Positions 1 through 53,289 of a stretch of DNA of 53,289 nt are shown here, one piece after another. The notes under the pieces were generated by a model. That model saw nothing but the letters and a program-made list of their open reading frames with translations, was not told the origin of the DNA and searched no databases. The number at the start of each line of letters is the position of its first letter. Position 1 is the stretch's first letter. The position numbers and the translations under genes are program-made. Origin of the DNA: Lachnoanaerobaculum saburreum DSM 3986. GTDB taxonomy: Bacteria; Bacillota; Clostridia; Lachnospirales; Lachnospiraceae. The stretch covers positions 2,688,612 through 2,741,900 of the forward strand of contig NZ_GL622296.1 in assembly GCF_000185385.1 (NCBI RefSeq). The letters are read 5' to 3'.

Positions 1-879
1 GGTATTAGCTACATTATCATATCTATAGCCTGTATATCCGAACGGCTGCACCTGTTCCTGTGTACCGTAAGTATCATTTCCAAACTCATCATAACCGTAT
101 ACCGTTTGGTTTTCGCTCTCCTGCTCAAAAAGACGAATAGGACTTCCAAGTTCATCACTTAGATATGTATAGACTTTTTCCTCTTCCTCCATGAATACAG
201 TATTAAAGTCCCATGCATAGCTTTGTACATGCTCCTTGTCTTTTCCTCTTTCTATCATATTTCTTTGCAGCATGTTGTTATAAGGTTTTGTCCTGTCAAG
301 TACATACCTTTCCTCGTATACCGGCTTACTTTCCGCTAGCTTAAGTTCAACGATACTTTTAAGTCCGGTTTCTCCAAAACCTTTACACTCACTACCGTAT
401 TCTCTAAAGCCTACTCTGTTTCCCATTCCGTCATAATCGTAGCTTCTTGCATTTCCTAAATTAGAGTAACTTAAACTAAGCCTACCTGATGCACCGTACT
501 CATAGGCTTTTATTCTCTTTCCTCTGCTCATTACCCCTATAAGGTTTCCTCTTTTATCATACTCATAGGTTTTATTTTCATATAATCCGCTTGTCTTTAC
601 CAGTCTGTCCAGGGCATCATAAGTATAGGCTACCTCCATGCCGTCTTTTTTCATCTTGCTTCTGTTTCCGAAAGCATCATAAGCATACCTGCAAACTTCC
701 TTTTCTCCTCTTTTTACGGCTATGAGGCGGTTTAGGCTGTCATACTCATAGTTAAAGACTGATGAATCTTCCCACAACTTATGTATGATTTTTTCTTTGT
801 TCTTATCTTCCTTTATTCCCTTAGAGTTTACATCCCTTTTTCTTACTGTCTTTGTTTTATTTCCGAGTAAATCATATCC
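1..879 (-). pseudogene. RHS protein, segment downstream of an in-frame stop (runs off the left edge)
   Basis: Reading past the TAA at 880-882 in the same frame gives 293 uninterrupted residues to position 1. It begins GYDLLGNKTK and keeps the YD-repeat pattern (YEYDSLNRL, YAYDAFGNR, YTYDALDRL). It then reaches the typical RHS core sequence YLSDELGSPIRL and QPFGYTGYRYDN, which in RHS proteins comes just before the self-cleavage site and the variable C-terminal toxin. The toxin itself would lie left of this window. The segment is the natural continuation of the 880-4368 gene, separated only by one stop codon. The stop could be a real nonsense mutation or a base error, since a TAT or TAC to TAA change would explain it. 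Confidence 0.85.
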
Positions 880-3800
880 TTAAAGGTATTCTTCAAGTTT
901 TTTGCTTCCTTTCATATGACAAAGCCTGCTTAAAAGCCCTCTTTCATCATACTCATAAAGACTGCCTATCTCATCAGGCATATCCTTTCTTATAAGTCTT
1001 CCTTCTTTGTCGTATGAATACCTTATCTCTTTATCTCCTGATATAAGACTTACAAGTCTTAGGTTTTCATCATAACCGTAATCAACACTTTTTCCGTCGG
1101 GATATACGGTTCTTAACCTTTCTCCTTCCTTTCCATACTCATATCTTACTTCTTTACCGTCATAATCAATTACCTTTGTTGTCCTTCCAAGCTTGTCATT
1201 TTCTATCCTTATAACTCCAAGTGCATCCTTCACATAACTTAATTTTCCTAAGCTGTCATACTCATACTCCGCTTTATATCCGTCTCCGTAAAGAATGCTT
1301 TTTATATCTCCCGCCTTGGTGTATGAATACCTTGTTTCATATCCGTCCCTGTCTTTTTTAAGTATTACTCTTCCTAAAAGATCGTATGAAAAGTACTCCT
1401 CTTCTCCAAAGGCATTTATAATACATTCAACATCTCCCATCAGGTTTCTTTTATATCTTGTTATCCTTGATACATTGGTGTCTTTAAGGCTTGCGGATAT
1501 TTCCTTACCGTATATTTCTTTTATTTTTGTTCCTTCTTTTAATGAATGTTTTCTTTCTTCATCTTCAATACATGAAAGTAATTCCCTGCTTTCTTCATGC
1601 CTGTATACCGTAGAAAGCCTCCCTGCCTTATCATATCCGTACTCGGTTCTGTTTCCCATGGAATCCAAGACGGAGATTAGTTTCCCTCCCTGAGAGTATA
1701 CATAACTTGTGCTGTTTCCTAATGCATCGGTTTCCTTTATTATGTTTCCCATGGCATCGTATTCAAAGCTTTGTTCCTGTAAAAAGCTGTTTTTTACTTT
1801 GGTAATACGGTTTAGTCTGTCATAGCTAAAAAGGATGTAATCGCCCTTTTCATTTTCTCTTTTTATAAGGTTGCCGACTTTATCATAGCTAAATACCTCA
1901 TATCTTTTATCCGGGTATATTTTTTTATGTAAAAGTCCGCCTTTTTGGTATATGTAAACGGTTTCTTTTTCTCCGGTCTTTATCTTTGACACTTTTCCAA
2001 GTTCATTATATTCATACTTTCTCGTATTCCTTAGCATATCGGTTTCAAGCACTACTCTTCCTAGAATATCATAATCATAAGTATATGTACCGATATCATT
2101 GCTTATTTTTAAGCTTCTTTTACCGTACTCATACTCCGTTGCCGCTCCCGACTTATCCTTGTAAGACAACAGTCTGTTTCTTTCATCATAGGAATACTCT
2201 TCGCTATCCCCTAAAGGATCGATAACCGATATAAGATTTCCGTTTGCATCATAACGGTATTCATACTCTCCCTTGTTTTGTAAAATCTTTTTCTCTACCA
2301 GATTTGCGGCATTATAAACATACCTTACCTCTCCCCCGTCCGGTCGGATTTCTTTTGTAAGGTTTTGGCAAAGGTCATACTCCAGTATGAAGTTTTCACC
2401 GTCAGGCAGGGTAAAGTCTTTTATTTTATTCATTTCGTTATAGTTAAGTTTTGTAATGCTTCCTCTAAAGTCCTCAAAAAGAGATAACTTGCCGTTTTCA
2501 GTATACTCATACCTGCAAGTGTTACCCATGGCATCCTTTACTCCTGTAAGCAGGTCCTTGTCATTATATGAAAACTCCGTTCTGTTTTTATTTCCGTCAA
2601 TGCTTGCCCTTACCCTGTTTAAGGCATCATACTCGTATGTTAAAACATTTCCGTTTTCTTCTATTTTGGATATGTTTCCTCTTTCATCATAAGAAACCTT
2701 GCTTTTTGAACCGTCCGGAAGGGTTACTATAACGCTTTCTTTATTTTCCTTATCTTCTTCATATTCACCTTCCTTATACTCTATGCTTGTAATCTCTTCT
2801 AAAGCGTTCTTTCTTTCAACAAGTCTTCCCTTATCGTCATAAGAGTATCTTTCAATCTCTTCTTTATTTTTATAATAAATGCTTAGATTTCCGTTTTCAT
2901 CATACTCAAAGCCTTCTACCTCTCCGCCAGGGTATATGCAGCTTTTTAAGTTTCCTTTTTTATCATACTCATATACCGTGGTGTTTCCCCTTTTATCCGT
3001 ATATGATGTTAAAAGGTTTCTTTCGTCATAGGTAAAGCTTTCGCTCTCTCCCGCATACTCGCTTTCAATGTTTCTGAAGTTTTCGTCATGTATGTGTACC
3101 TCTACATTTTCATTCTGGTTTGTTACAAAGGTTTTACTTTCTTCGCTGTCATACTCATATCTTATTATTCCTCCGTCGGCAAATCTTTGTATTCTCACCC
3201 TGTCAGCTCCATCATACATGTTTTCAAGTACATACACTCCCCTAGGATTTTTTATTTTTACCAAAAGTTCTTTGTCATAAAAATAATCATACATTCTTTG
3301 TCCGTTGGAATATACTCTTGTAAGCTGAGTGCTTTCATATCTGTACTCAATCTTTCTTCCGCTATGGTCTTTTACTTCTCTTAGTTTACCCTGTTCATCA
3401 TATGAAAAGGTAAGGCTGTTTCCTGCTTTATCGGACACGCTTAAAAGTCTTCCCTCGGTATCATAGGAAAGTAATACTTTAACCCCGTCTTTTCTTTCCA
3501 TAGAGAGAAGTCTTCCTTCTTTATTAAAAGTGTATAAAAGTCCTGTTTCGCTTTTATACTTAAACCCGTCCTTTGTTTTTTTAAGGCGGTTAAAATCATC
3601 AAAAACGGAAACTATGTTTTCTTCATCATCTAAAAGGTAGGCTTCATCCTGCCCGTCTGCAAGGTGTAGTATATATCCGTTTTTTTCCCTTTCTACGGAT
3701 ATTTCATAGCTGTGTCTCCAACCTTTTCCAAACACTCCTACTTTTTCTTCTTTACTGTTATAAAACCTTGTAAAGCTTAAAGGTATCTTTGAGAGTATCT

Positions 3801-4368
3801 TAAGATCTTCTTTTGAATAGATAAAGTTTCCGGTATTTGCATTTACCGGATCTCCCGTCATGGCACATAATGCACCCCTTGCACCCTTTAAAAAATCTTC
3901 CATACTGTTGTTTTTCATAAGATCTTTTAAAAGTTCATTCCATGAGGCAAAGGCCGGACCGTTTTTTTCAAGCATCTTTGAAATGATTTTATAGATTTCT
4001 TCCTTTAGCTGTACATCACTAAGTTCTAAAGCTGCCGGCACTGCATTATTTCTTACACGATTTAACGCACCTGTATAAACCGCACTGTAACTTCCATCCT
4101 GATTTTTGATTATCTTTACTCCTGCACAGGCTGCCAAACTTCCCATAAGTTTTAACATAAGCTTGTCTTTCTCACTTGGCACTCCTGCCATGACAGGCAT
4201 TGCACCAAGCATCATTGGAAGCAGTCTTTCAAAGTCCTTTGACATATCCTTATAAGGCTCTTTTAATTCTTCATATGTCCTTGATTTTTTCCCCTTAAGC
4301 AATACTTTATCGGCTGATATATTTACATCACTTTTTAACTTTATGGAACTTCCCTTTACTCTCTTCAT
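880..4368 (-). CDS. RHS/YD-repeat protein with DUF6531-like segment, ends at an in-frame TAA
   Basis: The protein has 1,162 residues from the ATG at 4368, chosen because GGAAGGAG sits just upstream; an upstream start would overlap the previous stop. The first 150 residues include a hydrophobic stretch (LLPMMLGAMPVMAG, LMGSLAACAGVKI). Around residue 170 is GDPVNANTGNF, the DUF6531 signature that opens RHS shells, followed by more than 30 YD repeats of the form YxYDxxGxL. RHS proteins form a hollow cocoon that carries a C-terminal toxin and often rides on VgrG/PAAR spikes of contractile injection systems. Here it is the last gene of such an operon, which fits a cargo or effector role. The reading frame stops at 880 but continues in the same frame to the window edge, so the encoded protein would lack its core end and toxin. 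Confidence 0.9.
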   Translation of the reverse strand: MKRVKGSSIKLKSDVNISADKVLLKGKKSRTYEELKEPYKDMSKDFERLLPMMLGAMPVMAGVPSEKDKLMLKLMGSLAACAGVKIIKNQDGSYSAVYTGALNRVRNNAVPAALELSDVQLKEEIYKIISKMLEKNGPAFASWNELLKDLMKNNSMEDFLKGARGALCAMTGDPVNANTGNFIYSKEDLKILSKIPLSFTRFYNSKEEKVGVFGKGWRHSYEISVEREKNGYILHLADGQDEAYLLDDEENIVSVFDDFNRLKKTKDGFKYKSETGLLYTFNKEGRLLSMERKDGVKVLLSYDTEGRLLSVSDKAGNSLTFSYDEQGKLREVKDHSGRKIEYRYESTQLTRVYSNGQRMYDYFYDKELLVKIKNPRGVYVLENMYDGADRVRIQRFADGGIIRYEYDSEESKTFVTNQNENVEVHIHDENFRNIESEYAGESESFTYDERNLLTSYTDKRGNTTVYEYDKKGNLKSCIYPGGEVEGFEYDENGNLSIYYKNKEEIERYSYDDKGRLVERKNALEEITSIEYKEGEYEEDKENKESVIVTLPDGSKSKVSYDERGNISKIEENGNVLTYEYDALNRVRASIDGNKNRTEFSYNDKDLLTGVKDAMGNTCRYEYTENGKLSLFEDFRGSITKLNYNEMNKIKDFTLPDGENFILEYDLCQNLTKEIRPDGGEVRYVYNAANLVEKKILQNKGEYEYRYDANGNLISVIDPLGDSEEYSYDERNRLLSYKDKSGAATEYEYGKRSLKISNDIGTYTYDYDILGRVVLETDMLRNTRKYEYNELGKVSKIKTGEKETVYIYQKGGLLHKKIYPDKRYEVFSYDKVGNLIKRENEKGDYILFSYDRLNRITKVKNSFLQEQSFEYDAMGNIIKETDALGNSTSYVYSQGGKLISVLDSMGNRTEYGYDKAGRLSTVYRHEESRELLSCIEDEERKHSLKEGTKIKEIYGKEISASLKDTNVSRITRYKRNLMGDVECIINAFGEEEYFSYDLLGRVILKKDRDGYETRYSYTKAGDIKSILYGDGYKAEYEYDSLGKLSYVKDALGVIRIENDKLGRTTKVIDYDGKEVRYEYGKEGERLRTVYPDGKSVDYGYDENLRLVSLISGDKEIRYSYDKEGRLIRKDMPDEIGSLYEYDERGLLSRLCHMKGSKKLEEYL

Positions 4369-4397
4369 TAGACACTCCTTCCTTTTTAATGTCTTAT

Positions 4398-4943
4398 TCA
4401 CTTTGTGTTTAAATTTACCTGTTTTAATTCTCCCATATACTCGCCAATAAGAATTATTGACTCTTTAGGTATATCTTCAAAAACATCAATATCAAACGCC
4501 CTTTCCAAGGCTTTTTTCCAAAGAATTGAAATGATATCTTCATATCCCTTTAAAACAAACCTTATCCCTTCTTCTATCTCCGGCTCACTTAATATAAGTC
4601 TTCCGATACCCTCCATCATTTCTTCACGAATTTTACAGGAATCTTTTTTCATAAAATCCGGAATCCAATACCTGATACCTAAAGGTTTATCTATATACAA
4701 GCCCTCATCTGAGGCATATAACATACATTTATAGCTTTTTGTATAAAGACTCGTATTAAGAAAAAATAATATAAGATACTTAAGCTTATATATCCGCTTT
4801 TCCTCTATCACATTTGACAGTATGTTTTTTATTTCTTCATATAAATCCTGTATATTATAATCTTTATACTCCCGAATTTTTTCGCCGATCCATCTGTATC
4901 TGAAACTTTTAAAATATTCCTTTTTTTGCTTTTCCCTATTCAT
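4398..4943 (-). CDS. Hypothetical protein, 181 aa, upstream of the RHS gene
   Basis: I do not recognise a family. The protein is charged and mostly helical, with no signal peptide and no clear membrane span; a hydrophobic patch (LKYLILFFLNTSL) lies near residue 60. It has a tryptophan-rich central motif (GIRYWIPDFMKKDSC). It starts 4 bases after the stop of the DcrB-like gene and ends about 30 bases before the RHS start, so the three genes are almost certainly co-transcribed. Position next to the RHS gene fits a chaperone/adaptor that loads RHS onto the spike, or an immunity protein. Both are inferences from context only. Confidence 0.7.
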   Translation of the reverse strand: MNREKQKKEYFKSFRYRWIGEKIREYKDYNIQDLYEEIKNILSNVIEEKRIYKLKYLILFFLNTSLYTKSYKCMLYASDEGLYIDKPLGIRYWIPDFMKKDSCKIREEMMEGIGRLILSEPEIEEGIRFVLKGYEDIISILWKKALERAFDIDVFEDIPKESIILIGEYMGELKQVNLNTK

Positions 4944-4947
4944 TTGT

Positions 4948-5526
4948 CTACTTTCTTACCGGTATTATATTTTGAAGTATGTCATTCACAGCTTTTTTCC
5001 ATGTCCATGATAATGGCTCCCTACAATTAAACATAACCTGTACTGTTTCTCTACCTATCTTACCCAGACCCGTTTTATGATATATTCTCTCATCTATTCC
5101 GGGTATAATAAAATCAAAGCAATACATTTTTACACAGCCTTCTTTCTCCAATTCATCATATGTTAAAAACTTTATCCCATTATGTGCTTTTGAAAGAAGA
5201 CTTTTAAAATCAGTTACCAAAGTTTTTACTTCCGTATCTTCACTGACTTTAAGAAGGCTAATGCTTAGATTTACATCTCCGGCAAGATTTGTTTTTATTA
5301 CCTCGGGTCTAAAATTAGTAGGATATTTTATTTCACTTATCTCCTTTGGCAAATCTATAAAAGATTCCGGAATATATATACTTAACAACTTATCAAAGTA
5401 CTGTTTTTTGCTAAAAGTTTCAAATCTGCCTTCTATATAGTATCCCGTATCCAAAGACATAGCTTCAGCTTCAGAGTTCCTTACTTTTAGAGGGATGATT
5501 TGCTTATCATAATAATTTTCTGCCAT
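4948..5526 (-). CDS. DcrB/DUF1795-like protein
   Basis: The protein has 192 residues. The stretch LSIYIPESFIDLP, then IKYPTNFRPEVIKTN and GDVNLSISLL, is the pattern I associate with the DcrB/PsbP-like (DUF1795) fold. Proteins of this fold in injection-system islands often act as adaptors or loading chaperones for RHS or VgrG effectors. There is no signal peptide, so it should be cytoplasmic. The ATG follows the stop of the LRR gene directly (TAA then ATG), and the next gene begins 4 bases later, indicating translational coupling. The family match was made by eye and could be wrong at the family-name level; the association with RHS is clear. Confidence 0.65.
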   Translation of the reverse strand: MAENYYDKQIIPLKVRNSEAEAMSLDTGYYIEGRFETFSKKQYFDKLLSIYIPESFIDLPKEISEIKYPTNFRPEVIKTNLAGDVNLSISLLKVSEDTEVKTLVTDFKSLLSKAHNGIKFLTYDELEKEGCVKMYCFDFIIPGIDERIYHKTGLGKIGRETVQVMFNCREPLSWTWKKAVNDILQNIIPVRK

Positions 5527-7632
5527 TTAATCTATATATCTCACTTTCTCATTGCTGATATACCAAAATTTATCTGCAACTTCCTTCGTCATAACAACTT
5601 CCTTTAATCTGTCACAGCCTACAAAGGACATTTCTCCTATTTCCTTTACGCTTTCAGGGATATAAATGTATTCTAATTTGTCGCAAAATTGAAATTCATA
5701 ATCTCCTACAGATATCAAATTTTGAGGTAATTCAACCCTTCTTAAATTCTTACAAAACGCAAAAGCGAAATCTCCAATGTATTTTAACTCTTTAGGAAAA
5801 ATCACTTTTTCAAAAGCAACCTCGGAAAAAACAGAATCAGCTATACTAACAGTACCTTCCTTTATAATAATCTCTTTTTTTCCTTTATCCACAAAACCTA
5901 CAATATGATTTTGTACATATTTACAGCCATATTGATCTTCTTCAATCTCTTTATAATATTTTGTGCCATAAAACGAACTCCCTATATACTCAGGATTATC
6001 TTCAAATTTTACAGCTTCTAAGTTTGTGCAATGCCCGAAAGCCCCCGATTCTATTCGTTTAACATACTTGGGAATTATTATTTTTTTTAGAGAACTGCAG
6101 CCTCCAAATGTGTTTTCTCCAATGTATTCCAACTCCTTTGGCAACTCTATTTCAGATAAATTTTCACAGTCCTCAAATGTACTCTCATATATTTCTCTGA
6201 CCGAATCCGGAATTAAAATTCCCTTCAAGCTTTTGCACTTATAAAATGCCGATTTCCCTATCCAATTCACATTTACAGGTATGTCTATATTTTCAAGATT
6301 AGTGCAATTATAAAAAGTATAACCTTCTATACGCTTTATAGTATTTGGTAAAATAATATTTTTTAATTTTTCAGAATCCCTAAATGCACTTCCGACTATA
6401 AAGTGTATATCTGAGCTAATGACAATAGTTTCCTTTATATCTGTTGACTTTAATAAAATATCTCTATAAATTTTTAAACCATCTTCATTTGCAGGTATAT
6501 TTTCAAGCCATTTGGTTCCTGTAAAACAATTGGAACCGAACTTTTCTACACTATTCGGTACGATTATATTTTCCAAATTTACACAATCATAAAAAGCAAG
6601 AGTCCCTATCTCTTTAATTCCTTCCGGTATCTCTATTTCTTTTAATGAGGAACAATTATATAAGATTTCTTCTTCTATAGTTTTAAGGCTATCAGGTAGC
6701 TTTATTTCTCCCAACTCTACGCACTCTCTAAAGGCAGCAGTTCTGATTTCTATCACCGAATCGGGTATAATTATATTCTTTAGTTTTGTATTTGAAAAAC
6801 TAAAGACACCTATACTTTTAAGTAAATCAGGAAATACTATACCTTCTAAACTTTTACAATTATAAAATGCATAATCTCCCACCTGCTCCAATAAATCCGG
6901 CAACTTTACAAACTTTAATTTATCACAATTTGAAAAGGTTTTATTTTCTATTATCTTCATTTCTGACGGCAAGTTGATACTCTCTAAACTTGTGCACTCG
7001 TAAAATGCACTTTCTTTTATCATTTCTACAGATGAAGGTATATTTACTTCTTTTAATTTAGTATTTGAAAAGCTAAACTTTCCTATCCTTTTAAGTGAAG
7101 GCGAAAATTTTATATTTTCTAAACTTGTGCATTCATAAAATGCTTTATCTCCTATTTGTTCCAATGTATCAGGTAACTCTACAATCTGTAATCTATCACA
7201 CCCCGAAAATGTTTCATTTTCTATTGATTTTATTGATGAGGATAAGTTGATATTCTCTAAGTTTGTACACTTATAAAATGTACCTTCTTTCACATATTCT
7301 ACCGAACGTGGAATATTAATTTCTTTTAAGTTACTACAATTCATAAATGAAAACTTGCCGATTTCTTCCACTCCATATGGTATCACTATTGTATTAATAA
7401 TTTTATTATTTGCAAAAGCATAGTCACCAATAGCTGTTACGCCTTCAGGTATTGTTATGTCAATCTCCCCTTTTATTCTGTCCATAATCCCAACTCTATA
7501 ATTAACTACAACACCTTCTTTTATTACAAAGTATCCTTTTAAATCTACTACTATAGACAGTATAATAGAGAATATTATAAATATTATAAATATTATAAAA
7601 GCACTTTTATCCTTTAGATTTTTTGTCAACAT
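5527..7632 (-). CDS. BspA-type leucine-rich repeat protein with N-terminal membrane anchor
   Basis: The protein has 701 residues from the ATG at 7632 (a GGGGG tract upstream; a GTG at 7644 is the alternative). Residues 10-30 form one hydrophobic helix (FIIFIIFIIFSIILSIVV). The rest is about 24 tandem 22-24-residue LRR_5 repeats of the form LKEINIPxSVEYIGxxAFxxCTNLE, broken by two longer insertions (SSFYGTKYYKEI and ENIPANEDGLKIYRDILL). BspA-type LRRs are common in surface proteins of gut and oral Firmicutes and bind host or bacterial ligands. With one N-terminal helix and a positively charged start, the repeats should face outside. Finding it inside an injection-system operon suggests a target-binding or surface-tethering role, which is inference. 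Confidence 0.88.
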   Translation of the reverse strand: MLTKNLKDKSAFIIFIIFIIFSIILSIVVDLKGYFVIKEGVVVNYRVGIMDRIKGEIDITIPEGVTAIGDYAFANNKIINTIVIPYGVEEIGKFSFMNCSNLKEINIPRSVEYVKEGTFYKCTNLENINLSSSIKSIENETFSGCDRLQIVELPDTLEQIGDKAFYECTSLENIKFSPSLKRIGKFSFSNTKLKEVNIPSSVEMIKESAFYECTSLESINLPSEMKIIENKTFSNCDKLKFVKLPDLLEQVGDYAFYNCKSLEGIVFPDLLKSIGVFSFSNTKLKNIIIPDSVIEIRTAAFRECVELGEIKLPDSLKTIEEEILYNCSSLKEIEIPEGIKEIGTLAFYDCVNLENIIVPNSVEKFGSNCFTGTKWLENIPANEDGLKIYRDILLKSTDIKETIVISSDIHFIVGSAFRDSEKLKNIILPNTIKRIEGYTFYNCTNLENIDIPVNVNWIGKSAFYKCKSLKGILIPDSVREIYESTFEDCENLSEIELPKELEYIGENTFGGCSSLKKIIIPKYVKRIESGAFGHCTNLEAVKFEDNPEYIGSSFYGTKYYKEIEEDQYGCKYVQNHIVGFVDKGKKEIIIKEGTVSIADSVFSEVAFEKVIFPKELKYIGDFAFAFCKNLRRVELPQNLISVGDYEFQFCDKLEYIYIPESVKEIGEMSFVGCDRLKEVVMTKEVADKFWYISNEKVRYID

Positions 7633-7663
7633 TAAATCCCCCACAAAATCATTTTTTAGATTA

Positions 7664-8122
7664 TTAATTTGTTTTCTCTATAATTTTATTCTTTATAAAT
7701 TCTTCAGTTAGCTCTAATTCGACTTTATTACTATCACCCTGATCATAGTATATACCTATAAACTTCCCCCAATGATATTTCTCGCCTTCTACTCTATCAA
7801 TCATATTATATTCAGAAACTTCAGTGCTAACTTCTGCATCCATATCGTATTCCTTAACCAGTCCTTCCTTATTTCCGTACATTACAATTTTTACCATATT
7901 CACGTCTTTTTTATCATCAGTATCACTATCAGTCTTAAAATAAGGTCTAAGTTGAGCAGCTAATTCTTCTATCTCTGATATACCTACCAACCCAACTAAT
8001 GTATCAACTGCAGTAGCAAAAACACCGGTAGCTGTATCCACTATTCCTATTATTACCTCAACAACAGTCTTTCCTGTTGATGTAGCTGTGTCTCTACCTT
8101 TATTTTTTGTTGCATGATCCAA
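7664..8122 (-). pseudogene. Frameshifted C-terminal fragment of the upstream DUF4280 spike-tip protein
   Basis: This 152-residue frame can only start at TTG (8122). The same frame stays open further upstream, to a run of seven T at 8211-8217 near the end of the 8191-9126 gene. Adding one base there would fuse the two into about 487 residues. The 502-residue paralogue at 19080-20588 has the same layout. The fragment shares its late landmarks: a hydrophobic central block, then VKIVMYGNKEGL against IITLYDVRNKDD, and GEKYHWGKF against GEKYLAGNF. The upstream open stretch (YIKLFFDYLAGV) also matches the paralogue (YNMLIRDFIGV). I therefore read it as the detached C-terminal domain, not an independent gene. 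Translation from TTG behind AGGGG is still possible. Confidence 0.7.
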
Positions 8123-8190
8123 ATAAACCCCTGCAAGATAATCAAAAAAAAGCTTTATATATGGTTTGTGTAAGTAAACAATAGACTCTT

Positions 8191-9126
8191 TTAGTGTAAC
8201 TCCTCCAATATTTTTTTATACCAATCAGTACATGTGTCGCTTTCCTTCCATACAACCATCATTATATCTTTGTCAGTAACAATCTCCTGATTCCCAATTA
8301 ACTTACATGCAAATCCATCCCTTCCGGGGCAATCCACTTCAAAATAATAATCTTTACCTCCATAAAGAATTATATCTATCCAATAGAACCAATAATGTAA
8401 ACCGGATACATATCCATAACTATTTTCATTGATTTTAAGTACATCATCAGGAAATTTCATTTCTTTATTTCCTGCATGACTTTTTATCTCATATGCACCT
8501 ATATACTTGGTCTTTCCCCAACTTTTTTCATAAACAAATATACTTCCGGGGCTATTACCACTCTTAATATCATAAAATTCTATACCGAAGTTATATAAAC
8601 CTGAATTCTTAACCTTTACATGACCTATAAAGTCTTTTCTGTCACTTTTGCGACTCCAATTTTTCTTTTCATCTTCAACTATTTCTACAGCATCTTTTAT
8701 TTTTACATTATCGTAGCTTGGTGAAGTTTGCCCTGATGTCTTAAATGAAACTATACCACCCTTGTTACATGCAGCTATAGAGTCCTCCGTAACCGCATCA
8801 CTTTTATCATTAATTGCAGTATCAAATATTTTCATGTTTGAATTGTCAGTAACCCACCACTTTCCAAGTTTAGGGTCACATTTACAAGGTTTACTCCTGT
8901 TTTTATTGCACATTCCAAAGCCTTTTATATTATCAGTAGTACTGTCATTTTCTGTAATTAAAGGCCTTCCATCTGAAGTGTGCACTCCATGATCATCTTT
9001 CAAGTTTAATACACATGTTTTGCTTCCATAGCTACAGGAAACCTCTGCGCCTACTACCACATATTCATATCCTCCATATCCCTTCATTTCCTGATGCTCA
9101 TACATTTTCTGTATACCGTCCGCCAC
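8191..9126 (-). CDS. DUF4280 (PAAR-like) spike-tip protein, truncated by frameshift
   Basis: The frame encodes 311 residues from a GTG at 9126 behind AGAGGTG. The N-terminus (VVVGAEVSCSYGSKTCVLNL, then GFGMCNKNRSKPCKCDP, then DSIAACNKGGIVSFKTSGQ) is the cysteine-rich DUF4280 pattern, a PAAR-like fold that caps the VgrG spike. Residues 150-290 look like a beta-sandwich (FIGHVKVKNSGLYNFGIEFYD, YWFYWIDIILYGGKDYYFEVD). The gene is paralogous over its whole length to 19080-20588. It ends early at a stop just after a seven-A run, and the missing third continues in the -1 frame. It sits directly downstream of the two VgrG-like genes, as expected for a tip protein carrying an effector or membrane-active C-terminus. 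Confidence 0.85.
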   Translation of the reverse strand: MADGIQKMYEHQEMKGYGGYEYVVVGAEVSCSYGSKTCVLNLKDDHGVHTSDGRPLITENDSTTDNIKGFGMCNKNRSKPCKCDPKLGKWWVTDNSNMKIFDTAINDKSDAVTEDSIAACNKGGIVSFKTSGQTSPSYDNVKIKDAVEIVEDEKKNWSRKSDRKDFIGHVKVKNSGLYNFGIEFYDIKSGNSPGSIFVYEKSWGKTKYIGAYEIKSHAGNKEMKFPDDVLKINENSYGYVSGLHYWFYWIDIILYGGKDYYFEVDCPGRDGFACKLIGNQEIVTDKDIMMVVWKESDTCTDWYKKILEELH

Positions 9127-9173
9127 TTTGCACCTCTTTCTTCGGATTTGTACTCCATTACTGCTACAAAATT

Positions 9174-10415
9174 TTACTCGCTTATATACACTATCTCTTC
9201 TTTACTGCTTAGTCTTATATTTCTTGCCTTTATAGTAAATTTATCAGCTGCACTTATGCTCAAATCTCCACTGCCTGTAAGCTTGAATCTTCTATCATTT
9301 AATGTCAGTATATCATCTGCAATGAAGCTTATTCCCTCCTTTGAGAAATTAAGACTTTTCTTTCCCACTTCCAATTGCTTTTTATTTTCATCGCTACCCT
9401 TACTGCCGAAGGTTCGTACTACATACATATCTCCTGTATCCATACCTGATATATAAAGTTGTGCTTTTTCTCCTACATCAGGTACCGCATATAATACATT
9501 TCCGGTCTCAGGATACCAATCAAATCCATAATCCGGCTCTTTTTTGTCTATATCAAGTCTTAAGTATACTTTTCCATCCTTATATTTCTTAATTTCCCCC
9601 ATAAGGCTCAAACCTATTATATTTTCATTTTCAAGCGGATATATCATATCTTCTATATATGATCTTTCAACTCCTTGAAAATTAAATATCAGCTCACCCT
9701 TTGTAAACTCCACCTCTTTTTTATATAAAGTTAAAATCTTATTATCTAACGCTATGTTATCACCTATATCGTAAGAGTTATATGTCCTTAGCCTATACTC
9801 TATCCGACTTTTATTCTCATTTTTCTTGATCAGATCTCTGCTCTCACTTATAATACCTCCGGGCTCAACCATATTCCCTGTATGTATGCCCATATGAATA
9901 TATGGCCTATCATATTCCATACCCGGATACAGAAATGTTTTTATGCAGGATGCCATCCTAACTGCAAAAGCCCAGGCACTCTCCTTATAGCAAAGCACAG
10001 GTCCTTTAATTTCTTTATCATTTATATTGTAGTTGCTGATATCCCCTGAGTATTTTCTAACTACTTCACAGGCAATGTCACTATAAGTTTTTTCTATATT
10101 TTGAAATAATTCTGTATGCTCTTTATCGTCTAATTTTTTACTGTATGAATATGCTTTAAGTTCAAAATAATGTACATCGGCGGATGAATGAATGCTTATC
10201 TCTTCCACAAATCCTCTAAATACAGTGTTTCCTTTGTATTTTATATGTATATCCATATCCTTTTTGTCTGTAAGAATTGTTTCTCCTGGCTTTTTCTCCA
10301 ACACCCCTTTAATATTACAGACGGTATGCATGTTTGGAACAGTATTTATAACAAAATTTTCAACCAAATAAATAGGTAATGCTATTTCTATTTCTAAATT
10401 TTCTATAATCAGCAT
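9174..10415 (-). CDS. VgrG-like spike protein (gpD/gp27-gp5 fold), copy 2
   Basis: The product has 413 residues from the ATG at 10415 behind GGAAAGGG; a GTG at 10436 is less likely. The first half resembles the gp27-like base (VFRGFVEEISIHSS, YFELKAYSYSKKLDDKE, and a gpD-like YKESAWAFAVRMAS). The middle has an OB-fold-like stretch (GFDWYPETGNVLYAVPDVGEKAQLYI) and the end has short beta repeats (LTGSGDLSISAADKFTIKA) like the VgrG needle. VgrG trimers puncture the target cell and carry the PAAR tip. A more regular copy lies immediately upstream (10453-11805), and a DUF4280 tip gene follows 47 bases downstream. Its divergence from the first copy suggests a specialised hub or effector-specific spike. 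Confidence 0.78.
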   Translation of the reverse strand: MLIIENLEIEIALPIYLVENFVINTVPNMHTVCNIKGVLEKKPGETILTDKKDMDIHIKYKGNTVFRGFVEEISIHSSADVHYFELKAYSYSKKLDDKEHTELFQNIEKTYSDIACEVVRKYSGDISNYNINDKEIKGPVLCYKESAWAFAVRMASCIKTFLYPGMEYDRPYIHMGIHTGNMVEPGGIISESRDLIKKNENKSRIEYRLRTYNSYDIGDNIALDNKILTLYKKEVEFTKGELIFNFQGVERSYIEDMIYPLENENIIGLSLMGEIKKYKDGKVYLRLDIDKKEPDYGFDWYPETGNVLYAVPDVGEKAQLYISGMDTGDMYVVRTFGSKGSDENKKQLEVGKKSLNFSKEGISFIADDILTLNDRRFKLTGSGDLSISAADKFTIKARNIRLSSKEEIVYISE

Positions 10416-10452
10416 AAAAAATCCCTTTCCGCTCACACCAAAAACACATTTT

Positions 10453-11805
10453 TCAACTTATATGAATACCTTCACCACTCACAGTTATTCCGTCTTTTAA
10501 TATTATTTGTGTATCATCTTGTAAAAGCATAATCCTTTTACCTGCCACCATGGATATATTTGAATCCTCACTGCTTATCTCAACAGTGTCCTTTGCTTTT
10601 ATCAAAATACTTCCTGTACTTACTATCTTGACTCCTGTACTGTCATTTAGTTCAATATAATCTCCCGTATCGCTTTTTATGGTTATACCTTCCGGTGTCA
10701 GTCTTATTTCTTTTCCGTATTTATTTCTCCAAATTTTATTTTCAGGATCGGTTCTTATTCCATCTCCCTCATTTTCATGTACTGCACTGCAAACATAGGC
10801 ATTTTCTTCATTTTCTGTAGGAAAATACAGTCTTACGCTGTCTCCTACTTCCGGCATACAATACCACCCTGCTCCGTCACTTGAAGAATATACAGTGGAA
10901 AAATCAAACCATCTTTCTATTTCTTCATCCTTATTTTCTATATCCTCTATTGCTATCTTAACCTTTTCTTTTTCTACATTTGTAACTTTAGCGTAAAGTG
11001 ATGCTCCTATTACTTTCAAATCATACTTGCTTTCTTTTTTTACTATATAATCTATATCCTGTGTTAAATAATATGTATGGTAAAGTTCACTTCCCTCTGT
11101 TTTAGATACAATTTTTATTATACGGTAGTCTCTTCTGTTAAAGCTTACTCTGTCTCCTAAACTATGGATTTCCCTTGATTTGACTTCATAAACTGTATAC
11201 TCTTTATTTACAACAATACGCACATCCTGTGAAGTTAAAACTCCGGTATCTCTTTTTGGCATACCGAAAAAATACTTCACCCCTTCACTCTGATAATCCG
11301 GCATTACCACTGTCTGCTTTAAAGCTGCAATCCTTTTTATAAAGTTCCAGTCATTTTCTTCATACTGTACCAAAAATCCGGGCAATACCCCCTTTCCGTC
11401 TTCTCCTGTTATATAGTATGACTCTTCATATCCTTCTTTTAATGCATTAAGTATATCAGCATATTCTCCGGCACATTTAGAAAATCCTCTTGTATGTACT
11501 TTTTCTTCCATTAAAGAACTTCCTGTGATTAATTCCAATTCAACAAGGAAACTTCCGCTTTCCTTAAAGAAACATATTCTTTCTAATAATCCATAAAATA
11601 TCGTACTCTCTTTATCTGTTTCATCAAGGGCATTAACCCTTACCCATCTTGTATTTTGGGCAGTATTAATATACTCTTCTTCTCTTTTTTCTTCTATTAT
11701 GGCTCTTATTATTGCCCTACCATGCTTGCCCACCTCATGTTTTGCTTCATAACTTGTTACCGCAAGTACATCAAAAATATCAAGTTTTATAAGGTTTTCT
11801 CTCAT
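10453..11805 (-). CDS. VgrG-like spike protein (phage late control gene D family), copy 1
   Basis: The product has 450 residues. The gpD hallmark (LVQYEENDWNFIKRIAAL) is followed by an OB-fold region with the classic gp5-like surface (WYCMPEVGDSVRLYFPTENE, then AYVCSAVHENEG). A C-terminal beta-helix-like needle comes last (KIWRNKYGKEIRLTPEGITI, TGSILIKAKDTVEISSEDSN). The order base, OB-fold, needle is that of VgrG and phage gp27-gp5. Its start codon overlaps the previous stop (ATGA), so it is translationally coupled to the 158-residue gene. It should trimerise as the central spike on top of the tube proteins encoded at 25866-26739. The family assignment is firm from the motif order; sequence-level subfamily is not determined. 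Confidence 0.88.
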   Translation of the reverse strand: MRENLIKLDIFDVLAVTSYEAKHEVGKHGRAIIRAIIEEKREEEYINTAQNTRWVRVNALDETDKESTIFYGLLERICFFKESGSFLVELELITGSSLMEEKVHTRGFSKCAGEYADILNALKEGYEESYYITGEDGKGVLPGFLVQYEENDWNFIKRIAALKQTVVMPDYQSEGVKYFFGMPKRDTGVLTSQDVRIVVNKEYTVYEVKSREIHSLGDRVSFNRRDYRIIKIVSKTEGSELYHTYYLTQDIDYIVKKESKYDLKVIGASLYAKVTNVEKEKVKIAIEDIENKDEEIERWFDFSTVYSSSDGAGWYCMPEVGDSVRLYFPTENEENAYVCSAVHENEGDGIRTDPENKIWRNKYGKEIRLTPEGITIKSDTGDYIELNDSTGVKIVSTGSILIKAKDTVEISSEDSNISMVAGKRIMLLQDDTQIILKDGITVSGEGIHIS

Positions 11806-12278
11806 ACGCTCTCCTCCACTTCCACAAACTCTATTCCCTTAACATCTCTTCTTATTAAACTTTCTGCAAAATCAAGATTTACAATAAAACTTATCTTTTC
11901 ATTCTCTTCCCTGACTGCTTTAAAGAAATTATTGAAATCAGTGTTTAGCAAATTTTTTGTATAAAGCAAATAATAGCTTTGCATCTCTCTACTCTCTTTA
12001 TCTATCAGCACAACTCTTTTTACAAAGATTTCTATATCAAAAAGAAGCAATACCTCTCTAAATCTTTCTGAAATAAGAGGATATACATTCATCATCAAAT
12101 CAGGAAATATAAACTCCTTTGTTTTTTCTATTTCAAGAACAAACTCTCTTGGCATTTCATAAAATCTTTCATTAAGAGTATCTATATTCCTTGGAATATT
12201 CTCTAAAGTATATATTCGTATCCCCCTTGTATTTTCAAAATTTTCTTTTATATAAAAATATGGCAAGTTTCCTTTCAT
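11802..12278 (-). CDS. Hypothetical protein, 158 aa, coupled to the VgrG-like gene
   Basis: I do not recognise a family. The protein is soluble, without signal or membrane segments, and is rich in Phe, Glu and Lys. It reads as alternating beta strands and helices (MPREFVLEIEKTKEFIFPDL, LLLFDIEIFVKRVVLIDKES, YYLLYTKNLL). The stop overlaps the VgrG-like start by four bases (ATGA), so the two products are probably made in linked amounts. That arrangement fits a VgrG-specific chaperone or a small baseplate component, and there is a loose resemblance to Imm11-type immunity proteins. None of these roles is demonstrated by the sequence. Confidence 0.7.
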   Translation of the reverse strand: MKGNLPYFYIKENFENTRGIRIYTLENIPRNIDTLNERFYEMPREFVLEIEKTKEFIFPDLMMNVYPLISERFREVLLLFDIEIFVKRVVLIDKESREMQSYYLLYTKNLLNTDFNNFFKAVREENEKISFIVNLDFAESLIRRDVKGIEFVEVEESV

Positions 12279-12323
12279 AGTTTCTCCATAATTATTCTCT
12301 TTATATTTATTGTTTCATGTTTT

Positions 12324-13289
12324 CTACCACTGATGGTATTCTTTTGCAAAGTCAAAGTAGAAAAACTTACTCTTGCCAACCTCCAAGATGTCTCCTTCTT
12401 TTAAATCTTTCGATGTATATGTTGCCGATTCATTTAGCCTTACAAATCCCATTGACTCTTCTCCAAGGAGTGTTCCTTGTAAATTTCTTGTATCATAGGC
12501 TATAACAGCATGATTCTTATCTCTTATATCTTCATCTCCTATAATCTGTATGCTCATAATATCATGACTTCCTATATAGTTTTTTCCTTCCGTTACATTG
12601 TAAGACTTTCCTTGACGCTTTCCTTCTATACATACAAGCCATGCATAAATCGGCTTTTCTTCTTCAAAAGAAAGATTTTTACCTACCCTTTTATCTCTAT
12701 ATTTTTCTTCCTCCGTTGGTTTTTCTCTTTTAAGCTTCCTATACTTTCTCTCTTTTTTTATCAGTTTTTCTTTATCCTCATTATCTATCTCTTCATATTC
12801 AAATCCCGGAAAATATTTGATGATTGCGGATAAAAGCTCCACATACATGAACTTACTCTCACCTATTTCCAAGATATCTTTATTTTTAAGAACATACTTG
12901 TTATAAACAGGTTTATTATCCATATATACAATACCGTCCGCTCTTGCAGGAATCAGATTAGCTTCCTTGGTTTCTTTGTCAAAAAATATTAAGGTAAACT
13001 TACCAAGCATCTTCTCATCCCCTAAAACCTGTATCTCATTATCCCTGTCAGTACCTATAAAGTTTTCTCCGAAGCTTATCACATAACTTTTCCCCTTTCT
13101 TGCTCCCTCTATACATACAAGCCATGCACATACAGGTCTTTCTTCTCTTAAAGAAAGTCCACATTCTTTCCTTAAATTTACATATACCTTTTCCGGGGTA
13201 TCCAGATCAAAGCCGCAGTGTGGGCATATTGTTCCATACCTCGTTTTTGAAAACCTGTGTCCGTAAGGGCAGTCCATTATGTTTGACAT
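12324..13289 (-). CDS. Zinc-ribbon protein with two FHA domains
   Basis: The 321-residue product starts with a zinc-ribbon-like stretch (DCPYGHRFSKTRYG, CPHCGFDL) at residues 5-30. Two FHA modules follow, at about 50-155 and 210-320. Each opens with AWLVCIEGxRxGKSY and has the FHA GENFIG or GKNYIG strand turn; the second keeps DKNHAVIAYD, the first has GKFTLIFFD at that place. A lysine/glutamate-rich linker (residues 165-205) joins them. FHA domains bind phosphothreonine peptides and are used in type VI systems to gate assembly. It is a paralogue of the single-FHA gene at 24723-25214, with the second FHA arising by duplication. It precedes the VgrG-like genes, so it may recruit phosphorylated partners to the baseplate or spike. 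Confidence 0.88.
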   Translation of the reverse strand: MSNIMDCPYGHRFSKTRYGTICPHCGFDLDTPEKVYVNLRKECGLSLREERPVCAWLVCIEGARKGKSYVISFGENFIGTDRDNEIQVLGDEKMLGKFTLIFFDKETKEANLIPARADGIVYMDNKPVYNKYVLKNKDILEIGESKFMYVELLSAIIKYFPGFEYEEIDNEDKEKLIKKERKYRKLKREKPTEEEKYRDKRVGKNLSFEEEKPIYAWLVCIEGKRQGKSYNVTEGKNYIGSHDIMSIQIIGDEDIRDKNHAVIAYDTRNLQGTLLGEESMGFVRLNESATYTSKDLKEGDILEVGKSKFFYFDFAKEYHQW

Positions 13290-13334
13290 CTTCTTCTCCT
13301 TGTTACTTGCAACTTTACCTTATCCTGATTATCA

Positions 13335-14111
13335 CTAATCTACCAAAATCTTCTTTGGGCTAAACCCTGTAGTCCTAGACCAATCCGTATTCTTTGCAAC
13401 TGCCAATATATCAAAAAGCCCTGTATAAATTTCTTTATTGCTTAGGTGACTTACCTTTAGCTTTCCTTCTTTAAATGCTATATAGTTTTCTATAATACTT
13501 CTATCTATTCCCTCAATACTGTTTATAACCATATAGCAAAAGATTCTGTCAGTTTCTTCACATTTTTTTGTACTCAGATATTCTTTGGCATATGCTTTTA
13601 ATACTTCTATATTAAATGACTTCTCACCATATCCTGCATAATCTGTATTTATCAGATGTATGGTATCATACTCAGACCTCATATCGGCAAAGTTAAGGTA
13701 GGTATCTCTTAATACAAATCCTGATTTTAATAAAAAGTCGCAAAGCAGGATTTCTCCGTCTTTATTTTCTTTCTCATCGGAAAGGAAAGCTTCTATTTCA
13801 TTTACTGTGAAGTCTTTATCTTTCTTTTCATTACACTTTAATCTAAGATATCTCCTTTGTTCTGTATGGGTGTATACCACTTTTATCTCTTTATTTACCT
13901 GATATACCTCTCCTTTCAGTTTTATTAGTCCCTTTCCTATGATGAGATTTCTGTTTTCATGGTCTGAACTTAATCTTAATCCTCTTATGACTCCGTCTGT
14001 ATATCCCTCATAAAGGATATCAAGCAAATCTCTGGGATAGTCTCTTATTACTTCAAGTGCTTCTTTTTTTAAGATTCTTCCTGTCTCAAACAAAGGGTAT
14101 CTGTTTTCCAT
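13335..14111 (-). CDS. Hypothetical protein, 258 aa, possible baseplate adaptor
   Basis: I do not recognise the family with confidence. The N-terminus (YPLFETGRILKKEALEVI, then LDILYEGYTDGVIRGLRL) leads into a beta-rich segment (LIIGKGLIKLKGEVYQV, VVYTHTEQRRYLRLKCNE). It ends in a helical part. This shell-like layout, with an opening F-x-x-G-x-x-L motif, loosely recalls phage receptor-binding-protein adaptors and TssK, but similarity is too weak to claim. There is no signal or membrane segment. It lies between the Hsp70-like gene (12 bases upstream) and the double-FHA gene, with a clear AGAAGGAG ribosome site. A baseplate or adaptor role is inference from position. Confidence 0.7.
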   Translation of the reverse strand: MENRYPLFETGRILKKEALEVIRDYPRDLLDILYEGYTDGVIRGLRLSSDHENRNLIIGKGLIKLKGEVYQVNKEIKVVYTHTEQRRYLRLKCNEKKDKDFTVNEIEAFLSDEKENKDGEILLCDFLLKSGFVLRDTYLNFADMRSEYDTIHLINTDYAGYGEKSFNIEVLKAYAKEYLSTKKCEETDRIFCYMVINSIEGIDRSIIENYIAFKEGKLKVSHLSNKEIYTGLFDILAVAKNTDWSRTTGFSPKKILVD

Positions 14112-14123
14112 AAACTTCTCCTT

Positions 14124-16718
14124 CTAGTGTTCTCCATCAAAGAAATCACAAATCCATTCATCGGTTTCAAACTTATACTCTTTTCCTTCTCCCGCATATA
14201 AGGTATCCTTAAGTCTGTATACAGGTACGATCTGAAATCCCCATTTTTTATAGTCTACAAAGGCAAATATCTTCAGTTCTCCGTTTTGTATATCATCAGT
14301 ATCTTCCTGCTTTATATATCCGCTATATCTTCCTGCAAGTTCCATTCTGTCCGTTTCTCTTGCCTCATCTTTTTTAAAGTGAAACAGATATTCAAATCGT
14401 ACACTTTCCGAAGCGTCATACAGATACATTCTAAGTAAGATATCTTCAAGACTTCTAAGCAGGCTTCCTGTCATCTTGTTGCTTTCAAATCCGTCTATAA
14501 GTACCTCTTGTCTTCCTGAGTATGACAGGGCTTTTATTTTATAAGGAATAAGGGCCTCTTCTTCTCTTATATCAAATCCTGCATATCCGGTTCTTTTATC
14601 ATATAGATACCTCATCAGTCCGTCCACACAGGCAAGTTTTAACTCTTCCTTTTTAACACTTCCTCCGCTTTGCATCATGTTTCCGGGTACAAATTCTTTT
14701 AAGGCATCTCTAAATAACCCTATCTTACAGGATTGCCCTGTAAGCCTTATCATGTCAAAGTTATAAAGTTCTCCGTTTTTATAAAGTCTTTCCATAAAAA
14801 CTTTCATAACCGCATAGATTTCTCCTGCAATCAGCTTTTCAACTTCATAACGGTTAAAGCTTATCTTAGGCATCCCCTCTAAAACTTCAAGTTTTTCTCC
14901 CTTAAAGACTGAGAGTTTATATCTGTCCGCCTCAAGTCTTAAAAGCCCCGATTCTCCCTTTTTTTCTTCAGGTACTTCTATAACGATATCATTTCCTGAA
15001 AAAAGTTCCTGTTTAATCTCATCCGCCAATGTGAATAAAAAAAAGTAATTATTCCTTACTCTGTAATACCCTTCTTTTCCATAAGTTTCAAATCGCTTAA
15101 AAGCTGTGGGTAAAATATTTTCAGCCTTTTCATAAGCTTCCTGTAATCCCTTATAAAAACTTTCAACACCTTCTTCATCTATATACCTATACGGGTCTGT
15201 AGGCAACCCATCAATTATTTCGTTTCCAAGATCCCTGTCTAAGCCTGACAACCTGGATATAAGTTTAAGCTTTAAAAGTTGCATGATTCTGTAGGTAATA
15301 TTGTTTCCTCCAAAGTCCGTATTTCCGTTTTTATAGCTGTTTTCCATCGTATAGGTCTGTATATCACCCTTTGCATGTACCTTAAACTTACATGCACTTA
15401 GATCCGTCGTTCCTCCTCCACAGTCCATTATCAGTGCCTTATAGCTTTCTCCGTCTTTCAAGCGATTTTTCTCTCTCATTTTACTGATAAAGCTGTAAAG
15501 TACTGCCGTACTTTCATCCAAGGTAACCTTCAGACTTATAGAAAGCATTTTTGACAAAAGCCCCAACATCTGCTCATATACATGCTTTTGCTTAACCGGT
15601 ACTGTGATATATACTTCCTTTATCCGACATTTAAAGTTATCTCTTGTGATATCAAGTACATACTTTAGATACTTGGCTATAATCTCTATCCTTTGTACAT
15701 ATCTGTATCTTCCCTTGGCATCCGTAAGTTCTTCTTTTCTTTCAAAATCTCCCGCCCATCTTTTAATATCATAAAATACGGAAAACCCTTTATCCGTATA
15801 GCTTAGGTTTGCAAACCACAAAGCCCTTCTTCCAAAAACATAATCTATACTGTCTTCATTTACATCAGTTACCGCTACAACTGTAGGTATCATCTTTTCA
15901 ATAAAGTTTTCTCCTCCCACCGACTCCAAAAACAGTGTATGACAAATGGTATTTTCCTTAATTCCTCTTTGCTTTGCATGTATCTTTCTGTAATAGCTGC
16001 TGTCCGCATACATAGCTACTGTGGTGTTGGTGGAGCCAAGATCAAGTGCTATCGGCATATGAAGTTCAATCAGGGGAAGAATCTCAAAATCCATAATAGG
16101 AATCTTATAAACCCTGTACTTTGTAAGGTCTTTTCTCTCTTCTCCCATATATATACGGTATATAAACTTTGATGATTCTCTTTCCATAAGATAAAGGCTG
16201 TAATCTTTTATATCTGTAACGATACCTGAAAGAGATGCATCTTTTACAAGGTATAAAGAGTCTTTTTTATCTCCCATTGCAACTACATTGAATATGGCAC
16301 ATACCTTTTTATCACCACTTACAATCAAAGCATTGGTGTTTAAAAACTTTTCTTTATATTCTATTTTATAATCGTCAAGGAAGTTAAGTGCCGCTCCTTC
16401 ATAAATACTGATTTTGCCTGATATCCTAAGTTCATCATTCTCAGGCTCTTTTATACTTAGTTTATCAAAGCACTCTTCAACCCTCTCTCTCCCGCCTTCC
16501 TTTTCTTCTTTGATAAGTTCATCTTCAAATGTTTGACAGTAGGAAAGTATAGCCTCTATAAGCTCTTTACTTGTCATATCCTTATCAAATCCCTTTACGA
16601 TATGTTCTCTCAGGCAAATCTCTCTAAGTCGATATTCACTCATCAGCTCAAGTTCTTTTCTTGTATATGCCGCAGCCTGCTCTTCTTTAGTTATGTTCCT
16701 GTTAAGCTTATAGCTCAT
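14124..16718 (-). CDS. Hsp70/actin-like ATPase with N-terminal SAP-like segment
   Basis: The protein has 864 residues. Residues 20-62 resemble a SAP/Rho-N helix-extended-helix (YTRKELELMSEYRLREICL, TSKELIEAILSYC). Residues 90-215 are a beta-rich region of unknown type. The actin-fold ATPase starts at 223 with the phosphate-1 loop (IALDLGSTNTTVAMY). The connect and phosphate-2 motifs follow (VYITVPVKQKHVYEQML, then ALIMDCGGGTTDLSACKF at about 428-445), and an adenosine-type motif near 655 (LTGQSCKIGLFRDALKEF). No canonical Hsp70 substrate-binding domain is evident after it; the last 150 residues are different. It may be an assembly chaperone for the sheath/tube or for RHS and LRR cargo. The family is secure, the role inferred. 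Confidence 0.87.
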   Translation of the reverse strand: MSYKLNRNITKEEQAAAYTRKELELMSEYRLREICLREHIVKGFDKDMTSKELIEAILSYCQTFEDELIKEEKEGGRERVEECFDKLSIKEPENDELRISGKISIYEGAALNFLDDYKIEYKEKFLNTNALIVSGDKKVCAIFNVVAMGDKKDSLYLVKDASLSGIVTDIKDYSLYLMERESSKFIYRIYMGEERKDLTKYRVYKIPIMDFEILPLIELHMPIALDLGSTNTTVAMYADSSYYRKIHAKQRGIKENTICHTLFLESVGGENFIEKMIPTVVAVTDVNEDSIDYVFGRRALWFANLSYTDKGFSVFYDIKRWAGDFERKEELTDAKGRYRYVQRIEIIAKYLKYVLDITRDNFKCRIKEVYITVPVKQKHVYEQMLGLLSKMLSISLKVTLDESTAVLYSFISKMREKNRLKDGESYKALIMDCGGGTTDLSACKFKVHAKGDIQTYTMENSYKNGNTDFGGNNITYRIMQLLKLKLISRLSGLDRDLGNEIIDGLPTDPYRYIDEEGVESFYKGLQEAYEKAENILPTAFKRFETYGKEGYYRVRNNYFFLFTLADEIKQELFSGNDIVIEVPEEKKGESGLLRLEADRYKLSVFKGEKLEVLEGMPKISFNRYEVEKLIAGEIYAVMKVFMERLYKNGELYNFDMIRLTGQSCKIGLFRDALKEFVPGNMMQSGGSVKKEELKLACVDGLMRYLYDKRTGYAGFDIREEEALIPYKIKALSYSGRQEVLIDGFESNKMTGSLLRSLEDILLRMYLYDASESVRFEYLFHFKKDEARETDRMELAGRYSGYIKQEDTDDIQNGELKIFAFVDYKKWGFQIVPVYRLKDTLYAGEGKEYKFETDEWICDFFDGEH

Positions 16719-16745
16719 CTTATTTTCCTTCCAATCCGGTTCTTT

Positions 16746-17438
16746 TTAGTATATTGCCGTTTTTCCGATTTTCATACTTTCATCAACTCCCATAATACCG
16801 AAGTGGTATTTCCAAAAAACATCCGTTTCATAAGATATCGGCAAAAAGAGTTTCTCAAGCATTTCCATTCTCTCCACTTCTTCTTTTGTCTTATCCACCC
16901 CTGTAAATATGGTAAATTTCCTTAAATTCTCAGAGTGGATGTAAAGGTTTGCCTTCGGATAAAGCTCTCTAAGTGCCTTTCTAAAAACTGTTATATAATC
17001 TTTACATTTACATAAATCAAGCAGGCAAAAAATAATTCTTTTAGATTTTTCAAAGTCAAGGGAAAGCAAGGTTTTTCTTATACTTTTTAGAAACCTCCCC
17101 TCTTCTATCTCTTTTAAGATATACATTGCCCTTAACTCTTTTTTATCTCCCCCGCTTCTAAGATCCCATACCGCTATGTAATGAAATATTATATCTAAAA
17201 ATATTTTTCTTACACTCTCAAAACCCTCTACATCCGGCAGAAAAATCTCCCCCAGTTCATTTGCAAAACGATACAAAGGGTTTACTTCAATTTCATTTTC
17301 CTCAATGGTATCTGAATTCAGAAAATCAAATGAGCTTTCAGTATAAGGACTTGGACTCTCACTGTTTCTAAATCTAAGATCTTCTAAGTTATATCCGCTT
17401 TTTTGTGCTTTTAATGCTATCTCCCATATGCAGTTCAT
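16746..17438 (-). CDS. Hypothetical protein, 230 aa (MNCIWEIALKAQ family)
   Basis: The start at 17438 is chosen because AAAAGGAG lies seven bases upstream; a longer frame from 17534 would overlap the preceding LRR gene. The N-terminus (MNCIWEIALKAQKSGYNLED) and the segment SPSPYTESSFDFLN are followed by VNPLYRFANELGEIFLPD. A helical middle (FLDIIFHYIAVWDLRSGG) comes next, and the C-terminus is marked by ISYETDVFWKYHFGIMGVDE. No signal or membrane helix is convincing. I do not recognise the fold. The spacing to the Hsp70-like gene (27 bases) and gene order suggest an assembly or baseplate component of the injection system. That is context only. Confidence 0.72.
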   Translation of the reverse strand: MNCIWEIALKAQKSGYNLEDLRFRNSESPSPYTESSFDFLNSDTIEENEIEVNPLYRFANELGEIFLPDVEGFESVRKIFLDIIFHYIAVWDLRSGGDKKELRAMYILKEIEEGRFLKSIRKTLLSLDFEKSKRIIFCLLDLCKCKDYITVFRKALRELYPKANLYIHSENLRKFTIFTGVDKTKEEVERMEMLEKLFLPISYETDVFWKYHFGIMGVDESMKIGKTAIY

Positions 17439-17490
17439 ACTTTGCTCCTTTTCATGATTGTAGTTTAGGCAATAGCTTGTACATAGTTTT

Positions 17491-18978
17491 CTAGTAAAAT
17501 ACCAATTTAGGTGTCTTGATTCCATCGGTCTCAATCCAGTGATATTCTCCCCTCAATCTCTCAGGTAATTCAATCTCCTTTAATGAATAGCATTCTCTGA
17601 TAGCGTATGAATCCAGATATTCTACATTTCTTGGTATTTTTATTTTAGTGAAAGAACAATCTCCAAACGAGTATGCATATATTGCTTTTAAACTGTCAGG
17701 TAAATCAATATTTTCTATCTTTGAACACCCGACAAATGTAAAATAGTTAATTTCCTTTAATTTAATACCATCTTCGAAATCCACTTTTCTTAATTTTGAA
17801 CATTGAAAAAATGCCTTGAAGTCGATCATTTCTACACTTTTAGGAATATAGATCTCTTCAATATCTTTTCTATTTTCAAATGCCTGTGCGGCAATTAATC
17901 TGGTTCCTGCTTTAATATGGATTATTGAACTTCCATTATTTTCAGAAGCTAAAAGTATATTATCTACATACTTACATCCATATTCATCCGGTTTTATATT
18001 ATTTAAATACTTCGTATTTTCAAAACTATACCCGGCAATGCTTTCTATACCTGTGGGCAAATTAATACCTGATAAGTCCTCACAATTATTAAATGCTCCA
18101 TATCCAATTTCAGTTATACTTTCAGGCAATTTAACTTCTGCTATACCTGATTGAGAAAAGGCATTTGCTCCTATTTTTTTCAGTCCTTCTTTAATATCTA
18201 TCTTTTTTAATGCCTTACAATTCTCAAAGCAACTGTCTCCAATTTCAACTATTCCTTCAGGCAGTTCAATCTCTCTTAGCCCGGAATTATTTATAAATAC
18301 AGCATTTGCAATTACCTTTGTAGAATCTTTAACTCTGACAGTATCATTTAAGCCTTTGTTATATAAAAGTACTTTCCCAAAATATATAGAGCCATATTCG
18401 TCAGCTATACTGTTTTTAAAGGCTTTTGTACCTCCAAATACATTTTCTCCTACACTTTCAATTCCTTCTGACATTCTCACTGTAGATAAACTGCTGCAAT
18501 TATAAAAAGCGGAACTTCCAATTGCCTTTATACTGTCCGGCAAATATACACTTTTAAGACTTATGCAATTATTAAATGCTATCTCTTCTATTTCAGTTGT
18601 ATTATTTGATAATTGTAAGTTCTTTAAAGAAGTACATTCTGCAAATGTACCTTTCTCTATTATTTTGACTCCACTTGGAAGTTTTACATCAGTTAATGCT
18701 TTGCAATTTAAAAATGCATCATTTCTTATTATTTCCAACTTTTCAGGTAATTTAATATCTTTTAAATTTTGGCAATCATAAAAAGCTCCCATTTCAATTT
18801 CTTTAATGTCATCGGATAATGTAACTCTCTCTAAACTCACACAGTCTGCAAAAGCAAAAACTCCAATTTCATTTACACCATCCGGTACTTCCACCACTTT
18901 CAAATCTTCTTTTTTTTCTATAATCCCACTTTTTATACCTATAAAAACATTGTTTTTAATTATCACCCTACATTTCAA
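17491..18978 (-). CDS. BspA-type leucine-rich repeat protein, N-terminus frameshifted
   Basis: The open frame gives 495 residues from a TTG at 18978, made of about 18 LRR_5 repeats (LKDIKLPEKLEIIRNDAFLN type) with two insertions like those in the 5527-7632 paralogue. TTG is unlikely to be the original start. Upstream in the same frame lies a hydrophobic helix (HIIIFLIFGITYIILINL). A well-placed GGAG plus ATG at 19057 reads MKKIK in another frame and stops after eight codons. Dropping one base in the T5 run at 19041-19045 would join them into a normal membrane-anchored start. I infer a one-base frameshift, either real or a sequence error. If real, the protein would lose its anchor or not be made. 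Confidence 0.85.
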   Translation of the reverse strand: MKCRVIIKNNVFIGIKSGIIEKKEDLKVVEVPDGVNEIGVFAFADCVSLERVTLSDDIKEIEMGAFYDCQNLKDIKLPEKLEIIRNDAFLNCKALTDVKLPSGVKIIEKGTFAECTSLKNLQLSNNTTEIEEIAFNNCISLKSVYLPDSIKAIGSSAFYNCSSLSTVRMSEGIESVGENVFGGTKAFKNSIADEYGSIYFGKVLLYNKGLNDTVRVKDSTKVIANAVFINNSGLREIELPEGIVEIGDSCFENCKALKKIDIKEGLKKIGANAFSQSGIAEVKLPESITEIGYGAFNNCEDLSGINLPTGIESIAGYSFENTKYLNNIKPDEYGCKYVDNILLASENNGSSIIHIKAGTRLIAAQAFENRKDIEEIYIPKSVEMIDFKAFFQCSKLRKVDFEDGIKLKEINYFTFVGCSKIENIDLPDSLKAIYAYSFGDCSFTKIKIPRNVEYLDSYAIRECYSLKEIELPERLRGEYHWIETDGIKTPKLVFY

Positions 18979-19079
18979 ATTAATTAATATAATATATGTA
19001 ATACCAAATATTAAAAAAATAATAATATGACTAATATATCTTTTTAATTTTCTTCATTTCGCACAGCTCCTACAATACA

Positions 19080-20588
19080 TTACTCTAAAGTATTATCTAT
19101 GTTATTAAAAATTTCTTCTATACTATTGTGAATAGCCTTAATTTTTTCGATATCCATCTTTTGAGTTGGAAGCATATGAAAGTTTCCTGCTAAATATTTT
19201 TCGCCAAATACATTCATATTTACATTACTACGATAGCTTTGCCATACTTCAACTTTAAAATCCTTTATATTGTATCCCCTTGATTCTATATCATCTTTGT
19301 TTCGAACATCATATAGTGTGATTATCAAGCTTTCTTCAGAATTTTTATACATCTCATCTCTAATTTTTTCCAATATTGATTTTGGCAAAAGGGCAATTAT
19401 TAAAGCAACTGAAGAAAGGGCTAAACTTGCATTTCCCAAAAATTCACTTACATTGCTTGGTAATGCCTTAATGTATGTTCCTCCTGTAAAGGCTAATGAC
19501 ACCATGCTAAGAAAATTAGACATGTCACCTTTTATATCTTTTCGTTTTGCAATTCTAACTCCAATAAAATCTCTAATTAACATGTTGTATACTGGTGATA
19601 AATACATAATAGTAATAATATTTCCCTTATGATTTTTTAAATAATTTGACATTTTAATAGATTCATATTCATATGGATGCATCTTTTTAAGTTCATCATT
19701 TAAAACCCAAACTCCAGAAACATTAATACTATCTATCTTTCCTTGATCTTGATTCCCAATCATCTTATATTCTATTGTATTTACAACAGGACAATCCATC
19801 TCTAAATAATATTCTTGATCATTTAAAAGTACTATATCCGCCCAAAATTTCCAGTAACGTGTATTCCATTTGTTTTTCCCTCCGGTATCATTGATTATAA
19901 TTTCATCTTCTCTGAACTTATTTTGCTCAATTCCTATATGATTTTTTATATTATATGTACCTACAAGCTTAAGTTTTCCCCAATTCTTTTCATAAACATA
20001 TATTCTTCCTGACCCGTTATTTGAACCATTATCATAAAAACTGACTCCAAAATTATATACCCCACAATTTTTTACCTTCACATACCCTAAAAAATCATCC
20101 TTATCCTCGGATCTTGTCCAACTGCCTTGTACATTTTCAACTATCTTCACAGCATCTTTTACCTTTGCATTGTCATAGCTTGGTGTGGCTTGCCCTGACG
20201 TTTTGAATGAAACTATTCCGCCTTTTTCACATACTGTTATGGAATCCACTGTAATTGCTCTACTACCTTTAGCCGTGTTTGGATCTATTATGCATAAATT
20301 ACTCTTCTCATCAACAGACCATTCATTTAATTTCGGCTCACATTTGCAAGGCTTATTTCTATTTTTATTACATACACCAAATCCACTTATATTTTTAGAT
20401 GTACAATCACTTTTTATTATTAACGGTCTCCCATCTAAGGTATCAGCTCCATGACTTCTTGTTAAATTTAATACACAGGTCTTACTTCCATATTTACATG
20501 ATACTTCAGCTCCCCCCACCACATATTCACTGCTAATACAACCGTCCATCTCTTGACGTTTATGCATTTTTTTCATATTGTCTGACAT
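19080..20588 (-). CDS. DUF4280 (PAAR-like) spike-tip protein with C-terminal hydrophobic domain
   Basis: The product has 502 residues from the ATG at 20588, which lies eight bases after GAGGGG; another ATG two codons upstream is closer. The DUF4280 cysteine pattern is VVGGAEVSCKYGSKTCVLNL, then GFGVCNKNRNKPCKCEP, then SITVCEKGGIVSFKTSG. A beta-sandwich-like middle follows (YNFGVSFYDNG, YWKFWADIVLLNDQEYYLEM). The last 200 residues contain two hydrophobic stretches (FLSMVSLAFTGGTYI and ASLALSSVALIIALLP), then a soluble tail. PAAR-like proteins cap the spike; the extra domain may be a membrane-inserting effector. It is the intact paralogue of the broken gene at 7664-9126. Confidence 0.87.
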   Translation of the reverse strand: MSDNMKKMHKRQEMDGCISSEYVVGGAEVSCKYGSKTCVLNLTRSHGADTLDGRPLIIKSDCTSKNISGFGVCNKNRNKPCKCEPKLNEWSVDEKSNLCIIDPNTAKGSRAITVDSITVCEKGGIVSFKTSGQATPSYDNAKVKDAVKIVENVQGSWTRSEDKDDFLGYVKVKNCGVYNFGVSFYDNGSNNGSGRIYVYEKNWGKLKLVGTYNIKNHIGIEQNKFREDEIIINDTGGKNKWNTRYWKFWADIVLLNDQEYYLEMDCPVVNTIEYKMIGNQDQGKIDSINVSGVWVLNDELKKMHPYEYESIKMSNYLKNHKGNIITIMYLSPVYNMLIRDFIGVRIAKRKDIKGDMSNFLSMVSLAFTGGTYIKALPSNVSEFLGNASLALSSVALIIALLPKSILEKIRDEMYKNSEESLIITLYDVRNKDDIESRGYNIKDFKVEVWQSYRSNVNMNVFGEKYLAGNFHMLPTQKMDIEKIKAIHNSIEEIFNNIDNTLE

Positions 20589-20615
20589 AGGCATTACCCC
20601 TCTTATCTGTCACCA

Positions 20616-21905
20616 TTATAGACTATAACTGTTTTCCAAAACTCCTATACAGATATATTCATCAAAGCTTATCTGTAACTGTGATATGGCATATCTTACC
20701 ATTGCTTCACAAAGGTTGCTGTCACTGTTTCTTAAAAACCTTAAAATAAGTTTAGGGCTTTCATCTGTTAGTTGGAAATTCTCATTTGTAAAGTTATTCA
20801 TATCCGGCAGGATTTTCATTTCTTCTAAAAATGCTTTGTTTGTTGCCAATCTTTCACAGGATTTAAGCGATACATACTCTCCAATATCAAGCTCTTCAAT
20901 AATCCTTTCTATTTCCGCTTCGGTATGGATTTTTTCTTTGGCTTTATTTAGAAGGCGACCAATCATTCCTTCTTTTCTTTTATTGCTTATTAAGCCGATT
21001 GGCAATTCTTCTTTTGTATATCTTATATCAAAGATATTATACCCTTCCAAATCGGAATAACTTTCTTCATATGACTTTACTATAATCTTTTCTTCTTCCT
21101 GTCTTATTCCTACCATACCTCCAGTTTTTTGTATCAGTCGTAAGATAATCTCCTTATCTTTTTGCCTAATCATTTCACGTTCATAGTATAATCCGTCTTT
21201 ACTTGGACTTAAAAATGTACTGCTCTTAAATACATTTTTTTCTATGTTCCATACAGGATAAAGTTCTTCTTCTATCATATCGGCATATTTTCCATAGTCC
21301 ACTTCAACATCTCTTGCATTTTGGGGAAGTCCTGACAGGTCTATATCAAAAAAGCGGTCAAGGTATGCGGTATTTACCGTATTCCATCTAAGCCCGTTAT
21401 AAGAAAAGGTTTCATAAAGTTTCCCCACTTCTTTCCTGTATCGAAGAGCCTTTTTAGGTTGTACCAAAAGTGTGTGTTTTTCTTTGTTATTTGTAAAACT
21501 TACTCTTATATTTTCTTGTAAAAAAGCCTTGCATGCACTGTCGGCTGCATTAAGATAAACGGTTTTTATAGAATTTTTGCCTTCCATGCAACCTTCTTTA
21601 ATATCGGCTTCCTTATCCTCTATTACATCCAAATCTGATATCGGAAAAAACATCCTTAAAAATGTATTCTCATTTTTTGGAAGTAAAAGTATCGCAATCT
21701 CATAGCTCTCCTCTTTGCTCTCAAGCTCATCATATACCTTTTTATACAGTGATTTATATCTTTCTTCAAAAACCTCACTCATCCTGTAAAGACCGTCATA
21801 TAAAACACTTTTTGCAAGGACATACTCATCTTCTTCTTTTATTTCTGAAAGTCTGTCCTTTACATATTTCTTTATGTCAAACTCATCCAAGCATACCTTA
21901 TCCAT
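20616..21905 (-). CDS. Hypothetical protein, 429 aa, baseplate candidate
   Basis: I do not recognise the family. It is a soluble, acidic protein with no signal or membrane helix. Recognisable stretches are AILLLPKNENTFLRMFFPI, LRWNTVNTAYLDRFFDIDL, and the C-terminal ILRFLRNSDSNLCEAMVRYA. Size and isolation between the PP2C-like membrane proteins and the DUF4280 tip gene would suit a baseplate wedge component such as a TssF or gpJ equivalent. I see no sequence motif that proves that. A good AGAGGTG ribosome site precedes the ATG. Structure prediction would be more informative than sequence search. Confidence 0.72.
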   Translation of the reverse strand: MDKVCLDEFDIKKYVKDRLSEIKEEDEYVLAKSVLYDGLYRMSEVFEERYKSLYKKVYDELESKEESYEIAILLLPKNENTFLRMFFPISDLDVIEDKEADIKEGCMEGKNSIKTVYLNAADSACKAFLQENIRVSFTNNKEKHTLLVQPKKALRYRKEVGKLYETFSYNGLRWNTVNTAYLDRFFDIDLSGLPQNARDVEVDYGKYADMIEEELYPVWNIEKNVFKSSTFLSPSKDGLYYEREMIRQKDKEIILRLIQKTGGMVGIRQEEEKIIVKSYEESYSDLEGYNIFDIRYTKEELPIGLISNKRKEGMIGRLLNKAKEKIHTEAEIERIIEELDIGEYVSLKSCERLATNKAFLEEMKILPDMNNFTNENFQLTDESPKLILRFLRNSDSNLCEAMVRYAISQLQISFDEYICIGVLENSYSL

Positions 21906-21971
21906 CTGAAAGCACCTCTTTTAATAGAAAAATACTAATTAACAATACATAAGCTTTAAATAAATACCGAA

Positions 21972-23822
21972 TTACTCAGCACTTAAACTTGAAGAGGATT
22001 CCGTTTCACTTGTTTTTGGCTGTGTGGTTTGTGCTTCTGATTGTGCCGCCTTTGATTCTTCTTTTTCTTTTTCATCAATTCTTTTTTGCACATCACTAAG
22101 CTTTTTGTCCATTTCTATGGTATTTATCTCATCCTTTAATTTTACATATAATCTTCTGGCATACTCATAATTCTCTCTTGCACTTTCAAAGTCTCCTCTT
22201 AAGAATGCCTCATCTGCTGTAACTGCATATCCTCCGGCTTTATTTTTCTCTTCATCTCCTTCGCTTATTTTCTTGTCCGCTGTGGATATCTTTTGCTCAA
22301 GTTCCGACAGTCCTGCACTCTCACCCGATTTTTCCAAAATATCCTTTGCAGTATTATAATTAGCCCTTGCTGACAAAAAATCTCCTTTACTTAAAGCCTC
22401 ATCTCCTGCACTTAACATATCATTTGCAGATTTTAGATTTTGTGACTGTTTGTCAGCTTCCGCCTGCTTTCCTTCATCTTTCTTCGCAATGGCTTGATCC
22501 ACTGCTAAAAGTTTTGCTTCAGCCTTTAACTTGCCTTCTTCATATCCTATATCTCTTGCTTCAGTCTTTGCATCCACATACCTTTCTCTTGCTTTATCAT
22601 ATATTTCTGAATCAAAAAGTATATCTCCGTTATCAAGACTTAAATTTACACTTTCATATCCTGAAATAAAGTCAAGTCTCTTTCTTACATATGAAAGTCC
22701 GGCATTGTCAGCGTATGGAATTTCACTAAGTATAAGCTCATACAACGGTTTAGCTTCTTTATAGCTTTTGGCATCATACTTTTCGTCCGCTTCAATTATA
22801 CCCTCTATAACCTGCTCATAATGATATAAAAGATCTTTCATTTCCTTGTTTCTAAGACTTTCAGCCTTTTTTATGGACTCTTCACACTCGGTATCCGCCT
22901 TTGTATAGTTTTCCATTTCTATAAATTTAAGCATCTTTTCATAGTGTGTATTCATGTCTTCTTTAAGTTCTTTTGTGTATTTTTTATAAAAGTAAAGAGC
23001 AATAATCGCTCCAAGTATTACAACTACAGATGCAATCGATACTATCAAAATAAGTTTCCTTCTCTTTTTCTTTTTTGTATCCGATTCAATAAATACCTTG
23101 TCAATATAAATACCTGCAATCGTATAGTTATCAATATATCCTAAATTTTTATCAAGAAGTACGGCTTCAACCTTTAAAAGAGCATCTTTCGGATCCTTTC
23201 CGCTTTCAGCAAAGATGTTGTCAATCTCTCCTTCTGATACGTTTTCCCAAACCCCTTTGGTATAAAGAATTAAAATATCTGTATCAACAAGTTTTATCTT
23301 TCCTGATATCACCGGTGAAAATCCTTTTTGCCCTAAAAAGGTATATAGATTGCTTCTTTGCTCATGTCTTGACAAGGCATCTTCACTAATCATCTCCTTT
23401 GATACCATTTCACTACTTAGTGACGTATCTATAGTCTTATAAAACATCTTATTGTTTCTATAAAGCTTTGCTCTTACATTCCCGGCATAACCAAATCGTA
23501 CATTCTCATAGTCAGTTACTGCAACCACAATTGATGCTTTAAGCTTCATATATTTTTCAGCTTTTAAAAGAACTTCATTGGCATGTTTTAAATATCCATG
23601 TATCTTCCCCTTAGATATAGATGGCTTCTCCTGAAATTTTGCAATGATACTTTCCACTGCTTCCTTTGCAGACTCACTATCCGCCACATCTTCAATACCG
23701 TCTGCAAGCACATAGCATGCAAAATTGTCAAGTTCAGCATAAGCAAAAAAATCACTGTTTTTTAATGAACTGCCTTCTTCTGAAATAAAGTTTGTGTTAA
23801 ATTTGCTGTTTTGCTTACGCAT
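21972..23822 (-). CDS. PP2C-like membrane protein with TPR/coiled-coil C-terminus
   Basis: Residues 1-245 follow the PP2C fold: CYVLADGIEDVADSESAKEA (first DG present), VRFGYAGNVRAKLYRNNKMF, ILILYTKGVWENV, and a final GYIDNYTIAGIYI. In active PP2C the third motif is SDG, but here it is TKG, so one metal-binding Asp is missing and activity is doubtful. One membrane helix follows at about 263-288 (LILIVSIASVVVILGAIIAL). The remaining 320 residues are repeated helical pairs typical of TPR-like arms (ADTECEESIKKAESL, GDFESARENYEYARRL). The phosphatase-like head should be cytoplasmic. Together with the FHA proteins it suggests phosphothreonine signalling, or a scaffold built from those parts. Confidence 0.83.
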   Translation of the reverse strand: MRKQNSKFNTNFISEEGSSLKNSDFFAYAELDNFACYVLADGIEDVADSESAKEAVESIIAKFQEKPSISKGKIHGYLKHANEVLLKAEKYMKLKASIVVAVTDYENVRFGYAGNVRAKLYRNNKMFYKTIDTSLSSEMVSKEMISEDALSRHEQRSNLYTFLGQKGFSPVISGKIKLVDTDILILYTKGVWENVSEGEIDNIFAESGKDPKDALLKVEAVLLDKNLGYIDNYTIAGIYIDKVFIESDTKKKKRRKLILIVSIASVVVILGAIIALYFYKKYTKELKEDMNTHYEKMLKFIEMENYTKADTECEESIKKAESLRNKEMKDLLYHYEQVIEGIIEADEKYDAKSYKEAKPLYELILSEIPYADNAGLSYVRKRLDFISGYESVNLSLDNGDILFDSEIYDKARERYVDAKTEARDIGYEEGKLKAEAKLLAVDQAIAKKDEGKQAEADKQSQNLKSANDMLSAGDEALSKGDFLSARANYNTAKDILEKSGESAGLSELEQKISTADKKISEGDEEKNKAGGYAVTADEAFLRGDFESARENYEYARRLYVKLKDEINTIEMDKKLSDVQKRIDEKEKEESKAAQSEAQTTQPKTSETESSSSLSAE

Positions 23823-23836
23823 TTTCTCCTAGCCTC

Positions 23837-24661
23837 CTAAATCCTTATAAGTATCAGTCCAAGATTGTCCAAATCTTTTGTATCTTTCTTTTTTATGGTT
23901 TCAATAATCTCTTTTGCCGTTTTCTTACACCCATGTTTCTTTGAAAGGATAATTTCAAGTTCTCTAATGGAAATATTTTTCTCTACCCCGGCATTTATTA
24001 TAACAACCATATCTTTTCTTTTCAGTTTTATTTCTTCCCTGCTTATAAGAGGCTTCATATAGTCATCTCTTCCTATATAGTTATATGCCTTATTTTTATC
24101 AGAAATTCTAATGGCTGCCTCCTTACTTAAAAGTCCCTTATTTACCTTTTCTTTTATAAGTTCTTCCATTATCTGTCCTCTACTAAGAAGTATAAGCTCT
24201 TTTTTACGAAAAATATAAATATTTATATGTCCCATAATGGCATAACTTAAAAGATTTCCTCTAAGCATTAGACATACTGCATATGCCCTTCCGTTTTCCC
24301 CTCTAAGTGCATTTAATACATTCATATTAGCGGTCTCATATGCTCTTTCAAAGAAATACCTGCTACTTTGGTTATTATCATAGCGATTATAAAGTTTTGT
24401 AAAGGTTCTTACTGTAGTCAGTGCTGCAACTTTTCCTGCATACTCTTTTCCCTCCCCCGCACTAAGTATCGCCATAAGTCTGTCTTTTTCCGGTTTAAAT
24501 CCGTATGCATTTGCTTGAACCTGTTTTTTCCCGATATCAAGCAAAGCCCCTATGTCATATATCCTGATTTTTTCTTCTTTAATCCATATAAAAAATCTAC
24601 ATATCAAAATGCCAAAAGCGATTAAAATAAAGACTAAAGCTATCCAAAAAGCAGTTCCCAT
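23837..24661 (-). CDS. Membrane-anchored PP2C-like protein, probably catalytically dead
   Basis: The 274-residue protein begins with a membrane helix (FWIALVFILIAFGILICRFF). A PP2C-like core follows: ILSAGEGKEYAGKVAALTTV in place of the DGxGG motif, YAIMGHINIYIFRKKELILL as the GDSR-like strand pair, DMVVIINAGVEKNI in place of SDG, and a final DLDNLGLILIRI. The metal-binding aspartates of motifs 1 and 3 are absent, so it is likely a pseudophosphatase that may bind a phosphoprotein or partner without dephosphorylating it. The stop is 14 bases from the next PP2C-like gene, so the two are co-produced. A Ser/Thr kinase partner is not in this window. Confidence 0.78.
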   Translation of the reverse strand: MGTAFWIALVFILIAFGILICRFFIWIKEEKIRIYDIGALLDIGKKQVQANAYGFKPEKDRLMAILSAGEGKEYAGKVAALTTVRTFTKLYNRYDNNQSSRYFFERAYETANMNVLNALRGENGRAYAVCLMLRGNLLSYAIMGHINIYIFRKKELILLSRGQIMEELIKEKVNKGLLSKEAAIRISDKNKAYNYIGRDDYMKPLISREEIKLKRKDMVVIINAGVEKNISIRELEIILSKKHGCKKTAKEIIETIKKKDTKDLDNLGLILIRI

Positions 24662-24722
24662 ATCTGTTTTCCCCTTAATATTTTTATAGGAATTACTGAC
24701 TTAATCAGTACTTTATTAATTT

Positions 24723-25214
24723 TTACCATGAAAACTGCTTTCCACATAAAGCAATATATAAAAACTCACTCTCACCCATGGTAATTACATCATAGGTTTC
24801 AAGTATCTGCGGAGTATAAACGGCTTTGCCATTTAAGTAAGTAATGCCTCCACCTTCTGTACAGATAAGTGTCGCTTCAAGATCTTTTTCATCAAAAGAT
24901 AAAATAGCATGATTTTCCTGCTTTATGGCATTATCTCCAATAATTTGGATATCCATGGCATCCGTTCTCCCGATATAGTTTTTTCCAAATACTATACGAT
25001 AGTCTTTTCCGTATCTTGGTCCCTTAATACAAACAAGCCATGCACATACCGGTTTAGTTTTTATCCTTATTAAGCTTTCTTCAAGCTCATTATCATCAAA
25101 CGATTCTTCAAGTTCTTTTCTTTCAGTCATGTCCATATTGCAGTACGGACAAATATTTCCGTATCTTCTTTTTGAAAACATATGTCCGTTTTTACATCGT
25201 ATTAAATTCCCCAT
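24723..25214 (-). CDS. Zinc-ribbon protein with one FHA domain
   Basis: The 163-residue product has a zinc-ribbon-like start (RCKNGHMFSKRRYG, CPYCNMDM), an acidic linker, and one FHA domain (AWLVCIKGPRYGKDYRI, FGKNYIGRTDAMDIQI, QENHAILSFDEKDLEATL, then ITYLNGKAV). The order and the conserved start CxxGHxFSKxRYGxICPxC are shared with the double-FHA protein at 12324-13289. FHA domains read phosphothreonine; the zinc ribbon may tether a partner. It starts only 5 bases after the membrane FHA gene and lies between it and the PP2C-like genes, so these form one signalling-like block within the operon. Confidence 0.87.
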   Translation of the reverse strand: MGNLIRCKNGHMFSKRRYGNICPYCNMDMTERKELEESFDDNELEESLIRIKTKPVCAWLVCIKGPRYGKDYRIVFGKNYIGRTDAMDIQIIGDNAIKQENHAILSFDEKDLEATLICTEGGGITYLNGKAVYTPQILETYDVITMGESEFLYIALCGKQFSW

Positions 25215-25219
25215 TTTTC

Positions 25220-25747
25220 TTACCTTATCTGTAGTTTATTAAGTCCTATAAAAATATAGTCTTTTTTTGTCAGTTTACTCTGTCCGTCTTTAATATTATA
25301 AAGCTTATTCTCTAAACAACCCTTAATCTGTGTTCCGTTCTTACTTTGCATATCTTCTATATACCAAAATCCGTCCACATAGTTAAGTATCGCATGAATA
25401 TCACTTACGGTTCCTGAAAAATAAGTATCTGATAAATCTATATCTATATCCTCTTCTTTATTCTTCTTTCCTATTACCAAAGAGTTCTTTCCCAAAATAT
25501 TCCATGTTTTTACAACAGTATCCTCTTCGCTTAAAAGAACAAGCTCCGACAAAAATTTATCTTGTATCTTTTCTTTTCTAAAAGAAAAATCCTTTAAAGA
25601 AAAACAGATTAAAGAACCTGAAATTAAAAAAGAAAACATATAAAATATATATTCGCCCTTTGATCCTCTTCCAAAAAATATAGTGATTATAACACACAAA
25701 ACCGCTGCAAATATTCCTGAAATATCAAGAAAAAATCTTTTATTCAT
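25220..25747 (-). CDS. Membrane-anchored FHA domain protein
   Basis: The 175-residue protein has two N-terminal hydrophobic helices (FAAVLCVIITIFFG and YIFYMFSFLISGSLICFSL), then a short linker. An FHA domain fills residues 80-175: SLVIGKKNKEEDIDIDLSDT, VSDIHAILNYVDGFWYIED, SKNGTQIKG, YIFIGLNKLQI. It keeps the HAxL and S-NGT signatures, while the usual Arg or Ser pair before His is replaced by SD. The FHA domain would be cytoplasmic, at the membrane, which could mark the docking site of the injection machine. It is the first gene after the terminator that follows the tube genes. Confidence 0.84.
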   Translation of the reverse strand: MNKRFFLDISGIFAAVLCVIITIFFGRGSKGEYIFYMFSFLISGSLICFSLKDFSFRKEKIQDKFLSELVLLSEEDTVVKTWNILGKNSLVIGKKNKEEDIDIDLSDTYFSGTVSDIHAILNYVDGFWYIEDMQSKNGTQIKGCLENKLYNIKDGQSKLTKKDYIFIGLNKLQIR

Positions 25748-25802
25748 ATATTCCCGTTCCTGCTACTTTTAATCAATTTTAGATGGTCTTATCCTCTATA
25801 CG

Positions 25803-25841
25803 ATAAAAATGGGCTGCATGACAATAAATGTCTTGCAGCCC
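25803..25841 (-). terminator. Intrinsic terminator between tube and assembly genes
   Basis: On the minus strand, 25 bases after the tube gene stop, GGGCTGCA (25834-25841) pairs with TGCAGCCC (25811-25818). An inner GACA/TGTC pair extends the stem, and ATTTTTAT follows. The hairpin lies in the 118-base gap between the tube gene and the membrane FHA gene, the only gap of this kind in the operon besides the one after the sheath gene. Partial read-through would keep sheath and tube mRNA high and the rest low. A weak promoter-like pair (TTGTCA, 18 bases, TATAGA) overlaps the hairpin and could restart transcription. Confidence 0.75.
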
Positions 25842-25865
25842 AAACTTTTAACGACTGATTCTTTG

Positions 25866-26294
25866 TTATTCGGCTGCGTACCCACCTTCAACTATCAGAC
25901 CTGCCATCTTATCTTTTTTCTGTTTTATTACAAGAGTAAAGTTTCCTACTCCCTCTTCATCTCCATGCCTTTCTTTATAATTTACTACAAAAGCATTCGG
26001 AAATACATATTTTCTTTTTGTAATACCTGCTACAATCTGTTCTACCGTAACCTTTCTATAGCAGTCTTTATTCTGTGCCGGAACCATAGACCAAAGTGCC
26101 ATATTTCTTGTAGAATCAAAAGGATCACCGTCTACTGCCGTTAAAATCTTGCCGGTAATTTCCATTGTCGCACCGGCATCATTGGTACGTGCATTTGAAT
26201 CAATAGGAATGTCTGTAGATAAAAATACGCTGTTTACACATTCTTTTGCAAGTTCAAAACTTTCATTACCTTCTATTTTCACTTTGTATGCCAT
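25866..26294 (-). CDS. Tube-like protein (Hcp/phage tail tube type), copy 2
   Basis: The 142-residue product starts at the ATG at 26294, eight bases after GGAGG; TTG at 26300 is less likely. It is all-beta looking and is paralogous to the next gene upstream: both have a conserved WSMVPAQNKDCYR or WSQIPSENADCYR motif, KYVFPNAFVVNYKE or KYVIPNAFVVEYSE, a FTLVIKQKKDK or FYIHIRQKKDN strand, and end EGGYAAE or EGGYAGE. Small beta proteins encoded right after a sheath gene are normally the inner tube. Sequence alone does not prove the Hcp fold; the inference rests on size, pairing, position and the sheath neighbour. Confidence 0.72.
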   Translation of the reverse strand: MAYKVKIEGNESFELAKECVNSVFLSTDIPIDSNARTNDAGATMEITGKILTAVDGDPFDSTRNMALWSMVPAQNKDCYRKVTVEQIVAGITKRKYVFPNAFVVNYKERHGDEEGVGNFTLVIKQKKDKMAGLIVEGGYAAE

Positions 26295-26313
26295 GTTCAA
26301 TCCCTCCTACTCA

Positions 26314-26739
26314 TTATTCTCCGGCGTATCCGCCTTCTACTGCTACCTTTGCATTATTATCCTTCTTTTGACGTATATGGATATAAAACTCTCCGGTACC
26401 GGTCACATCATCCGCCTTTTCAGAATACTCAACCACGAATGCATTTGGAATTACATACTTTCTTACAACAGATCCGGCAGATACTACTGTTACCTCCGCA
26501 ACTCTGTAACAATCTGCATTCTCAGACGGAATCTGAGACCACTTCGCAAGTTTTAATACATCATCACTGTCCGCTCCGACATTGTATAAAACTCTACCCC
26601 ACACTTTTACGCCCAACCCGAAGTCTGTTGCTTTAGCGTTGGAATCCTTTGGAGACTCGGACAAAAACTCTGCATTTACTATACTTCTTTCATCAAAGTC
26701 CGCCACTTCTGAACCTGTTACCCTGAATCTAATTCCCAT
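26314..26739 (-). CDS. Tube-like protein (Hcp/phage tail tube type), copy 1
   Basis: The product has 141 residues and is preceded by ATAGGAGG with ideal spacing, suggesting high expression. The layout is the same as copy 2: an opening beta stretch (GIRFRVTGSEVADFDERS), a conserved central WSQIPSENADCYRVAEV, then VRKYVIPNAFVVEYSE, GEFYIHIRQKKDN and EGGYAGE. There is no signal peptide. The gene follows the sheath-like gene by 123 bases and precedes its paralogue by 13. Two distinct tube proteins could form a mixed tube or serve tube and tube-initiator roles, as in some phage-like systems. Confidence 0.73.
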   Translation of the reverse strand: MGIRFRVTGSEVADFDERSIVNAEFLSESPKDSNAKATDFGLGVKVWGRVLYNVGADSDDVLKLAKWSQIPSENADCYRVAEVTVVSAGSVVRKYVIPNAFVVEYSEKADDVTGTGEFYIHIRQKKDNNAKVAVEGGYAGE

Positions 26740-26862
26740 CTTGCTACCTCCTATGAAAATATATTTATTTTTATAAAACTACTCCAAATATTTAAAATAT
26801 TTTTGTACTTACATAAAACAAAGTTTTCATTTTATATCAACACTTTTTATAAATATACACCC

Positions 26863-29037
26863 TTATTCTCCTGCAACACGATTTAGAGGCACTTCTATTC
26901 TCTTTATAGCATTTCCGAAACTTATCTCTATAGCACATACGCCTGCTGTATCATCAACTTCATAAGTAATATCGTCATTGCTTCCAAGTATACCGTTAAT
27001 ATTTGTTTTTTTGGAAAGCCATATACTTTTCTGACTTGACGGATTATTTGAGAAGAACTTAGCTATATTCTCCGCCTTAAAATCTCCTGTAGCATGCCTT
27101 AAAATTCTTTCAATATAGTTTGCTGTCTGAGTTTTATAAATAGGCTCATAACTTCCACCTGAAAGTTTTAAGTTTCTTGCTTTGTACACCATTATATGAC
27201 TGATATTTTCTCCGTCTAAAACCGCATTTTCCGAAGAAAATACAAATCCAAACCCTCTTTTATTGATATCGTCTTTTACACTGTTCGTAAACCCGGTAAT
27301 CTCTTTTGACATAGTGGTATGTATTTTAAGAGAATTATTCTTTGCCTCAATATCAAATCTTACACCCGGTAAATCAGTATCAACATCCTTCTTAAAATAC
27401 TCTTTAAGATACTCCGGAGACTGGTAACTTGCCACAAATCCGGCTGCCACATATGCCGCACCTATATAAACTCCGTCTATCCAAAGCTTCATAATATCTT
27501 CTTTTGCCTTAGAAAGTTCGGCAGCTTCATTTTCATTAACAATCATCCTGCTTTCAAGCTTTACTCCTGACTTATCTTTCGGAATAATTGTAAAATTAGG
27601 TACACAAGAAATCAGATATTCTGAATAAGGCTTACCGCTAAGACTTGCACATCTGTCATCAAAAAATCCTACTCCGGTCATTGCCATGCTGTTGAAAGTT
27701 GTCTTATCTCCCGTCTCATAGGAATAAAAGCACTGTACACCATAATCCTTCATGGCATCTGCAACTCTTGCCAAAGATTCTACGCTTACATTTTCAGTCT
27801 TTACACTGTCTTTGTTTCCCTTGAATCTTTCCCTTGTAACATTCATCTTTGATTTTTCATCCAAAGACACTCCTGCAACAATTGCATACCAAACAGTATT
27901 ACCATAGTCATTTTTTTCATTTACAGTATTCAGATATGCACAAAGCTTAGGCACATTCAAACTGTTTGCCATAACTTCATTCTTCACATTGGCTATAAGA
28001 AGGCTTGGTCTCATACCTTTTACCTGTTTTGGATACTGTTCAAAAAAGGCCCATACACCTAATATTTTTTCAACCAAAGGTTTTACAACTTTTATAAAAT
28101 CATCCTTTGCGTTTTTGTAAAATTCAAGATATGTATTGTAATTGTCCACTTCCTTTTTTACATCAATCTGACTTTGCATTGATGAATTTAGCGGACAAAA
28201 AGTTCTTACCACCAACTGTTTTACATAACTGTTTCCTTCAGAATTCAGAGCATCATAATCGTCTTCAAGAGCTTCAATAAGTCCTGCATTTGAATTGTCA
28301 TCTGTAAGCACTAAAGTGCTTTCTTCCACCTTCGGAGCCTCTATTACTGTAAGTTCTCCCTCAGAAGACATGGTTAGAAGTCCCAGAGTCAGAGCATCAT
28401 TGCTTTCAGACTCTTTTGATTCTCCAAGTAAAAGTCTTGTCTTTATATCTGAGATTGCAAGCGGAATCATCGCCATAAGATTTTGATAATTGGAACTGGC
28501 TTCTTCAAACATGGAATTAAGCTTATCACCAAGATCAAGCTTATGAGGATCTCCGTCTTCAAGTTTTGCGTACTCTGCATAAGTATACTGAAGTTCCTTC
28601 CTTACCTGCTTAATGTCATCCATAACCTTTGAAGGAGAAATCATTTCTGTAAGTTTTTCAAATTTAAAATCTGCATTGATAATTCCCTGACTTCTTTTTG
28701 TTTCAACCAAGGTCATAAGCATTTTCAAAAAATCATTATGTGCATTAAGATGAACTATACTTAACATATTTTCAGGAACACCTGCCGGTTTTTCCTTAGA
28801 ATACACAATCTTTCCTGTTGTAGCATTAAAAAAAGAATATACTGTCGGATCAAATTTTTCTAAAAACTCTTCAAAGTTTCTAACAAGGAGTGCTTCATTG
28901 ATTTCCTTTACCTTATCATCACTTAAGCTGTCAAGTCCTCTTACATCACCAACTAAGGTAAGTAAGTTAAGCTTCTCCGGATTAATCTCCTCAATCAACA
29001 AAGTACGGTTTGTTTGCTTTATAATACTTTCTGCCAT
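26863..29037 (-). CDS. Contractile sheath-like protein (fused TssB/TssC type)
   Basis: The 724-residue protein is the first gene of the operon. Residues 1-190 look like a TssB-type part: a beta start (LTLVGDVRGLDSLS), the FEEFLEKFDPTVYSFF stretch, then FEKLTEMISPSKVMDDIKQV, which resembles the TssB segment that leads into the sheath handshake. After an acidic linker (200-265), the long second part resembles TssC: a helical block (KNAKDDFIKVVKPLVEKILG, RPSLLIANVKNEVMANSLNV), a beta core, then a final KRIEVPLNRVAGE. Length equals TssB plus TssC. I recognise no exact family name. Two tube-like genes and VgrG/PAAR-like genes downstream support the sheath call; structural prediction is needed to settle it. 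Confidence 0.65.
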   Translation of the reverse strand: MAESIIKQTNRTLLIEEINPEKLNLLTLVGDVRGLDSLSDDKVKEINEALLVRNFEEFLEKFDPTVYSFFNATTGKIVYSKEKPAGVPENMLSIVHLNAHNDFLKMLMTLVETKRSQGIINADFKFEKLTEMISPSKVMDDIKQVRKELQYTYAEYAKLEDGDPHKLDLGDKLNSMFEEASSNYQNLMAMIPLAISDIKTRLLLGESKESESNDALTLGLLTMSSEGELTVIEAPKVEESTLVLTDDNSNAGLIEALEDDYDALNSEGNSYVKQLVVRTFCPLNSSMQSQIDVKKEVDNYNTYLEFYKNAKDDFIKVVKPLVEKILGVWAFFEQYPKQVKGMRPSLLIANVKNEVMANSLNVPKLCAYLNTVNEKNDYGNTVWYAIVAGVSLDEKSKMNVTRERFKGNKDSVKTENVSVESLARVADAMKDYGVQCFYSYETGDKTTFNSMAMTGVGFFDDRCASLSGKPYSEYLISCVPNFTIIPKDKSGVKLESRMIVNENEAAELSKAKEDIMKLWIDGVYIGAAYVAAGFVASYQSPEYLKEYFKKDVDTDLPGVRFDIEAKNNSLKIHTTMSKEITGFTNSVKDDINKRGFGFVFSSENAVLDGENISHIMVYKARNLKLSGGSYEPIYKTQTANYIERILRHATGDFKAENIAKFFSNNPSSQKSIWLSKKTNINGILGSNDDITYEVDDTAGVCAIEISFGNAIKRIEVPLNRVAGE

Positions 29038-29166
29038 CCTGCATCTCCTTAAATCTATATTTTTCTCAAATAAAATACAAACTCTAAGACTTTATTACGT
29101 AACATGTCGGGTAAAAGGAATATAAACAGTAGTAAATCCCACAGGATACAATAATTAATTTTATTG

Positions 29167-29238
29167 TTAGCACAGGAGATAGACTAATATAGAAAAATAA
29201 CAACGGATAAATATGTTGTTTATCTCTATCGGAGCTAA
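29167..29238 (-). promoter_or_regulatory. Structured 5' leader of the sheath operon
   Basis: In the 300-base untranslated leader, three nested inverted repeats can form one long hairpin: TTAGC at 29167-29171 with GCTAA at 29234-29238; GAGATA at 29176-29181 with TATCTC at 29221-29226; AACAAC at 29199-29204 with GTTGTT at 29215-29220 (10-base loop). It lies about 110 bases downstream of the predicted promoter and 130 upstream of the sheath ATG. It could be an mRNA-stability hairpin, a protein-binding site or a riboregulator. It does not match a riboswitch class I know. Confidence 0.45.
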
Positions 29239-29347
29239 TTCAACTACAGACAGTATCTATATTTACTAAGAAACACCCCTTAGTCATGATAAAACAACAA
29301 ATATACTTATCTTATTTACAAATTTTTATATCCCTTATCTGACTATG

Positions 29348-29376
29348 ATAGTACCACATATACAGAATATTTTCAA
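29348..29376 (-). promoter_or_regulatory. Sigma-A-type promoter of the injection-system operon
   Basis: On the minus strand TTGAAA (29371-29376) is followed after exactly 17 bases by TACTAT (29348-29353). The surroundings are AT-rich, with an A/T tract upstream of the -35. Transcription would start about 300 bases before the sheath ATG. No other equally good promoter was seen between here and the sheath gene. Confidence 0.6.
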
Positions 29377-29529
29377 GTTTTTTTAATATAATTTACATCT
29401 ATATTACAATACATAAAATGGCATTAAAGCTATGGTTAGTTGTACTGATTTTCAGCCATAAACTCTACTGAAATAACAATTATGTTCATAAAGTAAGTAT
29501 ACTAAAAAATCAATATAACTCATTTTTAG

Positions 29530-29631
29530 CAAGCACAGTAAGTGCATATGCACTTACGAAAAATTGACTTAATCCTCGCTTTCGCATCGAGCTCTTTCAG
29601 TCAATTTTTGCTTGTTGGGGAATATCCCCAA
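29530..29631 (+). other. Candidate origin of transfer (clustered inverted repeats)
   Basis: About 250 bases upstream of mobC lies a nested set of perfect repeats. CAAGC (29530-29534) pairs with GCTTG (29610-29614), a 20-base palindrome spans 29538-29557 (GTAAGTGCATATGCACTTAC), and AAAAATTGACT (29559-29569) pairs with AGTCAATTTTT (29599-29609). TTGGGGA-ATA-TCCCCAA follows at 29615-29631. The set lies in the noncoding gap beside relaxosome genes, as expected for oriT. The nick site cannot be assigned from sequence alone. Confidence 0.5.
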
Positions 29632-29700
29632 ACCCCTGCATAAGTAACTTCTTTGATTTCATCACCTAAGTATTTTTTGAAAAAGTTTTCACTTCTTTCA

Positions 29701-29729
29701 TTGAAGCTTACTTTCAAAAATGTTATAAT
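29701..29729 (+). promoter_or_regulatory. Sigma-A promoter of the mobC-relaxase operon
   Basis: TTGAAG (29701-29706), a 17-base spacer and a perfect TATAAT (29724-29729) precede mobC. The predicted transcript starts near 29736, so it contains the attenuator at 29761-29845 before the mobC ribosome site. Confidence 0.75.
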
Positions 29730-29760
29730 CTTCTTGTAACTTATATAACTATTTTATCTC

Positions 29761-29845
29761 TTTACAGGAGATTTCTGATTTAGAAATATACTATAAAGCA
29801 AAACCTGTAAGTCAAGTTTAGCACTTGATTTTACAGGTTTTTTCT
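29761..29845 (+). promoter_or_regulatory. Transcription attenuator in the mobC leader
   Basis: Three complementary segments lie between promoter and gene: A, TTTACAGG (29761-29768); B, AAAACCTGTAAGTCAAG (29800-29816); C, CTTGATTTTACAGGTTTT (29824-29841) followed by a T-rich tail. B with C forms an intrinsic terminator. A pairs with the CCTGTAA part of B over seven bases and would prevent it. Alternative pairing of this kind is the standard layout of attenuators. Segment A contains an AGGAG that could bind ribosomes, so translation or a protein may choose the fold. Confidence 0.6.
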
Positions 29846-29876
29846 TTTGATATTTTTAGGATTTGGAGGTTTTGAC

Positions 29877-30245
29877 ATGACAAATAGAGTAAGAACTCAT
29901 GGCATTTATTTAATGCTTTCAGATGATGAACTAAAGGTTTTGGAGAAAAAATATAGGCTCTCCGGTTGTAAAACTTTGCGTCAGTTTATTATGAAATGCA
30001 TCTTAGGCAAGGATATTTTTGTACTGGATATGACAGTTTTTAGGGAACTTTCCGCAAGTATCGGTAGAATAACCGGTAGTATCAATCAGATTGCAAAGCG
30101 GGTAAATTCCACCGCAGTGATTTATAAAGATGACATCCTTGATATACAGGAGCTACTAAAAAAGCAGGGAAAAGATATTTACTCTCTGCGAAAAAAACTA
30201 TATGACCTTGGAAATTTAGAAACCATAAATACGGAGGAAGTCTGA
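29877..30245 (+). CDS. mobC: MobC-like relaxosome accessory protein
   Basis: The 122-residue product starts at the ATG at 29877, which follows TTTGGAGG; an ATG at 29847 has no ribosome site. It opens with a ribbon-helix-helix-like part (RTHGIYLMLSDDELKVLEKK, then TLRQFIMKCIL). The MobC signature follows (FRELSASIGRITGSINQIAK RVN) and a helical tail. MobC proteins bind oriT next to the nick site and help the relaxase open the strands. The stop codon overlaps the relaxase ATG (TGATG), so the two are translated together. It is transcribed on the plus strand, opposite to most of the element. Confidence 0.88.
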   Translation: MTNRVRTHGIYLMLSDDELKVLEKKYRLSGCKTLRQFIMKCILGKDIFVLDMTVFRELSASIGRITGSINQIAKRVNSTAVIYKDDILDIQELLKKQGKDIYSLRKKLYDLGNLETINTEEV

Positions 30246-31615
30246 TGGCTGTTACAAAGATTCATCCCATAAAAAAAACTTTGCACTTAGCCCTAAACTA
30301 CATCATGAATGCTGATAAAACTGATGAAAAAATCCTTATTTCCTCTTTTAACTGCAATCCTAAGCTGGCTCATCTTGAGTTTGAGCAGACAAAAAGAGAA
30401 TGTAACTCCAAGGCAAAAATATTGGCAAGGCATTTAATTCAATCTTTCGCTCCTGGAGAAACCACACCAGAGCAGGCACACAAAATAGGACTGGAACTAT
30501 GCGAAAAAGTCTTTCAAGGAAAGTATGAGTATGTACTCACTACCCATATAGATAAGGGGTATCTTCATAATCATGTTATATTTAATAATGTAAGTTTTGT
30601 AACTGGTAAGGCGTATCAAAGCAACAAAAGAAGTTATCATCAAATCAGAACTGTCAGTGATGAGATTTGTAAAGAAAACGGTTTATCTGTCATTGATGAA
30701 AACTATAAAAAATTCAAGAACAGATATTCCACAAACGGTAAAAGCTATATTGAATATATGGAATTTAAGAAAGGCGGTTCTTGGAAAAACAGGCTTCACC
30801 TTGCCATTGATAAAGCAATTCTAAAGTCCGGTACTTACGAAGAGTTTTTAAAAGCAATGGAAGATTTAGGATATGAAATTAAGATTGGAAAGTATCTTTC
30901 ATTCCGCCATAAAGACAAAAAATATACCGGCAGATTTACAAGAGCAAAGGCAAATGTACTTGGTGAAAATTATACCAAAGAGCGAATTAAAGAAAGAATT
31001 GAAGATCCGACTAAACAGCAGATTTATAATAAAGAACAGCTTTATGACAAACTCTCTTATAAAAAGCCTGATACTATTGTAAATGTAAAGAACAATGAAA
31101 AGGTAAAATCCTCAAAAGGTTATGAAGTGTGGGCAGGTAAACATAACATGAAAACAATGGCTTCATCTTTAAACGAAATAAGAAGATATGGCATAAACAC
31201 CTATGAAGAACTGGAATTAAAATTAAAGAAGGCAGCCTCAGACAGGCAACAATTATTAGATCGGATAAAGCAAGCTGAAAAGGAAATGAAATCCATATAT
31301 TCTGTAGTAGAAAATAAAAACACCCTTTCTAAAAATCAATTGATCTATGACATGTATATTGAAGATAAAGAAAATATCTCCTTTTATGAAGAATACAAGC
31401 CACAGATTATTGCCTATGAAATCGCCTTAAAAGAACTTGAAAAATCAGGATACCGTACATTAAGTATTCCGGAACTGTCAGATAAATACGCTGTTTTGGA
31501 ACAGAAAAAACTTAGCCTTATGGAAAAATATGCATATCAAAACTTCATGCTCCATGATCTTCAACAGGCAAAGAAAAATACGGATATATACCTTAACAAC
31601 CATCTGGAAAAATAA
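30245..31615 (+). CDS. MobA/VirD2-type relaxase (mobilisation nuclease)
   Basis: The 456-residue protein has the relaxase fold in its first 200 residues. The catalytic tyrosine is likely in LALNYIMNADKTDEKI (around residue 18). The three-histidine metal motif is THIDKGYLHNHVIFNNVSF (residues 99-117), and YHQIRTVSDEICKENGLSV follows, typical of the MOBP relaxases of Tn1549-like elements. The C-terminal half is helical and coiled-coil-rich (LKKAASDRQQLLDRIKQAEK), probably contacting the coupling protein. The enzyme would nick oriT, stay bound to the 5' end and lead the strand into the recipient. All motifs look intact. Confidence 0.93.
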   Translation: MAVTKIHPIKKTLHLALNYIMNADKTDEKILISSFNCNPKLAHLEFEQTKRECNSKAKILARHLIQSFAPGETTPEQAHKIGLELCEKVFQGKYEYVLTTHIDKGYLHNHVIFNNVSFVTGKAYQSNKRSYHQIRTVSDEICKENGLSVIDENYKKFKNRYSTNGKSYIEYMEFKKGGSWKNRLHLAIDKAILKSGTYEEFLKAMEDLGYEIKIGKYLSFRHKDKKYTGRFTRAKANVLGENYTKERIKERIEDPTKQQIYNKEQLYDKLSYKKPDTIVNVKNNEKVKSSKGYEVWAGKHNMKTMASSLNEIRRYGINTYEELELKLKKAASDRQQLLDRIKQAEKEMKSIYSVVENKNTLSKNQLIYDMYIEDKENISFYEEYKPQIIAYEIALKELEKSGYRTLSIPELSDKYAVLEQKKLSLMEKYAYQNFMLHDLQQAKKNTDIYLNNHLEK

Positions 31616-31668
31616 AAAGAAGGAGGTCGCTCCTACTGATTTGTCGGTAGGAAGCAGCCTCCTTCTTT
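31616..31668 (+). terminator. Strong hairpin terminator after the relaxase gene
   Basis: AAAGAAGGAGG (31616-31626) pairs with CCTCCTTCTTT (31658-31668) over 11 bases, enclosing TCCTAC (31631-31636) and GTAGGA (31647-31652). It begins one base after the relaxase stop and lies between convergent genes, so it can end transcription from both sides. No long T tract follows beyond TTTAT. Confidence 0.75.
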
Positions 31669-31751
31669 ATAAATAACAGATTAGATAGACACAAGGGCAG
31701 ACTTTTCTTAGGCAAGCCTAAATATCCAAGGAAAAACGGCATGCTTCTTTA

Positions 31752-32225
31752 TCACTTGTCCATTTCTATAAGATAATCTTCTCTTCTTTTCCATACAACT
31801 AAAGATATTATGCCTATTATGATATAGTTGACCACCTGATTGGCTAAATCATTATTTAAAAGGGGTAGGAAATAAGATTTTTCATTTGTAATAAATCCAT
31901 GTACTAAAATACAATATACCGTCATTGAGCTGAAAAACGATATAGTTAAATTAAGAATCTTTCCAATCAATACAAATTTATCATGAATTAGCTTAAATAA
32001 GACAGAATATAGCACTACAGCCACTATTGCCGCTAATATATTCCAAAAATATACTGCATATCCGGATGAAAACTTGATGGAAAAATAATGGTGAATATAG
32101 TACCAAGTTGCTATAAATACCGCAAGCTTATCCATTGCAAATAAGCTTATTTTTACAAATGTTGTTCCTACAAACAGGATAACTCCCAAATATAGTATAA
32201 TTAAGGCTATAAAAATAACAATCAT
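31752..32225 (-). CDS. Small integral membrane protein, 157 aa
   Basis: The protein is mostly hydrophobic, with four or five membrane helices (VIFIALIILYLGVILFVGTT, YAVYFWNILAAIVAVVLYSV, ILNLTISFFSSMTVYCILV, VNYIIIGIISLVVWKRRE). It ends in a short charged tail (EDYLIEMDK). I do not recognise a family. A good promoter (32267-32295) and an AGAAAGG ribosome site precede it. It stands alone between two terminators, so it is separately transcribed. This independence in an element where other minus-strand genes are clustered suggests a cargo or surface-exclusion role, which is speculative. Confidence 0.75.
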   Translation of the reverse strand: MIVIFIALIILYLGVILFVGTTFVKISLFAMDKLAVFIATWYYIHHYFSIKFSSGYAVYFWNILAAIVAVVLYSVLFKLIHDKFVLIGKILNLTISFFSSMTVYCILVHGFITNEKSYFLPLLNNDLANQVVNYIIIGIISLVVWKRREDYLIEMDK

Positions 32226-32266
32226 ATCATTTCATCCTTTCTACTAAATAATCCTATTTTTCTTAT

Positions 32267-32295
32267 ACTATAACGCCCCTCTCCTTTTTTAGCAA
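32267..32295 (-). promoter_or_regulatory. Promoter of the small membrane protein gene
   Basis: On the minus strand TTGCTA (32290-32295), a 17-base spacer and TATAGT (32267-32272) lie about 40 bases upstream of the ATG at 32225. The pair matches four and five of six consensus bases. Confidence 0.5.
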
Positions 32296-32321
32296 ACCCT
32301 TATTTTAAGTTTAAAAGAGAA

Positions 32322-32366
32322 TCAAAAAAAGACAGGGGAAAGCAGCTTATCAGGCTACTAATCCCC
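32322..32366 (-). terminator. Intrinsic terminator after the SSB-like gene
   Basis: On the minus strand GGGG (32363-32366) pairs with CCCC (32335-32338), with inner AG/CT and AGC/GCT pairs, followed by TGTC and seven T. It is six bases past the stop of the 32373-33344 gene. Confidence 0.75.
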
Positions 32367-32372
32367 ACACTT

Positions 32373-33344
32373 TTATCGTTCCACCCCTTTTTCACTTTTC
32401 ATATTCCCTTGTTCTTTTGATCTGCCATCCGTTTTTTCTTTATAATCATTCAGTTTTTTGAGTGTTGAAGGCTTCTCTTTTGTATCTTGAGATTGTCCTC
32501 TGGCTTTTAACAGCTTGGCAGAATATACCTTAAAGTTTGTATATTGCTTTCCATTTTTTCCGATACTAAGCTTTTCTTTTCCTGAAAGTGAAACAAAATC
32601 CCCTTTTTTAAAGTCCTTTACTGCTTGAACCTGCTCATTATAGGCAAAACAATTCATAAACTTTACATTCCCCATTCCGTCATTTTGAGCAATAGAAAAA
32701 CTTGCCACTCTAAAATCCTGTCCATCATTTGACCTTAGATCCTTTATTTCAACATCGACGGTAAGATTACCTTTGACATATTGCTTTTCTTGATCATTAT
32801 TATCTTTCAGACTTGTATTTTCTTTTACTGTGTTTTCCTGTGTTTGGTATTGCTCGTTTTCACTTATTTCTTCTTTGCTTTTTTCCTGAATGTCTGCATC
32901 TTTTTCTATCTCTTCCTGCTTTATATCTTTCGCTGTTTTTAGGTCTTCATCAATAAAGTCAATAAATCTTTCATCAATTAACCCCATATAAGAGTCATTC
33001 ATATAATTGTCATAGGCATTATCCAGTATGTCTTCATTATTTATATCTGTTTCCAGTGATATTATTCCCTTAATAAAATCACTATGATTGTATTCCGCCA
33101 AGAATGATAAAGTTTCTTTCATACTTTCAAGGCTGTTATTTTGCATATTTGAAATACTTTTTAAATCATTTGCATATCTTCCGTTTACCCACTCAAACTT
33201 GCCGTTTTCTTTATTTTCTTTAATTCCTGATGCTATGACAAATTGTTCACCTGTAAATAATACCGCCTGATTTTTCTTTACATCAAGCACCGTTGTATGT
33301 TCTCCCAGTGCTGTTTTAATAATATCTCCTTTTTTTAAGTTCAT
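32373..33344 (-). CDS. SSB-like OB-fold protein with an N-terminal extra domain
   Basis: The start at 33344 follows GGAGGAATTT directly, giving 323 residues; an ATG four codons earlier has no ribosome site. Residues 1-70 (KKGDIIKTALGEHTTVLDV, GEQFVIASGIKENKENGKF) form an unrecognised small domain. A Glu/Lys-rich linker follows (130-190). The C-terminal 100 residues form an OB-fold like ssDNA-binding proteins (VKGNLTVDVEIKDLRSNDGQ, FRVASFSIAQNDG, NCFAYNEQVQAVKDFKKGDF VSLSG). It lies between the giant helicase gene and a terminator. It may coat single-stranded DNA during transfer or replication of the element. Confidence 0.75.
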   Translation of the reverse strand: MNLKKGDIIKTALGEHTTVLDVKKNQAVLFTGEQFVIASGIKENKENGKFEWVNGRYANDLKSISNMQNNSLESMKETLSFLAEYNHSDFIKGIISLETDINNEDILDNAYDNYMNDSYMGLIDERFIDFIDEDLKTAKDIKQEEIEKDADIQEKSKEEISENEQYQTQENTVKENTSLKDNNDQEKQYVKGNLTVDVEIKDLRSNDGQDFRVASFSIAQNDGMGNVKFMNCFAYNEQVQAVKDFKKGDFVSLSGKEKLSIGKNGKQYTNFKVYSAKLLKARGQSQDTKEKPSTLKKLNDYKEKTDGRSKEQGNMKSEKGVER

Positions 33345-33457
33345 AAATTCCTCCATTTCTGTCTTTATACTTTATTTTTCTATTAACGATTGAGAAAAGA
33401 GTACCTATAAAAGATACTCTCTTCCCATATTTATATATGATATCTTTTATCCGGATC

Positions 33458-35976
33458 CTACCTTGCGTCCTCAAAGTATTCTAATTGATTTTCCTTTGCA
33501 CCTGTTTGACTGATTTGTTCCTTATATCCGTTTAATTTATCTACTACAGAGTTTCTATCTTTTTTATTAAGATCTCCGATACTTTGTACCTTGCTGTCTC
33601 TAAAGTCTGCATCATACCTGTCCGCTACACCGTCCAAGTCCGTATCTTTTTCTAACGGATCATAAAAATTCCCATCATCATCGATTTCAAGCCCCATCAC
33701 CTCTTTTAACTTTTCTTCATCCACATAGATAAGCTCATTAAAATCCCAAAAACCTATGTTTGCCTTTATCTGCACAAGCTCTCTTCTATCGCTTGCATCA
33801 AGAGGATCATAGGTGTACTGAAAGCTGTTAACTAAATTATTATCAACATAAGTGTTTAATTTATAATTGATTAAATCAAGGCTTGTCTGTATTTCATGCT
33901 TTTCATCCGGCGTAGTCGTATAAGCAAGCCCTATATCGCTTAAATCAGGAAACAAAGTATCAAAATCCTCTATACTATGATTTTCCTCATACTCTTTATT
34001 TAAAAAGTGAATTAATTCTTCTTTTACTTCTTCAAGTAATGGATTTTTTTCCTCTGTTACTGCTTCTTTTTGCCCCATGTCAAGTAGATTATTTACCTCT
34101 GCAAGTCTTAGTGTCTTTTCTTTTAGAAGCTCATCCTGAGGAAATTTCTTCCCGATTTCAAGTTTTGCGGTTTCCAGTTGACTTTCGGTATCACTAAGCT
34201 TACCTAAAGTTTGCTCCAGTCTCTCAGGCATTTTATCAAGGACATTATCCATTCTTGTTATATTTCCGATACCGTCCGTTCCAAATTCACCATAATGATT
34301 CTCTTCGCCTTTTAGATTAAATTTATACTGATTGGAAAAGCTGTCATAGGATACAAATAAATCAAAGTTTCTGTACTCTCCGATTTTTACTTCTTCCGAT
34401 TTAAAATCATCCGTCTTTTTTATGCTTTTTATCTTGCTTATCAAAAATTCTCCGGCTTGTCTTTTATCCGTATATTTTTTGCCGTCAAGAATAAGAGAGG
34501 TGAATTTTGATACTGTTTCTTTATCCGACTTTTTCTCTATCTCCATTGAATTTTCTCCTACATTCTCCAAACTTGACTGAATATATACTGCCTTATCTGT
34601 ATTTTCTTCTCTATATGGCTCTACTGCTTTTATATCTTTTTTCAGGTTTTCTATTTTATTTTTTAAATTTTCTATTTCTTTAGGGTAAACCTTTACCACC
34701 TTATCCTCAAGTTTATACAGGTTTGATTTAAAGTTGGACTCAAGCATTTTTAGCTTGGATACCTCCACATCAAGATCCATCTTCTCACGAATTAAAGGAT
34801 TACCTGTCGCAAGTGCCTTTATTTCAGCATAGTTTAATGTAGCCTCATCCACATCTTCTGCAACTCTTACCGGTGTTTTACTTGTCATTATCTGAGATAT
34901 ATACTTTTGTTTGTTCTCAAGTGTTTGGAAAAGATAAGCATCAAAGGTATTTTCAGTTACATATCTGAAGATATAAACATCTTCATTTTCATTTCCCTGT
35001 CTTACGATTCTTCCGGCTCTTTGAGAAAGATCCGCAGGTCTCCATGGGACATCAAGATCATGAATGGCAATGAGTTTATCTTGTGCATTGGTTCCCGCTC
35101 CCATTTTCTGTGTAGAGCCTAAAAGCACACGAATTTCTCCTTTCCTTACCTTATCAAAGATAGCATCCTTTTCCCTGTTGTTGTTTGCATTATGGATAAA
35201 TTCAATTTCTTCTTTTGGAATTCCCATCGTAATGAGTTTGTTCCTAATATCATCATAAATATTAAACTCGCTTGAGGGTGTAGACATATCACAAAATACA
35301 AGCTGTGCCGACTTTTTATCTGCATATTTATCCCATATATTGAAGATATTTTTTACACAAGTATTTACCTTACTGTTCTCATCATCAGGAAGCAGGGTGT
35401 TTATAAGCCTCTGATCAAGTGCCATCTTCTTTCCGTCATTTGTAATAAGCAGCATATTATCGACAGAGGAATCCACCTGTTTTGCTCGAACCTTATCCGC
35501 CCTTTCTGAAAAAGTTTCAAGTATTTGCTTTTGCTCCTCGCTAGGCTTTGTCTTTATGGTTTCAAAATGTGCATTTGGAACAGGAAGATTTAATACATCC
35601 GCTGTTTTTATATCCATAAACTGCTTAACCATGTTCATCAGTTCCGGGAGATTATAAAACTTTGAAAATCTTGTCTTACTTCTATATCCGTTTCCTTCCG
35701 GATTAAGTTCTATTGCCGTAACTGTTTCTCCAAAGGTAGATGCCCAAGAGTCAAAGTGCTGAAGGTGCATTTTTTTAAGTTCGTCATACTGAAGATACCT
35801 TTGCATGGTGTAAAGTTCAGCCATACTGTTGCTAACCGGAGTTCCTGTTGCAAAAACAACTCCCTTACCGCCTGTTATCTCGTCCATATATCTGCATTTC
35901 ATAAGCATATCGGACGACTTTTGTGAATCCGTTGCACTGATTCCTGAAACATTTCTCATTTTTGAAAACAGGTACA
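33458..35976 (-). CDS. Giant DNA methylase/helicase protein, exon 2 (C-terminal helicase part)
   Basis: This is the 3' exon of the gene whose first exon ends at 38747; removing 35977-38746 gives 10,023 bases, exactly 3,341 codons including the stop. The exon resumes as (L)YLFSKMRNVSGISATD. It carries SF2 motif III (FATGTPVSNSMAELYTMQRYL), motif V (VLLGSTQKMGAGTNAQDKL) and motif VI (RPADLSQRAGRIVRQGNEN EDVYIFRY). A coiled-coil tail and a calcium-binding-like segment (DTDLDGVADRYDADFRD) near the end follow. Its apparent ATG start at 36010 and first ten residues belong to the intron. The protein should act in processing or replicating the conjugating strand. Confidence 0.88.
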
Positions 35977-38746
35977 ATAGCGATAGGTAAGGTTTTGAAG
36001 TTATCTCCACCTTTTCCCCCGCTCACCGCTGGGCATGCGACTTTCATCGCACCCAGCGCGCCATCAAACTAACTTACTACCCTTCATCGGGGTTCAGCAC
36101 GTCATGCCCTCACGGTACATGTTGTGCTTACAAATTTCACTTTTGTCTGTACTTTAATACCTTTTTAACAACTTTATCGTCTGTATTTAGCGGTATTGGG
36201 CCATTGTTGACCATTCGATAACAGTCATTGCATAGCCATATAAGATTTTGCACTTTATTTACTTTATCAGGCGGTAGCCCCTTGTTTATGTGATAACAAA
36301 ACTTCTTGTTGTCTAAAAATAGCGGTTTCTTACAACACTTACACTTCCCTATATCCCTGTTGTATGCATACTCTCGATTCATAAAGTACTCAAAATTAAA
36401 TATTGTTTTAGCATAAACCGATAGTTGAATATCCCTTGCAGTATTTACAGATGGCCTGTCACATGGAAGCGATTTACTTTTGCTTCGATAATAACTGTAA
36501 ATCCGTCTTCCTTCTTCTGTGTATGGCGTCATACGCTGGTCAAATGGTTTACTTTCGTATTTACTATGCGTTATAAAAGCCATAGTAATTCCAAACCATT
36601 CCCCTTCTATTGGGACAGCAAATGTCTTGCTTTTATATCCCTCATGCCTGTGTGGTAGATTGCAAAGGTTTTCCAACGGAATCTGATACTTGTTGTAGTG
36701 CTTGGGGAATCTTCTTTTCCATACCGCCAATGCTGTATTATTCGTTCTTCTGTCAATGGCATGGAATACATGGGAACAAATAGAAGGTTGCAAGTATTGT
36801 GCAACTCCAACAATCATTGAATTCACACGTTGTATTTGTGTCGCTTGCAGATTTCTTTCCGTTACTTCTCCTATCTTTCGTACTTCATCAGCAATCGTCT
36901 GTATTTTGGATTTTAACCTTTCCATATCTGGAAACGATTTACCTACCAGATTATCTGACCATGTCCTCGGATTGGGAGTTTTACGTTTTCTCTCTGCTTT
37001 GACCACAAAACCCAAGAAATGTATTCCTTCGGTTCTAAGGTCTGTTACAAAGGTCTTTTCCTGTGATAATTCCAACTTCATTTTGTTCCAAAAGTATTTT
37101 GCTAATAGCTTTTTCAATCTGTAGGCTTCCCGTTCTGTTGATGTGAGCGTTACCCAATCATCAGCAAATCTGAAATTATACTTTGGTGTTACGCCCGACC
37201 ACTTTAATCTACGTGTATCATTGCATTTATGCTTACACTGTCTATGTGGCTCCATATACATCCTACCTACAAACCAATCAAAATCATTCAGATATACATT
37301 TGACAATAAAGGGGAAAGAATCCCACCTTGCATTGTTTCTACATCCGAATCGTGAATTAAGCCACTTTCAATATACCCAGCCTTTAGCATTTCCTGTATT
37401 AGTTTGAGTACCCTTTTATCATGGATTCCAATTCGCCATATTTTCTTTAACATTATTCTGTGGTCGATATTATCAAAACAGCCCTTTATATCTCCCTCAA
37501 CTGCCCATACAGGCTGGTCTTTAGAAAAAGTAGAAGCATTTATCACATTAATAATGTCACGTATGGCATGTTTCTGTACCCGATATGGGCGAAAGCCATA
37601 ACTATGCGGATAAAATCGTGCTTCACAAATAGGCTCTATAATAATCCTCACACATTCCTGTATAATTCTATCCAAAACTGTTGGAATACCCAGTGGGCGC
37701 TGTTTTCCATTCTTCTTAGGGATGTATACTCTTCTTGCCGGCTTTGGCTTATAATCTTTGAAATTATCTCTTATCAGTGCAACGAGTTCTTCTTTTGGCA
37801 TTTGCAGATATTTGTCCATCTTCACCTGGTCAACTCCAGCCGTTTTACTACCTTTGTTTGACTTTATGTTGTGAATAGCAGTAACAATAGTTACTTCATG
37901 AACCATTGCTTCTATAAGACCTGTAAATGTGATTCCCTCTTTTGATTTATCATAGAGAAAATCCAAAGTCTGTTTCATTTCTGTTTCTGTTGAAAATCTG
38001 ACGTTCAAATGCACAAGGCTATCACCTCGCAGTTCATCACCCTTATTTCAGGGAGTTTAAATTCTCTTTCTTTGTGAAATTTGTAAATTAGTCTGACTAG
38101 TCCCCTTCGCCTTAGGTATTTCAGCCCTTGTAATTGGCTCTCCCAATCTCTGACTACTATGGGACTGCTGACTTCCTGTGCCTTCATCGCTTTGTACAGC
38201 TCCAGCACAGGCTCTCAAACGTTCCTAAATCTCTATCCTTTTGTGAATTTAACCACTTGAAGACTTTAGGCTGCTACCTTACACCGTAGGAACAAATACA
38301 CTTTGAATCACAGTTACCGTGTATTCCATAGAACATTTCATTTCTATGGGAATAGCATGAAAAACCAGCATACTATTCTTTCCTAATATTTCGCCCTTTC
38401 GGACGCCGTCAACTCTTACGATGCTGCATAGCTTTCCCTTCGTATAGCCATAGTCTTCGGAAGACCGCACTATTTATTCCATATCCATAAGGACTTAGGA
38501 CATCAAGTTACGACTTCTTCACGCTTTATACATGGGTGGGTACAACCACCTCGCATAGTGAAGTATTATCTCGCACACCGCCTACGGTTTTGATATACCA
38601 TCGTCAGCGTTGATTCTGTGTGGCAAGGGTAATTCTCCCTTGATTTTGAGATTTAAGTTCTGACAGTTCATTCTTATTAATAAGTGATTTCTGTCGGTCG
38701 TTTTCGGTAGATTTATCAGTCTACCTTGTGCGACAACGTTTCGCAC
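35977..38746 (-). mobile_element. Group II intron (2,770 bp) inside the helicase gene
   Basis: The 5' end is GTGCG (38746 down), the group II consensus. The 3' end is CGCTAT at 35977. Just before it, a domain VI stem pairs AGCG with CGCT and leaves an unpaired A eight bases from the 3' end, the standard branch-point position. Upstream is a domain V-like hairpin (36025-36060) with the arms GCTGGG and CCCAGC around GCGATGAAAGTCGC; the usual AGC triad would read CGC here. The LtrA-type gene occupies domain IV. The exons join in frame at C|TG, giving Leu-Tyr, as expected for this helicase family (DEAHSxKNLYLxTKM). The intron sits on the sense strand, so splicing is needed for a functional helicase. 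Confidence 0.93.
36137..38014 (-). CDS. ltrA: Group II intron maturase/reverse transcriptase (LtrA type) with HNH domain
   Basis: The 625-residue protein has the reverse transcriptase core: motif block RVYIPKKNGKQRPLGIPTVL, then FYPHSYGFRPYR, WAVEGDIKGCFDNIDH, GGILSPLLSNVYLNDFD, and the catalytic YNFRFADDWVTL with FADD in place of YADD. The maturase X region follows. The C-terminus is an HNH endonuclease (CKCCKKPLFLDNKKFC YHI, LIWLCNDCYRM) that would cut the second target strand. The length and order are standard for mobile class-B or C bacterial introns with an endonuclease. It helps the RNA splice and reinsert, and all catalytic motifs look intact. A second start near 38208 is in another frame and is not used. 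Confidence 0.95.
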   Translation of the reverse strand: MHLNVRFSTETEMKQTLDFLYDKSKEGITFTGLIEAMVHEVTIVTAIHNIKSNKGSKTAGVDQVKMDKYLQMPKEELVALIRDNFKDYKPKPARRVYIPKKNGKQRPLGIPTVLDRIIQECVRIIIEPICEARFYPHSYGFRPYRVQKHAIRDIINVINASTFSKDQPVWAVEGDIKGCFDNIDHRIMLKKIWRIGIHDKRVLKLIQEMLKAGYIESGLIHDSDVETMQGGILSPLLSNVYLNDFDWFVGRMYMEPHRQCKHKCNDTRRLKWSGVTPKYNFRFADDWVTLTSTEREAYRLKKLLAKYFWNKMKLELSQEKTFVTDLRTEGIHFLGFVVKAERKRKTPNPRTWSDNLVGKSFPDMERLKSKIQTIADEVRKIGEVTERNLQATQIQRVNSMIVGVAQYLQPSICSHVFHAIDRRTNNTALAVWKRRFPKHYNKYQIPLENLCNLPHRHEGYKSKTFAVPIEGEWFGITMAFITHSKYESKPFDQRMTPYTEEGRRIYSYYRSKSKSLPCDRPSVNTARDIQLSVYAKTIFNFEYFMNREYAYNRDIGKCKCCKKPLFLDNKKFCYHINKGLPPDKVNKVQNLIWLCNDCYRMVNNGPIPLNTDDKVVKKVLKYRQK

Positions 38747-41700
38747 GATTTTTATATGAATGAGCTTCATCCACAAAAAGCTTATCAATTCCCAGTTCCT
38801 CGAAAGTTACCACATCATCTTTTTTATAATCATCATTAAGTTTCTTTAACTTTGCCTCCAGACTTTTCTTTGTCTTTTCAAGCTGTTTTACACTAAATCT
38901 TTGATCCCTGTCTCTTTTATATTCTCCGATAAATTCCACAATCTCATCAATCTGACTTTTAAGTTCATACTCCTGTCTTTCCTTTGAAATCGGGATTTTC
39001 TCAAATTGACTATGACCTATAATAACCGCATCATAGTCTCCTGTTGCAATCCTACTGCAAAACCTTTTCCTTTTATCCGGTGTAAAGTCCTTTTCCGTAG
39101 CACAAAGTATATTGGCTGCCGGATAAAGCTCGTTAAATTCACGCCCGAACTGTTCTACTATATGATTTGGAACTACAAACATGGCTTTAGAACTCATCCC
39201 AAGCCTTTTAGACTCCATCGCAATTCCTATCATCTCAAAGGTCTTGCCCGCTCCTACTTCATGTGCAAGCAGTGTATTTCCTCCAAAAAGCCCCCTTGCT
39301 ATTGCATCTTTTTGATGAGGTCTAAGCTTAATTTCAGGGTTTATCCCATCAAAGGGCAAATGACTTCCGTCATACTCCCTTAATCGAATGGAATTAAATC
39401 TTTCATTATATTTTTTCACCAGCCTGTTTCTTCTGTCCACATCCTCAAAGATCCAATTTTTAAATTCTTCTTTGATAATTTCCTGCTTACTTCTTGCAAG
39501 CATGGTTTCTTTTTGATTTAGAACTGATGTTTTTCTTCCGTCCGAATCAATTATCTGGTCATATACTTTAGTATCTCTAAGATTTAGACTATCCTCTATA
39601 AGCTTATATGCACTCACTCTGCTTGTTCCATAGGTAAAATTAGCCAGGTCGTTATTTTTATCTGTGCTTTTTCCCTCTACCCTATACTCCCCTGTAAAAT
39701 CCGTATATTTAATATCTATATTCCATCTGTTTGATGCGGAGGTCTTTAACAGATTAAACATAAAGCTCTTATAGTCTTTTTCAGGTATCCATGTAGAACC
39801 CATCTTGACAGTTATATCACTTGCTTCAAGAGTTTTCGGCATTACTTCTTCCAGTCTTTTTTTCTGATAATTAAGATCGGATAATTCCTGTTTTAATACT
39901 GAAATTTTCTCTGTTATTTCCGATTTATGTGATAATTCTTCCTGATTGGATCTTCCTGCTTCAAATCCCGATTGTAATTCATGAGGCTTATCTAACTCTT
40001 CCTCATTCCTTTTAATTTCATAATCTATATTTTTTATATATGCGTCTACTACTTCTATTTTCTCTCTGATATTACCTGATAAATATTCATCTGCACTGAC
40101 ATAATTTCTTGAAAAATCTCCCAAATCTAAAGCTGATGAAAAAGGAGTAATATCACTTGGCTCAAAACTGTCAAGATTTAGGAATATCTCTCCTTTTAGT
40201 CCTTCTATCAGCTCTTTTCTTATATTTCCTGTAAGTTCCTCCATATACTCAAGGTTGACATTTCCCTTTTGAGATATGGAAAGGATCAGTGCTTCGGTTA
40301 AGTTATCCGTATGTTCTATTAATTCCGCTTTTTTAATGGTTCTTTTTGTAAAAATATCAGACTTGCCGATAAAGTTACCCTCTTTATTAAGGTTTTCCAA
40401 GGTGGACACTAAAGAGTAGTTGGCATCCTCTTGCAATAATCTTTTATTTGCTCTTGAATTAATTAGTCCATACTTACCTGAAAAATCATCATAAAGCTTA
40501 TTTAATCTGCTTTGTAATGCTTTAATTTCTCCTTCCGGATAATCTTGCCTTTGATAGGTAATTACTCCTCTTAATACTTTTTCTATTTCAAGATATGCCC
40601 CTATCTTCTCTTCATCAGCCTTATTTAGAAGTACCCTTTGCATAATTGAGTTTTCTCTAAAGTACACCTTATCTTCAATCACTACATAGGAATAATTTTT
40701 AACATTGTCATCAGCCGGAAGTGTTTCCGTTTCAAGTTCTTCGTTTAACTTCGCCTTTTCATAAGTAACTTTTATATTTTTAATTGCATCCTCAAGCTGT
40801 TCTTTTATCGGTTTACTTTCATCTGCAATGCAAGAAAGAGTAGTGCCGAACCTCCCCGGTACTTCCTGCATATTTCCAAGTACCATATGTGGATTATCTA
40901 CAAAGTATTTGTTATAGCTTAGTCCCTTCCTGTCCTTATCAAGCTTAACCCAGTCCTCATCTATCTTTAACAGCCTGTCCCTTTTCTTTAAGAAAATAAT
41001 ATCACTTGTTACCTCTGTACCGGCTTCATCTTTAAATATATTATTCGGCAGTCTTATTGCTCCCAGAAACTCTGCACGCTCACTGATATATCTTCTTATA
41101 TCCTCATTTCTTTTATCCATTGTACCTGATGAAGTTATAAAAGCAATTATTCCTCCGTTACGCACCTTATCCAGTGTTTTGGCAAAAAAATAATCGTGAA
41201 TAAGAAAGTTGTTTTTTTCATACTCACGATCGGATACCCTATACTCTCCAAAGGGTACATTTCCTACAGCTATGTCAAAAAGATTATTTGAAAAAGCAGT
41301 CTTTTCAAAGCCTTTTACCTGAATGTTTGAATTGGGATAAAGCTTTTTAGCAATCTGTCCGCTGATACTGTCAAGTTCTATGCCGTAAAACTTTGAGTTT
41401 TGCATTGACAAAGGCAGATTTCCTATAAATCTTCCCGTTCCCATACTTGGCTCTAAGATATTTCCACTCTCAAATCCCATATCGGATAAAGTATGATAAA
41501 TAGCATCTATTACTACCTTAGGTGTATAAAAGGCGGTAAGTGTACTCTCTTTGGCAGCCTCATACTCTGAAGGTAATAGGTTTTCTTTTAAGAACATCCT
41601 TGCTTCCTGCCACTGACCACCCCGCTCTTCATCAAAGACATCTGAAAGTCCTCCCCAACCTACATACTTGCTTAAAATATCCTGCTCTTCTTTACTTGCA

Positions 41701-44700
41701 TTTCTGTTTTCTTTACCAAGCTGTTTTAGTACCTTTATTGCTTCAATATTGTTTTTTAATCGTTCTGACGGTGGTAGGACTTCATCTTCTCTTGTTATCC
41801 TGTAATTGACGGGGGAGATATTTTTCACATATTCTCCGCTTGTATAGGTTTCTTCTTGCCTTGGTATTTCACTTAAGGCTTCTTTATTTAAGACAGGTAA
41901 CTCTTCTTTATCTACACTCTCCTTTAGTGATTTTTCTGCTATAGAAAGTATCTCAAAATCAAGTTCATTTTCATTTCTGAATGCAATAATCTCACTTCCT
42001 GTAATAAATCCGGTAAGATACCCTTCATTACCATCCAATTTTATTGTCTTATAGCTTCCATAATCCCTTGTTTCCGAAATCAGGTATTCCTTTCCTTGAT
42101 ATCTTACCTGCATACCCTCTTTAAAAATTGGCTCATTTACATTCTCTTGTTCATTTGCCTTTTTAATCTGCCCATTTATATAACCTGTAAGGAGTATATT
42201 TCTGTGGTTATCATCAAGTAAATATGGAAGATTTTGCAGCATCTTTTTGTAACTGTCATAAGATATTGCTACATTAGTATATAATAAATATCCGTTATAC
42301 CTTAAAAGCTGCTTTAATTCTCGGTTTTTCATATCTAAGACAAGTTCTGCTTCATACCCGTTTTCCCCGTCTATGCTGTTCGTTATATGCTCCGGTACTT
42401 TTAAGTTTCCTTCATCTACAGTCTTTTTAAGCAAAGTAAAGTCTTCATTTTTAGAGTTATACTGATATCCTCCGGCTTCCTTTTCCTCTTTAAAAGTCAA
42501 AGCAGATATAATCTCATTTTTAGCTCTAAGCTCTGATGCATTTTTATTTTCTTCTTCAGATAAATTAACTTGTCTTTCACTTTCTTTTTTACTATAGGCA
42601 GTATTTTGATTTAATATATTTTCTTTACTTAAACCCTTTTCTCTTTCTATTTGTAACTCATAGATCTTTTCGGCTTCTTCATAAGATACTTCCCTTTCAT
42701 CCTGAATTAGAAGAATTTCTTCTTCCCTTTGTATATCCGAATTAATGTCGGTACCGGTTTCTTTATCCGTTATATCCTGTTCTTCTTCCGGATTAAAATT
42801 CTCCGACTCTATATTTTCTTCTTTTAATTTTTGCTGTTTTTGTATATTGGATGTAACATCCTTATTTTCGTATCGATCATTCTTTATTAAGTCTTTAATC
42901 CTTAATGCCACTTGACTCCAGCTAAGCATAACTTCCGGAGAGTTTCCCTTTTTAAGACCGATTCCCTTAGCATCATACCATTCACTGCTTCCCATACTTC
43001 CTGATAAAGCATGTGAGCTTCCACCAGTGCCGTACTCATTTTTTAGAAATTCCGCCTGTTCTGAAAGTGTATGATTTTCATTAAAAAAGTCGGCAATCCG
43101 TTTTTTACCTTCTGAAATACCGCTTCCCCGTCTTAAATTTTCATCTATCTCATCTTCTGTGATAAATTCTTTTATCTTCGGTAGTTCAATAAGACCTGAA
43201 CCAAATTCCTTCCTTGGTATCTCCAAATCATTTAACCTTTGTAAAATCTCATCCGGCTTATGAAAATGAAATCTTAATATCCCCTTATTTTCCATATAGT
43301 CCTGTAAAAATATGCTATATTCTTCTCTAAGCTTATTTCTAAATTCATGACTTCTAAGCTTTTCTGCAAGTTCTTCGGTTTCGTCAGGAAATCCGTTTTT
43401 TTCTGTTCGGTCAAGAACCTGTAGGTAAGCTTCTTTTAAATCATCTGCAAAATCTCTTTTTAAGTACCACAATTTTTCTACAAGTTCTTTTCTTTCATAG
43501 GAAAAGGCTTCAACTACTTCTACATTGGTTGCATATTCACCGCTTTCAATAAGTTCTCCTATACGTTTCGCTACATTACTCCATGATAAAATCTGCATAG
43601 GATTTGTTTTTGATGAAATGTCATTGGATAAGTAAACTCCTTCTTTATCATACCATGCACAAACCTTATTCCCGGCTACCTCATAACCGTTTCCACCTCT
43701 AAAGTTGCTTTGAAGGAAATCAGCTAATTCTTCTATACTTTTTCCCTTGGAATACTCAGCCAAAATCTTTAATCTTAGGTCTTCTTCATTTCCTCCATAA
43801 ATTAAAACCGTATCTACTTCTTTTTGCTGTAAGGGCAAGTTAAATCTCACCTGACCGCCTTCATTCCCGGCAAAAGAAAAAGAAGTCTTTTCAACTTCCC
43901 TTTCAATATTTCTGATATTTAGTTGTGAATCACTTTCTATACCCAGACTATCTGTTCCAGTACCATTCTTGTAAGTGTCATATTGAGATTTTTCTTCAGT
44001 CCCGTGTATTTCAGAAAATCCTCCGACTTCAGTTCGTTTGTCAGCCCCCAGATTTGCATCATTTTCGGCTCTTCCTTCTCCAAAAACTCCTGTGCCTGCT
44101 CCTCTATATTTAAAAGATGCTCCATCAGTGTCTCTTTGTAATACATGCTCTGATACTGATTCTCCCTGTTCTCCTTCAGGAATTTGAGCCTCTCCCTGCC
44201 AAATCTGTTCAGCCTGCTCTGATCTATTATCTTTGGCATCTTGATATTCGGTATCAAAACTTCCTCTCCATCTTCCACCTTCTCCAAACTGTATGTTCCC
44301 CCCTGTTTCTCGAACAGATTCTCTTTGACTATCGGGGTGTAGGTTTCTTCTTCCAAAAGATATTCCCTGTCCGCCAGTATTACTGTTTCTCTCATCAGCC
44401 AAGCCTCCTTTATTTTCTTCTATCTCATTATTTATTACTCCGGTATTTTCACTGCTATCATTTACATTATAATGCTCCTTGTTGGTCTTTGTCTGCTCCT
44501 TTATCTCTATTTCTTTAAGTTTTTCTCTATCACTTATTTTCTGTATTTCTCTTCCGATAGCTATAAGCATTTCTTTGGAAATTAAAGATATTTCTCCAAG
44601 AAGGCTGTCAATATCCTGTCCATGCTTAATACCTGATACTGTTTTCAGTTTGCTCTCATCAACAGGAATACCTATATCCATTCTTTGTGCCAGTGAAACC

Positions 44701-46250
44701 TTTATGGATTCTGCGATAAATTCAATCAGTTCTACCTTGGTATAACTCTTAAGTGTATCCTCCGTCAGCATATCAAAGATGGTATATATCCTTTTCCTAA
44801 CATATAAATCTATAAGAGCGGTTATCTTTTCTTCCTGTAAAAAAAGCAGCCTGCTGTTTCTTTCTTTAAAGCTGTCAATCAGTGAATCTATCGCCAAAAT
44901 ATGTTTCTCAGGTTCATATTTCCACAGTTTTACTTCATTGATTTTATTTCCTATACTGACTGTTTGACTGACATCAAATACATACTTTACCTTTGGTATG
45001 CTTCTACTTAAATCAAGAATCGGTATTCCCTTTTCTCCTCTTTTTACACTTCTCCCAAGCTTTTTCCAAAAATCATACTCCGCACAGGCAGTTGCTCTCT
45101 TGTAGGTACTGTAAATACTTAACTGGTGCATGTATGAATATTTATAGTTATTTCCCATTGTCTTTAGAAAATCTTTGTAGGCACTTACATCCCTTCTGAT
45201 TTCCTCTAAAGAGTGAGATAAAATATCATTGATTTTTTCAGTTGAATATCTTGGCATCTTTCCCTCCTTCTTCTTATTTTCAGTCTCTTCTTGTTTTGCA
45301 TTTTTTGTAATATTATCTTTTTCTTTATTCCAATCATAAAACTTTCTTATGCCGTTCATTGCCCTGTCTGCAATATAGTGTATATAGTCCGTACTTCCTC
45401 GCCTTTTATACCACTTGTTTCTTTTAAGCCCGCTATTTTCCATAAGGCTGATTGACTTTTCCACATCTGAGGTGTAATAAAGCAACCTCCCCAGCATAAA
45501 AAAATCAGCCTCGGACCGGCTGTTAAAATAGTTTTGATAATTCCCGTTATATATCTGTCTTAGATCTTCTCCGCTATAGTTAAAGTATCTCCTATTAAAA
45601 AGTATATTTAGAATATCATCTTGCGAGAACCTGTTTTTATAAGCCAAACTGCTTGGAATTAGATTAATCCTACCCGCTTTGCCTTCTACGGAGTCTATAC
45701 TTGGCATATATGTTTTATAAAGCGGCAACAGCTCCTGATTGATATTTACTATTTTACTTCTGTCTTTATCCTTTAATATATTCCCGGTTATCGTAAAAAA
45801 TCTGTCCCTGTCATAAATTTCAAGGTTTTTATATCGCTTCCTTTCTCCCGGTACTTTACCCTTTCCTATAAAATGCAGTCCTGTTTTTGACGGAGAGATT
45901 TCCGCATAGGTGGAAATCCCTCTTAGAAAATCTGCTGTCATGGAAGCGGCATTTAAGTCAATACTGTATTCCATTATCTCATCACTTACCTTATCTATAT
46001 CAATTCCTATATACCCGTCCCCTAAGAAAAATCCCAAGCCGGTTCCTTGATTTTTACATAAAGCATCCATGCAATCCTTGTAACTATTCCAAGTTTTTTT
46101 ATCATTTGACTTGGCAGGTTTTCCGTTTAGCATAATAGGCATTTTTGTGTTTTTTCCGTCTCTTACAATGATTTTATAAAGACACCATCTTTTCTCTCGC
46201 TTTAATTCATCAGGAATATTTTTATATTTGATAAGGTCGGCTTCTTTCAT
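38747..46250 (-). CDS. Giant primase-ArdC-methylase-helicase protein, exon 1
   Basis: Exon 1 encodes about 2,501 residues of a spliced 3,340-residue protein. In order: a primase-polymerase-like start ([32 protein letters not shown]; residues 70-170), an ArdC-type antirestriction ssDNA-binding domain near 345-460 ([20 protein letters not shown]), and a Gly/Arg/Glu-rich linker near 618-772 overprinted by another gene. Two related small repeats follow near 805-920 and 1065-1125 ([30 protein letters not shown]). Next is an N6-methylase fold near 1540-1720 ([10 protein letters not shown], with GNVPFG in place of NPPF), then the SF2 helicase ([33 protein letters not shown]). The exon ends one base into the codon after KN. 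It likely drives element replication and antirestriction. Confidence 0.93.
43937..44395 (-). CDS. tnpV: TnpV-like protein, overprinted in the +1 frame of the giant gene
   Basis: This 152-residue frame lies wholly inside exon 1 of the giant gene, shifted by one base. Its ATG at 44395 is preceded by AAAGGAGG at an eight-base distance, a consensus ribosome site inside coding DNA. The product resembles transposon-encoded Tnp[13 protein letters not shown], then [40 protein letters not shown], and [16 protein letters not shown]. The host frame in the same stretch is a low-complexity Gly/Arg/Gln linker, the usual signature of a frame whose sequence is dictated by another gene. TnpV function is not known to me. 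I recognise the pattern by memory, so the family name is fairly but not fully sure. Confidence 0.72.
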
Positions 46251-47053
46251 TATATTTCCATTCCCTTATCCTTTTTTACTGTCTTTTCTCCTTTCCCATT
46301 TTCTTCCTGTCTAATCTTTTGTTGATTTTCTTTAAGTGTTTTTAATACGGAAGGTTTTCTTTCCATACTTTTAGGCTTTTTCTCATTGCTTTTTTGAATG
46401 TTTGCACCTTGCCTTTCACCTCCATTTCTCACAGCTGTTTTTTCACTTGACTTAATGTCTTTATTTTCATTATCCGGTTGACTAATCTCTTCCTTATTTC
46501 CCTTATTTAACTTTTCCTCATCCTTTTGTATCTCTTTAGATAAAGTATCCAGTTTTTCAAGGCAGTTATTAAGCTTTTTTTGCTGCTCTTTTATGAAACT
46601 TTGCATTGAGTTTACAAGTCCCTTTACAATTCCTATTTTCATCTCAACAAACTTTTCCTGTGCCTTCGTAAGGTTATAGGTAAGCTGATGTTTCATACTG
46701 TCATAAAGGTGCTTAATACTTCCTACCGCCTTTTCCTGAAGATTAATAAGAGATTTCCCTACTGCCCTAATATCCTTGGCAATAAGTGAGCTAAGGCTTA
46801 TATTATCCATTTCATTAAGTCTTTTGATCTCCGCCTTAAGACCTGTTATTTCATCTTTAAGTGCCTTTAACTCTTCAATATTTACATCAAAGTCATTATT
46901 TTTTAGCTCTTCTTTAAGCTCCCCGGCAATTTTAAGCTGTGTATCCGTATTATCTTCTAAAAAGTCGGCTGTTTTTGTATATTCTTTTTTGATCTCATTT
47001 ATAACTTCCTTGGTCTGTTCTTCCTGTCTTTGAATGTTTTTATTATCGTTCAT
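46250..47053 (-). CDS. Coiled-coil protein, 267 aa, of the conjugative element
   Basis: The protein is highly charged (Lys/Glu) and predicted almost wholly helical. Long coiled-coil heptads run from residue 35 to 90 ([20 protein letters not shown]), a helical middle follows ([20 protein letters not shown]), and the tail is low-complexity and basic ([34 protein letters not shown]). It has no signal or membrane segment. Its stop overlaps the ATG of the giant helicase gene (ATAATG), so the two are translationally coupled. This suggests a DNA- or helicase-associated accessory. I do not recognise a named family. Confidence 0.72.
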
Positions 47054-47099
47054 TTCGTCCTCCTTATAATTCTGTTCTTTATTGTTTTTATACTATTTT

Positions 47100-47651
47100 T
47101 TATAAGATCCATTGTAGTTGCGTAATTCCTGTATAACCTACTTCCCATATAAACCATGCAAATGCAATGGCATTGCTTTTATACTTTTCAAACTCGGCAT
47201 TTTTAGCACAGTTAAGTCTTTTGGAAAATACATATACCTTTTTTATAGGATATTTTTTAAATAACTCATATCTTTTTTGTCCCTCCAAAAATGCTAAGCG
47301 AAAAAGCATTGCAATTTTTACTTTCGGGACAGATATTTCAAGGGCGTGTTTTAGAAATTTATCCGCACAAAAATAAGGCGGATTGGTTACTATGTCTAAG
47401 GTATTTTCCTTAACCGTAAAAAAATCCACCTCTCTTTTGCTTCCATATCCTCTGTAACAAATATCCTCCGCTTTTACCCTGTATCCATGCTCTTCAAGTA
47501 CTTTTCCGATATGCCCCTGACCGCAGGCAGGCTCATATATTGTTTCTCTGAAATTTTCTCTTATTAAAAGCTCCTTTGTTGCTCTTTTATCTGTGGCATA
47601 AAAATCTAAGACCTCTCTGTCTTTATCAAGTTTCATCAATGTATCAAACAT
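47100..47651 (-). CDS. DNA-methylase-like protein (NPPY motif)
   Basis: The 183-residue product has the SAM-binding motif I EPACGQGHIGKVLEEHGY and the catalytic motif IV TNPPYFCADKFLKHAL, which define amino-methyltransferases. The order, motif I before IV, and the small size fit the beta-group-like DNA adenine methylases found in conjugative elements. A target-recognition domain is not obvious, so it may act on a short sequence or be inactive. The gene starts three bases after the topoisomerase stop. It would help the incoming element escape restriction. Function is inferred from the motifs. Confidence 0.8.
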   Translation of the reverse strand: MFDTLMKLDKDREVLDFYATDKRATKELLIRENFRETIYEPACGQGHIGKVLEEHGYRVKAEDICYRGYGSKREVDFFTVKENTLDIVTNPPYFCADKFLKHALEISVPKVKIAMLFRLAFLEGQKRYELFKKYPIKKVYVFSKRLNCAKNAEFEKYKSNAIAFAWFIWEVGYTGITQLQWIL

Positions 47652-47654
47652 AGA

Positions 47655-49376
47655 TTATCTTCCCTGATACTTGGCAACGGTTTCTTTTATCTCGGTTTCA
47701 ATACACGATAAAAATGCCTCATTTGATGCTTTACCCAGTGCTATATCAGAAAGTTTAATTTCCCACTTGGCTGTTGTTTTAGCCAACTTAAAGTTATCCT
47801 CCACTATCTCTATAAGAGCTTTTCCTTTTTTGGTTGCAATAAGATTTTTCTTATCTCTTTCTATAAAATCCTTGGAAATCAGATTTTCTATAATACCTGC
47901 TCTTGTTGCCGGCGTTCCAAGTCCCCTTCGCTCAACCTCAATTCCCTTTTGCAGTGCATCATTACCTGCAATCTCCATAGCCTTAAGAAGAGTATCCTCT
48001 GTAAAATGCTTTGGTGGTGTCGTATATTTTTCTTTTATCTCTTTATCCTTGATTTTAAGTACATCTCCCACATTTAAATCCGGTAATACAACATCTTCAT
48101 TTTTCTTTGAACCGTACTGTTTAAGATATTTTGTAAAACCTTCATCTGTAATAACCTTACCGTTTGCCTTAAATTCAAATACATCACCCTGACTTTCATA
48201 TACAGCAACAATCTTTGTCATATTTTCAATTAGGGGATAGCCTGCACTTGCATGGAGTTTATTTAAGATAAGTTTATATATTTTTCTTTCACTTTCAGGA
48301 ATTGTGGACATATCTTCCTCTAAAGAACTTACTGTAGGTATGATTGCATGGTGATCCGTTACCTTAGCTGAGTTAAAAATAACTTTAATTCTTTCTGTAT
48401 CAAAGTCATTTTTGCCAAGTATGTTGTTTACCGTATTTATAATCATATCTTTCGACAGATATCGGCTGTCCGTTCTAGGATATGTAATCATTTTCTTTTC
48501 ATAAAGGCTTTGTGCATAGTCAAGTGTCTGTTTTGCACTGTATCCGAAGTACTTGTTACATTCTCTTTGAAGTGTTGTTAAATCAAACGGCAAGTCAGGC
48601 TTTGTTATCTTCTCCTTTTTCTCCACATTTCTTACTATGATTTTATTTCCTACCACATTTACTAAATCTTCTACGATTTCAAGACTGTCTATTCTGTCTG
48701 TTGAAAGAGTAAAACCGGTAAAATAAAGCTCACCTATATAATATTTTTCTTTCTTAAAAACCGCTATTTCATCATCTCTTTTTACTATCATGGCAAGTGT
48801 GGGTGTTTGTACTCTTCCAACAGAATAATTTTGATTGTAAATAAGGGAATAAAGCCTGCTCATGTTCATGCCGACAAGCCAATCCGCCTTACTTCTGGCA
48901 AGAGCTGATCGGTATAGAGCTTCATACTCTTTTCCATCTTTTAACTGCTTAAAGCCTTCTTTAATTGCCACATCTTCCATTGATGAGATCCAAAGTCTTT
49001 TGATATTCTTTTTACAACCTGCCTGCTCGTACACAAGCCTGAAGATTAACTCTCCCTCACGCCCCGCATCACAGGCATTAATAACCTCTTCAACCTCTTT
49101 AGAGTTCATCAGCTTTTTAAGAGTATTAAACTGACCCCTAGTTGCCTTTACAACCTCGTACTTATACTTGCTCGGAATAATCGGTAAATCCTCCAATCTC
49201 CACTTACCGTACTTTTCATCATAAGCTGAAGGACTTGCCATCTGTATCAAATGCCCCACACACCAGCTTACAATATATCCACCTCCCTCATAGTATCCGT
49301 TCTGCCTGCCGGTTGCACCAATAACCTTGGCAATACTCATTGCAACACTCGGCTTTTCACATATCACTAAATTCAT
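47655..49376 (-). CDS. topB: DNA topoisomerase III
   Basis: The 573-residue protein carries a TOPRIM start (MNLVICEKPSVAMSIAKVIG, then EEVINACDAGREGELIFRLV with DxD-like acidic residues). It continues with the type IA core (LARSKADWLVGMNMSRLYSL, YSVGRVQTPTLAMIVKRDDE) and the catalytic tyrosine in MITYPRTDSRYLSKDM. The C-terminal segment GLGTPATRAGIIENLIS is the usual type IA signature. It lacks zinc fingers, matching mobile-element TopB forms. It would decatenate strands during replication or transfer. The start follows AAAAGGAGG. This is a hallmark gene of Tn1549-type elements. Confidence 0.96.
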   Translation of the reverse strand: MNLVICEKPSVAMSIAKVIGATGRQNGYYEGGGYIVSWCVGHLIQMASPSAYDEKYGKWRLEDLPIIPSKYKYEVVKATRGQFNTLKKLMNSKEVEEVINACDAGREGELIFRLVYEQAGCKKNIKRLWISSMEDVAIKEGFKQLKDGKEYEALYRSALARSKADWLVGMNMSRLYSLIYNQNYSVGRVQTPTLAMIVKRDDEIAVFKKEKYYIGELYFTGFTLSTDRIDSLEIVEDLVNVVGNKIIVRNVEKKEKITKPDLPFDLTTLQRECNKYFGYSAKQTLDYAQSLYEKKMITYPRTDSRYLSKDMIINTVNNILGKNDFDTERIKVIFNSAKVTDHHAIIPTVSSLEEDMSTIPESERKIYKLILNKLHASAGYPLIENMTKIVAVYESQGDVFEFKANGKVITDEGFTKYLKQYGSKKNEDVVLPDLNVGDVLKIKDKEIKEKYTTPPKHFTEDTLLKAMEIAGNDALQKGIEVERRGLGTPATRAGIIENLISKDFIERDKKNLIATKKGKALIEIVEDNFKLAKTTAKWEIKLSDIALGKASNEAFLSCIETEIKETVAKYQGR

Positions 49377-49401
49377 TTATAAATCCTCCTTTTTTTGCAT
49401 G

Positions 49402-49441
49402 AAAAAAGGCAATCAGAGTTTTTCCTTCTGATTACCTTTTG
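49402..49441 (-). terminator. Bidirectional intrinsic terminator between OLD-like ATPase and topB
   Basis: On the minus strand GGTAATCAGA (49427-49436) pairs with TCTGATTGCC (49408-49417), with one wobble or mismatch, an eight-to-ten-base loop and a following TTTTTT. It is about 65 bases after the ATPase stop. The symmetric T/A tracts let it work on either strand. Confidence 0.85.
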
Positions 49442-49503
49442 GTTTTACTATTTATTTTAAAATATAGCATTCCAAAGCAGTACGATAAATTGCTTTAGTA
49501 CAT

Positions 49504-50994
49504 TTATGCTTTTACCTTATTTATTACATAATTCGATAATTCTTCGACACTTTGCTTTTCATTTTCTATTATATACTTAACAATAATTTCCACTAAATTT
49601 TCTCGATCCTTCCTCATAGATTTAACTTCATTTATTAAGACACCATACAATGATTTTCCATCGTTATCTTTAGCTTTGACCTCTTTTTGATATTGGTTCA
49701 ATATATCTAACAGCGGTCTCTTTTGAAATAAATACGTATCTAGTAGAATAAATAATTTTTTATCCTTATCGCGCACTAGCTTGGAATATAAATACTTTTC
49801 TAAACTTGCTATAGGAAGAAAATCTACTTTTATACCAGAATATTGTTTATGCCTTGAAAAAAAATCTGGCACTTCATCCTTAATATCTTTATCAAGAACA
49901 ACCGCTAACTTTGTTCCTTTTTGCAAAAGATTAGATGTGGTAACATCATATGCCATTGTAATTGTGTTGGTCCATCCACCTGTTGGAAGTATTTTAATGC
50001 GTATATTGTTAACTAATTGTTTCTCTAATAACAACTTTTCTATTATTAATTTTGCTAAATCATCCTCGACAAGAATTACCATATCATTCCCATATCCATC
50101 ATCGCCATATAAATTACGTGTAGCGTACGCAGGATAACAGGGATTAGTAACCATGATATCATTATCCCAAAATGAAGATAAATAAAATATATTTTGAGCT
50201 TTGATTTCTCTCAATAAATCAATTGAATGTGTAGAGAAAAAAATTGATAATTCTAGTTCTTCTGCAATATGTTTCAAGAAAACAACTAAACGTCTCAATG
50301 CTGATGAATGCAAAGCCAACTCTATCTCATCTAAAAAAACAATGCAAGGATATTCATTGTTTTTTTTTCTTCTTTTGCGAACATATTCAAGGGACTGCAA
50401 AATGCTTAACAGTAGGTTCTCCCCAGTAGACATTCTAGGCTGACTAATAAATTGATTTCCTGCCTTTTTTATACAAAATGCCTCTCTTGTCAATCCTATA
50501 TTTTTTGCAGAGTTTTTCTTAACCAAAAATAATTCTTTATAAAATTCTTCATCATTTTTTAGAATTTGCCCTAAATTTTTATAAACAAACTCTCGTGCAG
50601 GTTCAAGGTCATTTTTAGTCAAATTATCCAATTTGTTGATTGTAGATATATTTGTATCCTTAAATCGATTACCAAATATTATACTTCCTTCATAAAATCC
50701 GCTAATATTCATCCTATTTTTAGAAGATTGGCTTGTCCACACTTTACCATTACATTCCCAACTTCTTGTCATTTCATTTAACATAAAATTAATACTTGCA
50801 TTCTCTGGTCTTCCAAAAAATTCAATCATTGGCATTTGATAAAACACGGATGATGCACATGAAATAAGAGTACTTTTCCCCGATCCATTTTCTCCAGTAA
50901 TTGCATATATACCGGATCGTAATGGGAATTCAAAATCTAATAGTTTTATCCCTTTAATATTTTGTATTTTCATCTTAAGCACTTGTTCGTTCAT
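49504..50994 (-). CDS. OLD-like AAA ATPase, probable defence cargo
   Basis: The 496-residue protein has the SMC/ABC-like ATPase order: Walker A GIYAITGENGSGKSTLIS (residues 28-45), a signature-like QPRMSTGENLLLSILQSLE, Walker B PCIVFLDEIELALHSSALRR and a switch His in SIFFSTHSIDLLREI. The C-terminal half has TOPRIM-like acidic strands (MVILVEDDLAKLIIEKLLLE, KLAVVLDKDIKDEVPDFF). Together these resemble OLD-family nucleases used in phage defence. It is a single-gene unit with its own GAGGAGAG ribosome site and terminator. It sits where the conjugation genes PrgI, VirB4 and NlpC/P60 are expected. No partner gene is present; defence function is inferred. Confidence 0.78.
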   Translation of the reverse strand: MNEQVLKMKIQNIKGIKLLDFEFPLRSGIYAITGENGSGKSTLISCASSVFYQMPMIEFFGRPENASINFMLNEMTRSWECNGKVWTSQSSKNRMNISGFYEGSIIFGNRFKDTNISTINKLDNLTKNDLEPAREFVYKNLGQILKNDEEFYKELFLVKKNSAKNIGLTREAFCIKKAGNQFISQPRMSTGENLLLSILQSLEYVRKRRKKNNEYPCIVFLDEIELALHSSALRRLVVFLKHIAEELELSIFFSTHSIDLLREIKAQNIFYLSSFWDNDIMVTNPCYPAYATRNLYGDDGYGNDMVILVEDDLAKLIIEKLLLEKQLVNNIRIKILPTGGWTNTITMAYDVTTSNLLQKGTKLAVVLDKDIKDEVPDFFSRHKQYSGIKVDFLPIASLEKYLYSKLVRDKDKKLFILLDTYLFQKRPLLDILNQYQKEVKAKDNDGKSLYGVLINEVKSMRKDRENLVEIIVKYIIENEKQSVEELSNYVINKVKA

Positions 50995-51095
50995 GTGTAC
51001 TCTCTCCTCATTTCTTTTATATTTTCTATTTAGATTTGAAAATAATATATGATTTATTATTATAATTCATAATCTAAAACTAAAGTTTCAACTCT

Positions 51096-51122
51096 TCAAA
51101 TTCCTGTTTTTCTTTTATTCAT
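51096..51122 (-). other. Possible truncated start of a lost conjugation gene
   Basis: After the TrbL-like stop, an ATG at 51122 has a usable AGAGG ribosome site but encodes only MNKRKTGI before TGA. In related elements the next gene is a PrgI-family protein. This stub could be what remains after the deletion or replacement that brought in the OLD-like ATPase. Eight codons are too few to prove it. Confidence 0.25.
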
Positions 51123-51139
51123 CTTCTTTCCTCTCTTTC

Positions 51140-52003
51140 CTAATGTGCATTTAATACACTCTTTGCTAATGTTCCGCTCTTTAGCATCATGAGCCCCAAT
51201 AAAACTGCATAGCAAAGAATCATCATCGTGCTTTTGTGCATATCCGTGATTTCTATTGTTTTTACCAGTACTGCGTATATTCCAAGGCAAACCATGATAA
51301 AGAGTCCTTGTAGTCCCAGGGCAAACAAGCCTTTAATGTAGTTCGTTCCAATCTGTCCCCATTCCTTATTCCCCATAGTGGCAAAGGGAATTGCCGAAAC
51401 AGAAGCATAAACATAGATTTCAAACATTCTTCCGTAGACAATCACCATGACCAAAATAGAGATTGCCTGCATGGCAACTTTGATTAAGGAGATTTCAAAA
51501 AGAATCGTTATAAGCTCCCCTAAGGTTTTTCCCTTAATGGAATCCACCATAGCGATAATTTCATCTCCTGAAACAACAGCAGTTGTATTGATGACTCCTG
51601 CCGCCTTATTGACCATGTTTTGAGCCACATCAAAGACTGCCATGGAAAACTCAAAGGAATGAGACACTAACCAAACAGCAATCCACATCTTGATAATGTA
51701 TTTGAAAAACTCAAAGGTATCGGTATCATGCATGGAGTTTTTTTGCATTACCACTTGAATTAATTCAATACAACAGATTGCTGTAAGGATTATTACTGCT
51801 ATGGGTAAAACAACATTTTCATTGATTGATTTTATGAAGGCAAATACCTCCGAGTTCCATGAACTCGGAGTTTTGCCAACCTCTCCGGCAACTGTTCCCA
51901 CTTTCTCATTAATATCTAAAAGCATTGCCGAGAGATTATCCTTAATTACATCAATCATGATATTCTTGAAAAACTCATCTATTTTTCCAAATAAATCCAA
52001 CAT
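51140..52003 (-). CDS. TrbL/VirB6-like conjugal transfer membrane protein
   Basis: The start at 52003 is one base after the stop of the preceding gene, giving 287 residues; a longer start would overlap that gene. The protein has an amphipathic N-terminus and about six membrane helices (VVLPIAVIILTAICCIELIQ, VWLVSHSFEFSMAVFDVA, AISILVMVIVYGRMFEIYVY, GLFALGLQGLFIMVCLGIYA). It matches the TrbL/VirB6-type channel of Tn1549-like elements (MDKSTMMILCYAVLL-type end, HKSTMMILCYAVLLGLMMLK here). It would form the inner-membrane channel for DNA export. It is co-transcribed with the Maff2-type gene. The rest of the channel (VirB4) is not found in this window. Confidence 0.88.
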   Translation of the reverse strand: MLDLFGKIDEFFKNIMIDVIKDNLSAMLLDINEKVGTVAGEVGKTPSSWNSEVFAFIKSINENVVLPIAVIILTAICCIELIQVVMQKNSMHDTDTFEFFKYIIKMWIAVWLVSHSFEFSMAVFDVAQNMVNKAAGVINTTAVVSGDEIIAMVDSIKGKTLGELITILFEISLIKVAMQAISILVMVIVYGRMFEIYVYASVSAIPFATMGNKEWGQIGTNYIKGLFALGLQGLFIMVCLGIYAVLVKTIEITDMHKSTMMILCYAVLLGLMMLKSGTLAKSVLNAH

Positions 52004-52004
52004 C

Positions 52005-52220
52005 TTAATTAAGTACAGTGGCAAGTAGCGGAATTAGTTTCAGCCCTATTAAAACTATTCCACCCCCTGCCATAAGCTGCTTAATTCCCTGTGATTTCGC
52101 TCCGGGGTTGTCATTTCCATAACCTTCAAGCAGGTTTATGACTCCCCATGCTCCAAGTCCTGCCCCTATTGCTGTTACCAAAATCTTTAATACATCTACC
52201 GCCTGTGTAAAAAATGCCAT
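52005..52220 (-). CDS. Maff2-family small membrane protein (VirB2-like)
   Basis: The 71-residue protein begins MAFFTQAVDVLKILVTAIGA and has two membrane helices (ILVTAIGAGLGAWGVINLL and GGGIVLIGLKLIPLLATVL) separated by a short polar loop (GYGNDNPGAKSQGIKQLM). The start motif and size define the Maff2 family of Firmicute conjugative elements, which resembles VirB2 pilin-like subunits. It has GAGGAGGAAG upstream. It is probably a channel or surface component needed for DNA transfer. It precedes the TrbL-like gene with no gap. Confidence 0.92.
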   Translation of the reverse strand: MAFFTQAVDVLKILVTAIGAGLGAWGVINLLEGYGNDNPGAKSQGIKQLMAGGGIVLIGLKLIPLLATVLN

Positions 52221-52552
52221 TATTCTTCCTCCTCATTTACTGTGTTTTTTGTCTTATCTGCCTTGTTAAGATGTTTTACAATAAAGTTTCTATAACTTTT
52301 ATCTTCCTTTTTAACCTCTTTAAAATAGCCGAAAACATGAATAAAATCGCCTTTTTCAAAGTCCTTTGTAAGTTCGACTTTTTCACCGTAAACATTACAA
52401 TTTATATATTCCTTCTTTTTCTCTCCTACCTTTCCCATCTTTCTAAATAGGGTAAAATTAGCAGCTTTAACTTCGCCGTCCTTACCCTTAATAACTTTTA
52501 TCTCTACTTCATTAATCAGATTTCCGTTGATGTTAAGCATTTCTTTTTGCAT
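52220..52552 (-). CDS. ssb: Single-stranded DNA-binding protein of the element
   Basis: The 110-residue product starts at the ATG at 52552, which follows CGGAG; a longer frame from 52675 runs through a hairpin repeat and is less likely. The protein is an OB-fold SSB-like protein (EMLNINGNLINEVEIKVIKG, AANFTLFRKMGKVGEKKKEY, INCNVYGEKVELTKDFEKGD FIHVFG). A short acidic tail (NTVNEEEE) follows. It would coat the transferred strand or its complement. Its stop abuts the Maff2 start. The short length is normal for element-borne SSBs. Confidence 0.85.
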   Translation of the reverse strand: MQKEMLNINGNLINEVEIKVIKGKDGEVKAANFTLFRKMGKVGEKKKEYINCNVYGEKVELTKDFEKGDFIHVFGYFKEVKKEDKSYRNFIVKHLNKADKTKNTVNEEEE

Positions 52553-52660
52553 ATAATTTCTCCGTTTTCTATTTGATTTAATCAAAAAAAGACCACAACT
52601 TCTTTTTAATTTGTTATAGTCTTGTCTATATTTTTTATATTTAATTTTATCGCTTTCATT

Positions 52661-52691
52661 CCGACTTCTGCTCATTTTGAACTGAAGTCGG
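52661..52691 (-). repeat. Hairpin repeat, copy 1 (upstream of ssb)
   Basis: CCGACTTC (52661-52668) pairs perfectly with GAAGTCGG (52684-52691) around the loop TGCTCATTTTGAACT. The same loop occurs at 52878-52892, where the arms differ but stay paired. Function unknown; possibly a binding site or processed RNA element between VirD4 and ssb. Confidence 0.6.
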
Positions 52692-52766
52692 AGGGCTTCT
52701 TACCATTGCTTTCACTTAACCATTTCTCCTTTTCTTTAACAAAAAAAGACTTAGATTTGATTTATC

Positions 52767-52838
52767 TTAATCCTTTACTTTGCCCAACCTCTTCCCTGCT
52801 TTTTTAATTCTCATTTCTATCTTTTCCCATTCATCCAT
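52767..52838 (-). CDS. Possible 23-residue peptide between VirD4 and ssb
   Basis: An ATG at 52838 with AAAGGA upstream opens a 23-codon frame (MDEWEKIEMRIKKAGKRLGK VKD). It is basic and could be an amphipathic helix. It lies between the two hairpin repeats. A conserved tiny gene is plausible but the evidence is only the ribosome site and composition. Confidence 0.3.
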   Translation of the reverse strand: MDEWEKIEMRIKKAGKRLGKVKD

Positions 52839-52870
52839 TTACTAATCCTTTCAAAAATTCGGTTTGATAT

Positions 52871-52899
52871 TAACTTCTGCTCATTTTGAACTAAAGTTA
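52871..52899 (-). repeat. Hairpin repeat, copy 2 (downstream of virD4-like gene)
   Basis: TAACTT (52871-52876) pairs with AAGTTA (52894-52899) around the same 15-base loop as copy 1. Relative to copy 1, two base pairs changed on both sides (C-G to T-A and G-C to A-T), which preserves pairing. It lies just after the coupling-protein stop. Confidence 0.55.
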
Positions 52900-52907
52900 T
52901 CCCGAGT

Positions 52908-53289
52908 TTACCTATCAACCTCCACCACCTTTACCCTCATTTCTTCTTTTAAGTTGACCTTATCTCTTCTTCTTAAATATTTTTCTATATCAAAGGCATT
53001 TTTCTTGTTGTAGTCTGAAAGCAGCTTATAATTTTTATGCTTTGTAATATCGAACTTATCTGAATAAAAAGGTCTTGCTCCTCTTATCTCCAGTATGCAC
53101 TTCCCACCGTCCATCACTTTAAGTTCATCCCTGCTCATCAGTTCCTTTCCAAGCTTTTGATAGTTCAGTCCGAAAGATTTTTGATTTGACCTTGTTTCCG
53201 ATGTGTTATACAGGTCTATGGTTTCTTTTCCTAAGTTCTCTGACAACTCCTTTATGGTTGTTCCTTCCTTTCCACCCAAAAATAATTCA
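52908..53289 (-). CDS. VirD4-type coupling protein, C-terminal part (cut by the right edge)
   Basis: The frame is open to the window edge; the first residues read ELFLGGKEGTTIKELSENLG and continue KETIDLYNTSETRSNQKSFG. This is the late part of VirD4/TraG coupling proteins of Tn1549-like elements, followed by LMSRDELKVMDGGKCILEIR and a basic end (FDIEKYLRRRDKVN). A TTG near 53279 could be misread as a start, but the conserved sequence goes on beyond it, so this is a partial gene. VirD4 ATPases bring the relaxosome to the channel. The Walker motifs lie outside the window. Confidence 0.88.
   Translation of the reverse strand, partial: ELFLGGKEGTTIKELSENLGKETIDLYNTSETRSNQKSFGLNYQKLGKELMSRDELKVMDGGKCILEIRGARPFYSDKFDITKHKNYKLLSDYNKKNAFDIEKYLRRRDKVNLKEEMRVKVVEVDR

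Follow-up and report, generated by a model that had tools for sequence, protein, structure and literature searches.

The 53,289-nucleotide stretch of Lachnoanaerobaculum (Lachnospiraceae) DNA analysed here, called the window, carries on its minus strand a collinear set of genes from position 880 to 29037 that encodes a contractile injection system (CIS; Table 1). The genes named in the original prediction are all present and collinear over these ~29 kb. A conjugative element starts about 800 bases from the sheath gene.

Table 1. Genes of the CIS locus, with their positions in the window and the basis of each assignment.
Feature	Position	Strand	Basis
Contractile sheath, one chain, 724 aa; N-terminal ~140 aa TssB-like	26863..29037	-	AlphaFold2 model, Foldseek, hhalign
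Tube protein 1, 141 aa, putatively Hcp/TssD-like	26314..26739	-	Family A2 profile
Tube protein 2, 144 aa, putatively Hcp/TssD-like	25866..26300	-	Pfam TssD 0.016; homologous to tube 1 (A2)
Membrane FHA protein, 175 aa, two predicted TM helices, C-terminal FHA	25220..25747	-	Pfam FHA 7.7e-9
Soluble FHA protein, 163 aa, Cys pattern	24723..25214	-	Pfam FHA 9e-5
TM + PP2C-related protein, 274 aa	23837..24661	-	Iterated profile search
PP2C-like - TM - repeat-rich region, 616 aa	21972..23822	-	PP2C profile matches
Core protein, 429 aa, candidate baseplate/wedge	20616..21905	-	Conserved family A3
DUF4280 PAAR-like tip, C-terminal extension, 504 aa, probable cargo fusion	19080..20594	-	Pfam DUF4280 1.4e-12
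LRR protein, 495 aa, not core, no TM predicted	17491..18978	-	Pfam LRR_5
Core protein, 230 aa, candidate baseplate	16746..17438 (ORF to 17534)	-	Family A4 co-occurrence with sheath
Putative Hsp70/actin-type ATPase, 864 aa	14124..16718	-	HscA match 1.2e-6, motifs, co-occurrence
Core protein, 258 aa, candidate baseplate	13335..14111	-	Family A7, 13 aligned members
Protein with two FHA-like domains, 321 aa	12324..13289	-	Pfam Yop-YscD_cpl 2.3e-9
Imm11-like small protein, 158 aa, recurrent beside VgrG	11802..12278	-	Pfam Imm11 0.0025, below cut-off
VgrG spike 1, 450 aa	10453..11805	-	Profile A6 vs VgrG structures
VgrG spike 2, 420 aa	9174..10436	-	hhalign to A6
DUF4280 PAAR-like tip, 311 aa	8191..9126	-	Pfam DUF4280 3.4e-16
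152-aa protein, cargo region	7664..8122	-	No Pfam family above cut-off
LRR protein, N-terminal TM (15-33), 705 aa, not core	5527..7644	-	Pfam LRR_5
192-aa protein, candidate cargo adaptor	4948..5526	-	Family A8, recurrent near VgrG
181-aa protein, recurrent small family	4398..4943	-	13 homologues in related loci
RHS cargo, interrupted by in-frame stop	880..4401	-	Pfam RHS_repeat 1.9e-85

No Pfam family reaches its cut-off with the 724-aa protein (best 0.0092), NCBIfam gives no match and PHROGs only weak ones (0.026 or worse). The top three of the 736 Foldseek matches to its AlphaFold2 model (mean pLDDT 77.8, pTM 0.80) are all contractile sheaths, the best being the T6SS sheath 9n4v_A (E 2.5e-4, probability 1.00), with phage P1 sheath 8jaj (0.019) and 9ay3 (0.051). 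The modelled fold is that of a contractile sheath, as first proposed, and is nearest to the T6SS sheath. A single chain takes the place of the two-chain TssB and TssC sheath of T6SS, and its residues 1-140 rank TssB first of 12 T6SS families in hhalign (probability 9.6%, score above 25 of 25 column shuffles), but the C-terminal half has no match to the TssC profile, 18 of 25 shuffles scoring at least as high.

Pfam TssD is matched by 12 of the 34 members of tube family A2 (best E 0.0018), the 141-aa protein not being among them. T6SSiii TssD is ranked first by hhalign, above 25/25 shuffles (probability 3.2%), and the sole PDB match of the profile is Hcp1 (E 0.17). The relation of the two predicted tubes to Hcp/TssD is thus modest and drawn from sequence, and it did not extend to T6SSi Hcp, for which 4 of 25 shuffles scored as high.

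Both the VgrG-type spike and the PAAR-like tip of CIS are present, each in two copies as anticipated. Pfam Phage_base_V is matched in the locus (6e-6). VgrG profile A6 has as best PDB match the VgrG structure 8gra (1.6e-20), gives hits to Anabaena All3320 (1e-17), Pvc8 and Afp8, and reaches 98.4% with T6SS VgrG in hhalign. The 420-aa protein aligns to A6 (hhalign probability 99.8%, E 1.9e-29) and is therefore a second VgrG. The two DUF4280 tips share 55% identity over 281 aa, the remainder not being common to both. The RHS cargo gene, likewise confirmed by Pfam, is broken by an in-frame stop at 880-882, beyond which RHS-like repeats run on in frame as far as the edge of the window. Among the small genes, the 158-aa Imm11-like family counts 30 homologues; in G635 and G767, two divergent loci, it adjoins the sheath. 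The 192-aa family has 16 aligned members, one of which matches PsbP, at 0.072 only. The two LRR_5 proteins exist as predicted, but LRR matches occur in 3/80 named loci (none extending more than 10 kb past the sheath) and 1/10 extended loci, so these docking candidates of the original prediction are not core.

Pfam assigns three proteins (175, 163 and 321 aa) to FHA types, in line with the FHA proteins foreseen. Homologues of the membrane FHA protein have two predicted TM segments in 33 of 38 cases and one in the other 5. hhalign relates FHA parts to T6SS TagH at 92.5% (membrane FHA protein) and 74.3%. The soluble 163-aa protein, whose gene is found in 52 of 57 long loci, has a cysteine pattern read as a putative zinc ribbon. 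The 321-aa protein has a resembling pattern; its full-length relative is found only in G342, most relative loci being too short to show one. The 274-aa protein has no Pfam match of its own, but an iterated profile search connects it with the 616-aa protein through the latter's PP2C domain; homologues of the 274-aa protein have one predicted TM segment (55/58) or two (the other 3). The predicted PP2C relation of the 616-aa protein is substantiated by profile matches to the PP2C Stp1 (2pk0, 1.6e-12) and to PppA (6jkv, 1.4e-7). One TM segment is predicted in 51 of 51 homologues, and its repeat-rich region is apparently extracytoplasmic. The relation to PP2C is one of fold, without the full set of metal-binding aspartates, which we take to lie in the motifs SDG, ADG and DNxT. 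The SDG aspartate is replaced (by K, R, Q, E or S) in 23/23 rows of the family, so the domain is probably inactive; the ADG aspartate is kept in 17/23 and that of DNxT in 9/23, both being kept in the window's protein.

The 864-aa protein matches HscA (1.2e-6) and DnaK (0.0017), among the matches listed only over its putative ATPase part (residues 223-485). Motifs DxGxxxT, DCGGGTxD and GQSC, presumably the phosphate-1, phosphate-2 and adenosine-like motifs of the actin/Hsp70 ATPase fold, are invariant across 19 aligned rows. The proposed Hsp70-like ATPase is weak as an assignment by Pfam, whose Hsp70 family is reached at 0.071 only and is matched by none of four relatives; the HSP profile finds no PDB chain at E 1. 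In relatives a J-domain gene lies beside the tubes (57 of 69 testable named loci) and a vWA gene lies upstream (43 of 61). The J proteins match Pfam DnaJ in 4/4 tested (best 4.3e-28), keep HPD invariant in 16 aligned sequences and have a common C-terminal block. Twelve of the 69 loci, those of the window's genus included, have no such J gene; in that genus the vWA gene is not found at the locus either.

Searches with the 429-aa protein against Pfam, PDB and T6SS profiles give no convincing match. For the 262-aa ORF the likeliest start is at 17438, giving 230 aa. The divergent loci G375 and G635 have a gene of the 258-aa family (A7) next to the HSP gene; in G292 the two share a locus. None of these three families matches TssE, F, G or K profiles, so a T6SS-type baseplate is unproven.

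The set recurs in other bacteria. Sheath and the orphan 262-aa family (A4) occur in exactly the same 25 of 392 order-level genomes (Fisher p 5e-40, shared ancestry ignored); the Hsp70-like ATPase is in 24 of these 25 and in 6 others. The locus is thus conserved as a unit, as expected of it. A scan finds 425 related stretches, including in Paenibacillus, Clostridium, Selenomonas and Pelosinus. Gene order is recurrent among 80 named loci, many of them cut, and in two Paenibacillus-like genomes, and is partly kept in loci with distant sheaths. The genes coding for the membrane FHA protein, the 274-aa and the 616-aa proteins lie beside sheath and tubes in 53, 52 and 50 of 57 long loci, respectively; divergent loci G635 and G767 have no FHA, PP2C or J gene in ~30 kb. 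Relatives at about 58-64% identity are found in Negativicutes, which have a diderm envelope, and the attribution to a monoderm Firmicute was thus too narrow. This CIS family is widespread in Bacillota, apparently without earlier description in the literature searched.

We consider it probable that the locus represents a family of cell-anchored, T6SS-like CIS that belongs to Bacillota and brings its own Hsp70(-J) chaperone. Sheath and tube would assemble in the cytoplasm on a membrane platform, for which the membrane FHA protein and the two PP2C-related membrane proteins, one with a repeat-rich domain outside, are plausible candidates. These families and the 163-aa FHA family match none of the TssL, M, J, N and O profiles (single sequences in the case of TssN and TssO), so the case for docking is built on predicted TM segments and linked genes. 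Contraction would push the tube and its VgrG-DUF4280 spike, together with RHS cargo or cargo fused to the tip, out across the envelope of the producing cell and into an adjacent one. The Hsp70-like ATPase, J-aided in most relatives, may do the chaperone job of ClpV or other ATPases elsewhere, either dismantling the contracted sheath or holding tube, spike and cargo assembly-competent. Since Lachnoanaerobaculum misses a dedicated J gene, its housekeeping DnaJ may stand in. A bolder version is possible but short of probable: a new anchored CIS class of monoderm and diderm Bacillota in which a dedicated Hsp70-J pair replaces the Hsp100 motor ClpV in sheath recycling, FHA proteins and PP2C-derived, probably inactive membrane proteins build a dock across the envelope where TssJLM would be, and the machine is the suggested DUF4280-VgrG system of Firmicutes.

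The locus could instead be a true, extremely divergent T6SS of an existing subtype, with TssEFGK and ClpV replaced in sequence only. The sheath N terminus and the tubes rank TssB and T6SSiii TssD first, the best PDB match of the VgrG profile is a T6SS spike, and FHA, kinase and PP2C genes also sit in classical T6SS loci. This reading is rather unlikely in view of the single-chain sheath and of the missing parts. No TssJLM- or ClpV-like gene is recognised in the locus, as originally noted, and searches of the whole genome (97.3% complete) find no TssK at E 0.001 and no TssG or IcmF (TssM) at E 10. Genome-wide ClpV matches stay below the model cut-off and lie >880 kb away, in 875- and 835-aa frames read as ClpB and ClpC. 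Among locus proteins Pfam matches no TssJLM or TssNOPQR membrane complex, of which the genome-wide search covered IcmF. Nine families (sheath, tube, 429, 262, HSP, VgrG, 258, 192 and 158) do not match TssJ, and the same nine and the four FHA/PP2C families do not match baseplate TssE/F/G/K.

An extracellular CIS or tailocin-like particle, built in the cytoplasm and freed by lysis, would agree with the phage-tail-like nature of the Gram-positive CIS among those listed (diffocin, Streptomyces) and with the All3320, Pvc8 and Afp8 matches of the spike. We judge it improbable: Pfam recognises no tape-measure, gp25, holin or lysin gene in the locus, nor is any CDC48-type AAA+ ATPase, lysis or tail fibre gene recognised there, an AAA+ ATPase being a criterion for extracellular CIS and phage tails in the available text of PMC3482391. 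Three recurrent membrane proteins are present instead, the sheath model and N terminus are nearest to T6SS, and the sheath is found in 0/50,697 phage records (tblastn, E 1e-3). The genome's only gp25-like match lies in another locus, which has tape-measure, gp25, holin and lysin-type genes and is read as an ordinary contractile tail. The evidence bears out the original view of a CIS distinct from classical T6SS and from ordinary phage tails alike.

Still less credit goes to a cytoplasmic CIS of the Streptomyces type, fired at the cell's own membrane to bring about regulated death, in which the membrane proteins would be firing triggers like CisA, which the Streptomyces CIS requires for contraction and function according to the available text of PMC12237407. 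Chaperones and phospho-signalling modules would fit a stress trigger, but the RHS, DUF4280-extended and small recurrent genes seem of an anti-neighbour kind, and the J gene, which in 44 of 53 loci is flanked by the tube and FHA genes, points to assembly. A decaying remnant, to which the stop in the RHS gene, the sheath split into two ORFs in L. orale DSM 24553 (L031) and the nearby conjugative element could testify, is very improbable given related stretches in other genomes and core genes that are open in the window, with lengths similar to those of G342 and 66-97% identity.

The anchored CIS that we favour resembles T6SS, especially subtype iii of Bacteroidota, in its Hcp/TssD-like tubes, VgrG, DUF4280 PAAR-like tip, T6SS-nearest sheath, FHA and PP2C accessories, RHS cargo and lack of a recognised tape measure. 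It differs in its one-chain sheath, in TssJ/L/M, TssE/F/G/K and ClpV not being recognisable, and in having its own membrane proteins and an Hsp70-like ATPase, which most relatives pair with a J protein. The eCIS (Afp, PVC) and the thylakoid-anchored cyanobacterial CIS share the contractile sheath, tube and VgrG-type spike with the locus, which departs from them by its recurrent membrane proteins and by the lack of recognised gp25, baseplate J, LysM, tape measure and AAA+ ATPase. The Streptomyces CIS (PMC12237407) likewise belongs to a Gram-positive bacterium and needs a membrane protein, as our locus probably would; the membrane proteins here are several and carry FHA and PP2C domains. From the neighbourhoods of PAAR_H2 and Phage_GPD, PMC8651086 speculates in its available text that Firmicutes have a phage-like translocation system. 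DUF4280 and VgrG/GPD neighbours without conserved T6SS or eCIS genes are common to both; that text names no sheath, tube, chaperone or membrane genes, for which our locus offers candidates. Hsp70, DnaJ, vWA, FHA and PP2C modules also recur in the conflict neighbourhoods of PMC7159879, which are GTPase- or MoxR-centred and in whose available text the word 'contractile' is absent.

With its candidate genes for sheath, tube, membrane parts and chaperones, the locus opens the matter to direct tests in cultured species. If Hsp70(-J) does recycle or build the sheath, this would be a new way of powering such machines. That monoderm and diderm hosts share these membrane proteins also bears on how injection systems can dock without TssJLM, and the spread of the family among bacteria of the gut, rumen and mouth suggests that a route of competition has been overlooked.

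The 724-residue protein, read originally as a sheath, has no match above the Pfam cut-off and none with NCBIfam; those with PHROGs are only weak. Its AlphaFold2 model, computed from 18 aligned sequences (mean pLDDT 77.8, pTM 0.80; its low-confidence parts are chiefly residues 206-245 and 395-413), resembles contractile sheaths, which take the top three places when the PDB is searched with Foldseek (736 matches). The best is the sheath-tube complex of the Azotobacter type VI secretion system (T6SS; E 2.5e-4, probability 1.00), the only one of the three below 0.001, followed by two entries for the sheath of phage P1 (0.019 and 0.051). The TM-score, taken over the query, lies between 0.21 and 0.30. 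The size had been likened to that of a fused TssB/TssC. When residues 1-140 are compared with 12 T6SS families in hhalign, TssB comes first, with a probability of only 9.6% and a score of 24.7 that exceeds all 25 column-shuffled controls (maximum 17.5), whereas the C-terminal half has no match to the TssC profile, 18 of 25 shuffles scoring at least as high. Given the Foldseek matches and the TssB-first N terminus, the predicted fold securely assigns the protein as a sheath, T6SS-leaning and very divergent.

The two tube-like proteins of 141 and 144 residues are homologous to each other and their relation to Hcp/TssD, as judged from sequence, is modest. Pfam TssD/Hcp is matched by 12 of 34 family members (best 0.0018), the sole PDB match of the family profile is Hcp1 (E 0.17), and T6SSiii TssD ranks first in hhalign, above 25/25 shuffles. 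Comparison with T6SSi Hcp did not rise above the shuffles, 4 of 25 being as high. Selenomonas loci encode an additional tube-like protein of about 240-250 residues, possibly a tube-cargo fusion. Both proteins predicted to be spikes are VgrG by profile comparison. The 450-residue family gives strong PDB hits to a T6SS spike (8gra, 1.6e-20), Anabaena All3320 (1e-17) and Pvc8 (3.8e-10), and an hhalign probability of 98.4% to T6SS VgrG; the 420-residue protein is the second VgrG, its matches to the designed Cake/Bagel proteins of the PDB being discarded as they span only about 45 residues. Over a stretch of 281 residues the two DUF4280 proteins are 55% identical. The one of 504 residues has about 220 further residues including a hydrophobic stretch, as expected of a putative tip fused to cargo. 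A 152-residue protein considered as a relative of its C terminus gave no match.

In line with the original prediction, the genes for sheath, tube, spike, tip and RHS protein are conserved as a unit, which also encodes an Hsp70-like ATPase and three predicted membrane proteins. The genome around the window (3.08 Mb, 97.3% complete) has 23 collinear genes in this locus. The sheath shares 99% identity with its counterpart in Lachnoanaerobaculum orale DSM 24553 and is present in 25 of 392 genomes of the order, exactly the 25 that carry the family of the 230-residue protein (ORF of 262 residues), for which no known homologue was found. The Hsp70-like family (864 residues) occurs in 30 of the 392 genomes, including 24 of those with a sheath; the six genomes that have it alone are G104, G114, G140, G212, G247 and G293, the matches in G114, G212 and G293 being weak and that in G247 a fragment. 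Fisher tests of co-occurrence with the sheath, which ignore shared ancestry, give 5e-40 for the 262-residue family and 1e-31 for the Hsp70-like one. The sheath is matched in 14 of 398 genomes of a phylum-wide sample, once weakly (G447, E 5.9e-4). When 84,980 species genomes were scanned, 425 related stretches emerged; the 80 loci retained are the best of these matches and hence biased to close relatives, and include Roseburia, Oribacterium, Lacrimispora, Clostridium, Paenibacillus, Selenomonas and Pelosinus.

The recurrent order is sheath, tube, tube, membrane FHA, soluble FHA, TM-PP2C and PP2C-TM protein, then, in variable order, the genes of the 429-, 262-residue, Hsp70-like and 258-residue families, many of the compared loci being cut and some having extra genes inserted after the tubes. 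It is kept in two genomes taken for Paenibacillus (G722 and G457) and in a Paenibacillus ehimensis locus (L104). P. ehimensis and Pelosinus fermentans JBW45 (L072) are examples of cultured relatives in which the set is complete. Only 57 of the 80 loci reach 9 kb or more beyond the sheath; among them the 429-residue family is found in 34, the 262-residue family in 24 and the Hsp70-like one in 32, counts that are cut by the 10-kb flank. Loci with divergent sheaths, about 27-34% identical in G292 and G375 and reached by profile in G635 and G767, keep the sheath and the 262-residue protein and, variably, tube, VgrG, 429-residue, Hsp70-like and 258-residue proteins. No FHA, PP2C or J gene was seen in the G635 and G767 loci; the G292 stretch has of these only a weak match of the TM-PP2C type, and its tube and VgrG were not recognised. 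Three genomes have two sheath copies each: G258 (contigs C1 and C15), G219 (C8 and C56) and G377 (C1 and C21). On C1 of G258 the 429-, 262-, 258-residue and VgrG genes are also duplicated, and in one locus (L083) the 429-262-Hsp70-258 block precedes the sheath. The sheath was found on none of 50,697 phage records (tblastn, E 1e-3) and none of 72,556 plasmid records (tblastn, E 1e-5). A Paenibacillus polymyxa plasmid carries a VgrG-DUF4280-VgrG block, next to pentapeptide-repeat and nuclease-annotated genes, with no annotated sheath gene in the 25 kb covered, in keeping with the lack of any plasmid match to the sheath query.

Simple hydropathy predicts two transmembrane helices in 33 of 38 homologues of the 175-residue membrane FHA protein, one in 55/58 of the 274-residue TM-PP2C and one in 51/51 of the 616-residue PP2C-TM protein. 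The 274 family merges with the 616 family on profile iteration and the helix count from its iterated set was therefore discarded. The N-terminal domain of the 616-residue protein matches the PP2C proteins Stp1 (2pk0, 1.6e-12) and PppA (6jkv, 1.4e-7). Its SDG aspartate is replaced in 23/23 rows, the sole aspartate lost throughout; those of ADG and DNxT are kept in 17 and 9 of the 23, respectively, and both in the window protein. The domain is predicted to be an inactive phosphatase. Judging from the positive charge that precedes the transmembrane helix, the repeat-rich C-terminal half apparently lies outside the cell. The FHA parts match TagH of T6SS at 92.5% (175-residue family) and 74.3% (soluble 163-residue family), and none of the four FHA and PP2C families matches TssL, M, J, N or O. 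Classical T6SS loci have FHA, kinase and PP2C genes too, so that regulation is an alternative to a scaffolding role for the FHA and PP2C proteins of the window. We consider it probable that the system is membrane-anchored; it would then dock at the inner membrane face on the 616-, 274- and 175-residue proteins.

Most relatives, comprising the majority of loci L039-L110, have in addition a gene for a J-domain protein, generally of about 110-165 residues. It was recognised by pattern in 53 loci, where, among the recognised genes, it always directly follows a tube gene (53/53) and precedes the membrane FHA gene in 44, and by profile in 57 of 69 testable loci, 11 of the 80 being too short. Pfam DnaJ matches 4/4 J proteins tested, and all 16 aligned carry HPD and, towards the C terminus, a shared block around NP-D-F. 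By profile the gene is absent from seven Lachnoanaerobaculum-type loci (L031-L037), an Oribacterium locus (L038) and loci L071, L075, L080 and L094; the only match in the window's genome is a 373-residue frame far away that looks like a housekeeping DnaJ. A vWA gene lies at most 3.5 kb upstream of the sheath, mostly on the same strand, in 43 of 61 testable loci (19 of 80 being too short), and was not found there in the window's genus. Pfam VWA matches 2/2 proteins tested and 5 of 6 sequences read start with an apparent signal sequence. The Hsp70-like ATPase has an even chance of serving the sheath or assembly, and a role in sheath recycling specifically is somewhat doubtful. With its J partner it may disassemble spent sheaths as ClpV does, help assembly or load cargo; the portion consulted of one source gives ClpB in Francisella T6SS disassembly as a precedent for another chaperone (PMC7182274).

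As first noted, no ClpV or TssJLM was recognised: genome matches to the ClpV model are all below cut-off and more than 880 kb from the locus, a genome-wide search at E 10 gave no IcmF, and the membrane families are unlike TssL, M and J. TssG was likewise not found at E 10, nor TssK at E 0.001. The sole gp25-like match in the genome (26.8 bits, just under cut-off) belongs to a separate locus that resembles an ordinary contractile phage tail, with genes for a 486-residue sheath-like, a 1033-residue tape-measure-like and a holin-like protein, all assigned from size and N-terminal sequence. The 429-, 230- and 258-residue proteins match none of the 12 T6SS families convincingly (alignments of 6 rows for TssK, 11 for TssG, 12 each for TssF and TssE), nor single T6SSiii sequences; they give nothing consistent in Pfam (24, 17 and 13 members, respectively) and nothing convincing in PDB profile searches. 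Their assignment by eye to TssF, TssG and TssK, respectively, found nothing in profile comparison. The anatomy of the locus would make these three the baseplate. Readings of two small families were also set aside: the 158-residue one as TssE/gp25 (no match), and the 192-residue one as an adaptor of the DUF1795/PsbP type, for which a PsbP match in one of 16 members (0.072) is too little.

Some 800 bases separate the sheath gene from the start of a conjugative element; a relative of the same genus (G342) has other genes at this place. The RHS gene is interrupted by an in-frame stop, while that of G342 is an open frame of 1715 residues. In the flank of the window (L135, its end masked), a pair of small genes is present twice beside the RHS gene, with transposase-like ORFs, as read, between the copies. 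The pairs look like an orphan cargo/immunity cassette array.

Coordinates of features in the window and in related loci
Feature	Location	Coordinates	Details
Collinear contractile injection system genes	window	880-29037	minus strand
RHS in-frame stop	window	880-882	
RHS-like repeats continuing to window edge	window	1-882	
Conjugative element	window	29847-53279	NikA-like mobilization protein, relaxase, SSB-like protein, SNF2-type helicase, reverse transcriptase (weak group II intron maturase match), 2509-aa methylase-helicase, topoisomerase, TrbL, TraG
Small-gene pair, two copies	L135	14184-15123; 18464-19400	160/161 aa + 161 aa
Phage tail-like locus, same genome	L134	G000:C1:371000-390999	
Additional tube-like protein	L085	18563-19285	Selenomonas
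Additional tube-like protein	L086	18842-19585	Selenomonas
Additional tube-like protein	L089	18565-19314	Selenomonas
VgrG-DUF4280-VgrG block	L130	11824-16819	P. polymyxa plasmid
J-domain protein	L072	14393-14842	
J-domain protein	L104	12804-13244	P. ehimensis
vWA protein	L117	4468-6486	
vWA protein	L123	2021-3766	

The locus is almost certainly a contractile injection system. T6SS membership is not established, since tests for the features of membrane complex, baseplate, motor and a sheath of two chains came out negative, and the original view that it is no classical T6SS holds; it most likely works like one. In the parts consulted of the respective sources, Afp/PVC-type clusters, Firmicutes included, are of the kind with gp25, baseplate J and LysM (PMC4122934), CisA is a membrane protein of the Streptomyces system (PMC12237407), and Hsp70, DnaJ, vWA and PP2C form conflict neighbourhoods without a contractile machine (PMC7159879). 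No description of the present family was found in the open-access papers searched, which include no preprints, and the sections consulted of PMC12210884, PMC10266427, PMC3482391 and PMC11883445 do not mention it. It is a real, conserved and apparently undescribed family of contractile injection systems. Such a system would fire through the cell's own envelope and bring tip-fused and RHS cargo into neighbours; the interrupted RHS gene and the array resembling orphan cassettes fit competition between bacteria.
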